Shown piece by piece: positions 1 to 64,000 of a DNA stretch of 64,000 nt (the first letter of the stretch is position 1; the number at the start of each line of letters is the position of its first letter). The position numbers were made by a program, and so were the translations under genes. This DNA is from Strigamia acuminata (lineage: Eukaryota > Arthropoda > Chilopoda > Geophilomorpha > Linotaeniidae): NCBI GenBank assembly GCA_949358305.1, contig OX442319.1, forward strand, positions 11,780,001-11,844,000. Reading direction: 5' to 3'. The notes beneath the pieces were generated by a model that was not told the origin of the DNA, did not search any database, and was given only the letters and a program-made list of their open reading frames with translations.

Positions 1-533
1 TCGGTGTACTAGTATTACCTCTGAGAGGCCCTATTGTTCTCGAGAAATTTTTAGATGACCCCCGATGGCAAATATATACGTATGTATACACAAATCAAAC
101 ATTTTTGCGACCCCCGCATTCATTAACGCTACCTACAGTTTAAGACTACGATTGCGCAAGATAAAATATGCAAAGAACATGAAATCAAAAAAATATTTGT
201 GTATAGTATACAATTTTTATTTGATCAAAACCATGGGGCCAATACGTGAGTTTAGATTTAGCTGTTAAATTCTTAGATTATTAGTTTAAATTAAACTAAC
301 TACGACTATTTTTAACCACGTTTTAATTTCCACAACACAAATAGCAATCGCATACAAGCCGTTATAGCAGGCAGTCACAAAAGCAATATTGAAAACTGCA
401 CTTTTTTTACGTTACTGAATTTGCAGTTGAAGTTCATTTGCTGATTTTCAAATCACAATTTCACATATATTTGCTCGATTGTCATGTACGTGCATTGCAA
501 AAGTGCAAAAACTGCATAAATGTTAAGAATGGT
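1..533. other. 3' flank of channel copy 1, no gene
   Basis: No credible coding region is seen; the one short ORF here has no recognisable content. From about 280 onward the sequence resembles 18600-18850 and 47090-47270, which hold the same place relative to copies 2 and 3. It is therefore part of the duplicated unit downstream of each DEG/ENaC gene. Confidence 0.6.
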
Positions 534-1800
534 ACATTAGTAAATTCCACAATACATTAGTAAATTCCACAATACATTTATAAATTCCACAATACATTAG
601 TAAATTCCACAACACATTAGTAAATTCCACAACACATTAGTAAATTCCACAACACATTAGTAAATTCCACAATACATTAGTAAATTCCACAATACATTAG
701 TAAATTCCACAATACATTACTGAATTCCACAATACATTAGTAAATTCCACAATACATTACTGAATTCCACAACACATTAGTAAATTCCACAATATATTAG
801 TAAATTCCACAATACATTAGTAAATTCCACAATACATTAGTAAATTCCACAATACATTAGTAAATTTTACAATACATTAGTAAATTTTACAATACATTAG
901 TAAATTCCACAATACATTAGTAAATTCCACAATACATTAGTAAATTCCACAATACATTAGTAAATTCCACAATACATTAGTAAATTCCACAATACATTAG
1001 TAAATTCCACAATACATTAGTAAATTCCACAATACATTAGTAAATTCCACAATACATTAGTAAATTCCACAATACATTAGTAAATTCCACAATACATTAA
1101 TAAATTCCACAATACATTAGTAAATTCCACAATACATTAGTAAATTCCACAATACATTAGTAAATTCCACAATACATTACTGAATTCCACAATACATTAG
1201 TAAATTCCACAATACATTACTGAATTCCACAACACATTAGTAAATTCCACAATATATTAGTAAATTCCACAATACATTAGTAAATTCCACAATACATTAG
1301 TAAATTCCACAATACATTAGTAAATTTTACAATACATTAGTAAATTTTACAATACATTAGTAAATTCCACAATACATTAGTAAATTCCACAATACATTAG
1401 TAAATTCCACAATACATTAGTAAATTCCACAATACATTAGTAAATTCCACAATACATTAGTAAATTTCACAATACATTAGTAAATTCCACAATACATTAG
1501 TAAATTCCACAATACATTAGTAAATTCCACAATACATTAGTAAATTCCACAATACATTAGTAAATTCCACAATACATTAGTAAATTTTACAATACATAAG
1601 TAAATTCCACAATACATTAATAAATTCCACAATACATTAGTAAATTCCACAATACATTAGTAAATTCCACAATACATTAGTAAATTCCACAATACATTAG
1701 TAAATTCCACAATACATTAGTAAATTCCACAATACATTAGTAAATTCCACACTACATAAGTAAATTCCACAATACATTAATAAATTCCACAATACATTAA
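534..1800. repeat. 20-bp minisatellite, about 63 copies
   Basis: Uninterrupted tandem array of the unit ACATTAGTAAATTCCACAAT. Variants carry CTGAATTCCAC, AAATTTTAC or AACACATT. A run of variants starting near 715 recurs with the same order near 1175, an offset of 460 bp (23 units), so a block of units was duplicated as a whole. One to three units of the same motif occur at the matching position downstream of copy 2 (18850-18900), copy 3 (47276-47310) and copy 4 (59465-59523). The long array is therefore an expansion specific to copy 1. Confidence 0.97.
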
Positions 1801-2548
1801 GAAATATCGGAAAAATATCAGTAAATATTGGCTTAAATCGTATACAATAATCTGCCTAACCATGAATAGTTCGTTTTTATGCCTGTTTACTGTATCGTTT
1901 TTGCGTCGTAATCATGCGAGTACGAGGTGCAACAAAATTTCTTTTTTTACATTTATTAACCAACGAATTGTGATCGTGGCTCCTTATTTAAACACAATTT
2001 AGCATTCACTCGCATTTTGGGAGGTGGATGGTTCACTTGAAAGTGTTTGACAATTGAAAGGCAAGGTGCCAGGCAAGAATTTTTAGTTGCTACGGCGACC
2101 TTGCGTGCGGTCTTTGTTAACCCTGCTTAAGTCTATGGCTTAAACTACAACTACATAAGATAAAGAATTTACTGACAGGGCTGGGCTGGGAACAAATTTA
2201 TTACCGGGAAATCTGAGTGTCCGGGCCACAATTAATGGAGTCGGGACAGGCTACAGCAAGCCGCAACAGGCCACAGCGGCCACGGGCCACCGGGAAACTC
2301 GCGGTAGCCTGCCGGTCCAGTCCAGCACTGTTTACTGACACGATCATGAAATCAAAGACGTACACAAGGGAATTAATTATCAAAAATTATTTGTACGGTG
2401 AAGTATATGCATTGTGGGAACAACATTATCTACACCAGCACCCACCTATTTGACAATGTCATATTAAAAGAAGATAATTATAAGTTATCATGACACAATG
2501 AAATACATTTGATGTGCATTGCTTTCATGTCTGTGCTTATAGGAACTA
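1801..2548. other. Copy 1 downstream flank
   Basis: No gene is seen. The sequence is collinear with 18900-19482 and 47390-47720, the 3' flanks of copies 2 and 3, apart from the small hAT-type insertion at 2176-2330. Confidence 0.6.
2176..2330. mobile_element. hAT-type MITE, 155 bp
   Basis: Imperfect 14-bp terminal inverted repeats, CAGGGCTGGGCTGG on the left and CAGTGCTGGACTGG as reverse complement on the right. The 8-bp duplication TTTACTGA flanks it at 2168-2175 and 2331-2338. Copy 2 has a single target and no insert at the matching place (near 19265). CAG-starting ends plus an 8-bp duplication fit the hAT superfamily. There is no transposase, so it is non-autonomous. Confidence 0.85.
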
Positions 2549-2916
2549 TCAAGTGAAATAATCAATGACAGAAAATATTGAGAGTCCTGTCAGAATACCA
2601 ATAACGGATCCAATGTTACACAACAATTTAGAAACTGAAACTTTTCGCTGTTCTTCAATCACTTCTCGAATGTTCTGATTAATAGAGTACTTAACAACGG
2701 TGTCCCTAAAATCGTCTGTGCTTCGTACCACTGTTGGATGGAATATGGTTTCGTGGCAGCGTGCTGCGCAAGAACAGTCTTTCTGGGGGTTTGTCTTCAA
2801 TTGAGTTTCCAAATACATTTTGTGCGTTGCCTCAGCTGTTTTTTGAGTCTTGCAGAGCGGTTTCTTGCTGAACTCCATGAATGGTAATCTAGTAATTATT
2901 TCATTAATCATTTAAT

Positions 2917-4465
2917 GGGATGGGATACTTGGGTCGAAATGAATAAGGTCGAAACGGGATTTCGACCTTATTTATTTCGACCTTATTCATATAAAAATTT
3001 AGAGTTTCGACCTTATTCACGAATAAGATCGAAACAGGATTTCGACCTTAGTCATTTCGACCTTATTCATGAATAAGATCGAAATAGGATTTCGACCTTA
3101 GTCATTTCGACCCTAGTCATTTCAGAAAATGTAATTTCGACCTTAGTCATTTCGACCCTAGTCATTTCAGAAAATGTAATTTCGACCTTATTCATATAAT
3201 TTCATATAATGAATAAGGTCGAAACTCTAAATTTTTATATGAATAAGGTCGAAAGTCAAAAATTCAAAAACATGAGAATTTCCCATGAGAATCTCGTGTC
3301 TTCTCTCTTTCTCTAATCACAATCTAAGAAATGTTTTTTATCACATGTTTTATATAAGTTTTATATTGTCAGGAAACCAGAGCTTCTAGAAGAAACTATT
3401 TTTTATTTTTCTTATTTATTTTGTAAATAAGGAATAAAAAAACTTAATTTTAGCCTAAATAAAGTTGTTTTTATTTTGATATTGATTTAATTTTTTTTTG
3501 AATGTTAATTGGCATTATAAAGTGTGTACACACTGGCCTGATCCAACAATGCAAAAAACACCGCCTAAAACACCGCATCTATTACAAAATGCGCAGCGGC
3601 AGGCTGATTAGCGCATTTACCCGGTGCTTCACTGCAGCACGTCGACGCCATTTTCTTTCGGTTTTTCATATTTTTCACCTCGTTTTAACTCGTTTTTATC
3701 ATTTTTTTATAATTTCTTAACGTTTTTTCCATTTTTAAACCGTTTTTTAATGTTTTTCATGTTTTTTTCCCATTTTTTTTTCGGTTTTTTGCTGATTTTT
3801 CAGGTTTTTTTCAAGTTTTAATCAGGTTTTCATGGTTTTTATTATTTTTTTTGGTTTTAACCGGTCTTTTATCATCTTTTACGTGTTTTTCCAGTGTGTA
3901 CACACTTTATAATGCCAATTAACATTCAAAAAAAAAATTAAATCAATATCAAAATAAAAACAACTTTATTTAGGCTAAAATTAAGTTTTTTTATTCCTTA
4001 TTTACAAAATAAATGGGAAAAAATGGGAAAAAGTTTCTTCTAGAAGCTCTGGTTTCCTGAAATATAAAACATGTGATAAAAAACATTTCTTAGATTGTGA
4101 TTAGAGAAAGAGAGAAGACACGATATTCTCATGGAAAATTCTCATGTTTTTGAGTTTTTAAATTTTTGAGTTTCCACCTTATTCACATAAAAATTTAGAG
4201 TTTCGACCTTATTCATATAAAAATTTAGAGTTTCGACCTTATTCATGAATAAGATCGAAACAAGATTTCGACCTTAGTCATTTCGACCTTATTCATGAAT
4301 AAGGTAGAAACAGCATTTCGACCTTAGTCATTTCGACCCTAGTCATTTCGGTATACGTAAATTCGACGTTAATCATTTCGCCCAAAGATGGGATACTTGG
4401 GTAGAAATGAATAAGGTCGAAATCCCGTTTCGACCTTATTCATTTCGACCTTAGTATGAAATCCC
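2917..4465. mobile_element. 1.5-kb fold-back transposon in intron 10 of copy 1
   Basis: The flanking 8-bp duplication CATTTAAT lies at 2909-2916 and 4466-4473. The ends are inverted and built from repeats of TCGAAATGAATAAGGTCGAA. The arms, about 2917-3536 and 3886-4465, are near-complete reverse complements for several hundred bases. A T-rich centre separates them. There is no transposase. It sits only 28 bases upstream of the last-exon acceptor of copy 1. The superfamily is uncertain; the 8-bp duplication allows hAT-like or related groups. Confidence 0.8.
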
Positions 4466-5428
4466 CATTTAATTTGTGTGAACATTTAGGGGCTGGTTGA
4501 GGGATAATATTTGTCAATCTAGCGCCTTTGTGATTATTGTCACGAGTATCTAATGTCGTGTCTGGTGTTTTATCAACAGCTTTGGGAACACATTAGAATG
4601 TTACTCCCTCTGTCCTAAATTATGGTATACATTTCCAGTATTATATGAAACCAACGATGAACGAGAATGTTTAGAGAAAAAGTTGGACAAGGTGAATAGG
4701 AGAGTACCATTGTATTTGAAAGGCAACAAATCCGTTTTTTTTGTGTAGCTTTTCCATCTCGGTCATGTATAATTTTCAAAATGAATTCCAAGCTCAAAAA
4801 TATTATGAAATGACAAACTGGAATGCCTAATTTATGTTATTGTTTACAAAAAAGAATAGACAACACAAATCTTGCTCAAAACAGGAGTTAGTTAAGTGAA
4901 AAATTTCAATACTCTTGAAAATGGGTTCTACTGCATTACCAGTCACTGCTCAGCTACTTCTTGCTACACTCTTATTTAATATTTTTTTCTTCAAAGTAAA
5001 AAAAAAAACTGAAGACCAAAACTCAAACCTCGTTTTCAAATGTTGGAAAAGTTTGTCATAAATTTACCTGCAATTTAGTAGATCGTCTTTCAGTTTTGTT
5101 GCATAACATTTCCGTTCACATTCTGTAACTGCGTCGTTTTGCTGACAATGATTTTTCGGAGTATTTACACGTACTATCTATAAAGACAATGACCTGTTTA
5201 GAATAGGAGATTTTTTTCGTTCAGAAATTACCGTTTGACGAGAAAAATCAATTTTACAATTAAACGCTGTAGTAATGTAAAAAAGATGTTTCGGATGGGG
5301 AAATTGGTTTTGCGGTAGAATGAAGTGCTAGAGTGTACAGAATTATATAAGCAGTTAATTCGAAAATATCTTCAAAATATCTCACCGGCTGGTATCTGTT
5401 CCACGTTGCCCATTTAATATGGCGTTCT

Positions 5429-5981
5429 TGTTAGACTTTGGAACCACTTTTGAGTTATTTAAATCGTTTTTCGATGTGAAATGACTTTGAAATGTTTATT
5501 TTATTATCCATCGGTTATCTTTTCTTATTCGGGGTAATTTAGTATTGTTTCTTATGTTTTTCCTTAGTTTCTATGTAAAGGGAATGCATGATGCCTTTTA
5601 GATGTGTCTTATCCATCTGGCATCATGCATCCTCTATTCTGTGTGTATTTCTACTTATTGTTTCTATTTTCGGCCACCAGATGTCTCTGGCACATTACAA
5701 ATGGCCGCTCACACGGGTAGTGTGTTTCCTTGTGTTTGTCCAGTGATTCTGGACCCATTATGTAAGTTTTCTCTTAATAAATGTTATATTTTTGGTTAAC
5801 TATTGTATTTAGTTCGGCACTACACGTTTCTATAAGTGTAGTGCACGCGAATTTGATCGTAAGTCCGCTCAAACTCGCGTACGCGCATCACGCGCATTTG
5901 TCCGCACTTAGAAGTGCGTTTGACTCAGTTTTACGCTTCCTATCGCCTATTTCGGCGATATTTTTGCGCCACACAGCTACA
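5429..5981 (+). repeat. Copia 1 5' LTR
   Basis: 553 bp from TGTTAGACTTTGG to CAGCTACA. It appears identical to the 3' copy. An AATAAA lies near 5776, consistent with a polyadenylation signal. Confidence 0.95.
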
Positions 5982-5983
5982 AG

Positions 5984-5995
5984 TGGTAGCAGAGG
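5984..5995 (+). other. Copia 1 primer-binding site, tRNA-iMet
   Basis: TGGTAGCAGAGG begins two bases after the 5' LTR and is the exact complement of the 3' end of animal initiator tRNA-Met (CCTCTGCTACCA). It would prime minus-strand DNA synthesis. Confidence 0.85.
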
Positions 5996-6007
5996 CCTGG
6001 AAAGCCA

Positions 6008-6495
6008 CCAGTGCCTCGTTTTTCCATTAATTTTCCGTGAATTTCGCGATTTTTCGCGATTTTTGCGGAAATTTTTGTTTTTTTCAGATTTTCGACGATT
6101 TCCGGCAGTCAACAACGTCTTTATGACGTTCACAACCCCGGAGTGCGGTCGTAATCGTCGATTTTTGAATTTTTTCAACCTTTTTTCGTGTTTTTCGAGT
6201 TAAAAACACTGTTTTTTTGTGTTTTTCGAGTTAAAAACACTGGTTTTTGTGCATTTATTGTGCAAGATAGCGACAATTGACCTAGGAAAGGTCTTGTTCT
6301 TTTTTTTTCCCTCTAATTTTTCGTGAATTTCGCGATTTTTCGCGATTTTTGCGGAAATTTTATTTATTTTCAGATCTTTTCGCCGATTTTCATCATTTGT
6401 CACGTTCCGACAACGTCTGAGCGACGTTTTCATCCAGAAACGGGCATAACCCGCTGTCTGCACCCCGGAGTGCGACAGTATCGGCGATTTTCGGG
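6008..6495 (+). repeat. Duplicated leader segment of Copia 1
   Basis: A segment of about 150 bp occurs twice, near 6008-6165 and 6300-6495. Both copies contain GAATTTCGCGATTTTTCGCG, then a pyrimidine-rich CAG, then a CCCCGGAGTGCG motif. Between them, at about 6185-6240, a short unit TTTTTCGAGTTAAAAACACTG is repeated twice and can form small hairpins. The whole stretch 5996-6820 has no convincing coding sequence, so the element has a long structured leader and no visible capsid gene. Confidence 0.65.
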
Positions 6496-6918
6496 AAGTT
6501 TTTCCCGGTTTTCGAAATCGGTCGGCGATCTTTTGAAGAATTCCGCATTTTTTTATGCGCGGTGTGCACAGGGACGTCTGTGCATACAGATTCACCAACT
6601 TCTCCTTCTTTTTATTTCAGATTTCGAATTTATTTGTTAATTTTAAGTTTTTGGAGTGGGTCCCGATTAGTATCGGCACAGCCCTTCGGACATTCCGTCC
6701 AAGCTGTGCTTGTATTCTTAGACAAGGCTGAGCCCTGCGCCACCTAACATTCCCGCGGCCCCAGGTGGTCATAAAGGACGTTAGGGGGACACTTGTCTAA
6801 GGTTCTTAGCCAATTTTAGCATTGGCTCCCCGTCGAGGTTTTTCCGCTTCTAACAACGTTTAGTGAAGTGCTTCGAGTGAAAAGTGCTCCGATTACGTCT
6901 TTAGTGCCTCGAGTGTTT

Positions 6919-9900
6919 ATGCGTGCTCATTATCGCCATTATCTCCGATTTTCCTCTGGAAAAATGCAGACAGCAAGAGCCAACTTGAATTGGAATCGGT
7001 ACACGAAGGAAACATCGGCTTTTGCTATGGACAATCGTGGATGCAATCAATCCCGACCTCCTCGTCCGATTTCGAAGGTTCGCTGTTTTAATTGCGGCTT
7101 TTTCGGCCATTACGAGAATAAGTGCCCCCGCCCTCGCAAACAGGGCAAGGAACCGCAACCGGTCGCGTCTCAACAAGGCCGACCCCGCAGTAAGAGCAAA
7201 CGACGGCAGAATAACAGTTCGCAGCAATCCGGTGGTCAAAACCGTGATGTTTCTCGTCCCCGAAGGGACGCCGCTTACCTGTTGTCGGCTCCACCGGTGA
7301 TCGAAGCTCCGGTTGTACATTTTCTCCAGTCCCACGAATGGATTGTCGATTGTGGGGCCACCGACCACGTTTCGCACGTCAAAGCGTGGTTTACGAACTT
7401 TGTTTCCGTTGTCCCGTTCAACATCGAGTTAGGCCAGGGCAGTTCGAGGGTCACAGGCAAAGGTGACGTTCCGGTCAAGTCGCTCATCGATGGCTGCGAA
7501 TGCACCGTATTGCTCCGCGACGTATTATTCGCACCTGACTTCGGCGCCAATCTTATCTCGGTTTCTCGGATTGATAAATGCGGACATCACATCCACATTC
7601 ACAACTCGGAATTGCATACGTATGAAACGGACATCAAACTAAGTGTTCTTCGGGCGAAACAGAAGTCTGGACTTTATTTCGTGGATGGGCTCATCTCGCC
7701 ATTCGCCGCTCCGACTAATGTTTCGAGTTCGTCTGTTTCATCATCACTTCCGACTCCGATACCGACCACTCTAGTGACGAAGGAAGAGGACTTTCCCGCA
7801 TTGCCCAAGTCTTCCAACAAGACTAAGAAGAAGTCGGCTGACAATATGACCGATTTCCGCTTGCCCGTCTCCTCCAACACCTTGCTTGTCCCTTCACTTT
7901 TCCCTACCAGTCCTGCTCCTATTCCCGGATCCCAACCTCAACAGATCCGGATGTATTCCAATGCCCTCACATCTCCTCCTCCCGTTGCCAAGTCAAACGC
8001 AGCATTACCTCCCAAACCAGTTAATCCTTCGGTTGCCAACGTCGCAGACGCCACGGGATTGTGGCACGGCAGGCTGGGTCACCTGCATACGAAGGCCATG
8101 CGGACTTTAGCGGCTAACTCCCAGGTTTATGGGCTTGATCCAGCTGCTGTTCGCCAGGAACTTTCCTGCAACACGTGCCGTGTTGCCAAGTCCACGCGTG
8201 CTCCACATAAGCCAATTTCCGCGCCTTCAACCACGAAACCGCTTGAATTGCTTCACATGGACGTCTGGGGCCCGTCGAGACTGCCTTCCATCGGCGGTGC
8301 TAATTTTGCCTTCACCATTATCGATGACGCCACCAGGTACGCCTGGCTTTTCCCGATCGCCCGTAAATCCGATGTTTTTGCTACGTTTAAAGACTTTGTT
8401 TCCCGCGTTGAACGTATTGCTGATTGCCGGATTAAAACAATTCGCACCGACCGTGGAGGAGAATTTATTTCGAGGGATTTTGACCGTTTTCTTGCCGACA
8501 AGGGTATTGTTGCTCAACGGACCAATCCCGCATCGCCACAGATGAACGGTGTCGCCGAACGCCTGAACCGGACAATGGGCGACTATCTCCGCTCCATCAA
8601 CTCCGAAACCGGATTTTCGCACACGCTTTGGGCTGAACTTGCCGTGACGTTCACATATATCAAAAACCGCAGTCCGCATTCGAAGCTCAACGACGAAATC
8701 CCATACATTTTGTGGCGCCAGCGTGCTCTTTCCGTCAGACATTTTCGTAAGATTGGTTCCAAGTGCTGGGTACACTTCACCGCACCTGGACGCAACAAAC
8801 TGGATCCTCGAGCGTGGGAAGGATTTCTCGTTGGCTACGCTTCGGGAACTCGAGGGTATCGAGTGTGGAATCCGGCTACGAACACCGTCACCGAATCTGT
8901 TCACGTCCAAATCGATGAACGGCAGAACTTTAAGCGCTCGCCCTTTTATGTTCCAGATCCGGATGACAATGCTCCACCCATGGAGGAGCCTGCTCGTGGC
9001 CACACCCCGTCACGTGTCACTTTTCGTGATAACTTTCCAACTCAGCCTTGGCCTCGTCGACGTCACGATTCGGATAACGACTCTTCTGCTGACAGCAGTG
9101 ACGAGGATGGTATTGCCAGTCGTGCTCCCTCCGTCGCTTCGAGTGCTCCGTCTTTCGCTTCATTCGCACCATCTCTTCCTACAGCTGATGGTCTCATCGC
9201 CGCTGCTGACGGCTTAGCTGCTACGACTGATGGCTCTGTTACCGACGCTGATGGCTCTGTTACCGTCGCTGATGGCTCCGATAATGTTACGACCATTGCA
9301 GGACATGGACAATTTACTCCGACCGTACGTTCCACCCGCTTGCCTCATCTACGGCGTTCGATGTCCTACCCATCTCTCCCGGGTCTTGACGACACCGCAG
9401 CGATGTCTGAACAGGGTTCAGATTTTGACGAAGACCTTCTCGACGAAGCGGCTGCCTTGCCTGTCCGACTTCCGGGTACGCCTAATTTGGCGCCTTTACG
9501 CGCTCTTCATTGCCCTTGGAGTTTTGTTGGCGGCGTTTCGCCCTTCAGCGGATGGAGGAGAGAAGAGCATCTCCGGAAAGATCAGGTTCCGGGGAGGATT
9601 AAAGTCGACGTTTATTATTATCCGGAGCACGGTGTCCGCTTGCGGTCGCACACAGATATCGCCGCTTATTGTTTCGCACACCGGATACCGTATGATGAGT
9701 CCGTTTTCTTCTTCGGCAATTTAGAACACCACATGCCATATGCTCCGCCATCGCCTCCTCGTGTCCACATGTGTTTTCGGGAACCGGCCACATACGCCGA
9801 AGCTGTGAAATTGCCCGAAGCACCGAAATGGACCGAAGCAATCGACGAGGAACTTTCGACTTTCAAGCAACGAGACGTTTATAAGGAGGTTCCGAGACCC

Positions 9901-11307
9901 CCTGACAAGACTGTGCTCGGTTGCAAATGGATTTTTAAGTTCAAAAGTGACATTACCGGAAAGATTACCCGATATCGTGCTCGACTGGTCGCCCAAGGAT
10001 TTCGGCAGACAATGGGCGTTGACTACGATGAAGTTTTTAGTCCCGTAGTCAATTTTGTCCTAATCCGTTTCTTCTTTTGTCTGCTGGTTATTCTCCTCGG
10101 ATGGAGGGACACGCACCTCGACGTGAAATGTGCCTACCTCTACGGCGACCTTGACCACGAGATTTATATGCGGATTCCCGCTGGTGCCACATGTTCCTCG
10201 CCCGACAACGTATGGTTGTTGACCAAGTCGCTTTACGGTCTTCACCAGTCGGGGCGCATGTGGTACCAGAAACTTAATGAAACATTGACAGAACTCGGAT
10301 TTCAAAAGTTTCCAGCATGTAATTGTGTGTACGCCTACGGACATTCGGCCATTATGCTGGTATACGTCGACGATATTGTTTTATTTTATGCTTCGGAAAA
10401 CATCAGGGATCGAATACTCAAGCTGATCACGAGTAAATTCGACATTGTCGACCTGGGGCCAATCACCAAACTGCTGGGAGTCGAGTTCGAGCGTCGTGAC
10501 GGGAAAGTCTTTATGACTCAACGCAATTACATTGACAAACTCCTCAAAAAGTTTAATGTTTCATCTGACGCGCTCATCAAGGTGCCAGTCACACCTGGGA
10601 CCACGTTAGTCAAGGGACCGCTCACCGACCTTCCGGATTTTCCGTATCGATCACTCGTCGGATCTTTATTGTTCCTGGCTTCACGTACTCGCCCCGACAT
10701 TTTGTACTCGGTGATCGCATTATCGCAGTACAACAACTGCTACACCGAGAGCCATATCAAGTGTTTGCTGCAGGTCCTTCGTTACGTCGCGAACACGAGC
10801 GAGTACGCCATCGAACTTTCGAAATGCGATTCGAGTCAACTGTGGGGTTGCACAGACGCCTCTTGGGCCTCCGACATCGCTACATCGAGATCATTCGGCG
10901 GATACATTGTTTACATCGGAAGTGTGCCCATTGGCTGGAGCTGCAAGAAGCAGACCAGCGTCGCTTGCTCCACAATGGAAGCCGAATTTGTGGCACTTGT
11001 CGAAATCGTCAAAGAACTCTATTGGCTCGACAGTATTTATCAAGTGTTTCCACCTTTACGTCGGTTATCGAAACCGATCATATTTTCCGATGCCCTCGCC
11101 TCGATTCAGTTCACGAACAACGACATCGAGAACTCGAAAACGAAACATATTCGAGTGAAGTTTCACTGGCTTCGTGAGTGGCACATTGCCGGATGTTTCG
11201 AACTCCGCAAAATTCCGGGTGAGATAAATGTATCCGACATTTTCACCAAGTGGCTCAGTTCAGAGCGTCTTCGAAATTTATTATCTCGGATTTTCGTCTC
11301 GAAGTAA
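6919..11307 (+). CDS. pol: Copia 1 polyprotein (zinc knuckle, PR, IN, MBD-like, RT, RNase H)
   Basis: The frame is open from 6820 to 11307. The first ATG is at 6919; positions here count codons from 6868. In order: CCHC knuckle from residue 73 (CFNCGFFGHYENKC), protease motif DCGA at 161, the GAG-pre-integrase and Cys region (CNTC) about 400-440, integrase catalytic Asp about 465, Asp in RTDRGGEF about 528, Glu in NGVAERLN about 564, MBD-like segment about 887-950, reverse transcriptase with YVDD at 1166, RNase H with TDASW about 1330. The catalytic Asp of Copia proteases is usually in D(S/T)GA; Cys replaces Ser or Thr here. Only a knuckle remains of Gag, and no capsid domain is seen in this ORF or in the leader. 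The frame is otherwise uninterrupted and the LTRs look identical, so this is a young copy. It may use capsid supplied in trans. Confidence 0.93.
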   Translation: MRAHYRHYLRFSSGKMQTARANLNWNRYTKETSAFAMDNRGCNQSRPPRPISKVRCFNCGFFGHYENKCPRPRKQGKEPQPVASQQGRPRSKSKRRQNNSSQQSGGQNRDVSRPRRDAAYLLSAPPVIEAPVVHFLQSHEWIVDCGATDHVSHVKAWFTNFVSVVPFNIELGQGSSRVTGKGDVPVKSLIDGCECTVLLRDVLFAPDFGANLISVSRIDKCGHHIHIHNSELHTYETDIKLSVLRAKQKSGLYFVDGLISPFAAPTNVSSSSVSSSLPTPIPTTLVTKEEDFPALPKSSNKTKKKSADNMTDFRLPVSSNTLLVPSLFPTSPAPIPGSQPQQIRMYSNALTSPPPVAKSNAALPPKPVNPSVANVADATGLWHGRLGHLHTKAMRTLAANSQVYGLDPAAVRQELSCNTCRVAKSTRAPHKPISAPSTTKPLELLHMDVWGPSRLPSIGGANFAFTIIDDATRYAWLFPIARKSDVFATFKDFVSRVERIADCRIKTIRTDRGGEFISRDFDRFLADKGIVAQRTNPASPQMNGVAERLNRTMGDYLRSINSETGFSHTLWAELAVTFTYIKNRSPHSKLNDEIPYILWRQRALSVRHFRKIGSKCWVHFTAPGRNKLDPRAWEGFLVGYASGTRGYRVWNPATNTVTESVHVQIDERQNFKRSPFYVPDPDDNAPPMEEPARGHTPSRVTFRDNFPTQPWPRRRHDSDNDSSADSSDEDGIASRAPSVASSAPSFASFAPSLPTADGLIAAADGLAATTDGSVTDADGSVTVADGSDNVTTIAGHGQFTPTVRSTRLPHLRRSMSYPSLPGLDDTAAMSEQGSDFDEDLLDEAAALPVRLPGTPNLAPLRALHCPWSFVGGVSPFSGWRREEHLRKDQVPGRIKVDVYYYPEHGVRLRSHTDIAAYCFAHRIPYDESVFFFGNLEHHMPYAPPSPPRVHMCFREPATYAEAVKLPEAPKWTEAIDEELSTFKQRDVYKEVPRPPDKTVLGCKWIFKFKSDITGKITRYRARLVAQGFRQTMGVDYDEVFSPVVNFVLIRFFFCLLVILLGWRDTHLDVKCAYLYGDLDHEIYMRIPAGATCSSPDNVWLLTKSLYGLHQSGRMWYQKLNETLTELGFQKFPACNCVYAYGHSAIMLVYVDDIVLFYASENIRDRILKLITSKFDIVDLGPITKLLGVEFERRDGKVFMTQRNYIDKLLKKFNVSSDALIKVPVTPGTTLVKGPLTDLPDFPYRSLVGSLLFLASRTRPDILYSVIALSQYNNCYTESHIKCLLQVLRYVANTSEYAIELSKCDSSQLWGCTDASWASDIATSRSFGGYIVYIGSVPIGWSCKKQTSVACSTMEAEFVALVEIVKELYWLDSIYQVFPPLRRLSKPIIFSDALASIQFTNNDIENSKTKHIRVKFHWLREWHIAGCFELRKIPGEINVSDIFTKWLSSERLRNLLSRIFVSK
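9520..9720 (+). other. MBD-like domain encoded within Copia 1 pol
   Basis: The segment contains SGWRREEHLRK, then KVDVYYYPEHG, then RLRSHTDIAAY and a later FFFG. This is the order and spacing of the methyl-CpG-binding domain core (GW..., DVYY..P.G...RS...A.Y...F.F..G). The positions that contact methylated CpG in MBD proteins appear kept: Arg after the GW block (codon 9574), Asp (9607), Tyr (9613) and Arg (9643), corresponding to MeCP2 R111, D121, Y123 and R133. The domain lies between integrase and reverse transcriptase, a place where Copia elements normally have only a variable linker. The assignment is by eye. Confidence 0.75.
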
Positions 11308-11355
11308 CTTTTTTTCGATTGTTTAGCACCGACATTTTACATCGAAGGAGGGAAT

Positions 11356-11908
11356 TGTTAGACTTTGGAACCACTTTTGAGTTATTTAAATCGTTTTTCG
11401 ATGTGAAATGACTTTGAAATGTTTATTTTATTATCCATCGGTTATCTTTTCTTATTCGGGGTAATTTAGTATTGTTTCTTATGTTTTTCCTTAGTTTCTA
11501 TGTAAAGGGAATGCATGATGCCTTTTAGATGTGTCTTATCCATCTGGCATCATGCATCCTCTATTCTGTGTGTATTTCTACTTATTGTTTCTATTTTCGG
11601 CCACCAGATGTCTCTGGCACATTACAAATGGCCGCTCACACGGGTAGTGTGTTTCCTTGTGTTTGTCCAGTGATTCTGGACCCATTATGTAAGTTTTCTC
11701 TTAATAAATGTTATATTTTTGGTTAACTATTGTATTTAGTTCGGCACTACACGTTTCTATAAGTGTAGTGCACGCGAATTTGATCGTAAGTCCGCTCAAA
11801 CTCGCGTACGCGCATCACGCGCATTTGTCCGCACTTAGAAGTGCGTTTGACTCAGTTTTACGCTTCCTATCGCCTATTTCGGCGATATTTTTGCGCCACA
11901 CAGCTACA
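11356..11908 (+). repeat. Copia 1 3' LTR
   Basis: 553 bp, visually identical to the 5' LTR, ending CAGCTACA directly before the GTTCT target duplication. It is preceded by a purine tract GAAGGAGGGAA. Confidence 0.95.
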
Positions 11909-13257
11909 GTTCTTTAGCGTTTTGAAAGCGAAGAAATAGATAGTTTAAATTTCGAGAATACCGCACATGATCTGCAAATAGTTAAAGCAAGATGAAAACA
12001 AGCAAATAACTTTGAAATGTGGCATAAGCTGTCTGATATTTCTACGTCTCCTGAAAGCAGTGCATGTTCCAAATTCTGTGGTCACAATTGATATATTGGC
12101 GGACATCAGATCTTGTATTACTTTGTGCTATTTAAAGGATAAGTAGTTTGTATGCGAGTGAGTTTAATTTAATTTTCTATTTATTTGCTTACTTGCGAGA
12201 TATATTTTTGAAACCAAAAATATTGATTAAAATTAGAAGAAGCGTTCCATAATTTAAGTGGTTCGTTTGCAAATTCAGATGATTCATGAAGTAAATCGAT
12301 TAGTCGGTAATCATGACATTGTGTTTTCAGCTTTCTAGCTAATTTTCTCTTCGCTTCTAATATTACTTTGTTTTCATCACAGGCAATAATGAGGGGGAAA
12401 TCAATGATTTCATCTGCCTGGAGACTGACAGTTTTGTAGAGTGGATAATCAAAATACATATCAATCAAATCGTAAACGTAGTAAACTGAAACAAAGAGCA
12501 GGAACATTGATACGGTTATTTTGAGTTTCTTTTTAACCAATGGTTGTTTTTGTATTTTATGCTTTGTTTCTAGCAGCATTTGAATTTTTTCTGTCAACTT
12601 GAAATTTTCTTTTCTTGATTTGTTGGGCTTCCCAAGAGGTATTTTGCAGTAGTAGACAATTATTTCAATTAGCGTTAAACAAGACATTCCGAAATAGAGG
12701 CCGAAGTTGCCTCCAATGTCGCACAACAAAAAGATGAAATCGTAGGAAAAACTTTCTTTCAATGTTCGAATGAAACTATTTGAAACGTAAACTTCTAGGG
12801 TATCTTCTCCTTCGTGGGGTATGACGTCGTATGTTGTGCTTTGTTGTGTTACATCACATAAATTGAGACAATTACATTCCCTTATTACATTTGTTTGGAG
12901 AAGTTTATTGTAGAAGCCATCCCACTCCTTACAACTTTGTGATGGATTGCATTTTGGAAGCTTTCGTGCTTCATAAAACGGATATCTAGAAGAATAAGAA
13001 TGTAACTTTAGTTTAATTTACATTCATTCTCGGGATTTTATTTGGTTGTATTATACAGTATAGAGCAGTAGCCAATGGACAAACTTTGATTTTGCCGTGC
13101 TATTTGGACACCAGACAATGTATGGAAAAAATTGGATTGTATAACAACACCTCAATGCTCCTTACCACATCTATCCACAACCAAGGCGCACCTTTACTAT
13201 TCGGCTAAAAGGGCTTTGTCCATGGACTTTCTAATAAACATACATTCGGTTTATGTA

Positions 13258-13460
13258 CAGTCGTGTTCAAAAAAACTGGACCCTTACTATAATTTTGTGT
13301 TTTGCCACTAGGTTAAACACTAGACATCAACAGGTGATAATACAGACAAGTATTATCACTTGTTGATTGTCTGGTGTTTCACCTACTGGCAAAACACAAA
13401 ATTACTCACAAGTTCAATTGCTAGCATAGAGTGAGGGTCCAGTTTTTTTGAACACGACTG
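13258..13460. mobile_element. TA-flanked MITE (Tc1/mariner type) in intron 5 of copy 1
   Basis: A 203-bp palindrome-like element. Its ends CAGTCGTGTTCAAAAAAACT are inverted at both sides, with TA at 13256-13257 and 13461-13462. Nearly the whole length pairs with itself. It has no coding capacity. CAGT-like ends and a TA duplication fit Tc1/mariner-derived MITEs. Confidence 0.85.
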
Positions 13461-14571
13461 TATATGCTGCACCAAATCGATAACAAAATTTATTAGAAGT
13501 TTAGCTACTCATGTATTTGCTTGGTACGTGTGTTCACAGATTTCTCATCCAACTCCATAATGGAGTCCCCATCCCATACAGTGATAGGTAATGAAAGTAA
13601 CAGTGCTGTACCTGCATTTAAAATGTTTCACTAAACATGGTTGCAAGCAGTCGTGTAAGTTGTTGTCACATGGATTTCTTTTCGTGTTGATAAAATGATA
13701 CTGAAACAAGTTGGAATATGCGTAAACATATATTTTGCAAAAATGTTGTTGCTATTATTTGTACCATCTTCAATCTTTCTACATGTTATCACCTTTCTTT
13801 CAGATCAAGGCAGATTAATTTAAATTTGACTTGTTCTGACTTGTCTGCAACCTCAATGTAATTGCTTTTTGAATACTTCAATTAAAACAGATTTTATATT
13901 GGTGAACATTTAGAACAGACTTTATCATAAAAGATTGGTATCAAACTTTTAACAGACTTAATTTTATTATTTGAACTATAATAATGTCCATTTTAAGCTA
14001 TTTGTATATGCACTAGCCGGTATAACTTTGCGGCTGAGTAAGTACAAAACAGGTTGTCGACAGGTAAAGTGGTAAACAAATACGACATCATTGCTCAATA
14101 CACTTAAGATGCTACATCACCATTTGAAAAACGTCCGTTGATAGTTTTAAATAGCTTGAGCCTAAACTGGTGTAGCACTAAATTTTATGTGAGTTTTATT
14201 TCTTACTTTCTGTATGTTAGCTGTTGCTTGGTTCATAGTACCATCTATATATATCTGTTCGACAAGTGAGTGAGGTATGTAATACACAATTGGTGAGGGA
14301 TCTACCAATACCTATAAATAAAAATAACAAATTACAATGGCGATTTTAGCACTTGATGCCATTGGCAACTAAAAGAAATCACATTTTATTGCTGTCGATT
14401 AACCTGATTTTATTGAAAGAAAATTGGGGTGTTTGTTGCTGTGTTTGATTCCTCGCATATTGTCACATTTAGAAAATTATATCACTTGGATGCTTTCTTT
14501 GATGGAAAAGAACGTATCTGTGTGATATAATATTGAAGACAAAAAAAGGCATTTCAAACTCTGTACAGTCG

Positions 14572-14632
14572 AAACTTTTTACGACGAATCGTGATATAAC
14601 GAATTATCGATATAACGAATTGCTAAAAATGA
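14572..14632. mobile_element. Old transposon end shared by copies 1 and 2
   Basis: CAGTCGAAA followed by tandem ATATAACGAATTATCGATATAACGAA-like words resembles the terminal repeat of pogo/Tigger-type elements. The same remnant lies in intron 3 of copy 2 near 29632-29690. It is therefore older than the duplication that produced these two paralogs. Confidence 0.5.
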
Positions 14633-15676
14633 CTTGGTTGGCCAGCCATAGAACACCATGTTAAATATTTTATATTAGCAACTGGACACAGTTTAAGCAG
14701 GGTATGCATCTTTAAACAAGACCGTGCTCAGTTTGACCTTCGGACTATTGGCTAGTGTGGACAAACCAGTATGATTACATGTTAATGAATGAAGGCGGTA
14801 TTGTGCCACTAGACATTATTTATGCAAGTAATCTGGTGTTAGTTGCAAAATGTTTTAACTGACGAAAGACTTACTTCCAAAATGTTACATGCTTTTGGTA
14901 ATTTCAGTTTTACTATCATCTTGTAATTATTATTTCCAAATGGAAAAGACAGTGCTAAATAAAAATAAATTTCAAAACAGAAATACTAAATGAGGAATGA
15001 CGGTAACTTAATTTGATGACTTACGGCTAGAAACTTGTGTTACTGGATGAAAGGCGTCGTACGGTTTAACTGTTAAGTTAACTCGTGATTTTCCCTGAAA
15101 AATTTTAATGTTTATTTTTAAATTTCAAATTTTATTTACAGATAAGAGAAAAAAGATAAAAGTTAAAATAGCTTACCACTGCAAAGTAGGCATCGGTTAC
15201 ATAACTTTGTATACTCAAATGTTTGAGAAAGTTGTTGAAGTCATTCCTTGCATATACATACATTAGGTACTTAGGAAAATCACATTCATCTCTATTTAAG
15301 TAATTATTCAATTCTTGGGTAGTACGTGGATAAAAATAAACAAATGGAAAATAACCATGCGATGTTTCAATCATGTTTGCATCCACAGATGTTGGCTCGT
15401 CCATGTAATGCAATATTCGATCTGCAGTTTGGTAAGCACAAGCTGCCATGTTCATTGCGAGTAGTGTGAAAAGTAAAATGCACAGGATCTTTTTCTTGTT
15501 TGAAATGTTTTTCATCGATTTGATGAATGGTGGAGTATTTGTTAGCTCTGCCAAAACAGTTCCGACAAGCTGATGCATTTTTCGATTTCGAAGTTGTTGA
15601 ATCCGGCCAATCGGCTGGGAAAATTCTTCTGCTTCCATTGTTAGTTTTTCTCAGAAGTGTTATACAGTCACTCTTG

Positions 15677-15687
15677 CCTGAAAATAT
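15677..15687 (-). promoter_or_regulatory. Probable 5' UTR splice acceptor of copy 1
   Basis: On the minus strand, TAATATTTTCAG is followed by GCAAGAGTGACT and then the ATG about 39 bases on. The same pyrimidine-CAG block stands upstream of the ATG in copy 2 (exon edge 30732) and copy 3 (54464). It could accept a 5' UTR exon or a spliced leader; the sequence does not decide which. Confidence 0.5.
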
Positions 15688-15716
15688 TAGCGTGCGATGA
15701 GTGTTTGTGAAAACTA

Positions 15717-16030
15717 CAGTCAGCGCACGGTATCTTGATGCTAAATTCGTACTGCGCATTCCATTCTGCGCAGACGATTTTCTAATTCCAGTTGTTATTT
15801 AGCAGTATTAAGCCTATTTTATACTTAATAATGCTTAAATAAGGTAAATAAACAACAATAAACTCATCATTAAAAGTAATTCACACAGTATGACTAAAAT
15901 ATGGTTGTTTATTTACTTTATTTTAGCATTGATAGGCCTAATATTAGGTTTAATACAGCTAAATAACAACTGGAATTAGAAAATCGTCTGCGCAGTACGA
16001 ATTTAGCATCAAGATACCGTGCGCTGACTG
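15717..16030. mobile_element. TA-flanked MITE upstream of copy 1
   Basis: A 314-bp element with inverted ends CAGTCAGCGCACGGTATCTT of about 90 bp and TA at 15715-15716 and 16031-16032. The left arm holds a 14-bp extra piece next to TGCGCA. The matching place upstream of copy 2 (about 30765) has no insert. It separates the putative acceptor at 15677 from sequence further upstream and may affect expression. Confidence 0.85.
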
Positions 16031-17623
16031 TAGTGTGTTTTAAGAGGAAGGGGATGTGTCGTGCAGTAAAGCCAGAATGGTTTTCTGGTCACTACCAACA
16101 CACCCCACCATGCCATGCCCATTTCTAAAATTATTTTCTACACATTTACAGTTTAATAATCTAAATTTCTGAAGTTAAAACTTCTTTTGGCTTGGTAACG
16201 AATATAACGATTCGAAAGCGGAAATGAAAATGAGTGACAGTACCGACGTAACAGTGAGGGGAGGGGCGGAGAACAATCTGGGACGCCATTACAGTGACAT
16301 CATATTTTTGATTTTCTTGGTTACCATTGTTACGGGAATAACAATATTTTTAAACTGAATAATACAGACACTCATCTACACCTGATAATTTGAATTAAGT
16401 CGAGAAGTTTCACATCTACCCTGCAGTTTTTTTAGTGTAACATTAGACATAATAAAATACCGGTATATAAGAGCTTACTAGGGTCAAATACGATAAATAA
16501 TAATTAAGAATCTCGGATTACTTATACAAAAACGGCAACAAACTTTTTACGAACGACAACCAAGCGGAATAATGGATTTGTGGCACACAGACCTGATTAA
16601 GCGACGACTGAAGCCGACAAATGATGATTCGGATTCTGCAACAAAAAGATTAAACGATGGACGGACTCGAGAAAATTATCGCGTGGTGCGACTGGTGTTG
16701 TCTACAGACGTCTGCGAGTTGTGGTGTTGTGTATTTTGCGGTTGCTGCGCGACTTAATGGTTTGCGTGTCTTGTGGTGCTTTGATAATAATGTATTGCTT
16801 TTAAAGACAATTAAGGCACTCTGAACTAAACTACAATTCATAAATGAAAAGCTTGGTTTTGAGAGCCTGTCAGTTGGACTATTTGTCAGCGGTTTGTCAT
16901 GTGTCAGAATATCATGGACAGTGGATAAGTAATTAATATGGTTGTCTGCGGACGTCTGTGAGTTGTGGTGTTGTGCATTTTGCGGTTGCTGCGCGACTTA
17001 AGGGTTTGTTTGACTTGTGGTGCTTTGTCAAATTGTTTACAATGCCATTCAAGCCATACTGTCTTTTTGAAGTAACGGAATATTGATTAACTATTCTGAA
17101 AACTGCAGAACGTAAGTTTACTGAATTTTCAAGTTTTATTTTATTTTGAATATTTTTGCTGTGTTTTAGTGAGCAATACATCACAATAAAACCAGAGTGG
17201 GAAATATAATAACTTTGAAATTATTGTCTTATTAAGCAACTGATAACAAAAAACATTCAACTCGGTGCGCACTTTTTTATTGATAATAAAGAATTGATTT
17301 TAAGGACATTAAGGGCGCTCCGAACTAAACTACAATCAATAAATGAGAACGTTGGTTAATGCCATCACAATTATTTAATGCCGCTGATAGGTTTCCATTT
17401 GGAATAAGTGATGTAAATTAATTATGATAATCTAATTAAGTTAGTACAAATGTTTAAAGGAACGCAGGACTAATTAACACACAAATTTTCTAGTTTTCTT
17501 GAGTGATTAGTTCTGCACCGGCTCTTTACACAATCGTTATCGAACTAACCATTTCTCGTTATTCGAAAAAACAATTTCCCAATTTTTATCACAATTTGTT
17601 TTTGTTTTTCTGTAACTGTTATC
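16031..17623. other. Intergenic unit between copies 1 and 2
   Basis: No gene is seen. The stretch 16500-17200 is related to 31440-31548 plus 45556-45900 (upstream of copy 2, split by Gypsy) and to 54540-54680 (upstream of copy 3), including the shared words GACGTCTGCGAGTTGTGGTG and TTGCGGTTGCTGCGCGAC. It also contains an internal partial duplication near 16670-16790 and 16940-17030. It may hold the promoter of the array genes, but no motif is certain. Confidence 0.55.
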
Positions 17624-18421
17624 GGGGCGCTATACTGGGAGCAACATGTCTAAGAGCAACATTGCTCTTTCTTTGGAATGTTAAATAAATGTCTAAGAGC
17701 AACACTGCTATTTGGCATGTAAAAAAAATGTCTAAGAGCAACACCATATTTTTTTCTGTGTTGCTCTTAGACATGTTAAGTAAGTTGCTGTTCGGCATGT
17801 AAAAGAAATGTCTAAGAGCAACACCATAACTTTTTTCTGTCCTTTGGCTTGATTAGAACCTTCATGCCCATGGGCAACACGAACTTTGCGGTGTAAGGAA
17901 GAGTGGAAAGACTCGACAGCATTGTTCGTCCGCCTCACCTGTCCAACTTGATGTATCCACGTATCCTCGACGTACGAAAGGAAGAGATATAACTTTTGGT
18001 TAACTGCATCAGTGAGGTTGGTACAACAAAACTCTTCATGTCCTCAGCCTTGAGGAAGGGCAAAGCCATGGCTTTCTTGACTATACTCTTCACATCATGA
18101 ATTGTCTTGTAATCGGTGACCATTCCCAAGGCCTGAGTTTTTCTCCACAACTCTTGGCAGAAGTGGACATCCTTGATGGCGGACATTCGGGAGGACATGC
18201 TCAATGGCGGGCAGAAGGCCAGACTCGAAATTGGTGATGAGCGTCACATCCACGCCACACATCAAACGGAGTCGCAATCCCAAATAATATCAATGTTGCT
18301 CTTAGTCATGATTACAACTGTTGCGCCATTTATAATGTCTAAGAGCAATGTTGCTTTTAACCAATATTAGACCAAATTTCAACTGTTGCTCTTAGGCATG
18401 TTGCTCCCAGTACGTGGCAGC
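17624..18421 (-). mobile_element. MULE-type transposon remnant, 0.8 kb
   Basis: The ends share TACTGGGAGCAACATG as inverted repeats and are flanked by CTGTTATC at 17616-17623 and 18422-18429. Several copies of the word ATGTCTAAGAGCAACA occur near both ends in both orientations. The interior holds broken pieces of a MULE-like transposase on the minus strand. The length is far below an autonomous element, so this is an internally deleted copy. Confidence 0.7.
17735..18204 (-). pseudogene. MULE transposase fragments
   Basis: The 17935-18204 frame reads IKDVHFCQELWRKTQALG and later MALPFL, a pattern of the region after the MULE catalytic domain (VHFCQ.LWR..Q..G ... MALPF). The adjoining frame at 17732-17938 reads RRTNNAVESFHSSLHRKV, matching the C-terminal R.NN..E..H..L signature. 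The two lie in different frames and the N-terminal catalytic part is missing. It is a decayed or deleted transposase. Confidence 0.65.
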
Positions 18422-19482
18422 CTGTTATCATTATACGAAATGCAAAAGGGGACAAAAGTATCAATGCTGGTGAATTAAATCTTTCTTTTAGATCTATTTT
18501 AAATTGTGCTCATGCCCACTGAAAACAGATTAAATGGGCTGCCATTTTTGAAATTGGATTGAGTCAAGTAGCGTACAGTACAGAGCAGTTTACATTTGTT
18601 GTTTAAAATTATTTTAAATTAAACTAACTCAGAATATTCTTAACCACTACACAAATAACAATGTACGCAAGCCGTTATAGCAGACACTCACAAAAGGAAC
18701 ATTAATTACTGCAATTCTTTAAGTTACTGGATTTGCAGTTGCAGTTCATTTACTGATTTTCAAATTACGATGTAACAATATCACATATATTTGCTTGATT
18801 GTTGTATACATGCATTAAAAAGTACAAAAACTGCGGTAAATGTTAGCAATACATTAGTAAATTACACACTACATTTATAAATTGCACACTTCATTAGGAA
18901 ATATCGGAAAAATATCAGTAAATATCGGCTAAAATGGTATACAATAATGTGCCTAACCATGAATGGTTCGTTTTTATGCCTGTTTACTGTATCGTTTTTG
19001 CGTCGTGATCATGCGAGTACAAGGTGCAACAAAATTTCTTTTCTTTCATTTAATAACCAACGAATTATGATTGGGGCCCCTTATTTAAACATAATTTAGC
19101 ATTCACTCGCATTTTGGGAGGTGGATGCTTCATTTGAAAGTGTTTGACAATTGAAAGGCAAGGTGCCAGGCAAGAATTTTTAGTTGCTACGGCTACCTAG
19201 CGTCGGTCTTTGTTGACCCCTGCTTAAGTCTATGGCTTAAACTACAACTACACAAGATAAAGAATTTACAGACACGATCATGAAATCAAAGACGTACACA
19301 ATGGAATTAATTATCAAAAATTATTTCTACGGTGAAGTATATGCATTGTGGGAACAACATTATCTACACCAGCACCCACCTATTTGACAATGTCATATTA
19401 AAAGAAGATAATTAAATGTTATCGTAACACAATGAAATACATTTGATGTGCATTGCTTTCATGTCTGTGCTTACAGGAACTA
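18422..19482. other. 3' flank of channel copy 2
   Basis: No gene is seen. From about 18600 the sequence is collinear with 280-530 and 1800-2548 downstream of copy 1. It contains only about two units of the 20-bp motif (18850-18900) where copy 1 has about 63. Confidence 0.6.
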
Positions 19483-22400
19483 TCAAGTGAAATAATCAAT
19501 GACAGAAAATATTGAGAGTCCTGCCAGAATACCAATAATGGATCCAATGTTACACAACAATTTGGTAATTGGAACTTTTCTCTGTTCTTCAATCACTTCT
19601 CGAATGTTCTGATTAATAGTGTATTTAACAACGGAGTACATATAATCGCTTGTGCTTTGTACCACTGTTGGATGGAATATGGTTTCGTGGCAGCGTGCTG
19701 CGCAAGAACAGTCTTTCTGGGGGTTTGTCTTCAATTGAGTTTCCAAATACATTTTGTGCGTTACCTCAGCTGTTTTTTGAGTCTGGCAGAGCGGTTTCTT
19801 GCTTAACTCCATGAATGGTAATCTAGTAATTAATTCATTAATCATTTAATTTGTATGAACATTTAGGGGCTGTTTGAGGGATATTATTTGCCAATCTAGC
19901 ATCTTCTTAATTATTATCACGAGTATCTAATGTCGTGTCTGGTGTGTTTTATGAACAGCTGTGGGAACACATTAGAATGTTACTCCCTCTGTCCCAAATT
20001 ATGGTATGCATTTCCAGTATTATATGAAACCAACGATGATCGAGAATTTTTAGAGAAAAAGTAGGATAAGGTGAATAGGAGAGTACCATTGTATTTGAAA
20101 TTTTGCTTATTGCTAGCCTATAACCCAAGTTACAAGGCAACAAATCTGTTATTTTGGCCCCTGTCAATGTGTAGCTTTTCTATCTCGGTCTTGTATAATT
20201 CTCAAAATGAATTCCAAGCTCAAAAATATTATGAAATGACAAACTGGAATGCCTAATTTATGTTATTGTTTACAAAAAAGAATAGACAACACAAATCTAG
20301 CTCAAAACAGGAGTTAACACATTGCTTGAACTAATTGTGGAAGAAAATTTGACGAGATGAGTGCCAGCAATTAATCAACATGGTGCCATTTAGAATTCAG
20401 GCTATTATCAAAGCAAAAAAAGTTGTAACAAACTTGTAATGAGAAAGGAGTTGTAACAAACTTGTAATGAGAAAGGAGTTGTAACAAACTTGTAATGAGA
20501 AAATTTCAATACTATTGGAATGCAAACATGCCTTTTAATATTTTGGGACGCAAATATGTAATTTCATTAATTTGGAAAGTTAATATTTTTTCATTTGATT
20601 ACTGTTATTTTTTATCTTGAGTTTTTTTAAATTTTTTTATCCATCTTGTAGCTAAAAATGTATACTTTAAGATAGAGTAAAGCAGTTATTTCTTTAATTT
20701 ATGTAGACAGTAATATGTCATAAAATATTGATATTTTTTAAAGTAAAAAATGTCAGTACTTTTGGAAATGGGGTGAACTGCACAGCGCCGTATCATTATA
20801 ATTAAAATCAAATACTGCACCAATGAAAAGGAATATTTTAACTATTCTTTCTAGTAATTAACAATCCATTTATTTTGTTTACCGTATTCCTTCGATTAAG
20901 AGCCCCCCTTCAATAAGACTACCGTATTATCACAACAATAGAGTATTTTTTGTATTTAACGTAACGAATGTTGAACATGCAGTACATTAAATACTATACT
21001 GTATGTATCTGATTGGTGTTAATAAAGTTAGTCTAGTTTGAACAATCAAACCTAATGGTTGTCTAATCATTCTCATACAGCGCAGTCGACGAAAAGAACT
21101 TGAAAAAGGGAAGACTGAGAAGAAATTAAATAATTTCGCTGAAGACCGATGTAGACAGGAATGTAGGCCATGTAATAGTGATATTTTTGTAAGTAAAAAT
21201 TTTCAATACTCTTGGAAATGGGTTGTACTACATTACTGTTAGATTTAATTGTTGTAAATTATCATTTGTTTGACGTTTTATCCAAGTTTGTAATGTTTGC
21301 GACACGTTATGCGCGTGTCATTCTATTATTGTAAAAACTTTTTCTGAAGAGTAAAGACGTGTTTTTCTGTTCCGTTAACGTGTGATCTTTTAATTCGATT
21401 TGGACATTCGAAATACAACAAGTGGTAGCAGTAGGCCGGTTTTCTTCGAAGAGAAGCTCTACACGGCACTCCGACGATATTTTCGAGTGTTTCTGCAAGT
21501 ACGAAGGAGAAACGTGACGGAATCGAACGTAACGAAAATCGAACGTTGTGAAAAATGGCGGATTCGATCTCGGGCGGTTCGTTAAATCGAATTGAACTTT
21601 TGAAACCAAACAACTACTTCATCTGGCAGTTCAAGGTAAAGACTTTATTGGCTGCAAAGAGCTTAACAAAAATGATAACGGAGCCAGCAGAAGTAAAGCC
21701 AAACCAAGGCGATGCAGATTATGCAAATAAACTCGTCAAGTACGACGAATGGGCGAAAAAGAACAACGAGGCGCTCGGCATCATCATTTTAACAATGTCG
21801 GATGAGGAAGCAGCGAACTGCATGAATATGACCGAAGCAAAAGCGGTGTGGGATGCTTTAAAAGCATTATATGCCGGTGCGACCGAGGAGCAGCAAATCG
21901 ACGCGGCAACTGAACTGGCGGAATTGCGCATGAAAAATGACGAAAACGTGGACAGCTACTTGAACAGAGCCAAGTCCATTCAAGCCAGATCTAAAGCAGT
22001 TGGTCGAGACGTGAAAAATCGTGAGTTGATGTTATTTGTTACACGCGGACTTTTGCAAAAACACGAGCATATCGCGAGGAATTTCCGAACGAATGCAACG
22101 GCGACAATTGAAGAGTTGCGGCGGGCGTTGAAACTAGAAGAGCAACACTCAATATTCCGAACGAGGGGACCAGCAATGGAAAACACAACAATGGCATTTC
22201 GGGCGCAAGTTGGCAAGAACTCTGGCGGCAAAAAGTTGAAAGGTGGGATTAAAATAGTATGTTACGAGTGTGGCAAAAGCGGCCATATTGCCAAAAATTG
22301 TTGGCAGCGCTATCCTGAGAAGCGACCAGCACAGGCAGCGCAACGAACCAAAGAAACGGCAAAAATTGCGCAAGTGGAGGAAGCAACAATACAGCATGCG

Positions 22401-25400
22401 CTCATTGTTGATTTGGAGAACGAGGACCACATTGATGATTGGATTTTGGATTCGGGCGCTTCTGCACATATGTCAAGTAAACGTGGATTGTTCAGTTCAT
22501 TTGTTGAAATGGAAACAATAGTCACGACAGCAAAGAAAGGAGTGAAGCTCATTTCTACAGGAAAGGGCAACGTGATTTTAAATTGCCAATTGGATGGAGG
22601 ACAGACAATAAAGATTTTGTTGATGGATGTGCTATTTATTCCAGAACTAAAGGGGAATTTGATGTCGGTTCCACGTTTGACGGCGAAAAATTACGGAATT
22701 TTCTTCAAAGGAAATTGGGCAGACATAAAGAGCCCAAATGGAGAAACAATTGCTAAAGGAATAAGAGATGGGAACATGTACCTGTTGCAGTTAACAAAAG
22801 AAGAACAGGTGAATGCAGTAACCACGACAACCAAGGAATCGAAGGAATTATGGCATAAACGCTTGTGTCATATGAGCGAGCAGACGATGGATAAAATGAC
22901 CAAAAAGGAAATGGTTCACGGTTTGGAGTACGTAGATGCACAATTGGAAAAATGCACGGCATGCATTTTGGGCAAGATGACCAGAAGTCCCTACAAGAAA
23001 ATCAAGGAAAAACAATCAAACGAGATTTTACAATTGGTGCATGCAGATCTAATAGGACCGATTCAGGTTTCATCTTTGGCGGGAAGCAAATACGCATTAA
23101 TAATGACGGAAGATTTCACACGCAAGAAATTCGTTTATTTCTTAAAGGAAAAATCGCAGACATTTGAGTTTTTTAAAACGTTTAAGGCGATGACAGAGAA
23201 ACAAACTGGACAAAAATTGAAAAAATTCAGAAGTGACAATGGAGGCGAGTTTGTGAACGCGAATTTCAAACATTTTTGCAATGAAGAGGGCATAATCCAC
23301 GAACTGACAGTGCCATTTAATCCGTCCAGCAACGGAATTTCGGAACGGACGAATCGAACGCTCGTGGAGGCGACGCGGACATTACTGCTGGAATCAGGGT
23401 TACCATTGAGTTTTTGGGCAGAGGCTTTAGCCACGTCGGTGTACGTGAAGAATCGCTCTTTGACCAAAATTTATTGCTTGCTTGCGTTTCGTCCACAGTA
23501 CCGGAGGAGATGTGGACGAAACGCAAGCAAGCAATAAATTTTTTGAGAAATTTTGGATGCGAGGCTTTCCTGCACGTCCCAGCAGAAAAACGGCAAAAAC
23601 TCGACCAAAAGGCGAAACATGGGATTTTTATTGGCTATTCGGTTGATAGAAAAGCGTACAGAGTCTACGTTCCGGATGACAAGAAGGTACAAGAAGGAAG
23701 AACAGTTATATTTAACGAGAAAATTCGGGGAGCGGACATTTTTAGTTTAAACGAGAAAAATGAAAAACGACGATTTTGCCAAGAAATCGAGGATGAAATC
23801 ATTGTTGCAGAGCCGAACGTGGATGACAACAACCAACAGCCAGCGGTTGCAGTCGAAGACGAACCACAACCAGAGCAACAGGCGGAGCAACAATTGGATC
23901 AACCAGCACGAGTTGGGAGGCCAGTGGGATCGACGAAGGCCGTACTCGAACAGCGCCACGCAGAGCAACTCGAACTGCGTGAACAACAATTGCAACAAGA
24001 GGGAGTACGCCGCTCACAGAGAATTGCAGCGCAGCATGAAGCGGTCAATGCAGCAGTCGAAGCTGCAGATGAACTATTAGTAGATGAGTTTTTTACACCG
24101 GAAACCTTTGACCAAGCAATGAACTGTGCCGACAAGGAAAGATGGAAAGAGGCAATGAACAGCGAAATTGATTCGTTACACGTAAACAACGTGTGGACCC
24201 TGGTCAAGAGAGAGAAGAAAATGGCAACAATCAAGAGTAAGTGGATATTTCGCATTAAGCTGAACGCCGATCGAAGCGTGAACAAATACAAGGCGAGGTT
24301 GGTGGCGGTGGGATATTCACAGCGAGCCGGAATAGATTTTACAGAAACCTTCTCACCGGTGGTCAGACTGGAGTCGCTTCGAATCATCTTGTCCATGGTC
24401 GCGAAGCACAAATTATTCACAAGACAATTTGATATCAAGACAGCCTACCTTTACGGTCTGATTGACGAAACAATTTTCATGGAGCAGCCGGAAGGGTATG
24501 TGCAAGAGGATTTTGTTTGCAAGCTCGAACGCAGCCTGTATGGCCTGCGCCAATCGGGCAGATGTTGGAATCAACGACTGGACGAAGAACTGACGAAAAT
24601 AGGCCTGACACCGCTAATAAATGACAGGTGTGTTTATGTTTACAAGAAGAGAAATGACTATCTTATTCTGGGAGTCTATGTGGACGATATTTTGGCAGCG
24701 TTCACTCGACCAAAGATTTTGGATCGAATAATGAGACGTTTGAAAAGAGTTTTTGAAGTGATCGACATGGGAGAAGTGCATTTCCTACTAGGGATGGAAA
24801 TTTCGATTACAGAAGCAGGAGTCTTTATTGGTCAACAGAAATACGTTAGCGAAATTTTGGTGAAATATGACTTATTGGACGGGATCGTCGCGAGCACGCC
24901 AATGGCGACCGGTCAGGACCTGAACGATTTTGAAAATTCGAAGAAAGTTGATCAGCAACTATATCAACAAATTTTGGGATCACTGATGCACGTGATGGTG
25001 GTCACCCGACCGGATCTATCATTTGCGATAAGCGCATTGTCGACGTATGCAAGGGATCCACGTCAAGTGCATTTCAGGGCAGCTAAACGTGTCCTGCGTT
25101 ACCTGAAAAAGACAAGAGAAACGCGACTATTTTTTCCGAGTGAAGACGGAAATTTACAAGGTTTTGCTGATGCAAGCTGGTGCTCAACCCAAGAAGCGAA
25201 ATCGTACACGGGAATAATCGTAAAAATCGGACTTTCAACAATAAGTTGGAAAACAAAGAAACAACGTCTCGTTGCGATGTCGTCGACGGAGAGCGAAATT
25301 TTGGCCATATGCGAACTGCTCAAATCCATAAAATGGGCACGTGATTTTCTATATGAAGTTGGAGAAGGAAGCAGTGTTCAAAGAAGTGTGCCAATCTACA

Positions 25401-28400
25401 CAGACAGTTCACCAGCGATTCAAGTTTTGTGTGGGGCGAACCAATTTGGTCGCACAAAACACATTAATAGACATTTAATGTTTATTAAAGACGAGTTGAA
25501 GCTCGGCAATATCAAACTAATTCATTTACCTTCAACAGAAATGATCGCGGACTTTTTAACCAAAGCTGTGGCAAAGGATAAATTCACGGAGGGTCGAAAG
25601 GGCGTAAGCTTGAAGGACGAGGGGAAGATGAACGAGATCGAGGAGGAAGAGAAAAATGAAGACAAATAATAATTTATTCATTTTGTGTTTTTGATATTGT
25701 TGAATGTTAATTTTTAAGTTTGTTTCAAAACCCATGATAATTTATAAGCGGGGTTTGTTAGATTTAATTGTTGTAAATTATCATTTGTTTGACGTTTTAT
25801 CCAAGTTTGTAATGTTTGCGACACGTTATGCGCGTGTCATTCTATTATTGTAAAAACTTTTTCTGAAGAGTAAAGACGTGTTTTTCTGTTCCGTTAACGT
25901 GTGATCTTTTAATTCGATTTGGACATTCGAAATACAACAATTACCAGTCACTGCTCAGCTACTGCTTGGCACACTCTTATTTACTTAATATTTTTTTCTT
26001 TGAAGTAAAAAAAAAACCGAAGACCAAAACTGATACCACGGCTTCCAAATGTTGGAAACCAAAACAAGGTTTTTCAGAAATCTACCTGCAATTTAGTAGA
26101 CGGTCTTTCATTTTTGTTGCATAACATTCCTTCTCACATTCTGTAACTGCATCGTTTTGCTGACAAAGATTTTTCGGAGTATTTACACGTACTATCTATA
26201 AAGACAATGACCTGTTTAGAATAGGAGATTTTTTTCGTTCAGAAATTACCGTTTGACGAGAAAAATCAATTTTAGAATCAAACGCTGTAGTAATGTAAAA
26301 AAGATGTTTCGGATGGGGAAATTGGTTTTTCGGTAGAATGAAGTGCTAGAGTGCACAGAACTATATAAGCAACAATTTGTTAACTTTAAAATGTCTTCAA
26401 AATATCTCACCGGCTGGTATCTGTTCCACGTTGCCCACTTAATACGGCGTTCTTTAGCGTTTTGAAAGCGAAGAAATAGATAGTTTAAATTTCGAGAATA
26501 CCGCACATGATCTGCAAATAGTTAAAGCAAGATGAAAACAAGCAAATAAGTTTGAAATGTGGCATAAGCTGTCAGGTATTTCTACTTTTCCTGAAAGCAG
26601 TGCATGATCCAAATTCTGTGGTCACAATTGATATATTGGCGGACATTAGATCCCGTATTACCTTGTGCTATGTAAAGGATAAGTAGCTTATTACGAATGA
26701 GTTTAATTTAATTTTCTATTTATTTTCTTACTTGTAAGATAAATTTTTGAAACCATTCATATTGATTGAAATTAGAAGAAGCGTTCCATAATTTAAGTGG
26801 TTCGTTTGCAAATTCAGATGATTCATGAAGTAAATCGATTAGTCGGTAATCATGACATTGTGATTTCAGCTTTCTAGCTAATTTTCTCTTCGCTTCTAAT
26901 ATTTCTTCATTTTCATCACAGGCAATAATGAGGGGAAAATGAATGATTTCATCTGCGACGAGATTGACAGTTTTGTAGAGTGGATAATCAAAATACATAT
27001 CAATCAAATCGTAAACGTAATAAACTGAAACAAAGAACAGGAACATTGATATGGTTATTTTGAGTTTCTTTTTAACCAATGGTTGTTTTTGTATATTCTG
27101 CTTTGTTTCTAGCAGAATTCGAATTTTTTCTATCAATTTAGAGTTTTCTTTTGTTGATTTGTTGGACTCCAGAAAAGGGATTCTGCAGTAGTAGACGATT
27201 ATTTCAACGAGCATTAAACAAGACATGCCGAAATAGAGGCCGAGGTTCCCTCCAATGTCGCACAACAAAAAGATGAAATCGTAAGAAAAACTTTCCTTCA
27301 ATGTTCGAACGTCATTATTTGCAACGTAAACTTCTAGAGTATCTTCTCCTTCGTGGGGCGTGACGTCGTATGTTATACTTTGTTGTTTTACATCACATAA
27401 ATTGAGACAATTGCATTCCCTTAATAAGTTTTTTTCAACAATGTCTAATTGAAAGTAATCCCACTGTTTAAGACTTTGTCTTTGATTACATTTTGGGAGG
27501 TTTCGTGCTTCATAAAACGGATATCTAGAAGAAAAACAATGTGACTTTAGTTTAATTTAAATGTAATTTAAATTCATTCTCGGTTATTGTAGTTGGTTAT
27601 ACTAAATTGAGCAATAGCAAATAGACAAACTTTATGAGTTTGCTGTGCTATTTGGACACCAGCAAATGCATGGGAGAAATTCGATTATACAACTACGCCT
27701 CAATGCTCCGTATCACAACTATCTACAACCAAGGGGCACTTTCTCCTTTGGACTCTAGATTTGTGAACACAATTTGTTAATACTACTTAGTTGCAGAAAT
27801 ATTTGACTGCAAACACTTTAAAGTGAACGCCCTGTATACTCTTTGGGAACAATAGGGAGTAATATCATCCAATGGGTAAACATAATCCAGGTCACAATAA
27901 GCTTAGGTGCTGACCTAACCACAAAATGGATATTGTGTCACACGGAATGTGACACAATATCCATTTGGAATGTGACACAATATCCATTTGGGATGTGACA
28001 CAATATCCATTTGGGATGTGACACAATATCCATTTGGAATGTGACACAATATCCATTTGGGATGTGACACAATATCCATTTGGAATGTGACACAATATCC
28101 ATTTGGGATGTGACACAATATCCATTTGGGATGTGACACAATATCCATTTTATATTCTAAAATGGGGTTATTGCCATGTACTGTACAGTGAGGGTCGATT
28201 ATCCGAACTTTCTCCGTGCGAACGACCAGATAACCGAGCAGTTGGTGATGGTGATCGATGGTTTGTGGAATTTCTAATAAACATTTAGTTTATGTACAGA
28301 CTGTTCTAAATCGATAACAAAAATCATTACAAGTTTTGATACTGAAGTTGTGTTTTGTCAGTTTCTGAAGAATGGATTCACTCATGTATTTGCTTGGTGC

Positions 28401-30693
28401 ATGCGTGTTCACATCTCATAGTGATAGGTAATGAAAGTAACAGTGCAGTACCTGCATTTAAAATATTTCATTAAACATGGTTGCAAGCAGTCGTGTAAGT
28501 TGTTGTCACATGGATTTCTTTTTGTGTTGATAAAATGATACTGAAACAAGTTGGAATATGCTTAAACACATATATTTTGCAAAAATGTTATTTCTATTAT
28601 TTCTACCATCTTCAATCTTTCTACATGTTATCATCTTTCTTTCAGATCAGGGCAGATTAATCTAAATTTGACTTGTTCGGACTTGTCTACAACCTCAATG
28701 TAATTGCTTTTTGAATACTTCAATTGTGTGACTTATTTTTAGGTTTTGTGATATCAAGCCAATGGAGAGCTCAATACCACAACAGCCAATAGGAGGAGTG
28801 CCATACATGCATTAAAACAGATTTTATATTGGTGAACATGTAGAACAGACTTTATCATAAAAGATTGGTATCAAACTTTTAACAGACTTAATTTTATTAT
28901 TTGAACTATAATAATGTCCATTTTAAGCTTTTTGTATATGCACTAGCCGGTATAACTTTGCGGCTGAATAAGTACAAAACAGGTTGTCGACGGGTGAAGT
29001 GATAAACAAATACGACATCGTTGCTCAATACGCTTAAGATGCACGTCACCATTTGAAAGACGTCCGTTGATAGTTTTAAATGTTTTGAGGCCTAAACTGG
29101 TGTAGCAATAAATTTTATGTGAGTTTTATTTCTTACTTTCTGTATGTTAGCTGTTGCTTGGTTCATAGTACCATCTATAAATATCTGTTCGACAAGTAAG
29201 TGAGGTATGTAATACACAATTGGTGAGGGATCTACCAATACCTATAAATAAAAATAACAAATTACAATGGTTTCAACAAGAGCACTGGGATAGATTAGGT
29301 CCATTCAATCCTGGCTGGTTTGTGAGGACAAGTTGTGTAAAGGAAAGACAGATACCATCGTTAGACATTTTAGACCCAGCGACAGTGGCGGTTTTAGCAC
29401 CTGAAGGCTCAGGTAGGCAACTACGTAAACATCACGTTTTACTGATGTTGATAAACCTGATTTTATTAAAAGAAATTTGGGGTGTTTGTTGCTGTGTTTG
29501 ATTCCTCGCATATCGTCACATTTAGAAAATTATATCCACGCTGTGGATGCTTTTGGATGCTTTCTTTGATGGAAAAGAACGTATCTGTGTGATTTAATAT
29601 TGAAGACAAAAAAAGGCATTTCAAACACTGTACAGTCGAAAATCTTTATGACGATTCGCGATATAACGAATTATCGATATAACGAATTGTTAAAAATGAC
29701 TTGGTTGGCCAGCCATAGAACACCATGTTAAATATTTTATATTAGCAACTGGACACAAGGGCCAGTTTAAGCAGGGTATGCATCTTTAAACAAGACCGTG
29801 TTCAGTTTGACCTTAGGACTATTGGCTAGTGTGGACAAACCAGTATGATTACATGTTAATGAATGTAGGCGGTATTGTGCCACTAGAAATTATTTATGCA
29901 AGTAATCTGGTGTTAGTTGCAAAATGTTTTAACTGACAAAAGACTTACTGTTAACGTGTCACATGCTTTGGGGAATTTCAGTTTTACTGTCATCTTGTAA
30001 TTATTATTTCCAAATGGAAAAGACAATGCTAAATAAAAATAATTTTCAAAACAGAAATAATAAAGGAGGAATGAAGGTCACTTATTTGTAGACTTACGGC
30101 TAGAAATTTGTGTTGCTGGATAAAAGGCGTCATACGGTTTAACTGTTAGGTTAACTCGTAATTTACCCTGAAAAATTGTCATGTTTATTTTTAAATTTCA
30201 AATTTTATTTACAGATAAGAAAAAAAAGTTAAAAGTTAAAATAGCTTACTACTGCAAAGTAGGCATCGGTTACATAACTGTTTATACTCAAACGTTTGAT
30301 AAAGTCGTTGAAGTCACCATTTGCTAATGGATAATTTAGGGTTTTTACTAAATCACATTCATCTCTATTTAAGTAATTATTTAATTCTTGGGTAGTACGT
30401 GGATAAAAGTAAACAAATGGAAAATAACCATGCGATGTTTCAATCATGCTTGCATCCACGGATGTTGGCTCGTCCAAGTAATGCAATATTCTATCTGCAG
30501 TTTGGTAAGCACAAGCTGCCATATTCATTGCGAGCAGCGTGAAAAGTAAAATGCACACAATCTTTTTCTTGCGTGAAATGTTTTTCATTGATTTGATGAA
30601 TAGTGGAGTCTTTGTTTGCTCTGTCAAAACAGTGCCGACAAGCTGATGTATTTTTTTTCGGCCAATCGGCTGGTAAAATTCTTCTGCTTCCAT
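19483..30693 (-). CDS. Tandem two-module DEG/ENaC channel, copy 2 (intact)
   Basis: Exons on the minus strand: 30250-30693, 30098-30167, 29949-30028, 29137-29241, 28452-28540, 26732-27524, 26586-26667, 26411-26511, 26250-26345, 26086-26195, 19483-19822. They total 2310 nt, 769 aa plus stop, with every junction in phase and GT-AG borders. Module A ends in TM2 with IGG...GMSCL. The Lys-rich linker and module B TM1 follow inside the same exon 6. Module B has EFGSCTAF, Cys pairs, and TM2 at the very C-terminus. Exon 1 is shorter than in copy 1 because an eight-residue piece around RIQQLRNR is missing. Copia 2 occupies intron 10 and leaves coding sequence untouched. Neighbours on both sides are paralogs in the same orientation. 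The expected product is a plasma-membrane cation channel; ligand and partners are unknown. Confidence 0.88.
20314..21231. other. Extra intron 10 DNA in copy 2
   Basis: This 0.9-kb stretch is absent from the equivalent intron of copies 1, 3 and 4, where sequence runs directly from the AACAGGAGTTA-like or GATATTTG-like words to GAAATGGGTT. It holds three tandem copies of a 28-bp unit, GTTGTAACAAACTTGTAATG plus GAGAAAGGA-type ending, at 20422-20503. Otherwise it is AT-rich with no gene that I recognise. It may be an old insertion. Confidence 0.5.
21237..21420 (+). repeat. Copia 2 5' LTR
   Basis: 184 bp, TGTTAGATTTAATTG to GAAATACAACA, visually identical to the 3' LTR. Confidence 0.95.
21555..23537 (+). 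CDS. gag-pol: Copia 2 Gag-PR-IN, 660 aa, cut short by inverted duplication
   Basis: It starts at an ATG in AAAAATGG. Residues about 1-200 form a typical Copia Gag (WQFKVKTLL, AVWDALKALY, then LAELRM). A CCHC knuckle (CYECGKSGHIAKNC) is at 236. Protease is WILDSGASAHMS near 299. The pre-integrase HKRLCH and CxxC elements follow. Integrase carries Asp in HADLIGP (about 497), Asp in RSDNGGEF (about 560) and Glu in GISERTN (about 595). The frame then enters the left arm of a 32-bp inverted repeat and stops at 23537, giving a foreign tail. The next ORF resumes the integrase in another frame. As it stands the copy cannot make a full polyprotein. Confidence 0.92.
   Translation: MADSISGGSLNRIELLKPNNYFIWQFKVKTLLAAKSLTKMITEPAEVKPNQGDADYANKLVKYDEWAKKNNEALGIIILTMSDEEAANCMNMTEAKAVWDALKALYAGATEEQQIDAATELAELRMKNDENVDSYLNRAKSIQARSKAVGRDVKNRELMLFVTRGLLQKHEHIARNFRTNATATIEELRRALKLEEQHSIFRTRGPAMENTTMAFRAQVGKNSGGKKLKGGIKIVCYECGKSGHIAKNCWQRYPEKRPAQAAQRTKETAKIAQVEEATIQHALIVDLENEDHIDDWILDSGASAHMSSKRGLFSSFVEMETIVTTAKKGVKLISTGKGNVILNCQLDGGQTIKILLMDVLFIPELKGNLMSVPRLTAKNYGIFFKGNWADIKSPNGETIAKGIRDGNMYLLQLTKEEQVNAVTTTTKESKELWHKRLCHMSEQTMDKMTKKEMVHGLEYVDAQLEKCTACILGKMTRSPYKKIKEKQSNEILQLVHADLIGPIQVSSLAGSKYALIMTEDFTRKKFVYFLKEKSQTFEFFKTFKAMTEKQTGQKLKKFRSDNGGEFVNANFKHFCNEEGIIHELTVPFNPSSNGISERTNRTLVEATRTLLLESGLPLSFWAEALATSVYVKNRSLTKIYCLLAFRPQYRRRCGRNASKQ
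23466..23542. repeat. Perfect 32-bp inverted repeat inside Copia 2 pol
   Basis: The left arm 23466-23497 and right arm 23511-23542 are exact reverse complements, with a 13-base spacer GTACCGGAGGAGA. The right arm and spacer encode the expected post-integrase sequence (VPEEMWTKRKQAINF). The left arm is its inverted copy and replaces or interrupts the normal reading frame. Confidence 0.95.
23498..25669 (+). CDS. pol: Copia 2 IN C-terminus, RT and RNase H
   Basis: The frame is open from before 23414 but meaningful from about 23498. It begins with the conserved NFLRNFGCEAFLHVP block of Copia integrase C-termini, then a Gln- and Glu-rich linker (about 23820-24080). Reverse transcriptase follows: WKEAMNSEI, KSKWIFRIK, YKARLVA, DIKTAYLYG, LYGLRQSGR, YVDDIL. 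RNase H has GFADASWC and STESEI, with the C-terminal KHINRHLMF block. It ends in a charged tail at 25669. There is no start codon of its own; it needs in-frame fusion to the upstream ORF, which the inverted duplication prevents. Confidence 0.9.
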   Translation, partial: VPEEMWTKRKQAINFLRNFGCEAFLHVPAEKRQKLDQKAKHGIFIGYSVDRKAYRVYVPDDKKVQEGRTVIFNEKIRGADIFSLNEKNEKRRFCQEIEDEIIVAEPNVDDNNQQPAVAVEDEPQPEQQAEQQLDQPARVGRPVGSTKAVLEQRHAEQLELREQQLQQEGVRRSQRIAAQHEAVNAAVEAADELLVDEFFTPETFDQAMNCADKERWKEAMNSEIDSLHVNNVWTLVKREKKMATIKSKWIFRIKLNADRSVNKYKARLVAVGYSQRAGIDFTETFSPVVRLESLRIILSMVAKHKLFTRQFDIKTAYLYGLIDETIFMEQPEGYVQEDFVCKLERSLYGLRQSGRCWNQRLDEELTKIGLTPLINDRCVYVYKKRNDYLILGVYVDDILAAFTRPKILDRIMRRLKRVFEVIDMGEVHFLLGMEISITEAGVFIGQQKYVSEILVKYDLLDGIVASTPMATGQDLNDFENSKKVDQQLYQQILGSLMHVMVVTRPDLSFAISALSTYARDPRQVHFRAAKRVLRYLKKTRETRLFFPSEDGNLQGFADASWCSTQEAKSYTGIIVKIGLSTISWKTKKQRLVAMSSTESEILAICELLKSIKWARDFLYEVGEGSSVQRSVPIYTDSSPAIQVLCGANQFGRTKHINRHLMFIKDELKLGNIKLIHLPSTEMIADFLTKAVAKDKFTEGRKGVSLKDEGKMNEIEEEEKNEDK
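25756..25939 (+). repeat. Copia 2 3' LTR
   Basis: 184 bp, visually identical to the 5' LTR, followed by the ATTAC duplication. Confidence 0.95.
27926..28148. repeat. 23-bp minisatellite in intron 5 of copy 2
   Basis: About nine tandem units of TGTGACACAATATCCATTTG plus GGA or GAA. The first unit is preceded by an inverted unit, making a hairpin with 17-bp arms at 27926-27964. About three units of the same motif, with the same inverted first unit, lie in intron 5 of copy 3 at 50200-50285. ORFs here on the minus strand are translations of the repeat. Confidence 0.93.
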
Positions 30694-31548
30694 TGTTAGA
30701 TTTTCTCAAAAGTGTTATACAGTCACTCTTGCCTGAAAATATTAAGTGTGCGATGATTAGTTTGCGAAAACTTGTGTGTTTTATGAGCAAGGGGACTTCA
30801 TAGCTGGTCATCATTCGATGTCGATGGGAATGTATCATGATGCAAGAGTGAATCAAAAAGGACCAACTTCCTGTAGAACCAGAGCTACTCTGGAACCGCT
30901 AAGCTGCTTATCTCTGCTGTTCCTCCATTTATGTCCACCATGCTGACGCATAGGGAATTTGCCGGCAAACTGTTTCCAGTACCGTGAGTATATGGAATGA
31001 CCAGCAGACCACGTCGACCATGGTTAACCCTAACCGCATAGTCGGCGTGTTGGTCGCAGTAATGCTGCATTGTAGCAGCATAAGCAATGGAAAAAGACAT
31101 GAGAACCGCATTTACTCATTTAAAAATTGAAAATCTAAACTTGAGAAGTTAGAATTTGTGTTGGCTTGGTAGCGATTCGAAAGCGGAAATGACAATGAGT
31201 GACAGAAGTGACGTAATACTGAGGGGAGGGGCAAAGAACAATCTTGGACGCCATTACAGTGACATCACAGTCTTGATTTTCTTATTTACCGTAGTTACGG
31301 GAATAACAATATTTTCAAACAGAATAATACAAACACGCAACACTTGATAATTTGGAATAAGTCGAGAAGTTTCACTTCTACCGTGCCGTTTTAAGCGCAC
31401 ACAGGATCAAATACGATAAATAATAATTAAGAATCTCCGATTACTTATACAAAAACGGCAAAGAAATCTTAACCAACGACAACCAAGCGGAATAATTGAT
31501 TTGCGGCACACAGACCTGATTAAACGACGACGGAGGCCGACAAACGAT
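30694..31548. other. Upstream region of copy 2
   Basis: No gene is seen. It carries the conserved acceptor-like block at about 30732-30745 (minus strand) shared by copies 1 and 3. The stretch 31130-31540 is collinear with 16170-16620 upstream of copy 1. The stretch 30790-31120 has no visible match in the other intergenic units and may be an insertion. Confidence 0.5.
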
Positions 31549-33138
31549 TGTGACGGTTACACTGTCATGCACTTTGTTAGTATAGGACGATTACTTCACC
31601 AATAGATGGCGCTGATGCGTTTTAGCGGTAAATTCAAATTTCGACAATTTTTGAGTGAATAAAATATAAATTACTATTTATATTTTATTCCACTGCAACT
31701 TTAGACACTTTTAAATACTTTTGGATGTTTAAAAACTAGTTGATTTATTTGTCACATAATTCTATTGAATTATGTGCAAACTCTACACCTGGTGAAGTCA
31801 CCCCCCATCACCCACTGTGAGTTGGACTCCTTTTGGATTATAGTCAAAGGGACTTAATCCAAAATGTGTCCTGCGTATCCAGTTCCTGTAGTGGACCTAG
31901 TAGAAGACTATGTCCTGAGTATCCACTTCCTATGATCTGGGATTGGATGGATTTGACTGCCCAGTGATCCCATTGGATCACTGAACAGCTATTCTCCTCA
32001 CCGAGTATATATCCCCCTGCAAAACGGATATAGCTCGCTCTTGTTCTGTTTTTGTTTGATACTGATATTACTTGAGCACATACTATACTTCTCTGCGTTC
32101 CGACAATCCGTTGTAGAAATACTTTGTATTTAGTGTAAGTATCTAGAGTGGGTAGAAGACTCACAGACACACTGCCCGCCTCTTCATGCCAACATTCCGT
32201 TGTAGAAATGTCGTAACTAGAGTGAGTAATTCACAGACACATTTAAGTGTAGTATCTAGAGTGGGGTACAACCCACAGACGCACTCCCTCCAGCTTCATG
32301 CCAACATTCCGTTGTAGAGTGCAGAATCTAGAGTGGAGTAAAATTCACAGACGCATTGGTAATGTAGAATCTAGAGTGGAGTATTTATATTTCACAGACG
32401 CATTATCAGAGTAATCGACGCGGAGTAATTTCCCGGTTACTCTCCCGCCAGCCAGGACCGAGTGGAGTAATTTCCCGGCGATGGATAACCTTTCCTGCGA
32501 GATATTTCGATTCAATTCGTTATTGGTTTGACGGAACATTTAAGTCTAACTTAGATGTTGATTGCACTCGGGGCAAAAAATAGCTCGGCGCTATTTTAAT
32601 ATATTTTACTTATTTTCATAGTTTTAGTTAAGTTTGTGACTCTAAAATATCATGATTAATTCCATAGAATTAATATGAATATTTATTCTCACATTGTTAC
32701 ATCTCGCGGTAATTATTGATTACAACAATTATCTGCGATGCGATGTGTGTGACGATACAGAAAAGTCAACCGCACCTCTCGGATATAACCCACCCAGCCT
32801 AACCATTTACACGCCTTTTAGAACCAAACCCCGGACCATTTAGAAGCCAAAGCCATTCATAGATGACATCTTTTACGTCACAGCAATAAGACCGTTACAA
32901 ATTCTTATTGCATGACTGAAGCCTTCAAATGATATTATTTCAGGGCTTTTGCCAAACAACTGTATAGTTTAACTTCTCGTCATTTTAGCCACTTGTAGGC
33001 ATAGTATTTATATAAGGTTCAAACCGGAATAAATGTTATATGTTTTGAGAAAACATCAGGTTTGCATATTTTACATTTTCACACGGATAGTTCACACTTT
33101 AGTTTAGCAATTGCTATCTCCAGAAGGTAATCGTCACA
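31549..33138 (+). repeat. Gypsy 5' LTR, 1590 bp
   Basis: It is unusually long. It contains about five spaced repeats of (G)AATCTAGAGTGGAGTA...CACAGACGCA at about 32130-32410, and CAACATTCCGTTGTAGA-type words. A TATATAAGG near 33008 and an AATAAA about 20 bases later could be promoter or polyadenylation signals. Confidence 0.95.
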
Positions 33139-33140
33139 CG

Positions 33141-33158
33141 TGGAGGTCCCACCGAGAT
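33141..33158 (+). other. Gypsy primer-binding site, tRNA-Gln-like
   Basis: TGGAGGTCCCACCGAGAT, two bases after the LTR, is complementary over 18 bases to a tRNA 3' end ATCTCGGTGGGACCTCCA. That is the T-arm and acceptor of tRNA-Gln as I know it, with at most one variant base. Confidence 0.7.
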
Positions 33159-34017
33159 AGGTTGCATTTTATCGAAGTGAACTCTGTGATCAAAGTGTAA
33201 AATTGAAAAATGAATTTTCTTGATTATTTTATATAGATATTATAATTAGAAAATTTCCGATTTTTCTCTATAAATTTACTGTGAAATATCCATTTGTTTT
33301 CAAAAAATTCTCATTATCTTTTGGAAATATCTGAATTCGAATTTTTGGATTATTTTGAAAAAAACTCATTATAATTCCGAATCTCTTACGAAAAATCTAT
33401 TATGATTTTATTGAGTTTCCCAGAATATTCAGCTATATTCTGGAAAATTTCGAAACCTTGAATTTTGTTCAAAAAACGAATTTGACTAGAAATCCTGCTG
33501 ACTGAAAAATAAAAAGTTAAAGTATTTTATTTTGCTGGTTAAAAACTTGACCAAGTTTCTATTGTTCTGTTTTCAATGTTTTTGATTATTATTTTAATCT
33601 TTAACAAAGTAAAGAATGTGACAAAGAGAACCACTCACGATGCAGCTCGGAGTAGGTCATCCAGATGTGACATTGTTGAGAATTTCGGATTAGAAATTAT
33701 CAGGAATTTGTCAACATCGCCAATCACAGCAGACTGTCTTGACAAAGGAGATTTTCCGGAAGCTAGTTTGACAACCAATATTCAGCCACACTTGCTTTTC
33801 GACAGTGCGACCATCCAGTTGTGCCTTTGTGACCAGTGCCCGTTTGGACCATTCTTGACCACGCAATAGGACAGTTTTTCCGAAGCCACTTCAGTTTCAG
33901 CAGCTAAGGTTGTATTTTTTCAAATTATTTCTTAGTATAATATTAAGCGTGTTACATTTACGCTAGTTCAGTTAAAATCTTATTTTTTCTTGTTGTACGT
34001 GTATTTCTTTGAGTATT
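33159..34017 (+). other. Gypsy untranslated leader
   Basis: About 860 bases with no credible ORF. It is AT-rich and contains several imperfect repeats of GAATTTTTGGA/AAATTTCG-like words. It probably contains packaging or translation signals; none is identifiable by eye. Confidence 0.5.
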
Positions 34018-36066
34018 ATGGCCCGTAGACCTGTAAGAGTTCGTGGAACACGAGGAAATCGTGGAGCACGACGACGTGGTGGTATGTGTGAAACACCAAG
34101 AGGAATTGTGGAGTCTGATCTAGAAAGCCAGGGGGAAGAAAATGTTCCTAGAGACGTTTCCAACCCAGGTAGTTCTCGAACGGATCCACTATCAGTCCCA
34201 CATGATTTAGAAGTTTACTGTCGCCATTACCAATTGGAAGTGACGCAGTTTTCCTCTTTGTGTGAAGCTCAACAATACACGGCGAATAATCATCACGAGA
34301 GAAATCGTGTAATTACTCCCGATGTAGTTGTAACCAACGAACAAAGTGTTTCTGTAGATCGAACTGGCCCTCGTTCGCCGGCCACATATCGCTACCAGCA
34401 ATTGCCTGGATGGCGAATGAATGTTGCTCGTGACGACAATGGGCAGTTAAATTCTTCACTATCTGTTCAACCTTCGACTCAGTTACCAGCTAGTTCTTGG
34501 CGATTGAATTCGGCCGAAAGAATGGGAAATTCCGGACAAGGAAATATTTCTGCGCCAATTTCCCGAAATTTACCAAGTGCGACGGCTGTAAATAATATTT
34601 TACCCGCTCCCACTGGGAATTTGAATGATTCTTTCAGAGTTCCACAGCCTCGAACTAATCTGTCGGTCCAACCAAGGGGGAGAAATGAAAATTATCAAAA
34701 TTTTCAATCTCACACCCAATCTGATGGAGATTTTAGGAATTATAGAAATTCCCGCTCTCAAGGTGGACGAGCTCCGCCGAGAAATCAACGATTTCCCGGA
34801 GCTCCTGGTGATCCTCGTGACTCCGATCCTAACTCGAGTAGTGACGAATCTCACGCTGGTGGAGGGGGAAATTATAACAATAATTTCCACCGACGTAATA
34901 ATTCTCGTTCTCCACCGCCACCTGATAGACATCAAAATTTTCAAGGAGAGCCAAATCCGCCACCCAGAGACCAAGAAAGTCGGTCTACACCCAATTCGAA
35001 CTCTGCTTCTAATTTGTCGGACGAAAATGTAAAACAAATTATTCAGGGTTTAGTTGGTCAAATCCGAAGCCCGAGTAATCCCAGTCAGAATTTTGGAAAA
35101 GGAATCGAGATTCCTATTTTTGACGGGAAACAGACAGAGGTTGCGCGATTCCTTGAAATCGTCAAAGCTGTCGCACTCGGGAAAGGCATCCCTTTAGACG
35201 ACATGGTACACACTGCTGTACCTGGACGACTATTAGGCCATGCACAACGTTGGTTCCATAAGCAACGCCATACTTTTAACAGTTGGCGAACTTTCGAAGC
35301 CTCTTTTCTCGATTGTTTCGACCTCGTTCCACTTACAAGAGAAAGGCGACTTCTTAATGTAAAACAACGAGCCGACGAGTCACTTTATAGTTTTCTTCTG
35401 CGTTATACGCAAGAACAAGGTGAAGTGCCGCCAGGTGATAAAACTGGACGTGCGCAATTATTCGACAATTTAACTCAAGAAAGTTTCACGGCGTTATGTA
35501 CACAAGGAATGTATGGTAACTTTACAGTAGATGACATTCTACAATATGTAGGAGCAAATCGCTCTAAGTTTGAAAGTTCTCAACTTGCAGCAAAATTGGA
35601 GTACGATAATCGAGAGAATCATCCTACTCCCAAACTTCACGAAAAATCTAAGATTTTTCCATCTAAAACTTCACTACGTTTAACGCAAACTCAAGATGAA
35701 GTTGAAAATGAAGACGAGTCGGAAAATGACGACTCAACTGACGATGGTTCAATGGAGCGATTATTTGCCGCCCAGTATGAAAAGACTACTGGAAAATGCT
35801 TTTTCTGTCACGAGCCTGGACATTTTAAAAGAGAATGTCCCGCCCTTGCCAAAAAATTAGCAGGGAAAACAGACTCGTTAAATTCAAATAAAAGATTTAA
35901 CCACTCTGCTCCCAACCCCGAGTTTAAACGACCCAAACAAAATTGGGTTACGTCAGAAACTTTAGACTCCAAATTTACTGACTTCCAGAAAAACATGGTT
36001 GACCTGTTAATTAAGCATTTACCAGCAGCCACTGAGTCAGTCACTCCCGACGAGACAAAAAACTGA
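34018..36066 (+). CDS. gag: Gypsy Gag, 682 aa
   Basis: The first ATG is at 34018 (ATGGCCCGTAGA). The N-terminal ~340 residues are disordered, rich in Arg, Asn, Ser and Pro (RNQRF, NNFHRRNNS). A capsid-like domain follows (about 35090-35600): PIFDGKQTEVARFL, RWFHKQRHTFNSWRTFEASF, then SLYSFLLRYTQEQ and LFDNLTQESF, typical retrotransposon gag. An acidic stretch precedes a single CCHC knuckle CFFCHEPGHFKREC at about 35800. It ends ACA AAA AAC TGA, where the stop directly follows a frameshift heptamer. It forms the structural core of virus-like particles. Confidence 0.93.
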   Translation: MARRPVRVRGTRGNRGARRRGGMCETPRGIVESDLESQGEENVPRDVSNPGSSRTDPLSVPHDLEVYCRHYQLEVTQFSSLCEAQQYTANNHHERNRVITPDVVVTNEQSVSVDRTGPRSPATYRYQQLPGWRMNVARDDNGQLNSSLSVQPSTQLPASSWRLNSAERMGNSGQGNISAPISRNLPSATAVNNILPAPTGNLNDSFRVPQPRTNLSVQPRGRNENYQNFQSHTQSDGDFRNYRNSRSQGGRAPPRNQRFPGAPGDPRDSDPNSSSDESHAGGGGNYNNNFHRRNNSRSPPPPDRHQNFQGEPNPPPRDQESRSTPNSNSASNLSDENVKQIIQGLVGQIRSPSNPSQNFGKGIEIPIFDGKQTEVARFLEIVKAVALGKGIPLDDMVHTAVPGRLLGHAQRWFHKQRHTFNSWRTFEASFLDCFDLVPLTRERRLLNVKQRADESLYSFLLRYTQEQGEVPPGDKTGRAQLFDNLTQESFTALCTQGMYGNFTVDDILQYVGANRSKFESSQLAAKLEYDNRENHPTPKLHEKSKIFPSKTSLRLTQTQDEVENEDESENDDSTDDGSMERLFAAQYEKTTGKCFFCHEPGHFKRECPALAKKLAGKTDSLNSNKRFNHSAPNPEFKRPKQNWVTSETLDSKFTDFQKNMVDLLIKHLPAATESVTPDETKN

Positions 36067-36097
36067 TTCAGGGGGTTGTTCAAGTTGCCCAACCCCC
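36057..36097 (+). promoter_or_regulatory. Gag-Pol -1 ribosomal frameshift signal
   Basis: The slippery heptamer A AAA AAC at 36057-36063 is in the correct phase. The gag TGA (36064-36066) follows immediately. After a 7-base spacer, GGGGGTTG (36071-36078) pairs with CAACCCCC (36090-36097) around an 11-base loop. The pol frame is -1 to gag and is open across the site. All three elements of a classical -1 site are present. Confidence 0.93.
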
Positions 36098-39000
36098 GCT
36101 TAAAGAGTTGTTTCCTTTCTCGGAATTGTCAAATGATTTATTTTTACGAAAAGATGAATTTAAATTAAGACATAAGCCTAGTCATCTCACAGTACCTTAT
36201 GTCGATGATTCGAAGAATAAACCACCATCGTTGGTCATTTCTTACGAAGCAGTACCTGTCTGTCGAAAGACTAGCAGCTCTACTGGCGGTGTCGATGAAA
36301 ATTTAAAAGTCATGACAGACCAACTAGAAAATTTGAGTATTTTCAGTGGAAGCTGGAATGCACCCAAGAAACCGCTTGTACCCAAGGTTTTCAAGTTAAG
36401 AAAACTTCTTAAACTTGAAAAATGGAACAAGAAAGAACGAAAAGTATTGCTTGGCAAACTTTGCAATAGCAAATTAATTAATGGTGGCAAAGATGATCCG
36501 CGTATGAATGTCCAAATTGGAGGTTTGGATTACAACGCACTAATGGACTCTGGAGCCACCCAATGTTTTATTGGAGTACAACTCCTCTCAAACACGGAAA
36601 TTCCGGTGGAATTCATACAAGAATGTCCCCGGGGAATGCGTGTCTGCGCGGTCGGAATAGATCACCGACCTATCGGTCAAGTTTGTCTTTGTGTCAAATG
36701 GGCCGATAAAAGGAGAGTTACACCTATGACCTTCATAATTCTACACAAGAATGTATGTGGGTTAATTTTGGGTCACAATTTTATGCGTAGAACGGGGATA
36801 AACCCTAATCCCCGACGAGCAGTGTTCACCTGTGATGACATGCCCGGATGGACAGCCCCGTACGAGACCACTGAACTTAACTGTTGCTTAGCAAGCATTA
36901 AGACTTTGGGTCTCCAAGGTGAAGGAACTCCCACTTCACCGGACTGGGCAGAAAAACTCGTCGAAGGCTGCAACAGTTCGGCGGAAGAAAAACAGTTACT
37001 CGTAAACGTTCTTGTACAATTAAAAAACGTATTTCGAGACCAACTGGGCTGTACGAAGGTGGCCAAGCACAGCATCAAGTTTAAACCTGGTGCTACTTGG
37101 AAACACCAGCCATATAGAATGTACAATCCGGCCAAGAAGGCGATTATGACGGAATTGGTCGAGGAGTTGGAGGCCGATGGGTTGATCGAACCTGCCACTG
37201 GCCCTTATATAAGTCACCCCGTCATAGTGGCTAAACCCGGCGGGAAGTATCGATTATGTATCGACTACCGCTGGTTGAATGCGATCACAGAAGTTGATGC
37301 AATTCAAATGCCAAGTATTGACCTATTAATTCACCATACTAATCAGGCCAAGTACTTTACATCCATTGATTTAACTAAAGGTTATCATCAAATGGAAATG
37401 GAGGAGGAGGATAAGAGCAAAACTGCTTTTTACACCCCAAAAGGCAAATTTCAATTCAAGAGATTGCCATTTGGTCTTTGTAATGCACCTAGTTCTTTTC
37501 AACACCTCATGACTACCGTATTGGGTGACTCTCTATATAAACATGCTCTGGTTTATTTAGACGATATAATTATTTTTTCCGACACATGGGAAAATCATTT
37601 ATTACATATTAAAGACGTACTTGAGAAGTTGGATGCCGCGAATCTAACTATCAATAAAGACAAGTCAAAATTTGGTCGAACATCATTACGATTTTTAGGC
37701 CATTTAATTTCGGAGGGATCTCTTCTTCCAGACCCTGACAAAGTCTCGGCTGTAAGGAATTTTCCCAAACCGACTTGCTCTAAAGACATTCAAAGATTTG
37801 TAGGACTTGCGAATTTTTTCCGAAAATTTATTCCTAACATCGCAAATATTGCTCGTCCATTGACCAATATTATGCATGATCAAGCAAAGTTTGTGTGGGA
37901 TGATCCACAAACAACTGCATTCGAAACTATCAAAGATATTTTGTGTGACAAGGACCAAGCCCTTCTCCACATGCCAGATATGAATAAGCCTTTTGTCATT
38001 TTGACAGATGCTTCTCATTCAGGCTTAGGTGCAGTACTCTGTCAAGACGTAGAATTATTCTGTGAAAAGAAACAGAAATTAATTATGGTCCCGAAAGCAG
38101 TCGCGTACGCCAGTCGAGTGTTACACGGGGCCGAAGTAAGGTATTCTACGCCGGAATTGGAGTGTTTGGCCGTTGTATGGGCAATCGAGAGATTTCGCCC
38201 ATATATAGAATACACGACTTTCACTCTCGAGTCCGATGCTAAAGCCCTTAGCTGGTTGATGAGTACGCCGGAACCATCCGGAAGGTTTGGTCGTTGGGCC
38301 GTCAAAATACAATGTGGCGCGTTTAAAATTATTTTTAGACGCGGCGCAATGAACCAAGTAGCGGACGCATTATCACGCGCTCCACTGTCTGCACTAGACA
38401 CTCCGGATTATGATTATATCGAACCAGAGGAGATCACCCATTTCTATCCAACTTGGAATGGAAACAGGTGTGCATCTTTACAAGTGACGGAAACTGAGCG
38501 CAAACATTTTCTTACAAATGTTGGCCTTAGTTTAGACTTTTTCTCAGAATCATATAATCCAGTTAGATTTCATGATTCTGGAGAAAAGGGGGAGGAAGAA
38601 GGATGTACAAGAGAAAATTGCAGACATATAGATGTCCACAATTGTAATCACGAAAATGTACACACTGCGCTAACAGATATCCTAAAAGTAGTTCCGCCGA
38701 CGCGAGACGAAATTATCGAAGCGCAGCTTAAAGATCCAGCATGTAGTAAAATCCTTGTTTACCTAAAAGGAGACGAAAAATTAAAAAATCGTATCACGGA
38801 TAAACATTGGTTAAATGCGATTCGTGGCTACACTCTCGACGAACCGGAAGAAAATAAAGGTGTTATGCTAATTTATTTTGCTCCGACCGATGAGGAAGAG
38901 TTAAACGACTCTGGCAACGGGTTTAAGGCGGTAATTCCACGCTCTCTCGTGAGACGTGCATTATTCGCATGCCATGGCCACCCACTTACAGGACATGCCG

Positions 39001-40343
39001 GCATGAGCAAAACCCTAGATAGAGCAAAACAGATGTATTTCTGGCCTAGAATGAGCAAAGACACTCGAAACTACGTTCGCAGTTGCACTCATTGCCAACA
39101 ATACAAACCTAGTCAACACCAAAAGCATCGGGCAAGCTATACACCTCACAACATGACCAACCCGTGGGAGACTGTAAGCATTGACCTGATGGGACCAAAA
39201 CCAGCCGGTCGTTCACAATTAAAATGGATTTTAGTAATCATTGATAATTGTACAAAATGGATTGAAGTCTTCCCACTAGCGACTGCATCAAGTGAATGCA
39301 TCGTTAATAAAATGAGCGAAGTTTTCCACCGTTGGGGATATCCAAAAAAGATAATCTCCGACAACGGCAAACAATTCGTGTCAACAATATTTAATGATTT
39401 TTGTCGAAAAAATCACGTAGATATTGCTCACATTAGCCCATATCACGCTGCCGCTAATATTACAGAGCGGGCTAACAGGACTTTAAAAATGATGTTAGCT
39501 TTATACTCGGACATTCACTCTCACTGGCCAAAATATTTAAATTCTTTTGCCTTTGCGATGCGCACCGCTAAGTCCGAGGCAACAAATTGTTCTCCGATGA
39601 TTCTTAATACAGGAAGAATCGTTCCTTTGCCATTTGACCCGCGTATTACTAAACACGCCATCAAATTCGACAAAGAGAATCCCGAAGCCTACGTCTACAG
39701 CATTTTAGACGTAATTAGACGTGCACACAGCGAAATGCATCGGAAAATTCAATCGAATTACGAAAAGCATGATCGACTACATAAAGACAAATATTATATT
39801 TGTCAATTTGCCAAAGGAGATCTCGTGTGGAAAGCCACACATATTTTATCAAATAAAGATAAAGGGATTTCGGCAGGATTCGCTGAGAAACGTGATGGAC
39901 CTTGGGAAATTACGGCTGTTCTTGGCGGAGGTTCCTACACACTACGTAAGCTTTCTGATAACACGAAAGCAAAAGCGATCAACATACAGGATTTAATGCC
40001 TTATATCCCAAGTTACCCGATTGAGGAATGGACATTAGATCAGAAAGTCGGTACCAACGAGTCACACCCGACTCCAGATTGGATGGCAGGTCAGGTTATT
40101 AATTCTCCAGAATTAATAAATGAACCTGTGTCCATGGAAACAGAGGATTTAGTTGAAGAGAAAGAGGAGGAAACTTCTCAGATTTCTTCTAAAGAGGACG
40201 AAACTCCTCAAAATTCATCCAAAAAGAGGAAAAGATTTCCATCTCCCGTTCGACAGTCTAAACGTAGACCCAAGCCGAACACAAAATACGTGACCGATTT
40301 TGTACAACTCATAAATTGTTTAAAACAAGTCAAGTTGGGTTAA
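36058..40343 (+). CDS. pol: Gypsy Pol (PR, RT, RNase H, IN)
   Basis: No ATG opens the frame, which fits expression by -1 frameshifting from gag. Domains in order: protease ALMDSGATQCF (about 36538), reverse transcriptase from about 37060 with LPFGLCNAP and YLDDIIIF (about 37553), RNase H with LTDASHSGLGAVL (about 38000), integrase zinc module GHPLTGHAG...SCTHCQQYK (about 38970-39110), catalytic Asp in SIDLMGP (39180), Asp in SDNGKQF (39360) and Glu in ITERANRTLK (39465). A GPW-containing module (about 39895) resembles the GPY/F domain. A Lys/Glu-rich tail follows, with no chromodomain seen. It makes cDNA and integrates it. No stop or frameshift is seen within it. Confidence 0.94.
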
Positions 40344-41653
40344 AAAACACAATATATTGAAAATATTTTATTTTAAAATAAATATTTCCAATCATATTCA
40401 CGAAGGATTGTTAAATTTTATTAGTTAAAAACATTTTTTTTTGGTGTGAATAAAATCTAACAAATGTTTGAGTTATTTTTACACGGCCGATTATATTTAA
40501 ATTAATCTACGTGTAAACATTTACTTGAAACTGTGTTTCCCCCTTTGGGTTAATAGAAACTTCGAGATGAGTAATTACAAACCAATCAAATTACTCCTCG
40601 AAACTCCCCTTAACCCCTGGTTTGAGATTATCACTCACTTGTTCGCCAAGTTTTGTACTGGACTGAAATCAAGGATTATTCTCGACCCTTCGACGCTTTA
40701 ACGGATTTTCGCTGAAATTTAGTGAGTTAAAATCTAGATGATTTTGAACACTTATCGTTTATTTTACTGATTTTTTCATTTGACGAATATCAGTTCAAAT
40801 TCAGAAATTATCGACACGACGCTGATTATCGAAACCATCTCGTGGACAAAATCGCGAGTAAGCCTTTCACGAACTCACTAAGTGAATTCCCGGTAAATAT
40901 TTAAGCAATATTTTGTCAAAATTTATAATATTTTGACATTAATTGACAACATTTATTTTGGTTAAGCGTTCATTACGGCGGACTTAGAATTCGCACGCGC
41001 CGCACAACGTTTTTATCGGCCAACATCGCCGGAACCGAGCAGCCCTCGCAAATACGTGAAGCTAGACATTAAACTAGCCAAGTATACCCTTCTAGGACTA
41101 CACCTAGTTAGTAAGTGTTTATTTTATGAAAGATAAAATATCTCTTAAGTTCCTTGGAAATTGGTGAGCAGACATGTGTTAACAAGTCACGTGTATGATA
41201 GGGGCAAACGCCACCAGATGTCGGTAGTAAATTATTTACTCGGACGAATTGTGGAATTATTCGTACAATTAAAACCATGTAAAATGACTATTGTCGGATG
41301 CTAAAAAACACTTACAAAAATATTTTTTTTTTTTAATATTTTTATATGTTTTTTAGTTATTATGTCGTGTAGATACAAAAATTAGGTTTATTTCATTAAA
41401 TAAACACTAATTTGAATATTTTATCAGCGATATTGTTTTAAACGATAAAATGAAATTATATGCCAAGTCGAGAATAATTATTAATCTTAATAATTATTCG
41501 ACAAATGGAGGAAACACACTAACAAGGGAACTTAAGAATTAATTATGAAATTAATCCAGTTGTTGGTCGACAATTAATTTAATTTGAAATTAAATTAATT
41601 TCCGACGGTTGATTCATGTTCTCAAATAAAATTTATATTTTCTTGAAGATGCA
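40344..41653 (+). other. Gap between Gypsy pol and ORF3
   Basis: 1.3 kb with no ORF of note. It ends TTTATATTTTCTTGAAG just before the ORF3 ATG, which looks like a splice acceptor and would suit a spliced subgenomic mRNA. This is inferred. Confidence 0.45.
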
Positions 41654-43309
41654 ATGAGTCGCCGAGGTCGTGCTAGCAAGCGACAGTACGTGCATTGGGA
41701 TCCAGAAGAGTCGGAAGAGACGGATTATCGCTTTGTTAATCCCTCCTCTGACCCCGAGCTCGTCGCCAACTGGGCCCGTGATAACCCGGATCTCGTACCG
41801 CCACGAATTAGGACCGCCATGGGTGTTAGCCCGACCGACTCGCGTCCTTCCAGAGGCCGTCAAGCTAGTCAGCGTGTTGTAACCTATGATGCGCCGAATT
41901 GGGATTTTTCTGACGACTCGTCACAATACTCCCGTTCTGCCTCGAGGAGACGGCGCCAAGATGACTTCTCACAAGAAGAAGAATCGGTTGAAGAAGCTCC
42001 GCCTCCAGCTACCAGCAGGCAGTTTGCCCGACCACGAAATCCGCGTGATACCGCTAGTCGAGGCAAGACTGGCAAATCCAAAGGACCCACCAAGTCCACG
42101 TTGGCATCTTCATCCGAAGCGCTGACCCGCCCAACATCGCAGGCTCGCTCGATATCGGAGCTAAATTTGCCAAGTTACCGGAAGCAGCGAAGAGAACACG
42201 TATTTCGAGATATGGAAGCTGCCGCCTTGGGGACTAACATCATGCCAAAGTCGAAGCTGATGTTCTGCCCATTGTGCGCAGGATGCGGATGGTTGTCGTC
42301 CTTGTTATCCGGCATTCACGCCGTAGTCTGCGTGAACTGTCACGGTGGTAAACGCGTTGCCATATCCAGCATGTGGAATGAAGAAATTCTTCCATTTATC
42401 GTCAAGGGGCTAAGTACGCCGACAGCACGCAATTGGGCGATGTGTCGCGAATGTGGCCTCATCCACCAGGGCCCGGAGCAGGCTATTTATGTAGACCCGG
42501 CACAAATGTCCAGCACCTCGACTCCACGAGGAGGATTTACGGAGCCACAACGCGAGCCGGAAACTCCCACCCCTGCGATTGATGGAACTCCGGTTGTCTC
42601 GGCGGAAAACCTCCCAACGAACGAACCAACGTCAGTTACTGCGTCTGATTCTCCGCCGGTTGCAGCCGATTCTGGTCCGCAAGCCGCCGCTTCTCCAGAG
42701 GGAACTTCGGCTAACAACATGATCGTAGCGACTATTCCGCTCCCCGAAGTAAACAACGCTGCTGAACCGGTTATTTTACTGGTCCACCCATATATGCCGA
42801 GACCAGACATGTCACTCACGGAACAAACGAAGGCAGAAGTGGAACATTATTTCCCAATTTTATTGGAAGCAGCTAAACGTATTAGTGTGTCGATTTCAAA
42901 CGACCGAATTCCAGATTTGAGCGTGCCACTGGCCGTGATCCAATGGATTTTTCATCCATCCCGGCCGGAATCTTTTCAAACTCGCTCTTTTATTTGGTGT
43001 AAGATTTTACAGCAGGTCTCAGCAGCAGCACACCCGTTGATTCGTGAGGGATGGCACTCTGGCTTACCCGACCATCACTTGGTTTTCTCCGAGCCAACCA
43101 GCGCTAACACCATTCCGTTAGGAGGGCCTGATCCCCTGGAAGTATTCACCGAAGAACAACACAGAATGCTCCTAAATCCACTGATCCATGACGTTGAGCC
43201 AGATGTAGTACCGGAATTGGTAGCTATTCAACTTAATTCTCCACCCGCAGCCGTCTCGGAAGTTGTTACATCCATGGAAGGATTTATTGAGGATGAAGAG
43301 TTGGACTAG
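41654..43309 (+). CDS. Gypsy ORF3, 551 aa, Cys-cluster protein of unknown function
   Basis: It starts at ATG 41654 and ends TAG at 43309. The N-terminal ~200 residues are basic and Ser/Arg/Pro-rich. From residue 205 there is a Cys cluster: CPLCAGCGW, about 20 residues later VCVNCHGG, and later MCRECGLIH, which could bind zinc like a ribbon or knuckle. Residues about 290-360 are Pro/Thr/Ser-rich. A more folded, acidic C-terminal part follows (IQWIFHPSRP, FIWCKILQQV). It sits where env would sit in a retrovirus-like Gypsy, but shows no signal peptide and no membrane segment, so it is unlikely to be an envelope. I do not recognise the family. It could be a nucleic-acid-binding accessory protein. 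Confidence 0.75.
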   Translation: MSRRGRASKRQYVHWDPEESEETDYRFVNPSSDPELVANWARDNPDLVPPRIRTAMGVSPTDSRPSRGRQASQRVVTYDAPNWDFSDDSSQYSRSASRRRRQDDFSQEEESVEEAPPPATSRQFARPRNPRDTASRGKTGKSKGPTKSTLASSSEALTRPTSQARSISELNLPSYRKQRREHVFRDMEAAALGTNIMPKSKLMFCPLCAGCGWLSSLLSGIHAVVCVNCHGGKRVAISSMWNEEILPFIVKGLSTPTARNWAMCRECGLIHQGPEQAIYVDPAQMSSTSTPRGGFTEPQREPETPTPAIDGTPVVSAENLPTNEPTSVTASDSPPVAADSGPQAAASPEGTSANNMIVATIPLPEVNNAAEPVILLVHPYMPRPDMSLTEQTKAEVEHYFPILLEAAKRISVSISNDRIPDLSVPLAVIQWIFHPSRPESFQTRSFIWCKILQQVSAAAHPLIREGWHSGLPDHHLVFSEPTSANTIPLGGPDPLEVFTEEQHRMLLNPLIHDVEPDVVPELVAIQLNSPPAAVSEVVTSMEGFIEDEELD

Positions 43310-43965
43310 AAAAGCGTCAACGATGTCGAGATCCGTTACTTTCCCGATATCTTCCCCTTTTAGGCAAGACCAGAAGTAACGAGTCCATTTTCTCCATCTC
43401 CATTGCTTGACCCGAGATGAAACAAAATTTAGTCAGGTTCAGGTGTATTTTATGCCGTTTTTGTGAATAATTCAAAAATCTTTAATATTTAAATTAACAA
43501 TTCTGTTAAAGTTTGATTACGAGTCAATGTGAGTTTGTTTAAATGAATACTAATTTTAATACTTGAATTTTAACGTGTAAAGTGTTATTTTGCAAATCAT
43601 TATATTTCCAGTGAGAAGTTAAGTTTTGTGAAAATAATTGTTAAATTTTATTAATCATTTGTTTGGTACAAGAGTTTGATGTTAGTTTAAGTTATCGCCT
43701 TTTCTTGATGCAGTTGTAAGTCCACCTGTAAAGAGAGATGGAAGTTATTATTGATAATTGAAAGTTTTATAACCTTAATAAATATTTTTTGAAGCATTTG
43801 ATTAAGAAATACTCTTTATTTATACTATTAAGATATAAAATAAAGGTTTTTGCTTACCAAGGATTACAGCTCGAGTCCCCTAGATGACAGTGTGGTCTTG
43901 ATCCTCAAGATATTCGGAATAAATAGTATGTTAATACAGGTATTAACATATATTTAAGGGGGACT
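43310..43965 (+). other. Gypsy 3' untranslated part and purine tract
   Basis: AT-rich with no ORF. It ends with TTTAAGGGGGACT directly before the 3' LTR, the polypurine tract that primes plus-strand DNA. Confidence 0.65.
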
Positions 43966-45555
43966 TGTGACGGTTACACTGTCATGCACTTTGTTAGTAT
44001 AGGACGATTACTTCACCAATAGATGGCGCTGATGCGTTTTAGCGGTAAATTCAAATTTCGACAATTTTTGAGTGAATAAAATATAAATTACTATTTATAT
44101 TTTATTCCACTGCAACTTTAGACACTTTTAAATACTTTTGGATGTTTAAAAACTAGTTGATTTATTTGTCACATAATTCTATTGAATTATGTGCAAACTC
44201 TACACCTGGTGAAGTCACCCCCCATCACCCACTGTGAGTTGGACTCCTTTTGGATTATAGTCAAAGGGACTTAATCCAAAATGTGTCCTGCGTATCCAGT
44301 TCCTGTAGTGGACCTAGTAGAAGACTATGTCCTGAGTATCCACTTCCTATGATCTGGGATTGGATGGATTTGACTGCCCAGTGATCCCATTGGATCACTG
44401 AACAGCTATTCTCCTCACCGAGTATATATCCCCCTGCAAAACGGATATAGCTCGCTCTTGTTCTGTTTTTGTTTGATACTGATATTACTTGAGCACATAC
44501 TATACTTCTCTGCGTTCCGACAATCCGTTGTAGAAATACTTTGTATTTAGTGTAAGTATCTAGAGTGGGTAGAAGACTCACAGACACACTGCCCGCCTCT
44601 TCATGCCAACATTCCGTTGTAGAAATGTCGTAACTAGAGTGAGTAATTCACAGACACATTTAAGTGTAGTATCTAGAGTGGGGTACAACCCACAGACGCA
44701 CTCCCTCCAGCTTCATGCCAACATTCCGTTGTAGAGTGCAGAATCTAGAGTGGAGTAAAATTCACAGACGCATTGGTAATGTAGAATCTAGAGTGGAGTA
44801 TTTATATTTCACAGACGCATTATCAGAGTAATCGACGCGGAGTAATTTCCCGGTTACTCTCCCGCCAGCCAGGACCGAGTGGAGTAATTTCCCGGCGATG
44901 GATAACCTTTCCTGCGAGATATTTCGATTCAATTCGTTATTGGTTTGACGGAACATTTAAGTCTAACTTAGATGTTGATTGCACTCGGGGCAAAAAATAG
45001 CTCGGCGCTATTTTAATATATTTTACTTATTTTCATAGTTTTAGTTAAGTTTGTGACTCTAAAATATCATGATTAATTCCATAGAATTAATATGAATATT
45101 TATTCTCACATTGTTACATCTCGCGGTAATTATTGATTACAACAATTATCTGCGATGCGATGTGTGTGACGATACAGAAAAGTCAACCGCACCTCTCGGA
45201 TATAACCCACCCAGCCTAACCATTTACACGCCTTTTAGAACCAAACCCCGGACCATTTAGAAGCCAAAGCCATTCATAGATGACATCTTTTACGTCACAG
45301 CAATAAGACCGTTACAAATTCTTATTGCATGACTGAAGCCTTCAAATGATATTATTTCAGGGCTTTTGCCAAACAACTGTATAGTTTAACTTCTCGTCAT
45401 TTTAGCCACTTGTAGGCATAGTATTTATATAAGGTTCAAACCGGAATAAATGTTATATGTTTTGAGAAAACATCAGGTTTGCATATTTTACATTTTCACA
45501 CGGATAGTTCACACTTTAGTTTAGCAATTGCTATCTCCAGAAGGTAATCGTCACA
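43966..45555 (+). repeat. Gypsy 3' LTR, 1590 bp
   Basis: Same length as the 5' LTR and no difference found by eye. It is followed by the CGAT duplication. Confidence 0.95.
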
Positions 45556-45559
45556 CGAT

Positions 45560-47720
45560 GATTCGGATTCTGCAACGAAAAGATTAAACGATGGACGGAC
45601 TCGAGAAAATTATCGTGTGGTGCGACTGGCGTTGTCTGCAGACGTCTGCGAGTTGTGGTGTTGTGCAGACGTCTGTGTTGTGCATTTTGCGGTTGCTGCG
45701 CGACTTAAGGGTTTGTTTGACTTGTGGTGCTTTGTCAGATTGTTTACAATGCCATTAAAGCCATTACAGTCTTTTTGAAGTAACGGATTATTGATTAAGT
45801 ATTCAGAACACTGCAGAACGTAAGTTTGCTGAATTTTAAAGTTTTATTTTATGTGAATATTTTTGCTCTGTTTTTAGTAAGCAATTAATCACAATAAAAC
45901 CAGAATAGGAAATCTAATTACTTTAAAATTATTTTCTTGTTAAATACAATTGATAACAAAAAACATCCACTTTCTTAGTGATAACAACTCGGTCCGCAGT
46001 TTCTTAGTGATAATTATGAATTGATTTTAAGGACATTAAGGGCGCTTTGGACTAAACTACAATCAATAAATGAAAACTTTGGTTTTGAGTGCCTGTTTAT
46101 GTCAGTAAAATTATTATTTTATGCAACCGATGAGTTTCTAGGTGAAATAAGTGAAATTAATGAATTATGTTCCGGAATGAAATATTTCAGTCACCAGTGT
46201 TGGGTTGATACTCGAAAAAAGTACGGGATTTGTCAGAATTAGATGAAAGAAAACATCTAATTCTAACCGCAATAAATACAAAACTAAATAAATACGAAAT
46301 ACACCCAACCCCCTCAATGTCACAAAACACTTATTAAACAACAAAGCAATAAACGACGTTCCCTCTCCCCAAAACTAACCGAGAACATCAAAATACGTTT
46401 CGAAATTGGATTCGTAAAACATGCAGCTACCAGAAAAACACTCGGACCGGGTGGCCGGAGAAAGGAAAAAAAATTGTACATGCTGACTCAATTACGTATA
46501 CAATAATAAGGTTTTCAGTTTGAGTTAAATATTAAAATTGCTTAAGTTGGATTTTACGAATGAATTAGTTGACTCTTAATGTGTGAATGTTATTTTTGAG
46601 CTGATTAATGTGTGAATATGTTATTTTTGAGCTGATTAATGTGTGAATATGTTATTTTTGAGCTGATAAAACTCATACAGCTTGGTTTACAATGGTTAGT
46701 CTCACGCTGTTCCAGAGCACATTCCTGGTTTTAAGAGGCAAGCCAAGGAAAGAAAGGATGTGTGATGTTTCGGTCCTCGTCTATGTGGGTCCTTGTTGGT
46801 TAATGAAAACCAACTGAGAAATAATGTAAAGTCTCTTTTTTGGGCATAAAATAGTTCAACCTTTACTTGATCAAAACAAGCAACAACTGATACAAACATA
46901 ATATTTAGATTTTAAAAGTAAACTATCACAACAAAAGAACAATGCAATGACATACATAATGACACACATGACATACTCTATTGAAGTTAAAATAAACACA
47001 CTTCAAATGACAAAATTCAGATACTATGACAAACAAATATTTTATCATTCATTATAAATGATAAAACCCAAATCTAACAATGTCACGCAAGCCATTATAT
47101 CAGACAGTCACAAAAGCAACATATATTACTGCACTTCTTTTTAAGTTACTGGATTTATAGTTTCAGTTCATTTACTGATTTTCAAATTACAATATCACAA
47201 TATCATATATATTTGCTTGATTGTTGTATACTTGCATTGCAAAAGTGCAAAAACAGTAGTAAATGTTAGCAATACATTACACAATACATTAGTAAATTAC
47301 ACAATACATTAGTACAGCGTTTCCCAAACTGTGAGGCGCGAACTGATTTTTTGTAGGGCGCAACGGCACAATTGTAACAATCTAACTAACTAGTAGACAT
47401 GACGCCAGGCAAGAATTTTTTGTTGCTATGGCAACCTAGCATCCGGTCTTTATTGCCCCCTGCTTAAGTCTGTGGCTTACACTACAACTACATAAGATAA
47501 AGAATTTAAAGACACGGTCATGAAGTCAAAGACGTACACAACGGAATTAAAGTATCAAAAAGTATTTCTACGGTGAAGTATATGCATTGTGGGAACAACA
47601 TTATCCACACCAGCACCCACCTATTTTACAATATCATATTAAAAGAAGATAATTAAAAGTTATAATAACACAATGAAATACATTTGATGTGCATTGCTTT
47701 CATGTCTGTGCTTTTAGGAA
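45560..47720. other. Intergenic DNA between copies 2 and 3
   Basis: No gene is seen. 45560-45900 continues the upstream unit interrupted by Gypsy. 46240-46530 matches 54920-55130 upstream of copy 3. Three units of the 29-bp repeat TGTGAATATGTTATTTTTGA plus GCTGATTAA lie at about 46578-46668. 46700-47080 has no counterpart that I see. From 47090 it is the 3' flank of copy 3. Confidence 0.55.
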
Positions 47721-50700
47721 CTAACAAATGAAATAATCAATGACAGAAAATATTGAGAGTCCTGCCAGAATACCAATAACAGATCCAATGTTACACAATA
47801 ATTTGATAATTGGAACTTTTCTCTGTTCTTCAATCACTTCTCGAATGTTCTGAGCAATTGTGTACTTAACAACGGTGTTCATACGATCGTTTGTGCTTTG
47901 TACCACTGATGGATGGAATATGGTTTCGTGGCAGCGTGCTGCGCAAGAACAGTCTTTCTGGGGGTTTGTCTTCAATTGAGTTTCCAAATACATTTTGTGC
48001 ATTGCCTCGGCTGTTTTTTGAGTCTGGCAGAGCGATTTCTTGCTTAATTCCATGAATGGTAATCTAGTAATTATTTCCATTAATAATTTAATTTGTATGA
48101 ACATTTAGGGGCTGGTTGAGGGATATTATTTGCCAATCTAGCAGCATCTTCTTAATTATTATCATCACTTCATATCATAGTGATATTTGTTTAAGTAAAT
48201 AACTTCAATTCTTTTGGAAATGGGTTGTACTACATTACCAGTCACTGCTCAGCTACTTTTTGGTACACTCTTACTGATTAAATAATTTTTTTCCAAGTAA
48301 AAAGAAACCGAAGACCAAAACTGATACCTCGGCTTCCAAATGGTGGAAACCAAAACAAGGTTTTTCAGAAATCTACCTGCAATTTTGTAGACGGTCTTTC
48401 AGTTTTGTTGCATAGCATGTTCGTTCACATTCTGTAACTGCATCGTTTTGCTGACAAAGATTTTTTGGAGTATTTACTCGTATTATCTATAAGGACAATG
48501 ACATGTTAAGAATAGGTGATTTTTTTTTCGTTCAGAAATTACCGTTTGACGAGAAAAATCAATTTTAGAATTAAACGCTGTAGTTATGTAAAAAAGATGT
48601 TTCAGATGGGGAAATTGGTTTTGCGGTAGAATAAAGTGCTAGAGTGCACAGAACTATATAAGCAACAAATTGTTAATTTTAAAATGTCTTCAAAATATCT
48701 CACCGGCTGGTATCTGTTCCACGTTGCCCACTTAATACGGCGTTCTCTAGCGTTTCGAAAGCGAAGAAATAGATAGTTTTTATTTCGAGAATACGTCGCA
48801 TGATCTGCAAATAGTTAAAGCAAGATGAAAACAAGCCAATAACTTTGAAATGTGCCATAAAAGCTGTCAGATATTTCTACTTTTCCTGAAAGCAGTGCAT
48901 GTTCCAAATTCTGTGGTCACAATCGATATATTGGCGGACATTAGATCCCGTATTACCTTGTCCTATGTAAAGGATAAGTAGTTTGTTGCGAGTGAGTTTA
49001 ATTTAGTTTTCTATTTATTTGCTTACTTGCTGCAAGATCATTTTTTGAAACCATTCATGTTGATTAAAATTAGAAGAAGCGTTCCATAATTTAAGTGGTT
49101 CGTTTGCAAATTCAGATGATTCATGAAGTAAATCGTATAGTCGGTAATCATGACATTGTGTTTTCAGCATTCCAGCTAATTTTCTCTTCGCTTCTAATAT
49201 TTCTTCGTTTTCATCACAGGCAATAATGAGGGGGAAATGAATGATTTCATCTGCCTCGAGACTGACAGTTTTGTAGAGTGGATAATCAAAATACATATCA
49301 ATCAAATCGTAAACGTAATAAACTGAAACAAAGAGCAGGAATATTGATAAGGTGATTTCCAGTTTCTTTTTAACTGATAATTGTTTTTGCATTTTCTGCT
49401 TTGTTTCCAGCAGCACTTGGATTTTTTCCATCAACTTGGATTTTTCATTTCTTGATTTGTTGGGCTTCCCAAGAGGTATTTTGCAGTAGTAGACAATTAT
49501 TTCAACGAGCATTAAACAAGACATGCCAAAATAGAGGCCGAGGTTTCCTCCAATGTCGCACAACAAAAAGATGAAATCGTAGGAAAAACTTTCTTTCAGT
49601 GTTCGAACGTAACTATTTGCAACGTAAACTTCTAGGGTATCTTCTCCTCCGTGGGGCGTGAGATCGTAAGTTATGCTTTGTTGTGTTACATCACATAAAT
49701 TGAGGCAATTGCATTCCCTCAATATGTTTGTTTGGATAATAGTTTCGTGAAAGTTTTGCCACTCATAAACACTTTGTGCCTGATTACATTTTGGCAGGTT
49801 TCGTGCTTCATAAAACGGATATCTAGAAAAATAAGACTGTAACTTTAGACTAATTTTCATTCATTCTCAGTATTTTAGTTGGTTATACTATATTGAGCAG
49901 TAGCCAGTGGACAAACTTTGAGTTTGCCGTGCTATTTGGACACTAGCGAATGCATGGGAGAAATTGCATTGTACAACAACCCCTCAATGCTCCATATCAC
50001 ACTATCCACAACCAAGGGGCACTTTCACCATTGGGCTCTAGGATTTGTGAACACAATTTGCTATTACTACTTAGTTACAGAAATATTTGACTGCAAACAC
50101 TTTAAATTTGAACACCCTGTATACTGTATACTGAACAATAGGGAGTGATATCAATGGGAAAACAGAATCCAGAAAACTCAGGTGCTTACCTAACCACAAA
50201 ATGAATATTGTGTCACATGGAATGTGACACAATATCCATTCGGAATGTGACACAATATCCATTCGGAATGTGACACACTATCCATTTTATTTTCTAAATT
50301 GGCGTTTTTGCCAAGTGAGGGTCGATTATCCGAACTTTCGCCATTCGAACGACCAGATAACTGAACAGTTGGTGATAAGCTTGTTAATCTAATCCGATCC
50401 GGATCGGATGCGGATTTTTAAACTGATCCGGTTGCGGATCGGATGGGGATGGGTGGCCAATCTGAGCTTTCAATCCGCGGATCGGATTGGGCGAATCCGC
50501 GGATTGATCCGAACAATCCGCAAATTTTTTTTAATTGTTAATAGAGGTTTTGCGATTGCACTTTTTATAAGTATAACTTATAACTTATAACTTATAGATT
50601 TATGACCTAAAAGTTATAAGTTATAAGTTATAAGTTCATTCATTTTGCGATTGAACTTTTTTGGAACATGTAACTTATACATATAAAAACTAAAAGTGAG

Positions 50701-53700
50701 ATCTGTTAAAGTGTTCTTATATTTTTATATCTTTTTTTTTCTTTTATTTATTTATTTATTTATTTTTATTTCTTACGAAAATTATTGTGTATGTGTTTGT
50801 GTGTTTTTTCTACCTCCCTGCACGCCTCGTCAAAGCTATGTTTAGCCGCGTTTGTGCGATTGAATGCGGCCGAACATCGCCCGCATTCGACCGTACAAAT
50901 GCGGGCGATGTTCGGCCGCATTCGATTGCACAAATACGGGCGATGTTCAGTCGCATTTGAGCGATTGAATGCGGCCGAACATCGCCCGCATTTGTGCGAT
51001 CGAATGCGGGCGATGTTCGGCCACATTCAATCGCAATAATGCGTCCAAACATCGCTTTGACGAGGCCACACACGAGGCGATCTATCGCTAAAAAAATGGC
51101 GCCTTGTTTTGGCCAATTATTGGCCAATGCGCATGCGCGCCCTATACGTACTATACGTATAGAGCAACGTATAGAGCAACGTATAGTTCAAATCTATACG
51201 TTCATTTTTAAAGTTTTTAAACGTATAACTTATACTTTTAACTTATAAGTTATAAGTTATAAGTTATAAGTTTGAAAAAAGTCCAATCGCAAAACCTCTA
51301 TTATTGAAATAACAATTAAAAGAACCATTAAAAATGACTTAAAATCGAGAAAATAAAACAAAAAAAGCCCAACCTGCGCATGTAGCGACGAACAAATGAC
51401 CAAAAAAGGCCTAAAACCGAATCGGGTGTTTATTCGCCCGGTCGGTTATAGGCCTTTTTTGATCGTTTGTTCGTCGCTGTCCACTGCGTGCGCCAGTTCG
51501 GCTTTTTTTGTTTATTTTCTCGATTTTTAGTTGATTTGAAAGGGAAATTTAATCATTTTTAGTAAAAAAAAAAAAAAATGCTTCCGCATTTGATCCGCAA
51601 TCCGCGGATTGATTGCGGATCGGATCGGATCGGATCGGCCAATCAGGGAATGCAGATCGGATCGGATCCGCATTTTCGATCCGCACTATTTTCGGATCTT
51701 GTGCGGATTGGTCAGAATTTGATCCAATCCGATCCGTTAACAAGCTTAGTTGGTGATCGATGGTGTGTGGACTTTCTACAAGTAATAAACATTCAGTTTA
51801 TGTACATAATATACTAAATCGATTACAAAAATCATTTGAAGTTAGTGACCAACTTGCCACCGCGAATCGGCACTGGCAACATTAAGCAGAGGATCCTCAG
51901 CAGCTCCTACGGCGCACCGTCGCAGCTGCATCCTGATTGCAGCCAATCAGGACAGAGGATTATGCAAAGTGTCAGTCTGTGGCTTGACTGCAACGACCGA
52001 CACGGATAGTCACGGAACAACACCAGCCACGTGGGTGACTGGTTGCATTGCTACACGTAAGGCGATGGCAATACCAATAACTAGCGATCCGTTGGGCCAT
52101 GCTGCAACGCACCTTCTTAAAGTTCAGAAGAATATATAATCGTATTGTCTTTGACTTGTATTTTACTCCATGGGAGTGTTGAAATAAATAATAATAATAA
52201 TAATAATAATAATAAGATAAGATAACCGACCAAGTGGTCAGCGGTTGTCCGGGTTGGGTTGCTGAAGGGCAACCCAACAACCAAGGCAATAACACGACAA
52301 CACACTAACCCCTAGACAACCATGGCAATAAAGAATATCAATTCTAAACTAGGTGTCAGTGTTTTATTTAATTGTGATTGGTGTCGAAACGTCCATGATC
52401 CTCCTTTGACCATGAGGCGACCGACCACCACTCACAAATTTTGCTACTGATATTGTCTTTTGTCAGTTTCTGAAGAATGGATTCACTCATGTATTTGCTT
52501 GGTGCGAGCGTGTTCACAGATTTTTCATCCCCATAATGGAGTCCGCATCTCATACAGTGATAGGCAATGAAAGTAACAGTGCTGTACCTGCATTTAAAAT
52601 GTTTCACTAAACATGGTTGCAAGCAGTCATGCAAGTTGTTGTCACATGGATTTCTTTTTGTGTTGATAAAATGATACTGAAACAAGTTGGAATATGCTTA
52701 AACACACATATTTTGTAAAAATGTTGTTGCTATTATTTGTACCATCTTCAATCTTTCTACATGTTATCATCTTTCTTTCAGATCAAGGCAGATTAATCTA
52801 AATTTGACTTGTTCTGACTTGTCTGCAACCTCAATGTAAATGCTTTTTGAATACTTCAATTGTGTGACTTATTTTTAGGTTTTGTGATATCAAGCCAATG
52901 GAGAGCTCAATACCACAACAGCCAATAGCAGGAGTGCTATACATGCATTAAAACAGATTTTATATTGGTGAACATGTAGAACAGACTTTATCATATAAGA
53001 TTGGTATCAAACTTTTAACCGACTTAATTTTATTATTTGAACTATAATAATGTCCATTTTAAGCTATTTGTATATGCACTAGCCGGTATAACTTTGCGGC
53101 TGAGTAAGTACAAAACAGGTGGTCAACAGGTGAAGTGATAAACAAATACGACATCTTTGCTCAATACACTTAAGATGCTACTTCACCATTTGAAATATGT
53201 GCGTTGATCTTTTTAAATGTTTTGAGTTTTAATTCTTACTTTCTGTATGTTAGCTGTTGCTTGGTTCATAGTACCACCTATAAACATCAATCCGATAAAT
53301 ACGTGCGGAATGTAATACACAATTGGTGAGGGATCTACCAATACCTATAAAGGGAAATAACAAATTACAATGGTTTCAACAAGTGCATTAGGATGGATTT
53401 GGTCCATTCAATCCTGGCTGAATTGTGAGGACAAGTTGTGTAAAGGAAAGACAGAACTGATTCTTATTTAAAGAAAAATTGAGGTCTTTGTTGCTGCGTT
53501 TGCTTTCCCACGCAAACTGGAAAAAATCTTTCCACGCACTTTGAGGAAGGCATCGAGAAAGTTTTTTCAGGACACCCCATGCGAAAAAGTCATATACGGT
53601 ATCCATGTTGCAGATATATTCAACTTATAGTCCACACAAAATGTTTTAACTAACGAAAGACTTACTTTCATAAGGTTACATGCTTTTGGGAATTTCAGTT

Positions 53701-54425
53701 TTACTATCATCTTGTAATTATTATTTCCAAATGGAAAAGACAATGCTAAATAAAAATAACTTTCAAAACAGAAATACTAAATGAGGAATGAGAGTAAATT
53801 ATTTGTAGACTTACGGCTAGAAACTTGTGTTGCTGGATAAAAGGCGTCATACGGTTTAACTGTTAGGTTAACTTGCGATTTACCCTGAAAAATTGTCATG
53901 TTTATTTTTAAATTTAAAATTTTATTTGCAGATTAGAGTAAGAAGTTAAAAGTTAAAATAGCTTACCACTGCAAAGTAGGCATCGGTTACGTAACTGTGT
54001 ACACTCAAATGTTTAAGTAAGAGGTCAAAGTTATAATCATCTATGAAATTATTAATTCCTCCTTGACCACATTGCTCTTTTTTAATGTGATTATTCAATT
54101 CTTGGGTAGTATGTGGATAAAAATAAACAAATGGAAAATAACCATGCGATGTTTCAATCATGCTTGCATCCACGGATGTTGGCTCGTCCATGTAATGCAA
54201 TATTCGATCTGTAGTTTGGTAAGCACAAGCTGCCATACTCATTGCGAGTATCGTAAAAAACAAAATGCAGAGATTCTTTTTCTTGTGTGAAATGTTTTTC
54301 ATCGATTTGATGAATGGTGGAATCTTTGTTTGCTCTGCCAAAACAGTGCCGACAAGCTGATGTAGTTTTCGATTTCGAAGTCGTTGAATCCGGCCAATCG
54401 GCTGGTTTAACGTTTCTGCTTCCAT
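47721..54425 (-). CDS. Tandem two-module DEG/ENaC channel, copy 3 (intact)
   Basis: Exons on the minus strand: 53967-54425, 53815-53884, 53666-53745, 53240-53344, 52588-52676, 49027-49822, 48881-48962, 48704-48804, 48543-48638, 48377-48486, 47721-48063. They total 2331 nt, 776 aa plus stop, all in phase. Exon 6 is 796 nt because of an extra glutamine codon at its donor (CAG CAA before gtaagc). Exon 11 ends in FIC and TAG rather than FT and TGA. Module A TM2 reads IGGNLGLYFGMSCL; module B TM2 has the GLS filter-like triplet. The module A N-terminal ectodomain segment around GQGGINNFIDDYN differs most from the other copies, suggesting divergent surface specificity. Introns carry a fold-back element, a composite retroelement remnant and a short 23-bp array, but exons are clean. 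Confidence 0.88.
50200..50285. repeat. 23-bp repeat, short array in intron 5 of copy 3
   Basis: About three units of GGAATGTGACACAATATCCATTC, preceded by one inverted unit. It is homologous in position and sequence to the longer array in copy 2 (27926-28148). Confidence 0.85.
50377..51747. mobile_element. 1.4-kb fold-back element in intron 5 of copy 3
   Basis: Inverted ends AAGCTTGTTAA are followed on both sides by many GATCCGATCCGCGGATTG-type words. The 10-bp duplication AGTTGGTGAT flanks it at 50367-50376 and 51748-51757. The interior has a cluster of CGAACATCGCCCGCATT repeats in both orientations (50850-51060), blocks of AACTTATAACTTATA and its complement, and a second inverted repeat at 51361-51490 containing GCGACGAACAAATGA. 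It has no transposase. The 9-10 bp duplication resembles MULE-type elements. Confidence 0.8.
51842..52450. mobile_element. Composite retroelement remnant with (TAA)n tail
   Basis: Present in intron 5 of copy 3 but absent from copies 1, 2 and 4, where the flanking words are adjacent. It includes GC-richer sequence ending GAGTGTTGAAATAAA and a (TAA)n run at about 52184-52216, as at the 3' end of many non-LTR elements. Other sequence follows (CCGACCAAGTGGTCAGCGG ... CCACCACTCAC). No reverse transcriptase is encoded. The class is uncertain. Confidence 0.5.
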
Positions 54426-54463
54426 CGTTAGCTTTTCTCAGAAATGTTATATAGTCACTCTTG

Positions 54464-54475
54464 CCTGAAAATATA
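54464..54475 (-). promoter_or_regulatory. Probable 5' UTR splice acceptor of copy 3
   Basis: ATATTTTCAG then GCAAGAGTGACT on the minus strand, 39 bases upstream of the ATG, as in copies 1 and 2. Confidence 0.45.
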
Positions 54476-54479
54476 AGAT

Positions 54480-55507
54480 TCCAATGAATAGTTAAGCCAG
54501 AAGCCGAAATGTCAAAGTTTTGTCAGATGTAGTTCACAATGTTGACGACTGATGCCGACAAACGATGATTTGGATTCTGCAACGAAAGATTAAACGATGG
54601 ATGAACTCGAGAAAATGATCGCGAGGTGCGACTCGCGTTGTCTGCTAACGTCTGCGAGTTGTGGAGTTGTGGTTGCTGTGCAACCAGACCTAAATACACT
54701 AGACTGCGAACTGAGGGATTGTGGGTAAGAAGCGTATGCTTACAGATACAGTACGTGGCAACACTAAATTCTTTTTCACTGCAGCATACAAACAAAATTT
54801 CCGAATGATGGTTAGCAAAAACTGTGTGGTTTTGAATTGTGAGATGTCACAATCCAGATGTACTTATTTAAATATAACTATAACTACGAACAAAATATAA
54901 AAAAAATTGCAAAATACGAGAAAAAAAACGATAAAATATTAAACAACAAAGCAATAAACTACGTACCACCTCCCCAAAACTAACCGAGAAAATCAAATAC
55001 GTTTGGGAATTGGATTGGAAAATCATCCAGCTACCAGAAAAACATTGGGACCGGGTGGCCGGGGAGAAAGAAAAAAATTGTACATGCTGACTCAATTGCA
55101 AATACATTAATAAGGTTTTCAGTTTGAGCTAAATAATAAAATTGCTTAAGTTTTACGTACCTGATGCTGTTGTGAGCGCACACTTTATGCGTGCAGCTTT
55201 GGTGGAGCAACCTTTTGACCCAGATTAAGCAACTGCTTCATTGATTTTATTTTCTTGAATACGACAACTGCTGTCAACTGGACTATTTGTTGCCGGGTTT
55301 GTTATGTGTCAGAAAATCATGCACAGTGCATAAATAATTAATATGGTTGTCACGATGTCGTTCCTGTCACGAACTGAACCTGGCCATTTTCAAATTTAAT
55401 ATTTACAATAACGCACTTGACATAAATCGATTGTTGAAACTTCATTGTATATTTATTAATGCATTCATTCTGGTTGCCATGTTATTTGCTTGGCAACGAA
55501 TAAATTA
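54480..55507. other. Upstream region of copy 3
   Basis: No gene is seen. It contains the shared upstream word block (GACGAACTCGAGAAAA-like to GTCTGCGAGTTGTGG at 54550-54670), and at 54920-55130 a stretch matching 46240-46530. Confidence 0.5.
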
Positions 55508-55772
55508 GTTGTGAATGTTATTTTTGAGCTGATTAATGAGTGAATATGTTATTTTTGAGCTGATTAATGTGTGAATATGTTATTTTTGAGCTGATTAATG
55601 TGTGAATATGTTATTTTTGAGCTGATTAATGTATGAATATGTTATTTTTTAGCTGATTAATGAGTGAATATGTTATTTTTGAGCTGATTAATGTATGAAT
55701 ATGTTATTTTTGAGCTGATTAATGTGTGAATATGTTATTTTTGAGCTGATTAATGTGTGAATGTGTTATTTT
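55508..55772. repeat. 29-bp minisatellite, about nine copies
   Basis: Tandem units GTGAATATGTTATTTTTGAG plus CTGATTAAT, with small variants (GAGTGAATA, GTATGAATA). Three units occur in the equivalent flank near 46578-46668. Confidence 0.92.
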
Positions 55773-56479
55773 TGTGCCCAAACAGCGTTGGATGCACGAC
55801 GCGTTAAATAGAAGTGAACACAAGAGACTGTATTAATGGTTTATGGCCTTTATTCAGTGTCTAAGAGTCAGTTTCTAATGCCTCTCTTATTGTTTACCTG
55901 TATTGCTGCAGCATACCTGCGACCACACGCGGCACATGTGTTAGGGTAACCGGTTATGCAGCGTGGTCAGTCAGCTGTTCATTAAGGACTCAGTCCCTTT
56001 ACCCATGGATCTCTTACAGTACTGGGAATGGCTTACCCGCACATTCCCTGAGTACCACCATGGTGAACAAGAGTGGAGAACTGCTAGGTGTGAACCGTAG
56101 CTGTTCCTACACAACTCTGGCTCCAAAACAAGATGTTGGGCCTTACTCGTACTCTTGCACCATGGGTACGAGACTACGAGAGTACTTTTTCCCATTGGTT
56201 GTTGGAGTAGTGACTGGATGTGATGTCATCAGGGTCACTATTCCTCAACTATCAACTCCACCTGGCGGAGTGGAGTTGGACTGGCCATGTGAGTTCTGTG
56301 TTGTTAGTGGCCAGAATCGGTCATAAAACTCTTTAGGTGCGATAGGTTGCCAGTGGGTTATAGTGCGATCATCAAATAACTCCATTGTTTATTGTTCTGT
56401 CCAATTTGAACCTTTTATATTTTAAACTTTTATATTTGAACTCTTTACAAATAAGATCCCATTTTGTCAAATCTCACAG
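55773..56479. other. Unique DNA, no gene recognised
   Basis: GC-richer than the flanks. Short ORFs on both strands (the longest 88 codons) have no recognisable content. It might be part of a solo LTR or transposon, but no ends or target duplication were found. Confidence 0.4.
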
Positions 56480-56481
56480 TA

Positions 56482-56633
56482 GGTGCATTCATCATAAGTC
56501 TAAAACGTATGCAAAACTCGTTTCGTGTTTGCACGTGACGTCGTTCCTATTCCCATTGAATAACATGTTATTCAATGGGAATGAAGTCACACGAAACAAG
56601 TTTTGCATACGTTTTAGACTTATTGAATGCACC
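56482..56633. mobile_element. Near-perfect palindromic MITE, 152 bp
   Basis: The ends GGTGCATTCA are inverted, with TA at 56480-56481 and 56634-56635. The arms contain AAGTCTAAAACGTATGCAAA and meet at the palindrome CCATTGAATAACATGTTATTCAATGG. The left arm carries a few extra bases. Confidence 0.8.
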
Positions 56634-56822
56634 TACAACAAGGCAGAACAAGTTTTTAGAACTTACCTAGACACTGATTAAGTGATTATGGCGATAAATA
56701 AGTTTACGTTCACGTTTAAACCAACATTAAACCCGATATCACATGATTATACTCATTTGTATACGATTTTAGATGACTTTTTTTATATTTAACGGTAAAA
56801 AATGCAATTCTTTTATTTCTAG

Positions 56823-57117
56823 AGCAAGACATAATCGAAGGGAAACTCACCGAACTCTCGCCAGCAGGAGAAATGCAACGCATCGTTTTAAAGTTGCATT
56901 TTCCCGACAAATTTACTGTCCAAGTACTGTCCAAGTATCCTTGACCAGCTCGACTAAAAAAGAATCGGATCCGATAATTTATGTGATACTTGCAGTTTCC
57001 ATTGCTGCTCTTTTGTTATTAGCTATTGTCGTAATTGCCGTTTGCTTTCGCTCGAGGAAAAGGAAGCAAAAGTATAAATGTAAACATCAACACAAATTGT
57101 TATCAGCCAGTGAGTGA
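56823..57117 (+). pseudogene. Last exon of a single-pass membrane protein, frameshifted by an 11-bp duplication
   Basis: A pyrimidine-rich acceptor (TTTTATTTCTAG) opens at 56823. The first frame reads QDIIEGKLTELSPAGEMQRI and on through HFPDKFTVQV, an extracellular-like stretch, then stops soon after. A second frame from 56937 reads SLTSSTKKESDPIIYV, a hydrophobic helix of about 23 residues (ILAVSIAALLLLAIVVIAV), and a basic stop-transfer tail RSRKRKQKYK, ending TGA 57115-57117. The frames meet at ACTGTCCAAGT repeated twice (56915-56925 and 56926-56936); one copy would keep a single frame. Upstream exons were not found; MITEs occupy the region. I do not recognise the family. This is a broken gene, a segregating null allele or a sequencing error. 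Confidence 0.65.
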
Positions 57118-57517
57118 TGAGTGAGATTTCGTACTATAAGTTTTGAACCTTTCGTGCTGTCTTTTCACACGTGGTGCAAAAACTTTCATCCATTTAGTGA
57201 ATTTATAGTTTCTTTTTATCAATATTTCGTTTGGTCAGTGATTTTTATTTTTTAAAAGTCAGTGGTCATAAATATGGTGCTTCGGTTTACAAAAGTTTGG
57301 AAGTTTTTTTTTTAAAAAAAAAAATTATTTTTTACTGCCTTGTAGAATTGTTTTTCTATGACGTTTCGAATTCAAGAAATATTTAAAAATACCACACATA
57401 GATTTCTCATTTTTTCAAAGTATTTCCGATTAAATCTTGTCTAAAAATGTGCAGAATTGAATGATAAATCTACAATAAGTCACAACATATATTTTAAAAT
57501 CAAATTTGGTCATTTGG

Positions 57518-57922
57518 TCATTGACGCAGGTCCATACGACATGTGGGACAGGTAAAGTGTTGTTGAAGCCAAGTGTCGATACAATTAGAATGGAATTCAT
57601 GCTGACAAGGAGGTTTCTTGATCGTCTGGCCGCGCTTCTGCGCATCAAAGCAAACGATGCAGTCGTCCGAACTGTCAACTTCCAGCTCGATCGGCGTTAA
57701 TTTCACCAAAAGCGGAGGCTCTTCGGATTGAAGACCAAGTAGTTGTACTTGTCGTCGTAGTTGTTGTCGTTGTAGTGCTCGTTGTACTTGTCGTTCTAGT
57801 CGTCGTCGTTCTAGTCGTCGTTGTCGTGTATATACACGATCTATCACTATCCCTATCACTATCACTATCACTGTCACTATCACTTGTTCGATATGTTCGA
57901 ATCTTCTTTCCATGCTTGCCAT
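57518..57922 (-). CDS. Small RING-H2 protein, probable membrane E3 ligase
   Basis: An intronless 134-aa ORF from ATG 57922 to TGA 57518. Residues 14-28 form a short hydrophobic run (VIVTVIVIVIGIVID) encoded by a GTGATA microsatellite. Residues 31-63 are an Arg/Gln-rich, probably helical or coiled segment. A RING-H2 finger fills 88-128: Cys88, Cys91, Cys106, His108, His111, Cys114, Cys125, Cys128, with WLQQHFTCPTC at the end. RING-H2 proteins with an N-terminal membrane anchor usually act as ubiquitin ligases at endomembranes. The same microsatellite in another frame gives an SDSDSD ORF, which I reject. With only one exon and a repeat-encoded anchor, it could be a recent retrogene. Confidence 0.72.
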   Translation of the reverse strand: MASMERRFEHIEQVIVTVIVIVIGIVIDRVYTRQRRLERRRLERQVQRALQRQQLRRQVQLLGLQSEEPPLLVKLTPIELEVDSSDDCIVCFDAQKRGQTIKKPPCQHEFHSNCIDTWLQQHFTCPTCRMDLRQ

Positions 57923-59261
57923 TTTGTTTTAGGAATTTTTGTAACGGAATCACTCTTCAACGCCCGCGACTGTAATTATATGAGACACCACCGAATCGAC
58001 TCTTTAAGTAGAAGGAAGTGCTTTCGTCGCAAAAACGTTCGTCTAAGAATTATTAAGTCTTTTCTTTGTAACGTTGTGCAGACGTTTATGGTAATCAAAT
58101 GGGTTTTCTTGTAATTTGTCGTAATTGTAATTTGACAGATGCGGACAGAAAGGTGACACTATATTCCCTGATGACACCTGTTTTAAACTTGTAAGAAAAA
58201 TTCAATCCAAGTTTTCACAACATAAAATTCCCTCATCATTTATGTTTAGCGCCTTCTAGTGATCAATATTTCAAACAGGTTTATTTCAAAGCCCGTTTGG
58301 GAGTGTAATTACAGCAACAAAATTGATTGTGTTTGATTTGGAAGGCAATAAACAAAGAATTGGAATCGGCAATGACTGCAAAAACCGTGCTGCCCCCGAA
58401 ACAAGTAATAGCAGGCTTCCCAGCAGTAATTTTGAGGGCTGTAATTTTTACTTTCACATGCAGCCATACTCAAACCCACCATAAGAGTGGCCATTTTCCA
58501 TTGGCCGAGCCATTTCACTTGTGTAGTGATAAAAAAAACACCAGAATTTCATTACAATGTACAGACATTGTAATCGATTACCTATTGTTAGAAAATTGTT
58601 TGCTTTCCTGACAAAGCAAACAATAAACAGAACAAATATGATTTTTAAATTAAAAAGTGCATAAAACTTTATTTCCTAAATGGAAATAACATTTTATCAT
58701 AAAATACAATTAGAATTATGTCAATTTAAATGGTCATAATAATCTAAAAAATAAATAAAAATAAAAACTACTTCTCCTAGGGGGAGTATACAGTCTGGAG
58801 TTAGGAGTACTAGTAATGAGGCTCGGTCAATGGGAGAAAGGACTCTTTTGACTCGAACAAGAGTATAGTCACCCTGAACCTTTTGCCTTTCCTTGCTTTA
58901 ACCAAACAAAAACATATACTTTTCGTATGTAGCGTTTTAGCAATGTTTTAGGAGATTGTGCTTCAAAGGCCTTTTGAAGGCAGTCATTTTGTTCAAGCCA
59001 TTCTGCACTATGCATTTAATTTTCTTATTGTCAATGTATTTTTTTATTCTCTTTCTCTATTCAAGTTTTAATGAACGTAGAATGACTTTTAACAATTTAA
59101 AATCATACTATCGAACAATTACAATGGTTTGGGGTCTTGTTAATACAGGTATTTTGCAAATGAATGCAACCACAATAAAACACAATTGTGAACACACGTA
59201 TACAAAACACCCACACTCAAAAATCAATTCGAAAACGTGCAAAATAAAAGACAATCTAAAA
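57923..59261. other. No gene recognised
   Basis: AT-rich sequence with short ORFs lacking any motif. It includes the likely promoter of the RING-H2 gene (just above 57922) and nothing else that I can support. Confidence 0.45.
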
Positions 59262-59462
59262 ATCTTTGTGGACAAAATTGAATTTTTGTGGGCAAAATTG
59301 AATTTTTGTGGGCAAAATTGAATTTTTGTGGGCAAAATTGAATTTTTGTGGGCAAAATTGAATTTTTGTGGGCAAAATTGAATTTTTGTGGGCAAAATTG
59401 AATTTTTGTGGGCAAAATTGAATTTTTGTGGGCAAAATTGAATTTTTGTGGGCAAAATTGAA
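59262..59462. repeat. 20-bp minisatellite, about ten copies
   Basis: Tandem GAATTTTTGTGGGCAAAATT, almost without variation, abutting at 59463 the last units of the other 20-bp motif (AATTCCACAAT...). The minus-strand ORFs here are translations of the repeat. Confidence 0.95.
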
Positions 59463-59846
59463 TTCCACAATAAATTAGTAAATTCCACAATACATTAGCA
59501 AATTCCACAATACATTGGTAAATATTGGTAGACATCAGAAAACAGCACTAAATATAGCAGTACACATTTACAATAGTTTTAGTTTGTACAGCATTTAATC
59601 GTAATAAAGACATCTTTTGAAAAAATAATAGGAGCGTTCAAAGTTTCGGTTCATGCCGATTATAAAAACAGCCAAAATACTATACAATAATGTGCCTAAC
59701 CATGAATATGTTCGTTTTCAGGCGTGTTATCTCCACCAGCACATTCCTATTTGACAATAACATATTAAAAGAAGTTAATTAAAAGTTCTCTTAACACGTT
59801 TAGATACAATTGATGTGCATTGTTTTCATATCTGTGCTCATAGGAA
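59463..59846. other. 3' flank of channel copy 4
   Basis: It holds about three units of the ACATTAGTAAATTCCACAAT motif (59465-59523), then sequence collinear with the 3' flanks of copies 1-3. No gene is seen. Confidence 0.6.
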
Positions 59847-62800
59847 CTATCTAGTGAAATAATCAATGACAGAAAATATTGAGAGTCCGGTCAGAATACC
59901 GATAACGGATCCAATGTTACACAACAATTTGGTAACTGAATCTTTTCTCTGTTCTTCAATCACTTCTCGAATGTTCTGATTAATAGAGTACTTAACAACG
60001 GTGTTCATATAATCGCCTGTGCTGTGTACCACTGATGGATGAAATATGGTTTCGTGGCAGCGTGCTGCGCAAGAACAGTCTTTCTGTGGGTTTGTCTTCA
60101 ATTGAGTTTCCAAATACATTTTGTGCGTTGCCTCAGCTGTTTTTTGAGTCTGGCAGAGCGGTTTCTTGCTTTTTTCCATGAATGGTAATCTAGTAATTAT
60201 TTCATTAAGAATTTAATTTGTATGAACATTTAGGGGCTGTTTGAGGGATAGTATTTGCCAATCTAGCAGCATCTTCTTAATTATTATCATCACTTCATAT
60301 CATAGTGATATTTGTTTAAGTAAATAACTTCAATTCTTTTGGAAATGGGTTGTACTACATTAAAAGTCACTGCTCAGCTACCTTTTGATACACTCTTACT
60401 AATTAAATATTTTTTTTCCAAGTAAAAAGAAACCAAAGACCAAAACTGATACCTCGGTCTCCAAATGTTGGAAACCAAAACAAGGTTTTTCAGAAATCTA
60501 CCTGCAATTTTGTAGACGGTCTTTCAGTTTCGTTGCATAGCATTTCCGTTCACATTCTGTAACTGCATCGTTTTGCTGACAAAGAATTTTCGGAGTATTT
60601 ACTCGTATTATCTATAAAGACAATGACATGTTAAGATAATAAGAGATTTTCTTTTCGTTCAGAAATTACCGTTTGACGAAAAAAATCAATTTTAGAATTA
60701 AAAGCTGTAGTTATGTAAAAAAGATGTTTCGGGTGGAGAAATTGGTTTCGCGGTAGAATGAAGTGCTAGAGTGCACAGAACTATATAAGCAACAAATTGT
60801 TCATTTTAAAATGTCTTCAAAATATCTCACTGGCTGGTATCTGTTCCACGTTGCCCACTTAATACGGCGATCTTTAGCGTTTCGAAAGCGAAGAAATAGA
60901 TAGTTTGTATTTCGAGAATACGTCGCATGATCTGCAAATAGTTAAAGCAAGATGAAAACAAGCCAATAACTTTGAAATGTGGCATAAGCTGTCAGATATT
61001 TCTACTTTTTCTGAAAGCAGTGCATGATCCAAATTCTGTGGTCACAATCGATATATTGACGGACATTAGATCCTGTATTATCTTGTGCTATGTAAAGGAT
61101 AAGTAGCTTATTGCGAGTAAGTTTAATTTAATTTTCTATTTATTTGCTTACCTGCTTCAAGATCAGTTTTTGAAATATTTCGTATTGATTAAAATTAGAA
61201 GAAGCATTCCATAATTTAAGTGGTTTGTTTGCAAATTGGGATGATTCGTGAAGTAAATCGAATAGTCGGTAATCATGACATTGTGTTTTCAGCTTTCTAG
61301 CTAATTTTCTCTTCGCTTCTAATATTTCTTCATTTTCATCACAGGCAATAATAAGGGGGAAATGAATAATTTCATCTGCGGTGAGACTAACAGTTTTGTA
61401 AAGTTGATATTCAAAATACGTATCAATCAAATCGTAAACGTAATAAACTGAAACAAAGAGCAGGAACACTGATAGGGTTATTTTGAGTTTCTTTTTAACC
61501 AATGGTTGTTTTTGTATTTTCTGCTTTGTTTCTAGCAGCACTTGAATTTTTTCCATCAACTTTGAGTTTTCTTTTCTTGATTTGTTGGACTTCACAAAAG
61601 GGATTTTGCAGCAGTGGACAATTATTTCAACGAGCGTTAAACAAGACATGCCGAAATAGAGGCCGAGGTTCCCTCCAATGTTGCACAACAAAAAGATGAA
61701 ATCGTAGGAAAAACTTTCTTTCAGTGTTCGAACGTAACTATTTGCAACGTAAACTTCTAGGGTATCTTCTCCTTTGTGGGGGGTGACATCGTAAGTTATG
61801 CTTTGTTGTGTTACATCACATAAATTGATACAATTGCATTCCTTTAATACATTTGTTTCGGTAAGATTTTCGTTCACGGCAACCCACTCCTCAAAACTTT
61901 GTGATGGATTACATTTTGGAAGCTTTCGTGCTTCATGAAACGGATATCTAGAACAATAAGAATGTAACTTTAGTCTAATTTACAATCAGTCTCGGTATTT
62001 TATTTGGTTGTACTATATACAGCAGTAGCAAATGGACAAACTTTATGAGTTTGCCGTGCTATTTGGACACTAGCCAACGTATGGACAAAGTTGGATTACA
62101 AAACAACACCTCAATGCTCTCTACCACAACTATCCCCAACCAAGGGCACCTTCACCATTAAGCTAAAAGGGCTTTGTCCATGGACTCTAATAAACATACA
62201 TTTGGTTTATGTACTGTACATGCTGTACTGAACCGATAACAAAAATTATTAGAAGTTTAGCATCATGTATTTGCTTGGTACGTGTGTTCACAGATTTCTC
62301 ATCCAACTCCATAATGGAGTCCCCAAATCATACAGTGATAGGCAATCAAAGTAACAGTGATGTACCTGCATTTAAAAAATTTCACTAAACATGGTTGCAA
62401 GCAGTCGTGTAAGTTGTTGTCACATGGATTTCTTTTTGTGTTGATAAAGTGATACTGAAACAAGTAGAAGTATGCTTAAACACATATATTTTGCAAAATG
62501 TTATTTCTATTATTTGTACCATCTTCAATCTTTCTATATCTGATCATCTCTCTTTCAGATCAAGGCAGATGAATCTAAATTTGACTTGATCTGACCTGTC
62601 AGCAACCTCAATGTAATTGCTCATTGAATACTTCAGTCGTGTCTATGAAACTTCTGTGACTTATTGTTAGGTTTGGTGGTCTTAAGCCAATGGAGAGCTC
62701 AATACCACAACAGCCAACAGGAGGAGTGCCATACGTGCATTAAAGCAGGCTTTTTATTAGTGAACATACGAGGTCACTTCATTTCGTCGCCATTCATTTC

Positions 62801-63869
62801 GTCGCCATATCATTTCGTCGCCATATCATTTCGTCGCCATATAATTTCGTCGCCATATAATTTCGTCGCCATGTCATTGTTGTGGCATTTTGCCAACTTG
62901 TAGTCAAATTCTGGCAAACTTGTGGAAACATTAAGGCCAGATTGTGGCAACATTGAGGCCAAATTGTGGCAACATTGAGGCCAAATTGTGGCAACATTGA
63001 GGCCAAATTGTGGCAACATTGAGGCCAAATTGTGGCAAAATTCTGGCCAATTTGTGGCAAAATTCTGGCAAAAATGTGGCAAAATTCTGGCAAAAATGTG
63101 GCAAAATTCTGGCTAAATTGTGACCAAATCCTGGTCAAATTGTGGCAAATGTTTCGGTTACTTAGCAGTATCATTTCGTCGCCCTTCATTTCGTTGCCTT
63201 GTCATTTCGTCGCCCTTCTGTTCGGTTTGGGTTGTTTTGGTTGTTCAGCCGTATCATTTCGTCGCCCATTTTCCGTTTTGGGTGTCATTTCGTCGCCAAA
63301 AACGGCGACGAAATGAAGGGCGATAAAATGAAGAAACCCCCTTGTAAGGGGTTAACGGATTGGCTCCCGCTAATCCCCACTGTACGCCATTTTGTATTTT
63401 GTTAAATAAACCAGTCTTTCGCAACTTTAACCCTTGCATGTATCGATTTAGACTCACAATACTGTCACCATGTAAAAACACTTGATCATAACAGATTGGT
63501 GTCAAAGTTATAACTGACTTAATTTTGTTATTTGAACTGTAATAATGTCAATTTTTTAAGTTATTAACAAATGCCCGAGCAGGAATATCTTTTGCTGCTG
63601 AGTAAGCACAAAACAGGTTGTCAACACGTGAAGTAATAAACGGATACGACATTAAAATATACTTAAAATGCACATTACATTTGAAAGACTTCCCTAGATG
63701 GTCTTTAAATATTTTTAGACTAAACTGGTGTAGCAATAACTTTTATTTGAGTTTTAATTCTTACTTTCTGTATGCCAGCTGTCACTTGGTTCATAGTACC
63801 ATCTATAAACATATCTTCGATTAATGCGCGAGGTATGTAATACACAATTGGTGAGGGATCTACTAATAC
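59847..63869 (-). CDS. Tandem two-module DEG/ENaC channel, copy 4 (5' part outside window)
   Basis: Exons 4-11 are visible on the minus strand: 63765-63869, 62366-62454, 61152-61947, 61006-61087, 60831-60931, 60670-60765, 60502-60611, 59847-60189. By analogy, exons 1-3 lie beyond 64000. All phases match the other copies. Exon 6 is 796 nt and again runs from module A (YPF..., Cys pairs, IGGNLGLYFGMSCL) through the Lys-rich linker into module B TM1 (SVFLLFVSVYYVYDLID) without a stop. Exon 11 ends VIDYFTR and TGA. No internal stop or frameshift is seen in the visible part. Intron 4 has gained a repeat-rich fold-back element. Confidence 0.87.
62771..63336. mobile_element. Fold-back element with CATTTCGTCGCC repeats in intron 4 of copy 4
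   Basis: The left side has five or more units of ATCATTTCGTCGCCAT. The right side has the same words and a hairpin, TCATTTCGTCGCC then AAAAAC then GGCGACGAAATGA, at about 63284-63315. The outer ends are inverted (TTCATTTCGTCGCC). Copy 2 lacks this DNA. Exact borders and target duplication are not clear. Confidence 0.6.
62925..63125. repeat. 22-bp tandem repeats in the fold-back element
   Basis: About five units of CATTGAGGCCAAATTGTGGCAA, then a derived unit AATTCTGGCAAAAATGTGGC several times. ORFs on both strands are repeat translations. Confidence 0.85.
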
Positions 63870-64000
63870 CTATGAATGTAAATAACAAATTACAATGGTT
63901 TCAACAAGTGCACTGGGATGGATTAGGTTCATTCAATCCTGGCTGATTTGTGAGGACAAGTTGTGTAAAAGAAAGACAGAACTGATTTTTATTGAAAGAA

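What the first reader, a model, noticed from the sequence alone, without database searches (positions are those of the whole stretch)
2549..63869. A family of genes encoding two DEG/ENaC channel modules in one protein
Seen: in all four paralogs one open exon (12193-12985, 26732-27524, 49027-49822, 61152-61947) runs from the Cys-rich pre-TM2 region and TM2 of module A, through a Lys-rich linker of about 42 residues, into TM1 and the first ectodomain part of module B. There is no stop and no splice site between. The full models are in phase from ATG to stop (769-776 aa). Known: DEG/ENaC subunits have two TMs and assemble as trimers. Inference: this is a covalent tandem of two different subunits, a DEG/ENaC parallel to tandem-pore potassium channels. 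It raises a stoichiometry puzzle, because a trimer cannot be built from whole dimers without leaving a module out. I do not know of a described natural case.
Basis: partly seen in the sequence, partly recalled or inferred. Interest (0 to 1): 0.93.

Follow-up and report, generated by a model that had tools for sequence, protein, structure and literature searches.

The report
Centipede genes fusing two sodium-channel subunits
A centipede genome carries a very large family of genes that each appear to encode two DEG/ENaC-type ion-channel subunits joined end to end in one protein, an arrangement we found described nowhere and one that would test how these normally three-part channels assemble.

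Summary
The core observation holds. At the stated coordinates (minus strand) one open exon runs from TM2 of a DEG/ENaC module A, through a 43-residue Lys-rich linker, into TM1 of module B. Two complete 11-exon genes lie in the window (769 and 776 aa). The fourth completes to 774 aa only with three exons outside it; the first is broken in exon 8 by a young Copia LTR retrotransposon. The genome fits Strigamia acuminata. The family is far larger than four: 138 of 138 scored genome matches span TM2-A, linker and TM1-B, and three capped exon lists imply about 208 gene units. In the 90 of 138 that I read, the fusion is open in 90, with linker dN/dS 0.54 (95% 0.45-0.66). Four of six related S. maritima gene models also carry it. 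Both modules share intron phases 0,1,0,0,2, suggesting fusion of tandem duplicates. An ectodomain patch has dN/dS 1.57. Most likely these are sensory cation channels whose fused chain supplies two of three pore positions; expression, function and assembly are untested. Open-access paper searches found no description.

The parts
47721..54425 (-). Gene G3, complete, 776 aa. Exons: E1 53967-54425, E2 53815-53884, E3 53666-53745, E4 53240-53344, E5 52588-52676, E6 49027-49822, E7 48881-48962, E8 48704-48804, E9 48543-48638, E10 48377-48486, E11 47721-48063
   Evidence: open frame, GT-AG introns; sites conserved among paralogs; PF00858. The E9 acceptor was chosen to keep the frame; S. maritima models T1JC02 and T1IZ33 join at the same place
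19483..30693 (-). Gene G2, complete, 769 aa. Exons: E1 30250-30693, E2 30098-30167, E3 29949-30028, E4 29137-29241, E5 28452-28540, E6 26732-27524, E7 26586-26667, E8 26411-26511, E9 26250-26345, E10 26086-26195, E11 19483-19822
59847..63869 (-). Gene G4, exons 4-11 (E4 63765-63869, E5 62366-62454, E6 61152-61947, E7 61006-61087, E8 60831-60931, E9 60670-60765, E10 60502-60611, E11 59847-60189); exons 1-3 lie beyond the window (extended positions 65407-64666); 774 aa in all
2549..15638 (-). Gene G1, broken: E1 15177-15638, E2 15025-15094, E3 14875-14954, E4 14207-14311, E5 13612-13700, E6 12193-12985, E7 12046-12127, E8 split (pieces at about 11909-11971 and 5386-5428), E9 5232-5327, E10 5068-5177, E11 2549-2888
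   Evidence: interruption
12193..12985 (-). Exon 6 of G1: TM2-A + linker + TM1-B in one open frame
26732..27524 (-). Exon 6 of G2 (fusion exon)
49027..49822 (-). Exon 6 of G3 (fusion exon); its open frame (P0003) was the query of the genome search
61152..61947 (-). Exon 6 of G4 (fusion exon)
5428..11909 (+). Copia-type LTR retrotransposon inserted in exon 8 of G1; LTRs 5428-5982 and 11355-11909
   Evidence: (RVT_2, rve, gag_pre-integrs)

Best explanation
Two tandem DEG/ENaC genes fused in a centipede ancestor: the last exon of the upstream copy joined the first exon of the downstream copy. The result is one polypeptide, N(in)-TM1A-ectoA-TM2A-[Lys-rich cytoplasmic linker]-TM1B-ectoB-TM2B-C(in), which is topologically continuous because both ends of a DEG/ENaC subunit are cytoplasmic. 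The fused gene multiplied into well over a hundred copies. TM2-A, linker and TM1-B are under purifying selection, while a patch of ectodomain A diversifies. Most likely the products are sensory (chemo- or thermosensory) cation channels in which each fused chain supplies two of the three pore positions in cis, the third coming from a single-module subunit or from a module of a second chain. Shown: fusion exon, copy number, selection, intron parallels, presence in two species' sequences. Inferred: one mRNA, membrane topology, channel activity, sensory role, stoichiometry.
For: One open exon over the fusion in the four window genes. 138 of 138 scored genome matches span it. In the 90 of 138 read, 90 are open from TM2-A to TM1-B, with 50-60 residues between fixed anchors in 90 of 90. 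Pooled dN/dS over 40 disjoint pairs: TM2-A 0.20 (0.15-0.26), linker 0.54 (0.45-0.66), TM1-B 0.43 (0.32-0.55). G-x-S filter of A in 87 of 90; linker K+R median 14 against D+E median 3. E1 precedes and E11 follows E6 on the same strand within 25 kb in 79 of 138, with E1 and E11 lists cut at 150. S. maritima models T1IVW1, T1JC02, T1JF29 and T1JFH9 carry the fusion. Intron phases are 0,1,0,0,2 in both modules, and introns 4 and 5 fall in matching columns of the A/B profile alignment (hhalign prob 97.3). No Met is conserved in the linker (best position 38 of 90); GTRAG occurs inside the region in 13 of 90 against 66 of 90 at the true donor region. Diversifying patch at reference 27-48: 1.57 (1.25-2.04) over 40 pairs, 1.91 (1.49-2.66) over the 28 of 40 pairs without indels there. 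S. maritima lacks insect odorant receptors, and its lineage-specific duplicates are enriched for sodium transport and taste (PMC4244043, passages).
Against: No transcript evidence was available. Two of six S. maritima models remove part of the fusion: T1IVZ0 drops TM2-A and much of the linker, T1IZ33 drops most of the linker. T1IVZ0 nearly repeats T1JFH9, which keeps it, so I read this as annotation, but splicing is not excluded. 80 of 90 copies have some Met in the linker. No His-Gly motif before TM1 in either module. AlphaFold models were poor (pLDDT 55 and 30), so there is no structural support. G1 is broken, and 13 of 138 matches hold a stop. Some near-identical copies and copies on small contigs may be assembly duplicates. 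Gene conversion may distort dS. Sensory function is by analogy only.
Confidence: 0.62

Rival explanations
1. Three fused chains assemble as six modules, forming two linked trimeric pores (A3 beside B3, or mixed): a double-barrelled channel with no module left out.
For: Both modules keep a G-x-S filter: A in 87 of 90; B as G-L-S in the four window genes, L083 and T1IZ33, the only ones looked at. In 16 of the 20 PDB rows that match the profile the number of chains is divisible by three, consistent with trimers.
Against: No structural or biochemical data; A and B are only about 25% identical.
Confidence: 0.25
2. Two fused chains make a four-module pore, as tandem-pore K2P channels do.
For: One report finds ASIC1a tetramers at the cell surface and functional dimeric, trimeric and tetrameric ASIC1a concatemers (PMC4529235, passages). 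Fusion of two subunits fits an even-numbered pore naturally.
Against: Solved ASIC1 and ENaC are trimers (PMC10148893, passages); 16 of 20 matching PDB rows have chain numbers divisible by three.
Confidence: 0.12
3. The modules end up as two separate proteins, by internal initiation, alternative splicing or cleavage in the linker, so the fusion is only a gene-structure curiosity.
For: T1IVZ0 and T1IZ33 models splice within exon 6; 80 of 90 copies have some Met in the linker.
Against: No linker Met is conserved (best position 38 of 90), internal GTRAG donors are rare (13 of 90), and linker length and coding selection are kept. Splicing as in T1IVZ0 would remove TM2-A and upset topology (inference).
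Confidence: 0.12
4. The family is largely non-functional: tandem gene debris with leftover open frames.
For: G1 is broken by Copia. Of 138 matches 13 hold a stop. L057's frame ends at reference residue 238 and L109's begins at 53. The L062 match has stops in E1 and E3.
Against: dN/dS well below 1 at TMs and linker; 90 of 90 copies read are open over the fusion.
Confidence: 0.05
5. Assembly error or chimeric joining of neighbouring genes in the reference.
For: None seen.
Against: Same fusion at 138 places on C1, C6, C8, C9 and small contigs and in models from another species' assembly.
Confidence: 0.01

Closest known systems
DEG/ENaC (PF00858, ASC) subunits: ASIC1, ENaC, FaNaC, pickpockets
   Same: Both modules match PF00858 over its cut-off; TM1, Cys-rich ectodomain, TM2 with G-x-S in each module; PDB profile hits to ASIC1, ASIC2, ASIC5 and FaNaC1
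   Different: Two modules per polypeptide joined by a linker; no His-Gly before TM1; module B ends at TM2 with almost no C-terminal tail
Broad-range thermal receptor 1 (8ymw, 8ymx, 8ymr) and PDPNaC1 (9jf7)
   Same: Best solved-structure matches of the family profile; 8ymw aligns over profile positions 238-583, the module B part. I recall BRTNaC1 as a centipede heat receptor; no paper on it was read
   Different: Single-module chains of 421-431 residues
Engineered ASIC concatemers
   Same: Subunits linked head to tail are functional (PMC10329638, PMC4529235; passages)
   Different: Artificial; in PMC10329638 Gly/Ser/Ala-rich linkers of 19 residues; here natural, Lys-rich, conserved, and of two different modules
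Tandem-pore (K2P) potassium channels
   Same: Two pore modules in one chain (recalled)
   Different: Unrelated fold and an even-numbered pore, so no stoichiometry puzzle (recalled)
Expanded gustatory and ionotropic receptors of S. maritima
   Same: Lineage-specific expansions (77 GR, 69 IR-family genes; PMC4244043, passages)
   Different: Different protein families; DEG/ENaC is not among the six families that survey searched

Membership tests
DEG/ENaC superfamily | Pfam ASC profile over gathering score, in each module | tested here: met
   Full G3 105.6 bits; module B 60.6 bits over profile 28-452; module A 50.8 bits; cut-off 23.6. The best stretch of A covers profile 298-455, so the N-terminal part of A is divergent
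DEG/ENaC superfamily | Two membrane spans per module flanking an ectodomain | tested here: met
   Hydropathy segments 51-69, 362-380, 424-442 and 758-776 in G3; one further segment at 211-229 inside ectodomain A is unexplained
DEG/ENaC superfamily | G/S-x-S selectivity filter in TM2 (motif recalled) | tested here: met
   A: 87 of 90. B: G-L-S in the four window genes, L083 and T1IZ33; not counted genome-wide
DEG/ENaC superfamily | His-Gly gating motif before TM1 (recalled; typical, but family membership here rests on the Pfam profile, not on it) | tested here: not met
   Read by eye in G2-G4 models: no HG before TM1-A or in the linker
DEG/ENaC superfamily | Trimeric assembly and amiloride-sensitive Na+ current | not testable with these tools
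   No experiment; AlphaFold models unusable
DEG/ENaC superfamily | Hand-like ectodomain fold | tested here: inconclusive
   pLDDT 55 and 30; no fold search run; the sequence profile reaches solved members
Chemosensory receptor family (functional class) | Large repertoire with a variable ectodomain (suggestive; other families show this too) | tested here: met
   138 scored fusion exons, about 208 units; dN/dS 1.57 patch
Chemosensory receptor family (functional class) | Expression in sensory neurons and ligand response | not testable with these tools
   No expression data

The most novel reading that the evidence does not exclude
Centipedes of a lineage without insect-type odorant receptors evolved their largest sensory receptor repertoire from natural tandem-dimer DEG/ENaC channels. 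Each variable fused chain fixes two of the three pore positions, and a shared single-module partner (an Orco-like co-subunit) supplies the third.
Probability: 0.25. Interest if true: 0.93.

Novelty: new variant of a known kind. Interest (0 to 1): 0.8.

Why it matters
A natural, selected, covalently paired DEG/ENaC subunit would make channel stoichiometry testable with wild-type genes: the fused chain must be completed, doubled or partly excluded to give a trimer. The trimer-versus-tetramer question raised for ASIC1a could be asked in a system where evolution fixed the pairing. The family's size and its diversifying ectodomain patch, in a genus where odorant receptors are reported absent (S. 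maritima), also point to a receptor repertoire that we found recorded nowhere.

Tried and rejected
Structure prediction of the exon-6 family alignment (pLDDT 55) and of S. maritima T1IZ33 (pLDDT 30) gave nothing usable; no fold search was run. Searches for wider relatives with the full model, the exon-6 alignment and a full alignment found family members only in S. maritima: six models P0006-P0011, plus P0019 (T1J6S2), which I did not read. The other seven hits scored far lower (83 bits or less against 204 or more); of these I read P0012 (S. maritima), P0013 (Daphnia pulex) and P0016 (the millipede Chamberlinius hualienensis), all single-module, and did not read P0014, P0015, P0017 and P0018 (Gigantopelta aegis). 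I do not know which centipede proteomes that collection holds, so restriction to Strigamia is not shown. Rejected: assembly artefact (138 places, second species); chance open frame. Solo copies of module A or B cannot be excluded, because the genome lists stop at the best 138-150. The hypervariable patch was rechecked without indel-bearing pairs. Exon 1 residues 121-135 were dropped as evidence of selection because dS there is as high as dN.

Full report
What is in the window. The four candidate genes lie on the minus strand. I rebuilt gene models from splice sites conserved among the paralogs. G2 (19483-30693) encodes 769 aa and G3 (47721-54425) 776 aa, each in 11 exons. G4 has exons 4-11 in the window; its first three exons lie 0.7-1.4 kb past the window end and complete a 774-aa frame. 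G1 is open from exon 1 to exon 7, but exon 8 is interrupted by a 6.48-kb element at about 5428-11909. It has Copia-type domains (RVT_2, rve, gag_pre-integrs) and 555-nt LTRs matching at 554 of 555 positions, so the insertion is young. The claim of four full models is therefore wrong for G1 and could not be seen inside the window for G4.

Where it comes from. The window's assembly is 237,517,015 bases in 157 contigs. Strigamia acuminata qcStrAcum1.1 is 237.5 Mb in 158 scaffolds, with chromosome 1 of 66.99 Mb, chromosome 2 of 37.79 Mb and chromosome 6 of 14.72 Mb (PMC10556566, abstract and passages). Contigs C1, C3 and C8 are 66.99, 37.79 and 14.71 Mb. I infer that the window is on chromosome 6 of that centipede.

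Membership. PF00858 matches the full G3 model at 105.6 bits, module B alone at 60.6 bits over nearly the whole profile, and module A alone at 50.8 bits, best over its last third. A and B align with each other (BLASTP E 9e-10, 26% over 147 residues; hhalign probability 97.3, 294 columns, 25%). Intron phases are 0,1,0,0,2 in each module, and introns 4 and 5 fall in matching alignment columns; introns 1-3 lie where the alignment is weak. This points to two tandem copies of one gene whose facing exons merged. The nearest solved structures by profile are single-module chains named Broad-range thermal receptor 1 and PDPNaC1, then ASICs and FaNaC1.

Genome-wide. Searching the assembly with the G3 exon-6 peptide gave 138 scored matches out of 1528 first-look candidates, E 2.5e-189 to 1.7e-66, on C1, C6, C8, C9, C30, C76 and C95. 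All 138 run from query residue 42 or earlier to 261 or later, that is across TM2-A, linker and TM1-B (ranges recounted). 13 of 138 hold a stop inside the match. Nine of these were read, and none has it between TM2-A and TM1-B; four were not read. The tool says such counts are lower bounds; on the other side, some near-identical copies may be assembly duplicates. Searches with exon 11 and exon 1 each filled their limit of 150. On each strand, E6 has E1 as previous and E11 as next neighbour within 25 kb in 79 of 138. Of the other 59, 17 have only E11, 17 only E1, 13 E11 on both sides, 5 E1 on both sides, 1 E11 before only, and 6 neither. Because the lists are cut, these cannot be read as solo modules. 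Merging the three lists implies about 208 units by a simple ordering rule. Three divergent loci were read further by tblastn. L062 matches E1-E7, E9 and E10, with stops in the E1 and E3 matches, and an exon 11 lies 9 kb downstream (C8:8705896). L083 matches E5-E7 and E9-E11, and an exon 1 lies upstream (C6:2263701). L084 matches only E5 and E6 in its 7 kb. So the full two-module layout is directly shown for the window genes and supported, not proven, elsewhere.

Selection. I read 90 of the 138 fusion exons (30 and 60). All 90 match in one stretch and are open over the fusion, with at least 91 of 99 reference positions filled between TM2-A and TM1-B. The distance between two anchors flanking the linker is 50-60 residues in 90 of 90. 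L057, whose frame ends at reference residue 238, and L109, whose frame begins at 53, were dropped from the rate analysis. From the remaining 88, 40 disjoint nearest pairs (dS 0.03-0.9) were pooled. dN/dS (bootstrap 95%): TM2-A 0.20 (0.15-0.26), linker 0.54 (0.45-0.66), TM1-B 0.43 (0.32-0.55). A patch of ectodomain A (reference 27-48) gives 1.57 (1.25-2.04). As a control for misalignment I kept only the 28 of 40 pairs with no indel differences around the patch: patch 1.91 (1.49-2.66), linker 0.49 (0.38-0.65). Among the window genes alone the linker ratio is 0.67 and TM2-A 0.23. In window exon 1, residues 121-135 are also very divergent, but with dS 1.15 against dN 0.85, so I do not count that as selection. 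Gene conversion was not modelled.

Could the halves be separate proteins? No Met is conserved between TM2-A and TM1-B (best position 38 of 90), though 80 of 90 have one somewhere. GTRAG donors occur inside the region in 13 of 90, against 66 of 90 near the true exon end. Of six S. maritima models, T1IVW1, T1JC02, T1JF29 and T1JFH9 run through the fusion. T1IZ33 lacks most of the linker, and T1IVZ0 lacks TM2-A and much of the linker although it otherwise nearly repeats T1JFH9. These are uncharacterised UniProt entries, so they show sequence conservation, not expression.

How it probably works. Both termini of a DEG/ENaC subunit are cytoplasmic (recalled), so a cytoplasmic linker (K+R median 14, D+E median 3) joins C-end to N-end without a topological problem. 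Engineered head-to-tail ASIC concatemers, including a dimeric one, are functional (PMC4529235 and PMC10329638, passages). Both modules keep G-x-S. I therefore favour a working channel in which the fused chain supplies two pore positions. Whether the third comes from a single-module partner or a second chain, or whether three chains make two pores, is open. A variable receptor family with a diversifying ectodomain suggests sensory ligands. S. maritima has no odorant receptors, and its lineage-specific duplicates are enriched for sodium transport and taste (PMC4244043, passages); that paper's main text names no ENaC, degenerin or pickpocket. Thermosensation is an alternative, since the nearest solved relative is named a thermal receptor.

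Novelty. Ten paper searches were made in open-licence PubMed Central: nine bearing on such channels or on Strigamia receptors and one on centipede genomes. Their listings showed no natural two-module DEG/ENaC; subscription papers and preprints were not searched. A DEG/ENaC review speaks of two-helix subunits forming trimers and has no 'tandem', 'concatemer' or 'fusion' in its main text (PMC10148893). A myriapod genome paper names no ENaC or amiloride (PMC9151784). I rate this a new variant of a known kind.

Noticed in passing
5428-11909: Nearly intact Copia LTR retrotransposon: 1495-aa open frame with an MBD hit just over its cut-off, LTRs 554 of 555 identical; described only.
   Followed up: yes
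21552-25669 (+): A second Copia-type element (gag and integrase domains in its first open frame, 21552-23534, the only part scanned) lies between exons 10 and 11 of G2.
   Followed up: partly
33976-40343 (+): Two long open frames (696 and 1435 aa) between G2 and G3; only a zinc-knuckle hit below cut-off in the first; the second was not scanned. Probably another mobile element.
   Followed up: partly
41630-43309 (+): 559-aa open frame with no Pfam match at E 0.001.
   Followed up: partly
526-1855, 55508-55765, 59111-59547, 62797-63201: Minisatellite-like arrays seen in the ORF comparison; the first two shift by 20 and 31 bases.
   Followed up: no
introns of G1-G4, e.g. 13480-14120 and counterparts: Several introns look as similar between paralogs as the exons, suggesting recent duplication or gene conversion (by eye).
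   Followed up: no
L044/L045, L050/L051, L090/L091, L097/L099: Identical or near-identical fusion exons about 11-42 kb apart on C1, pointing to very recent segmental duplications or assembly duplicates.
   Followed up: no
G3 residues 211-229 (exon 4, 53240-53344): A hydrophobic stretch inside ectodomain A reaches TM-like hydropathy; its role is unexplained.
   Followed up: no
L037:1501-2292: Here sequence like exon 5 and exon 6 lies in one 339-aa open frame, so intron 5 may have been lost.
   Followed up: no
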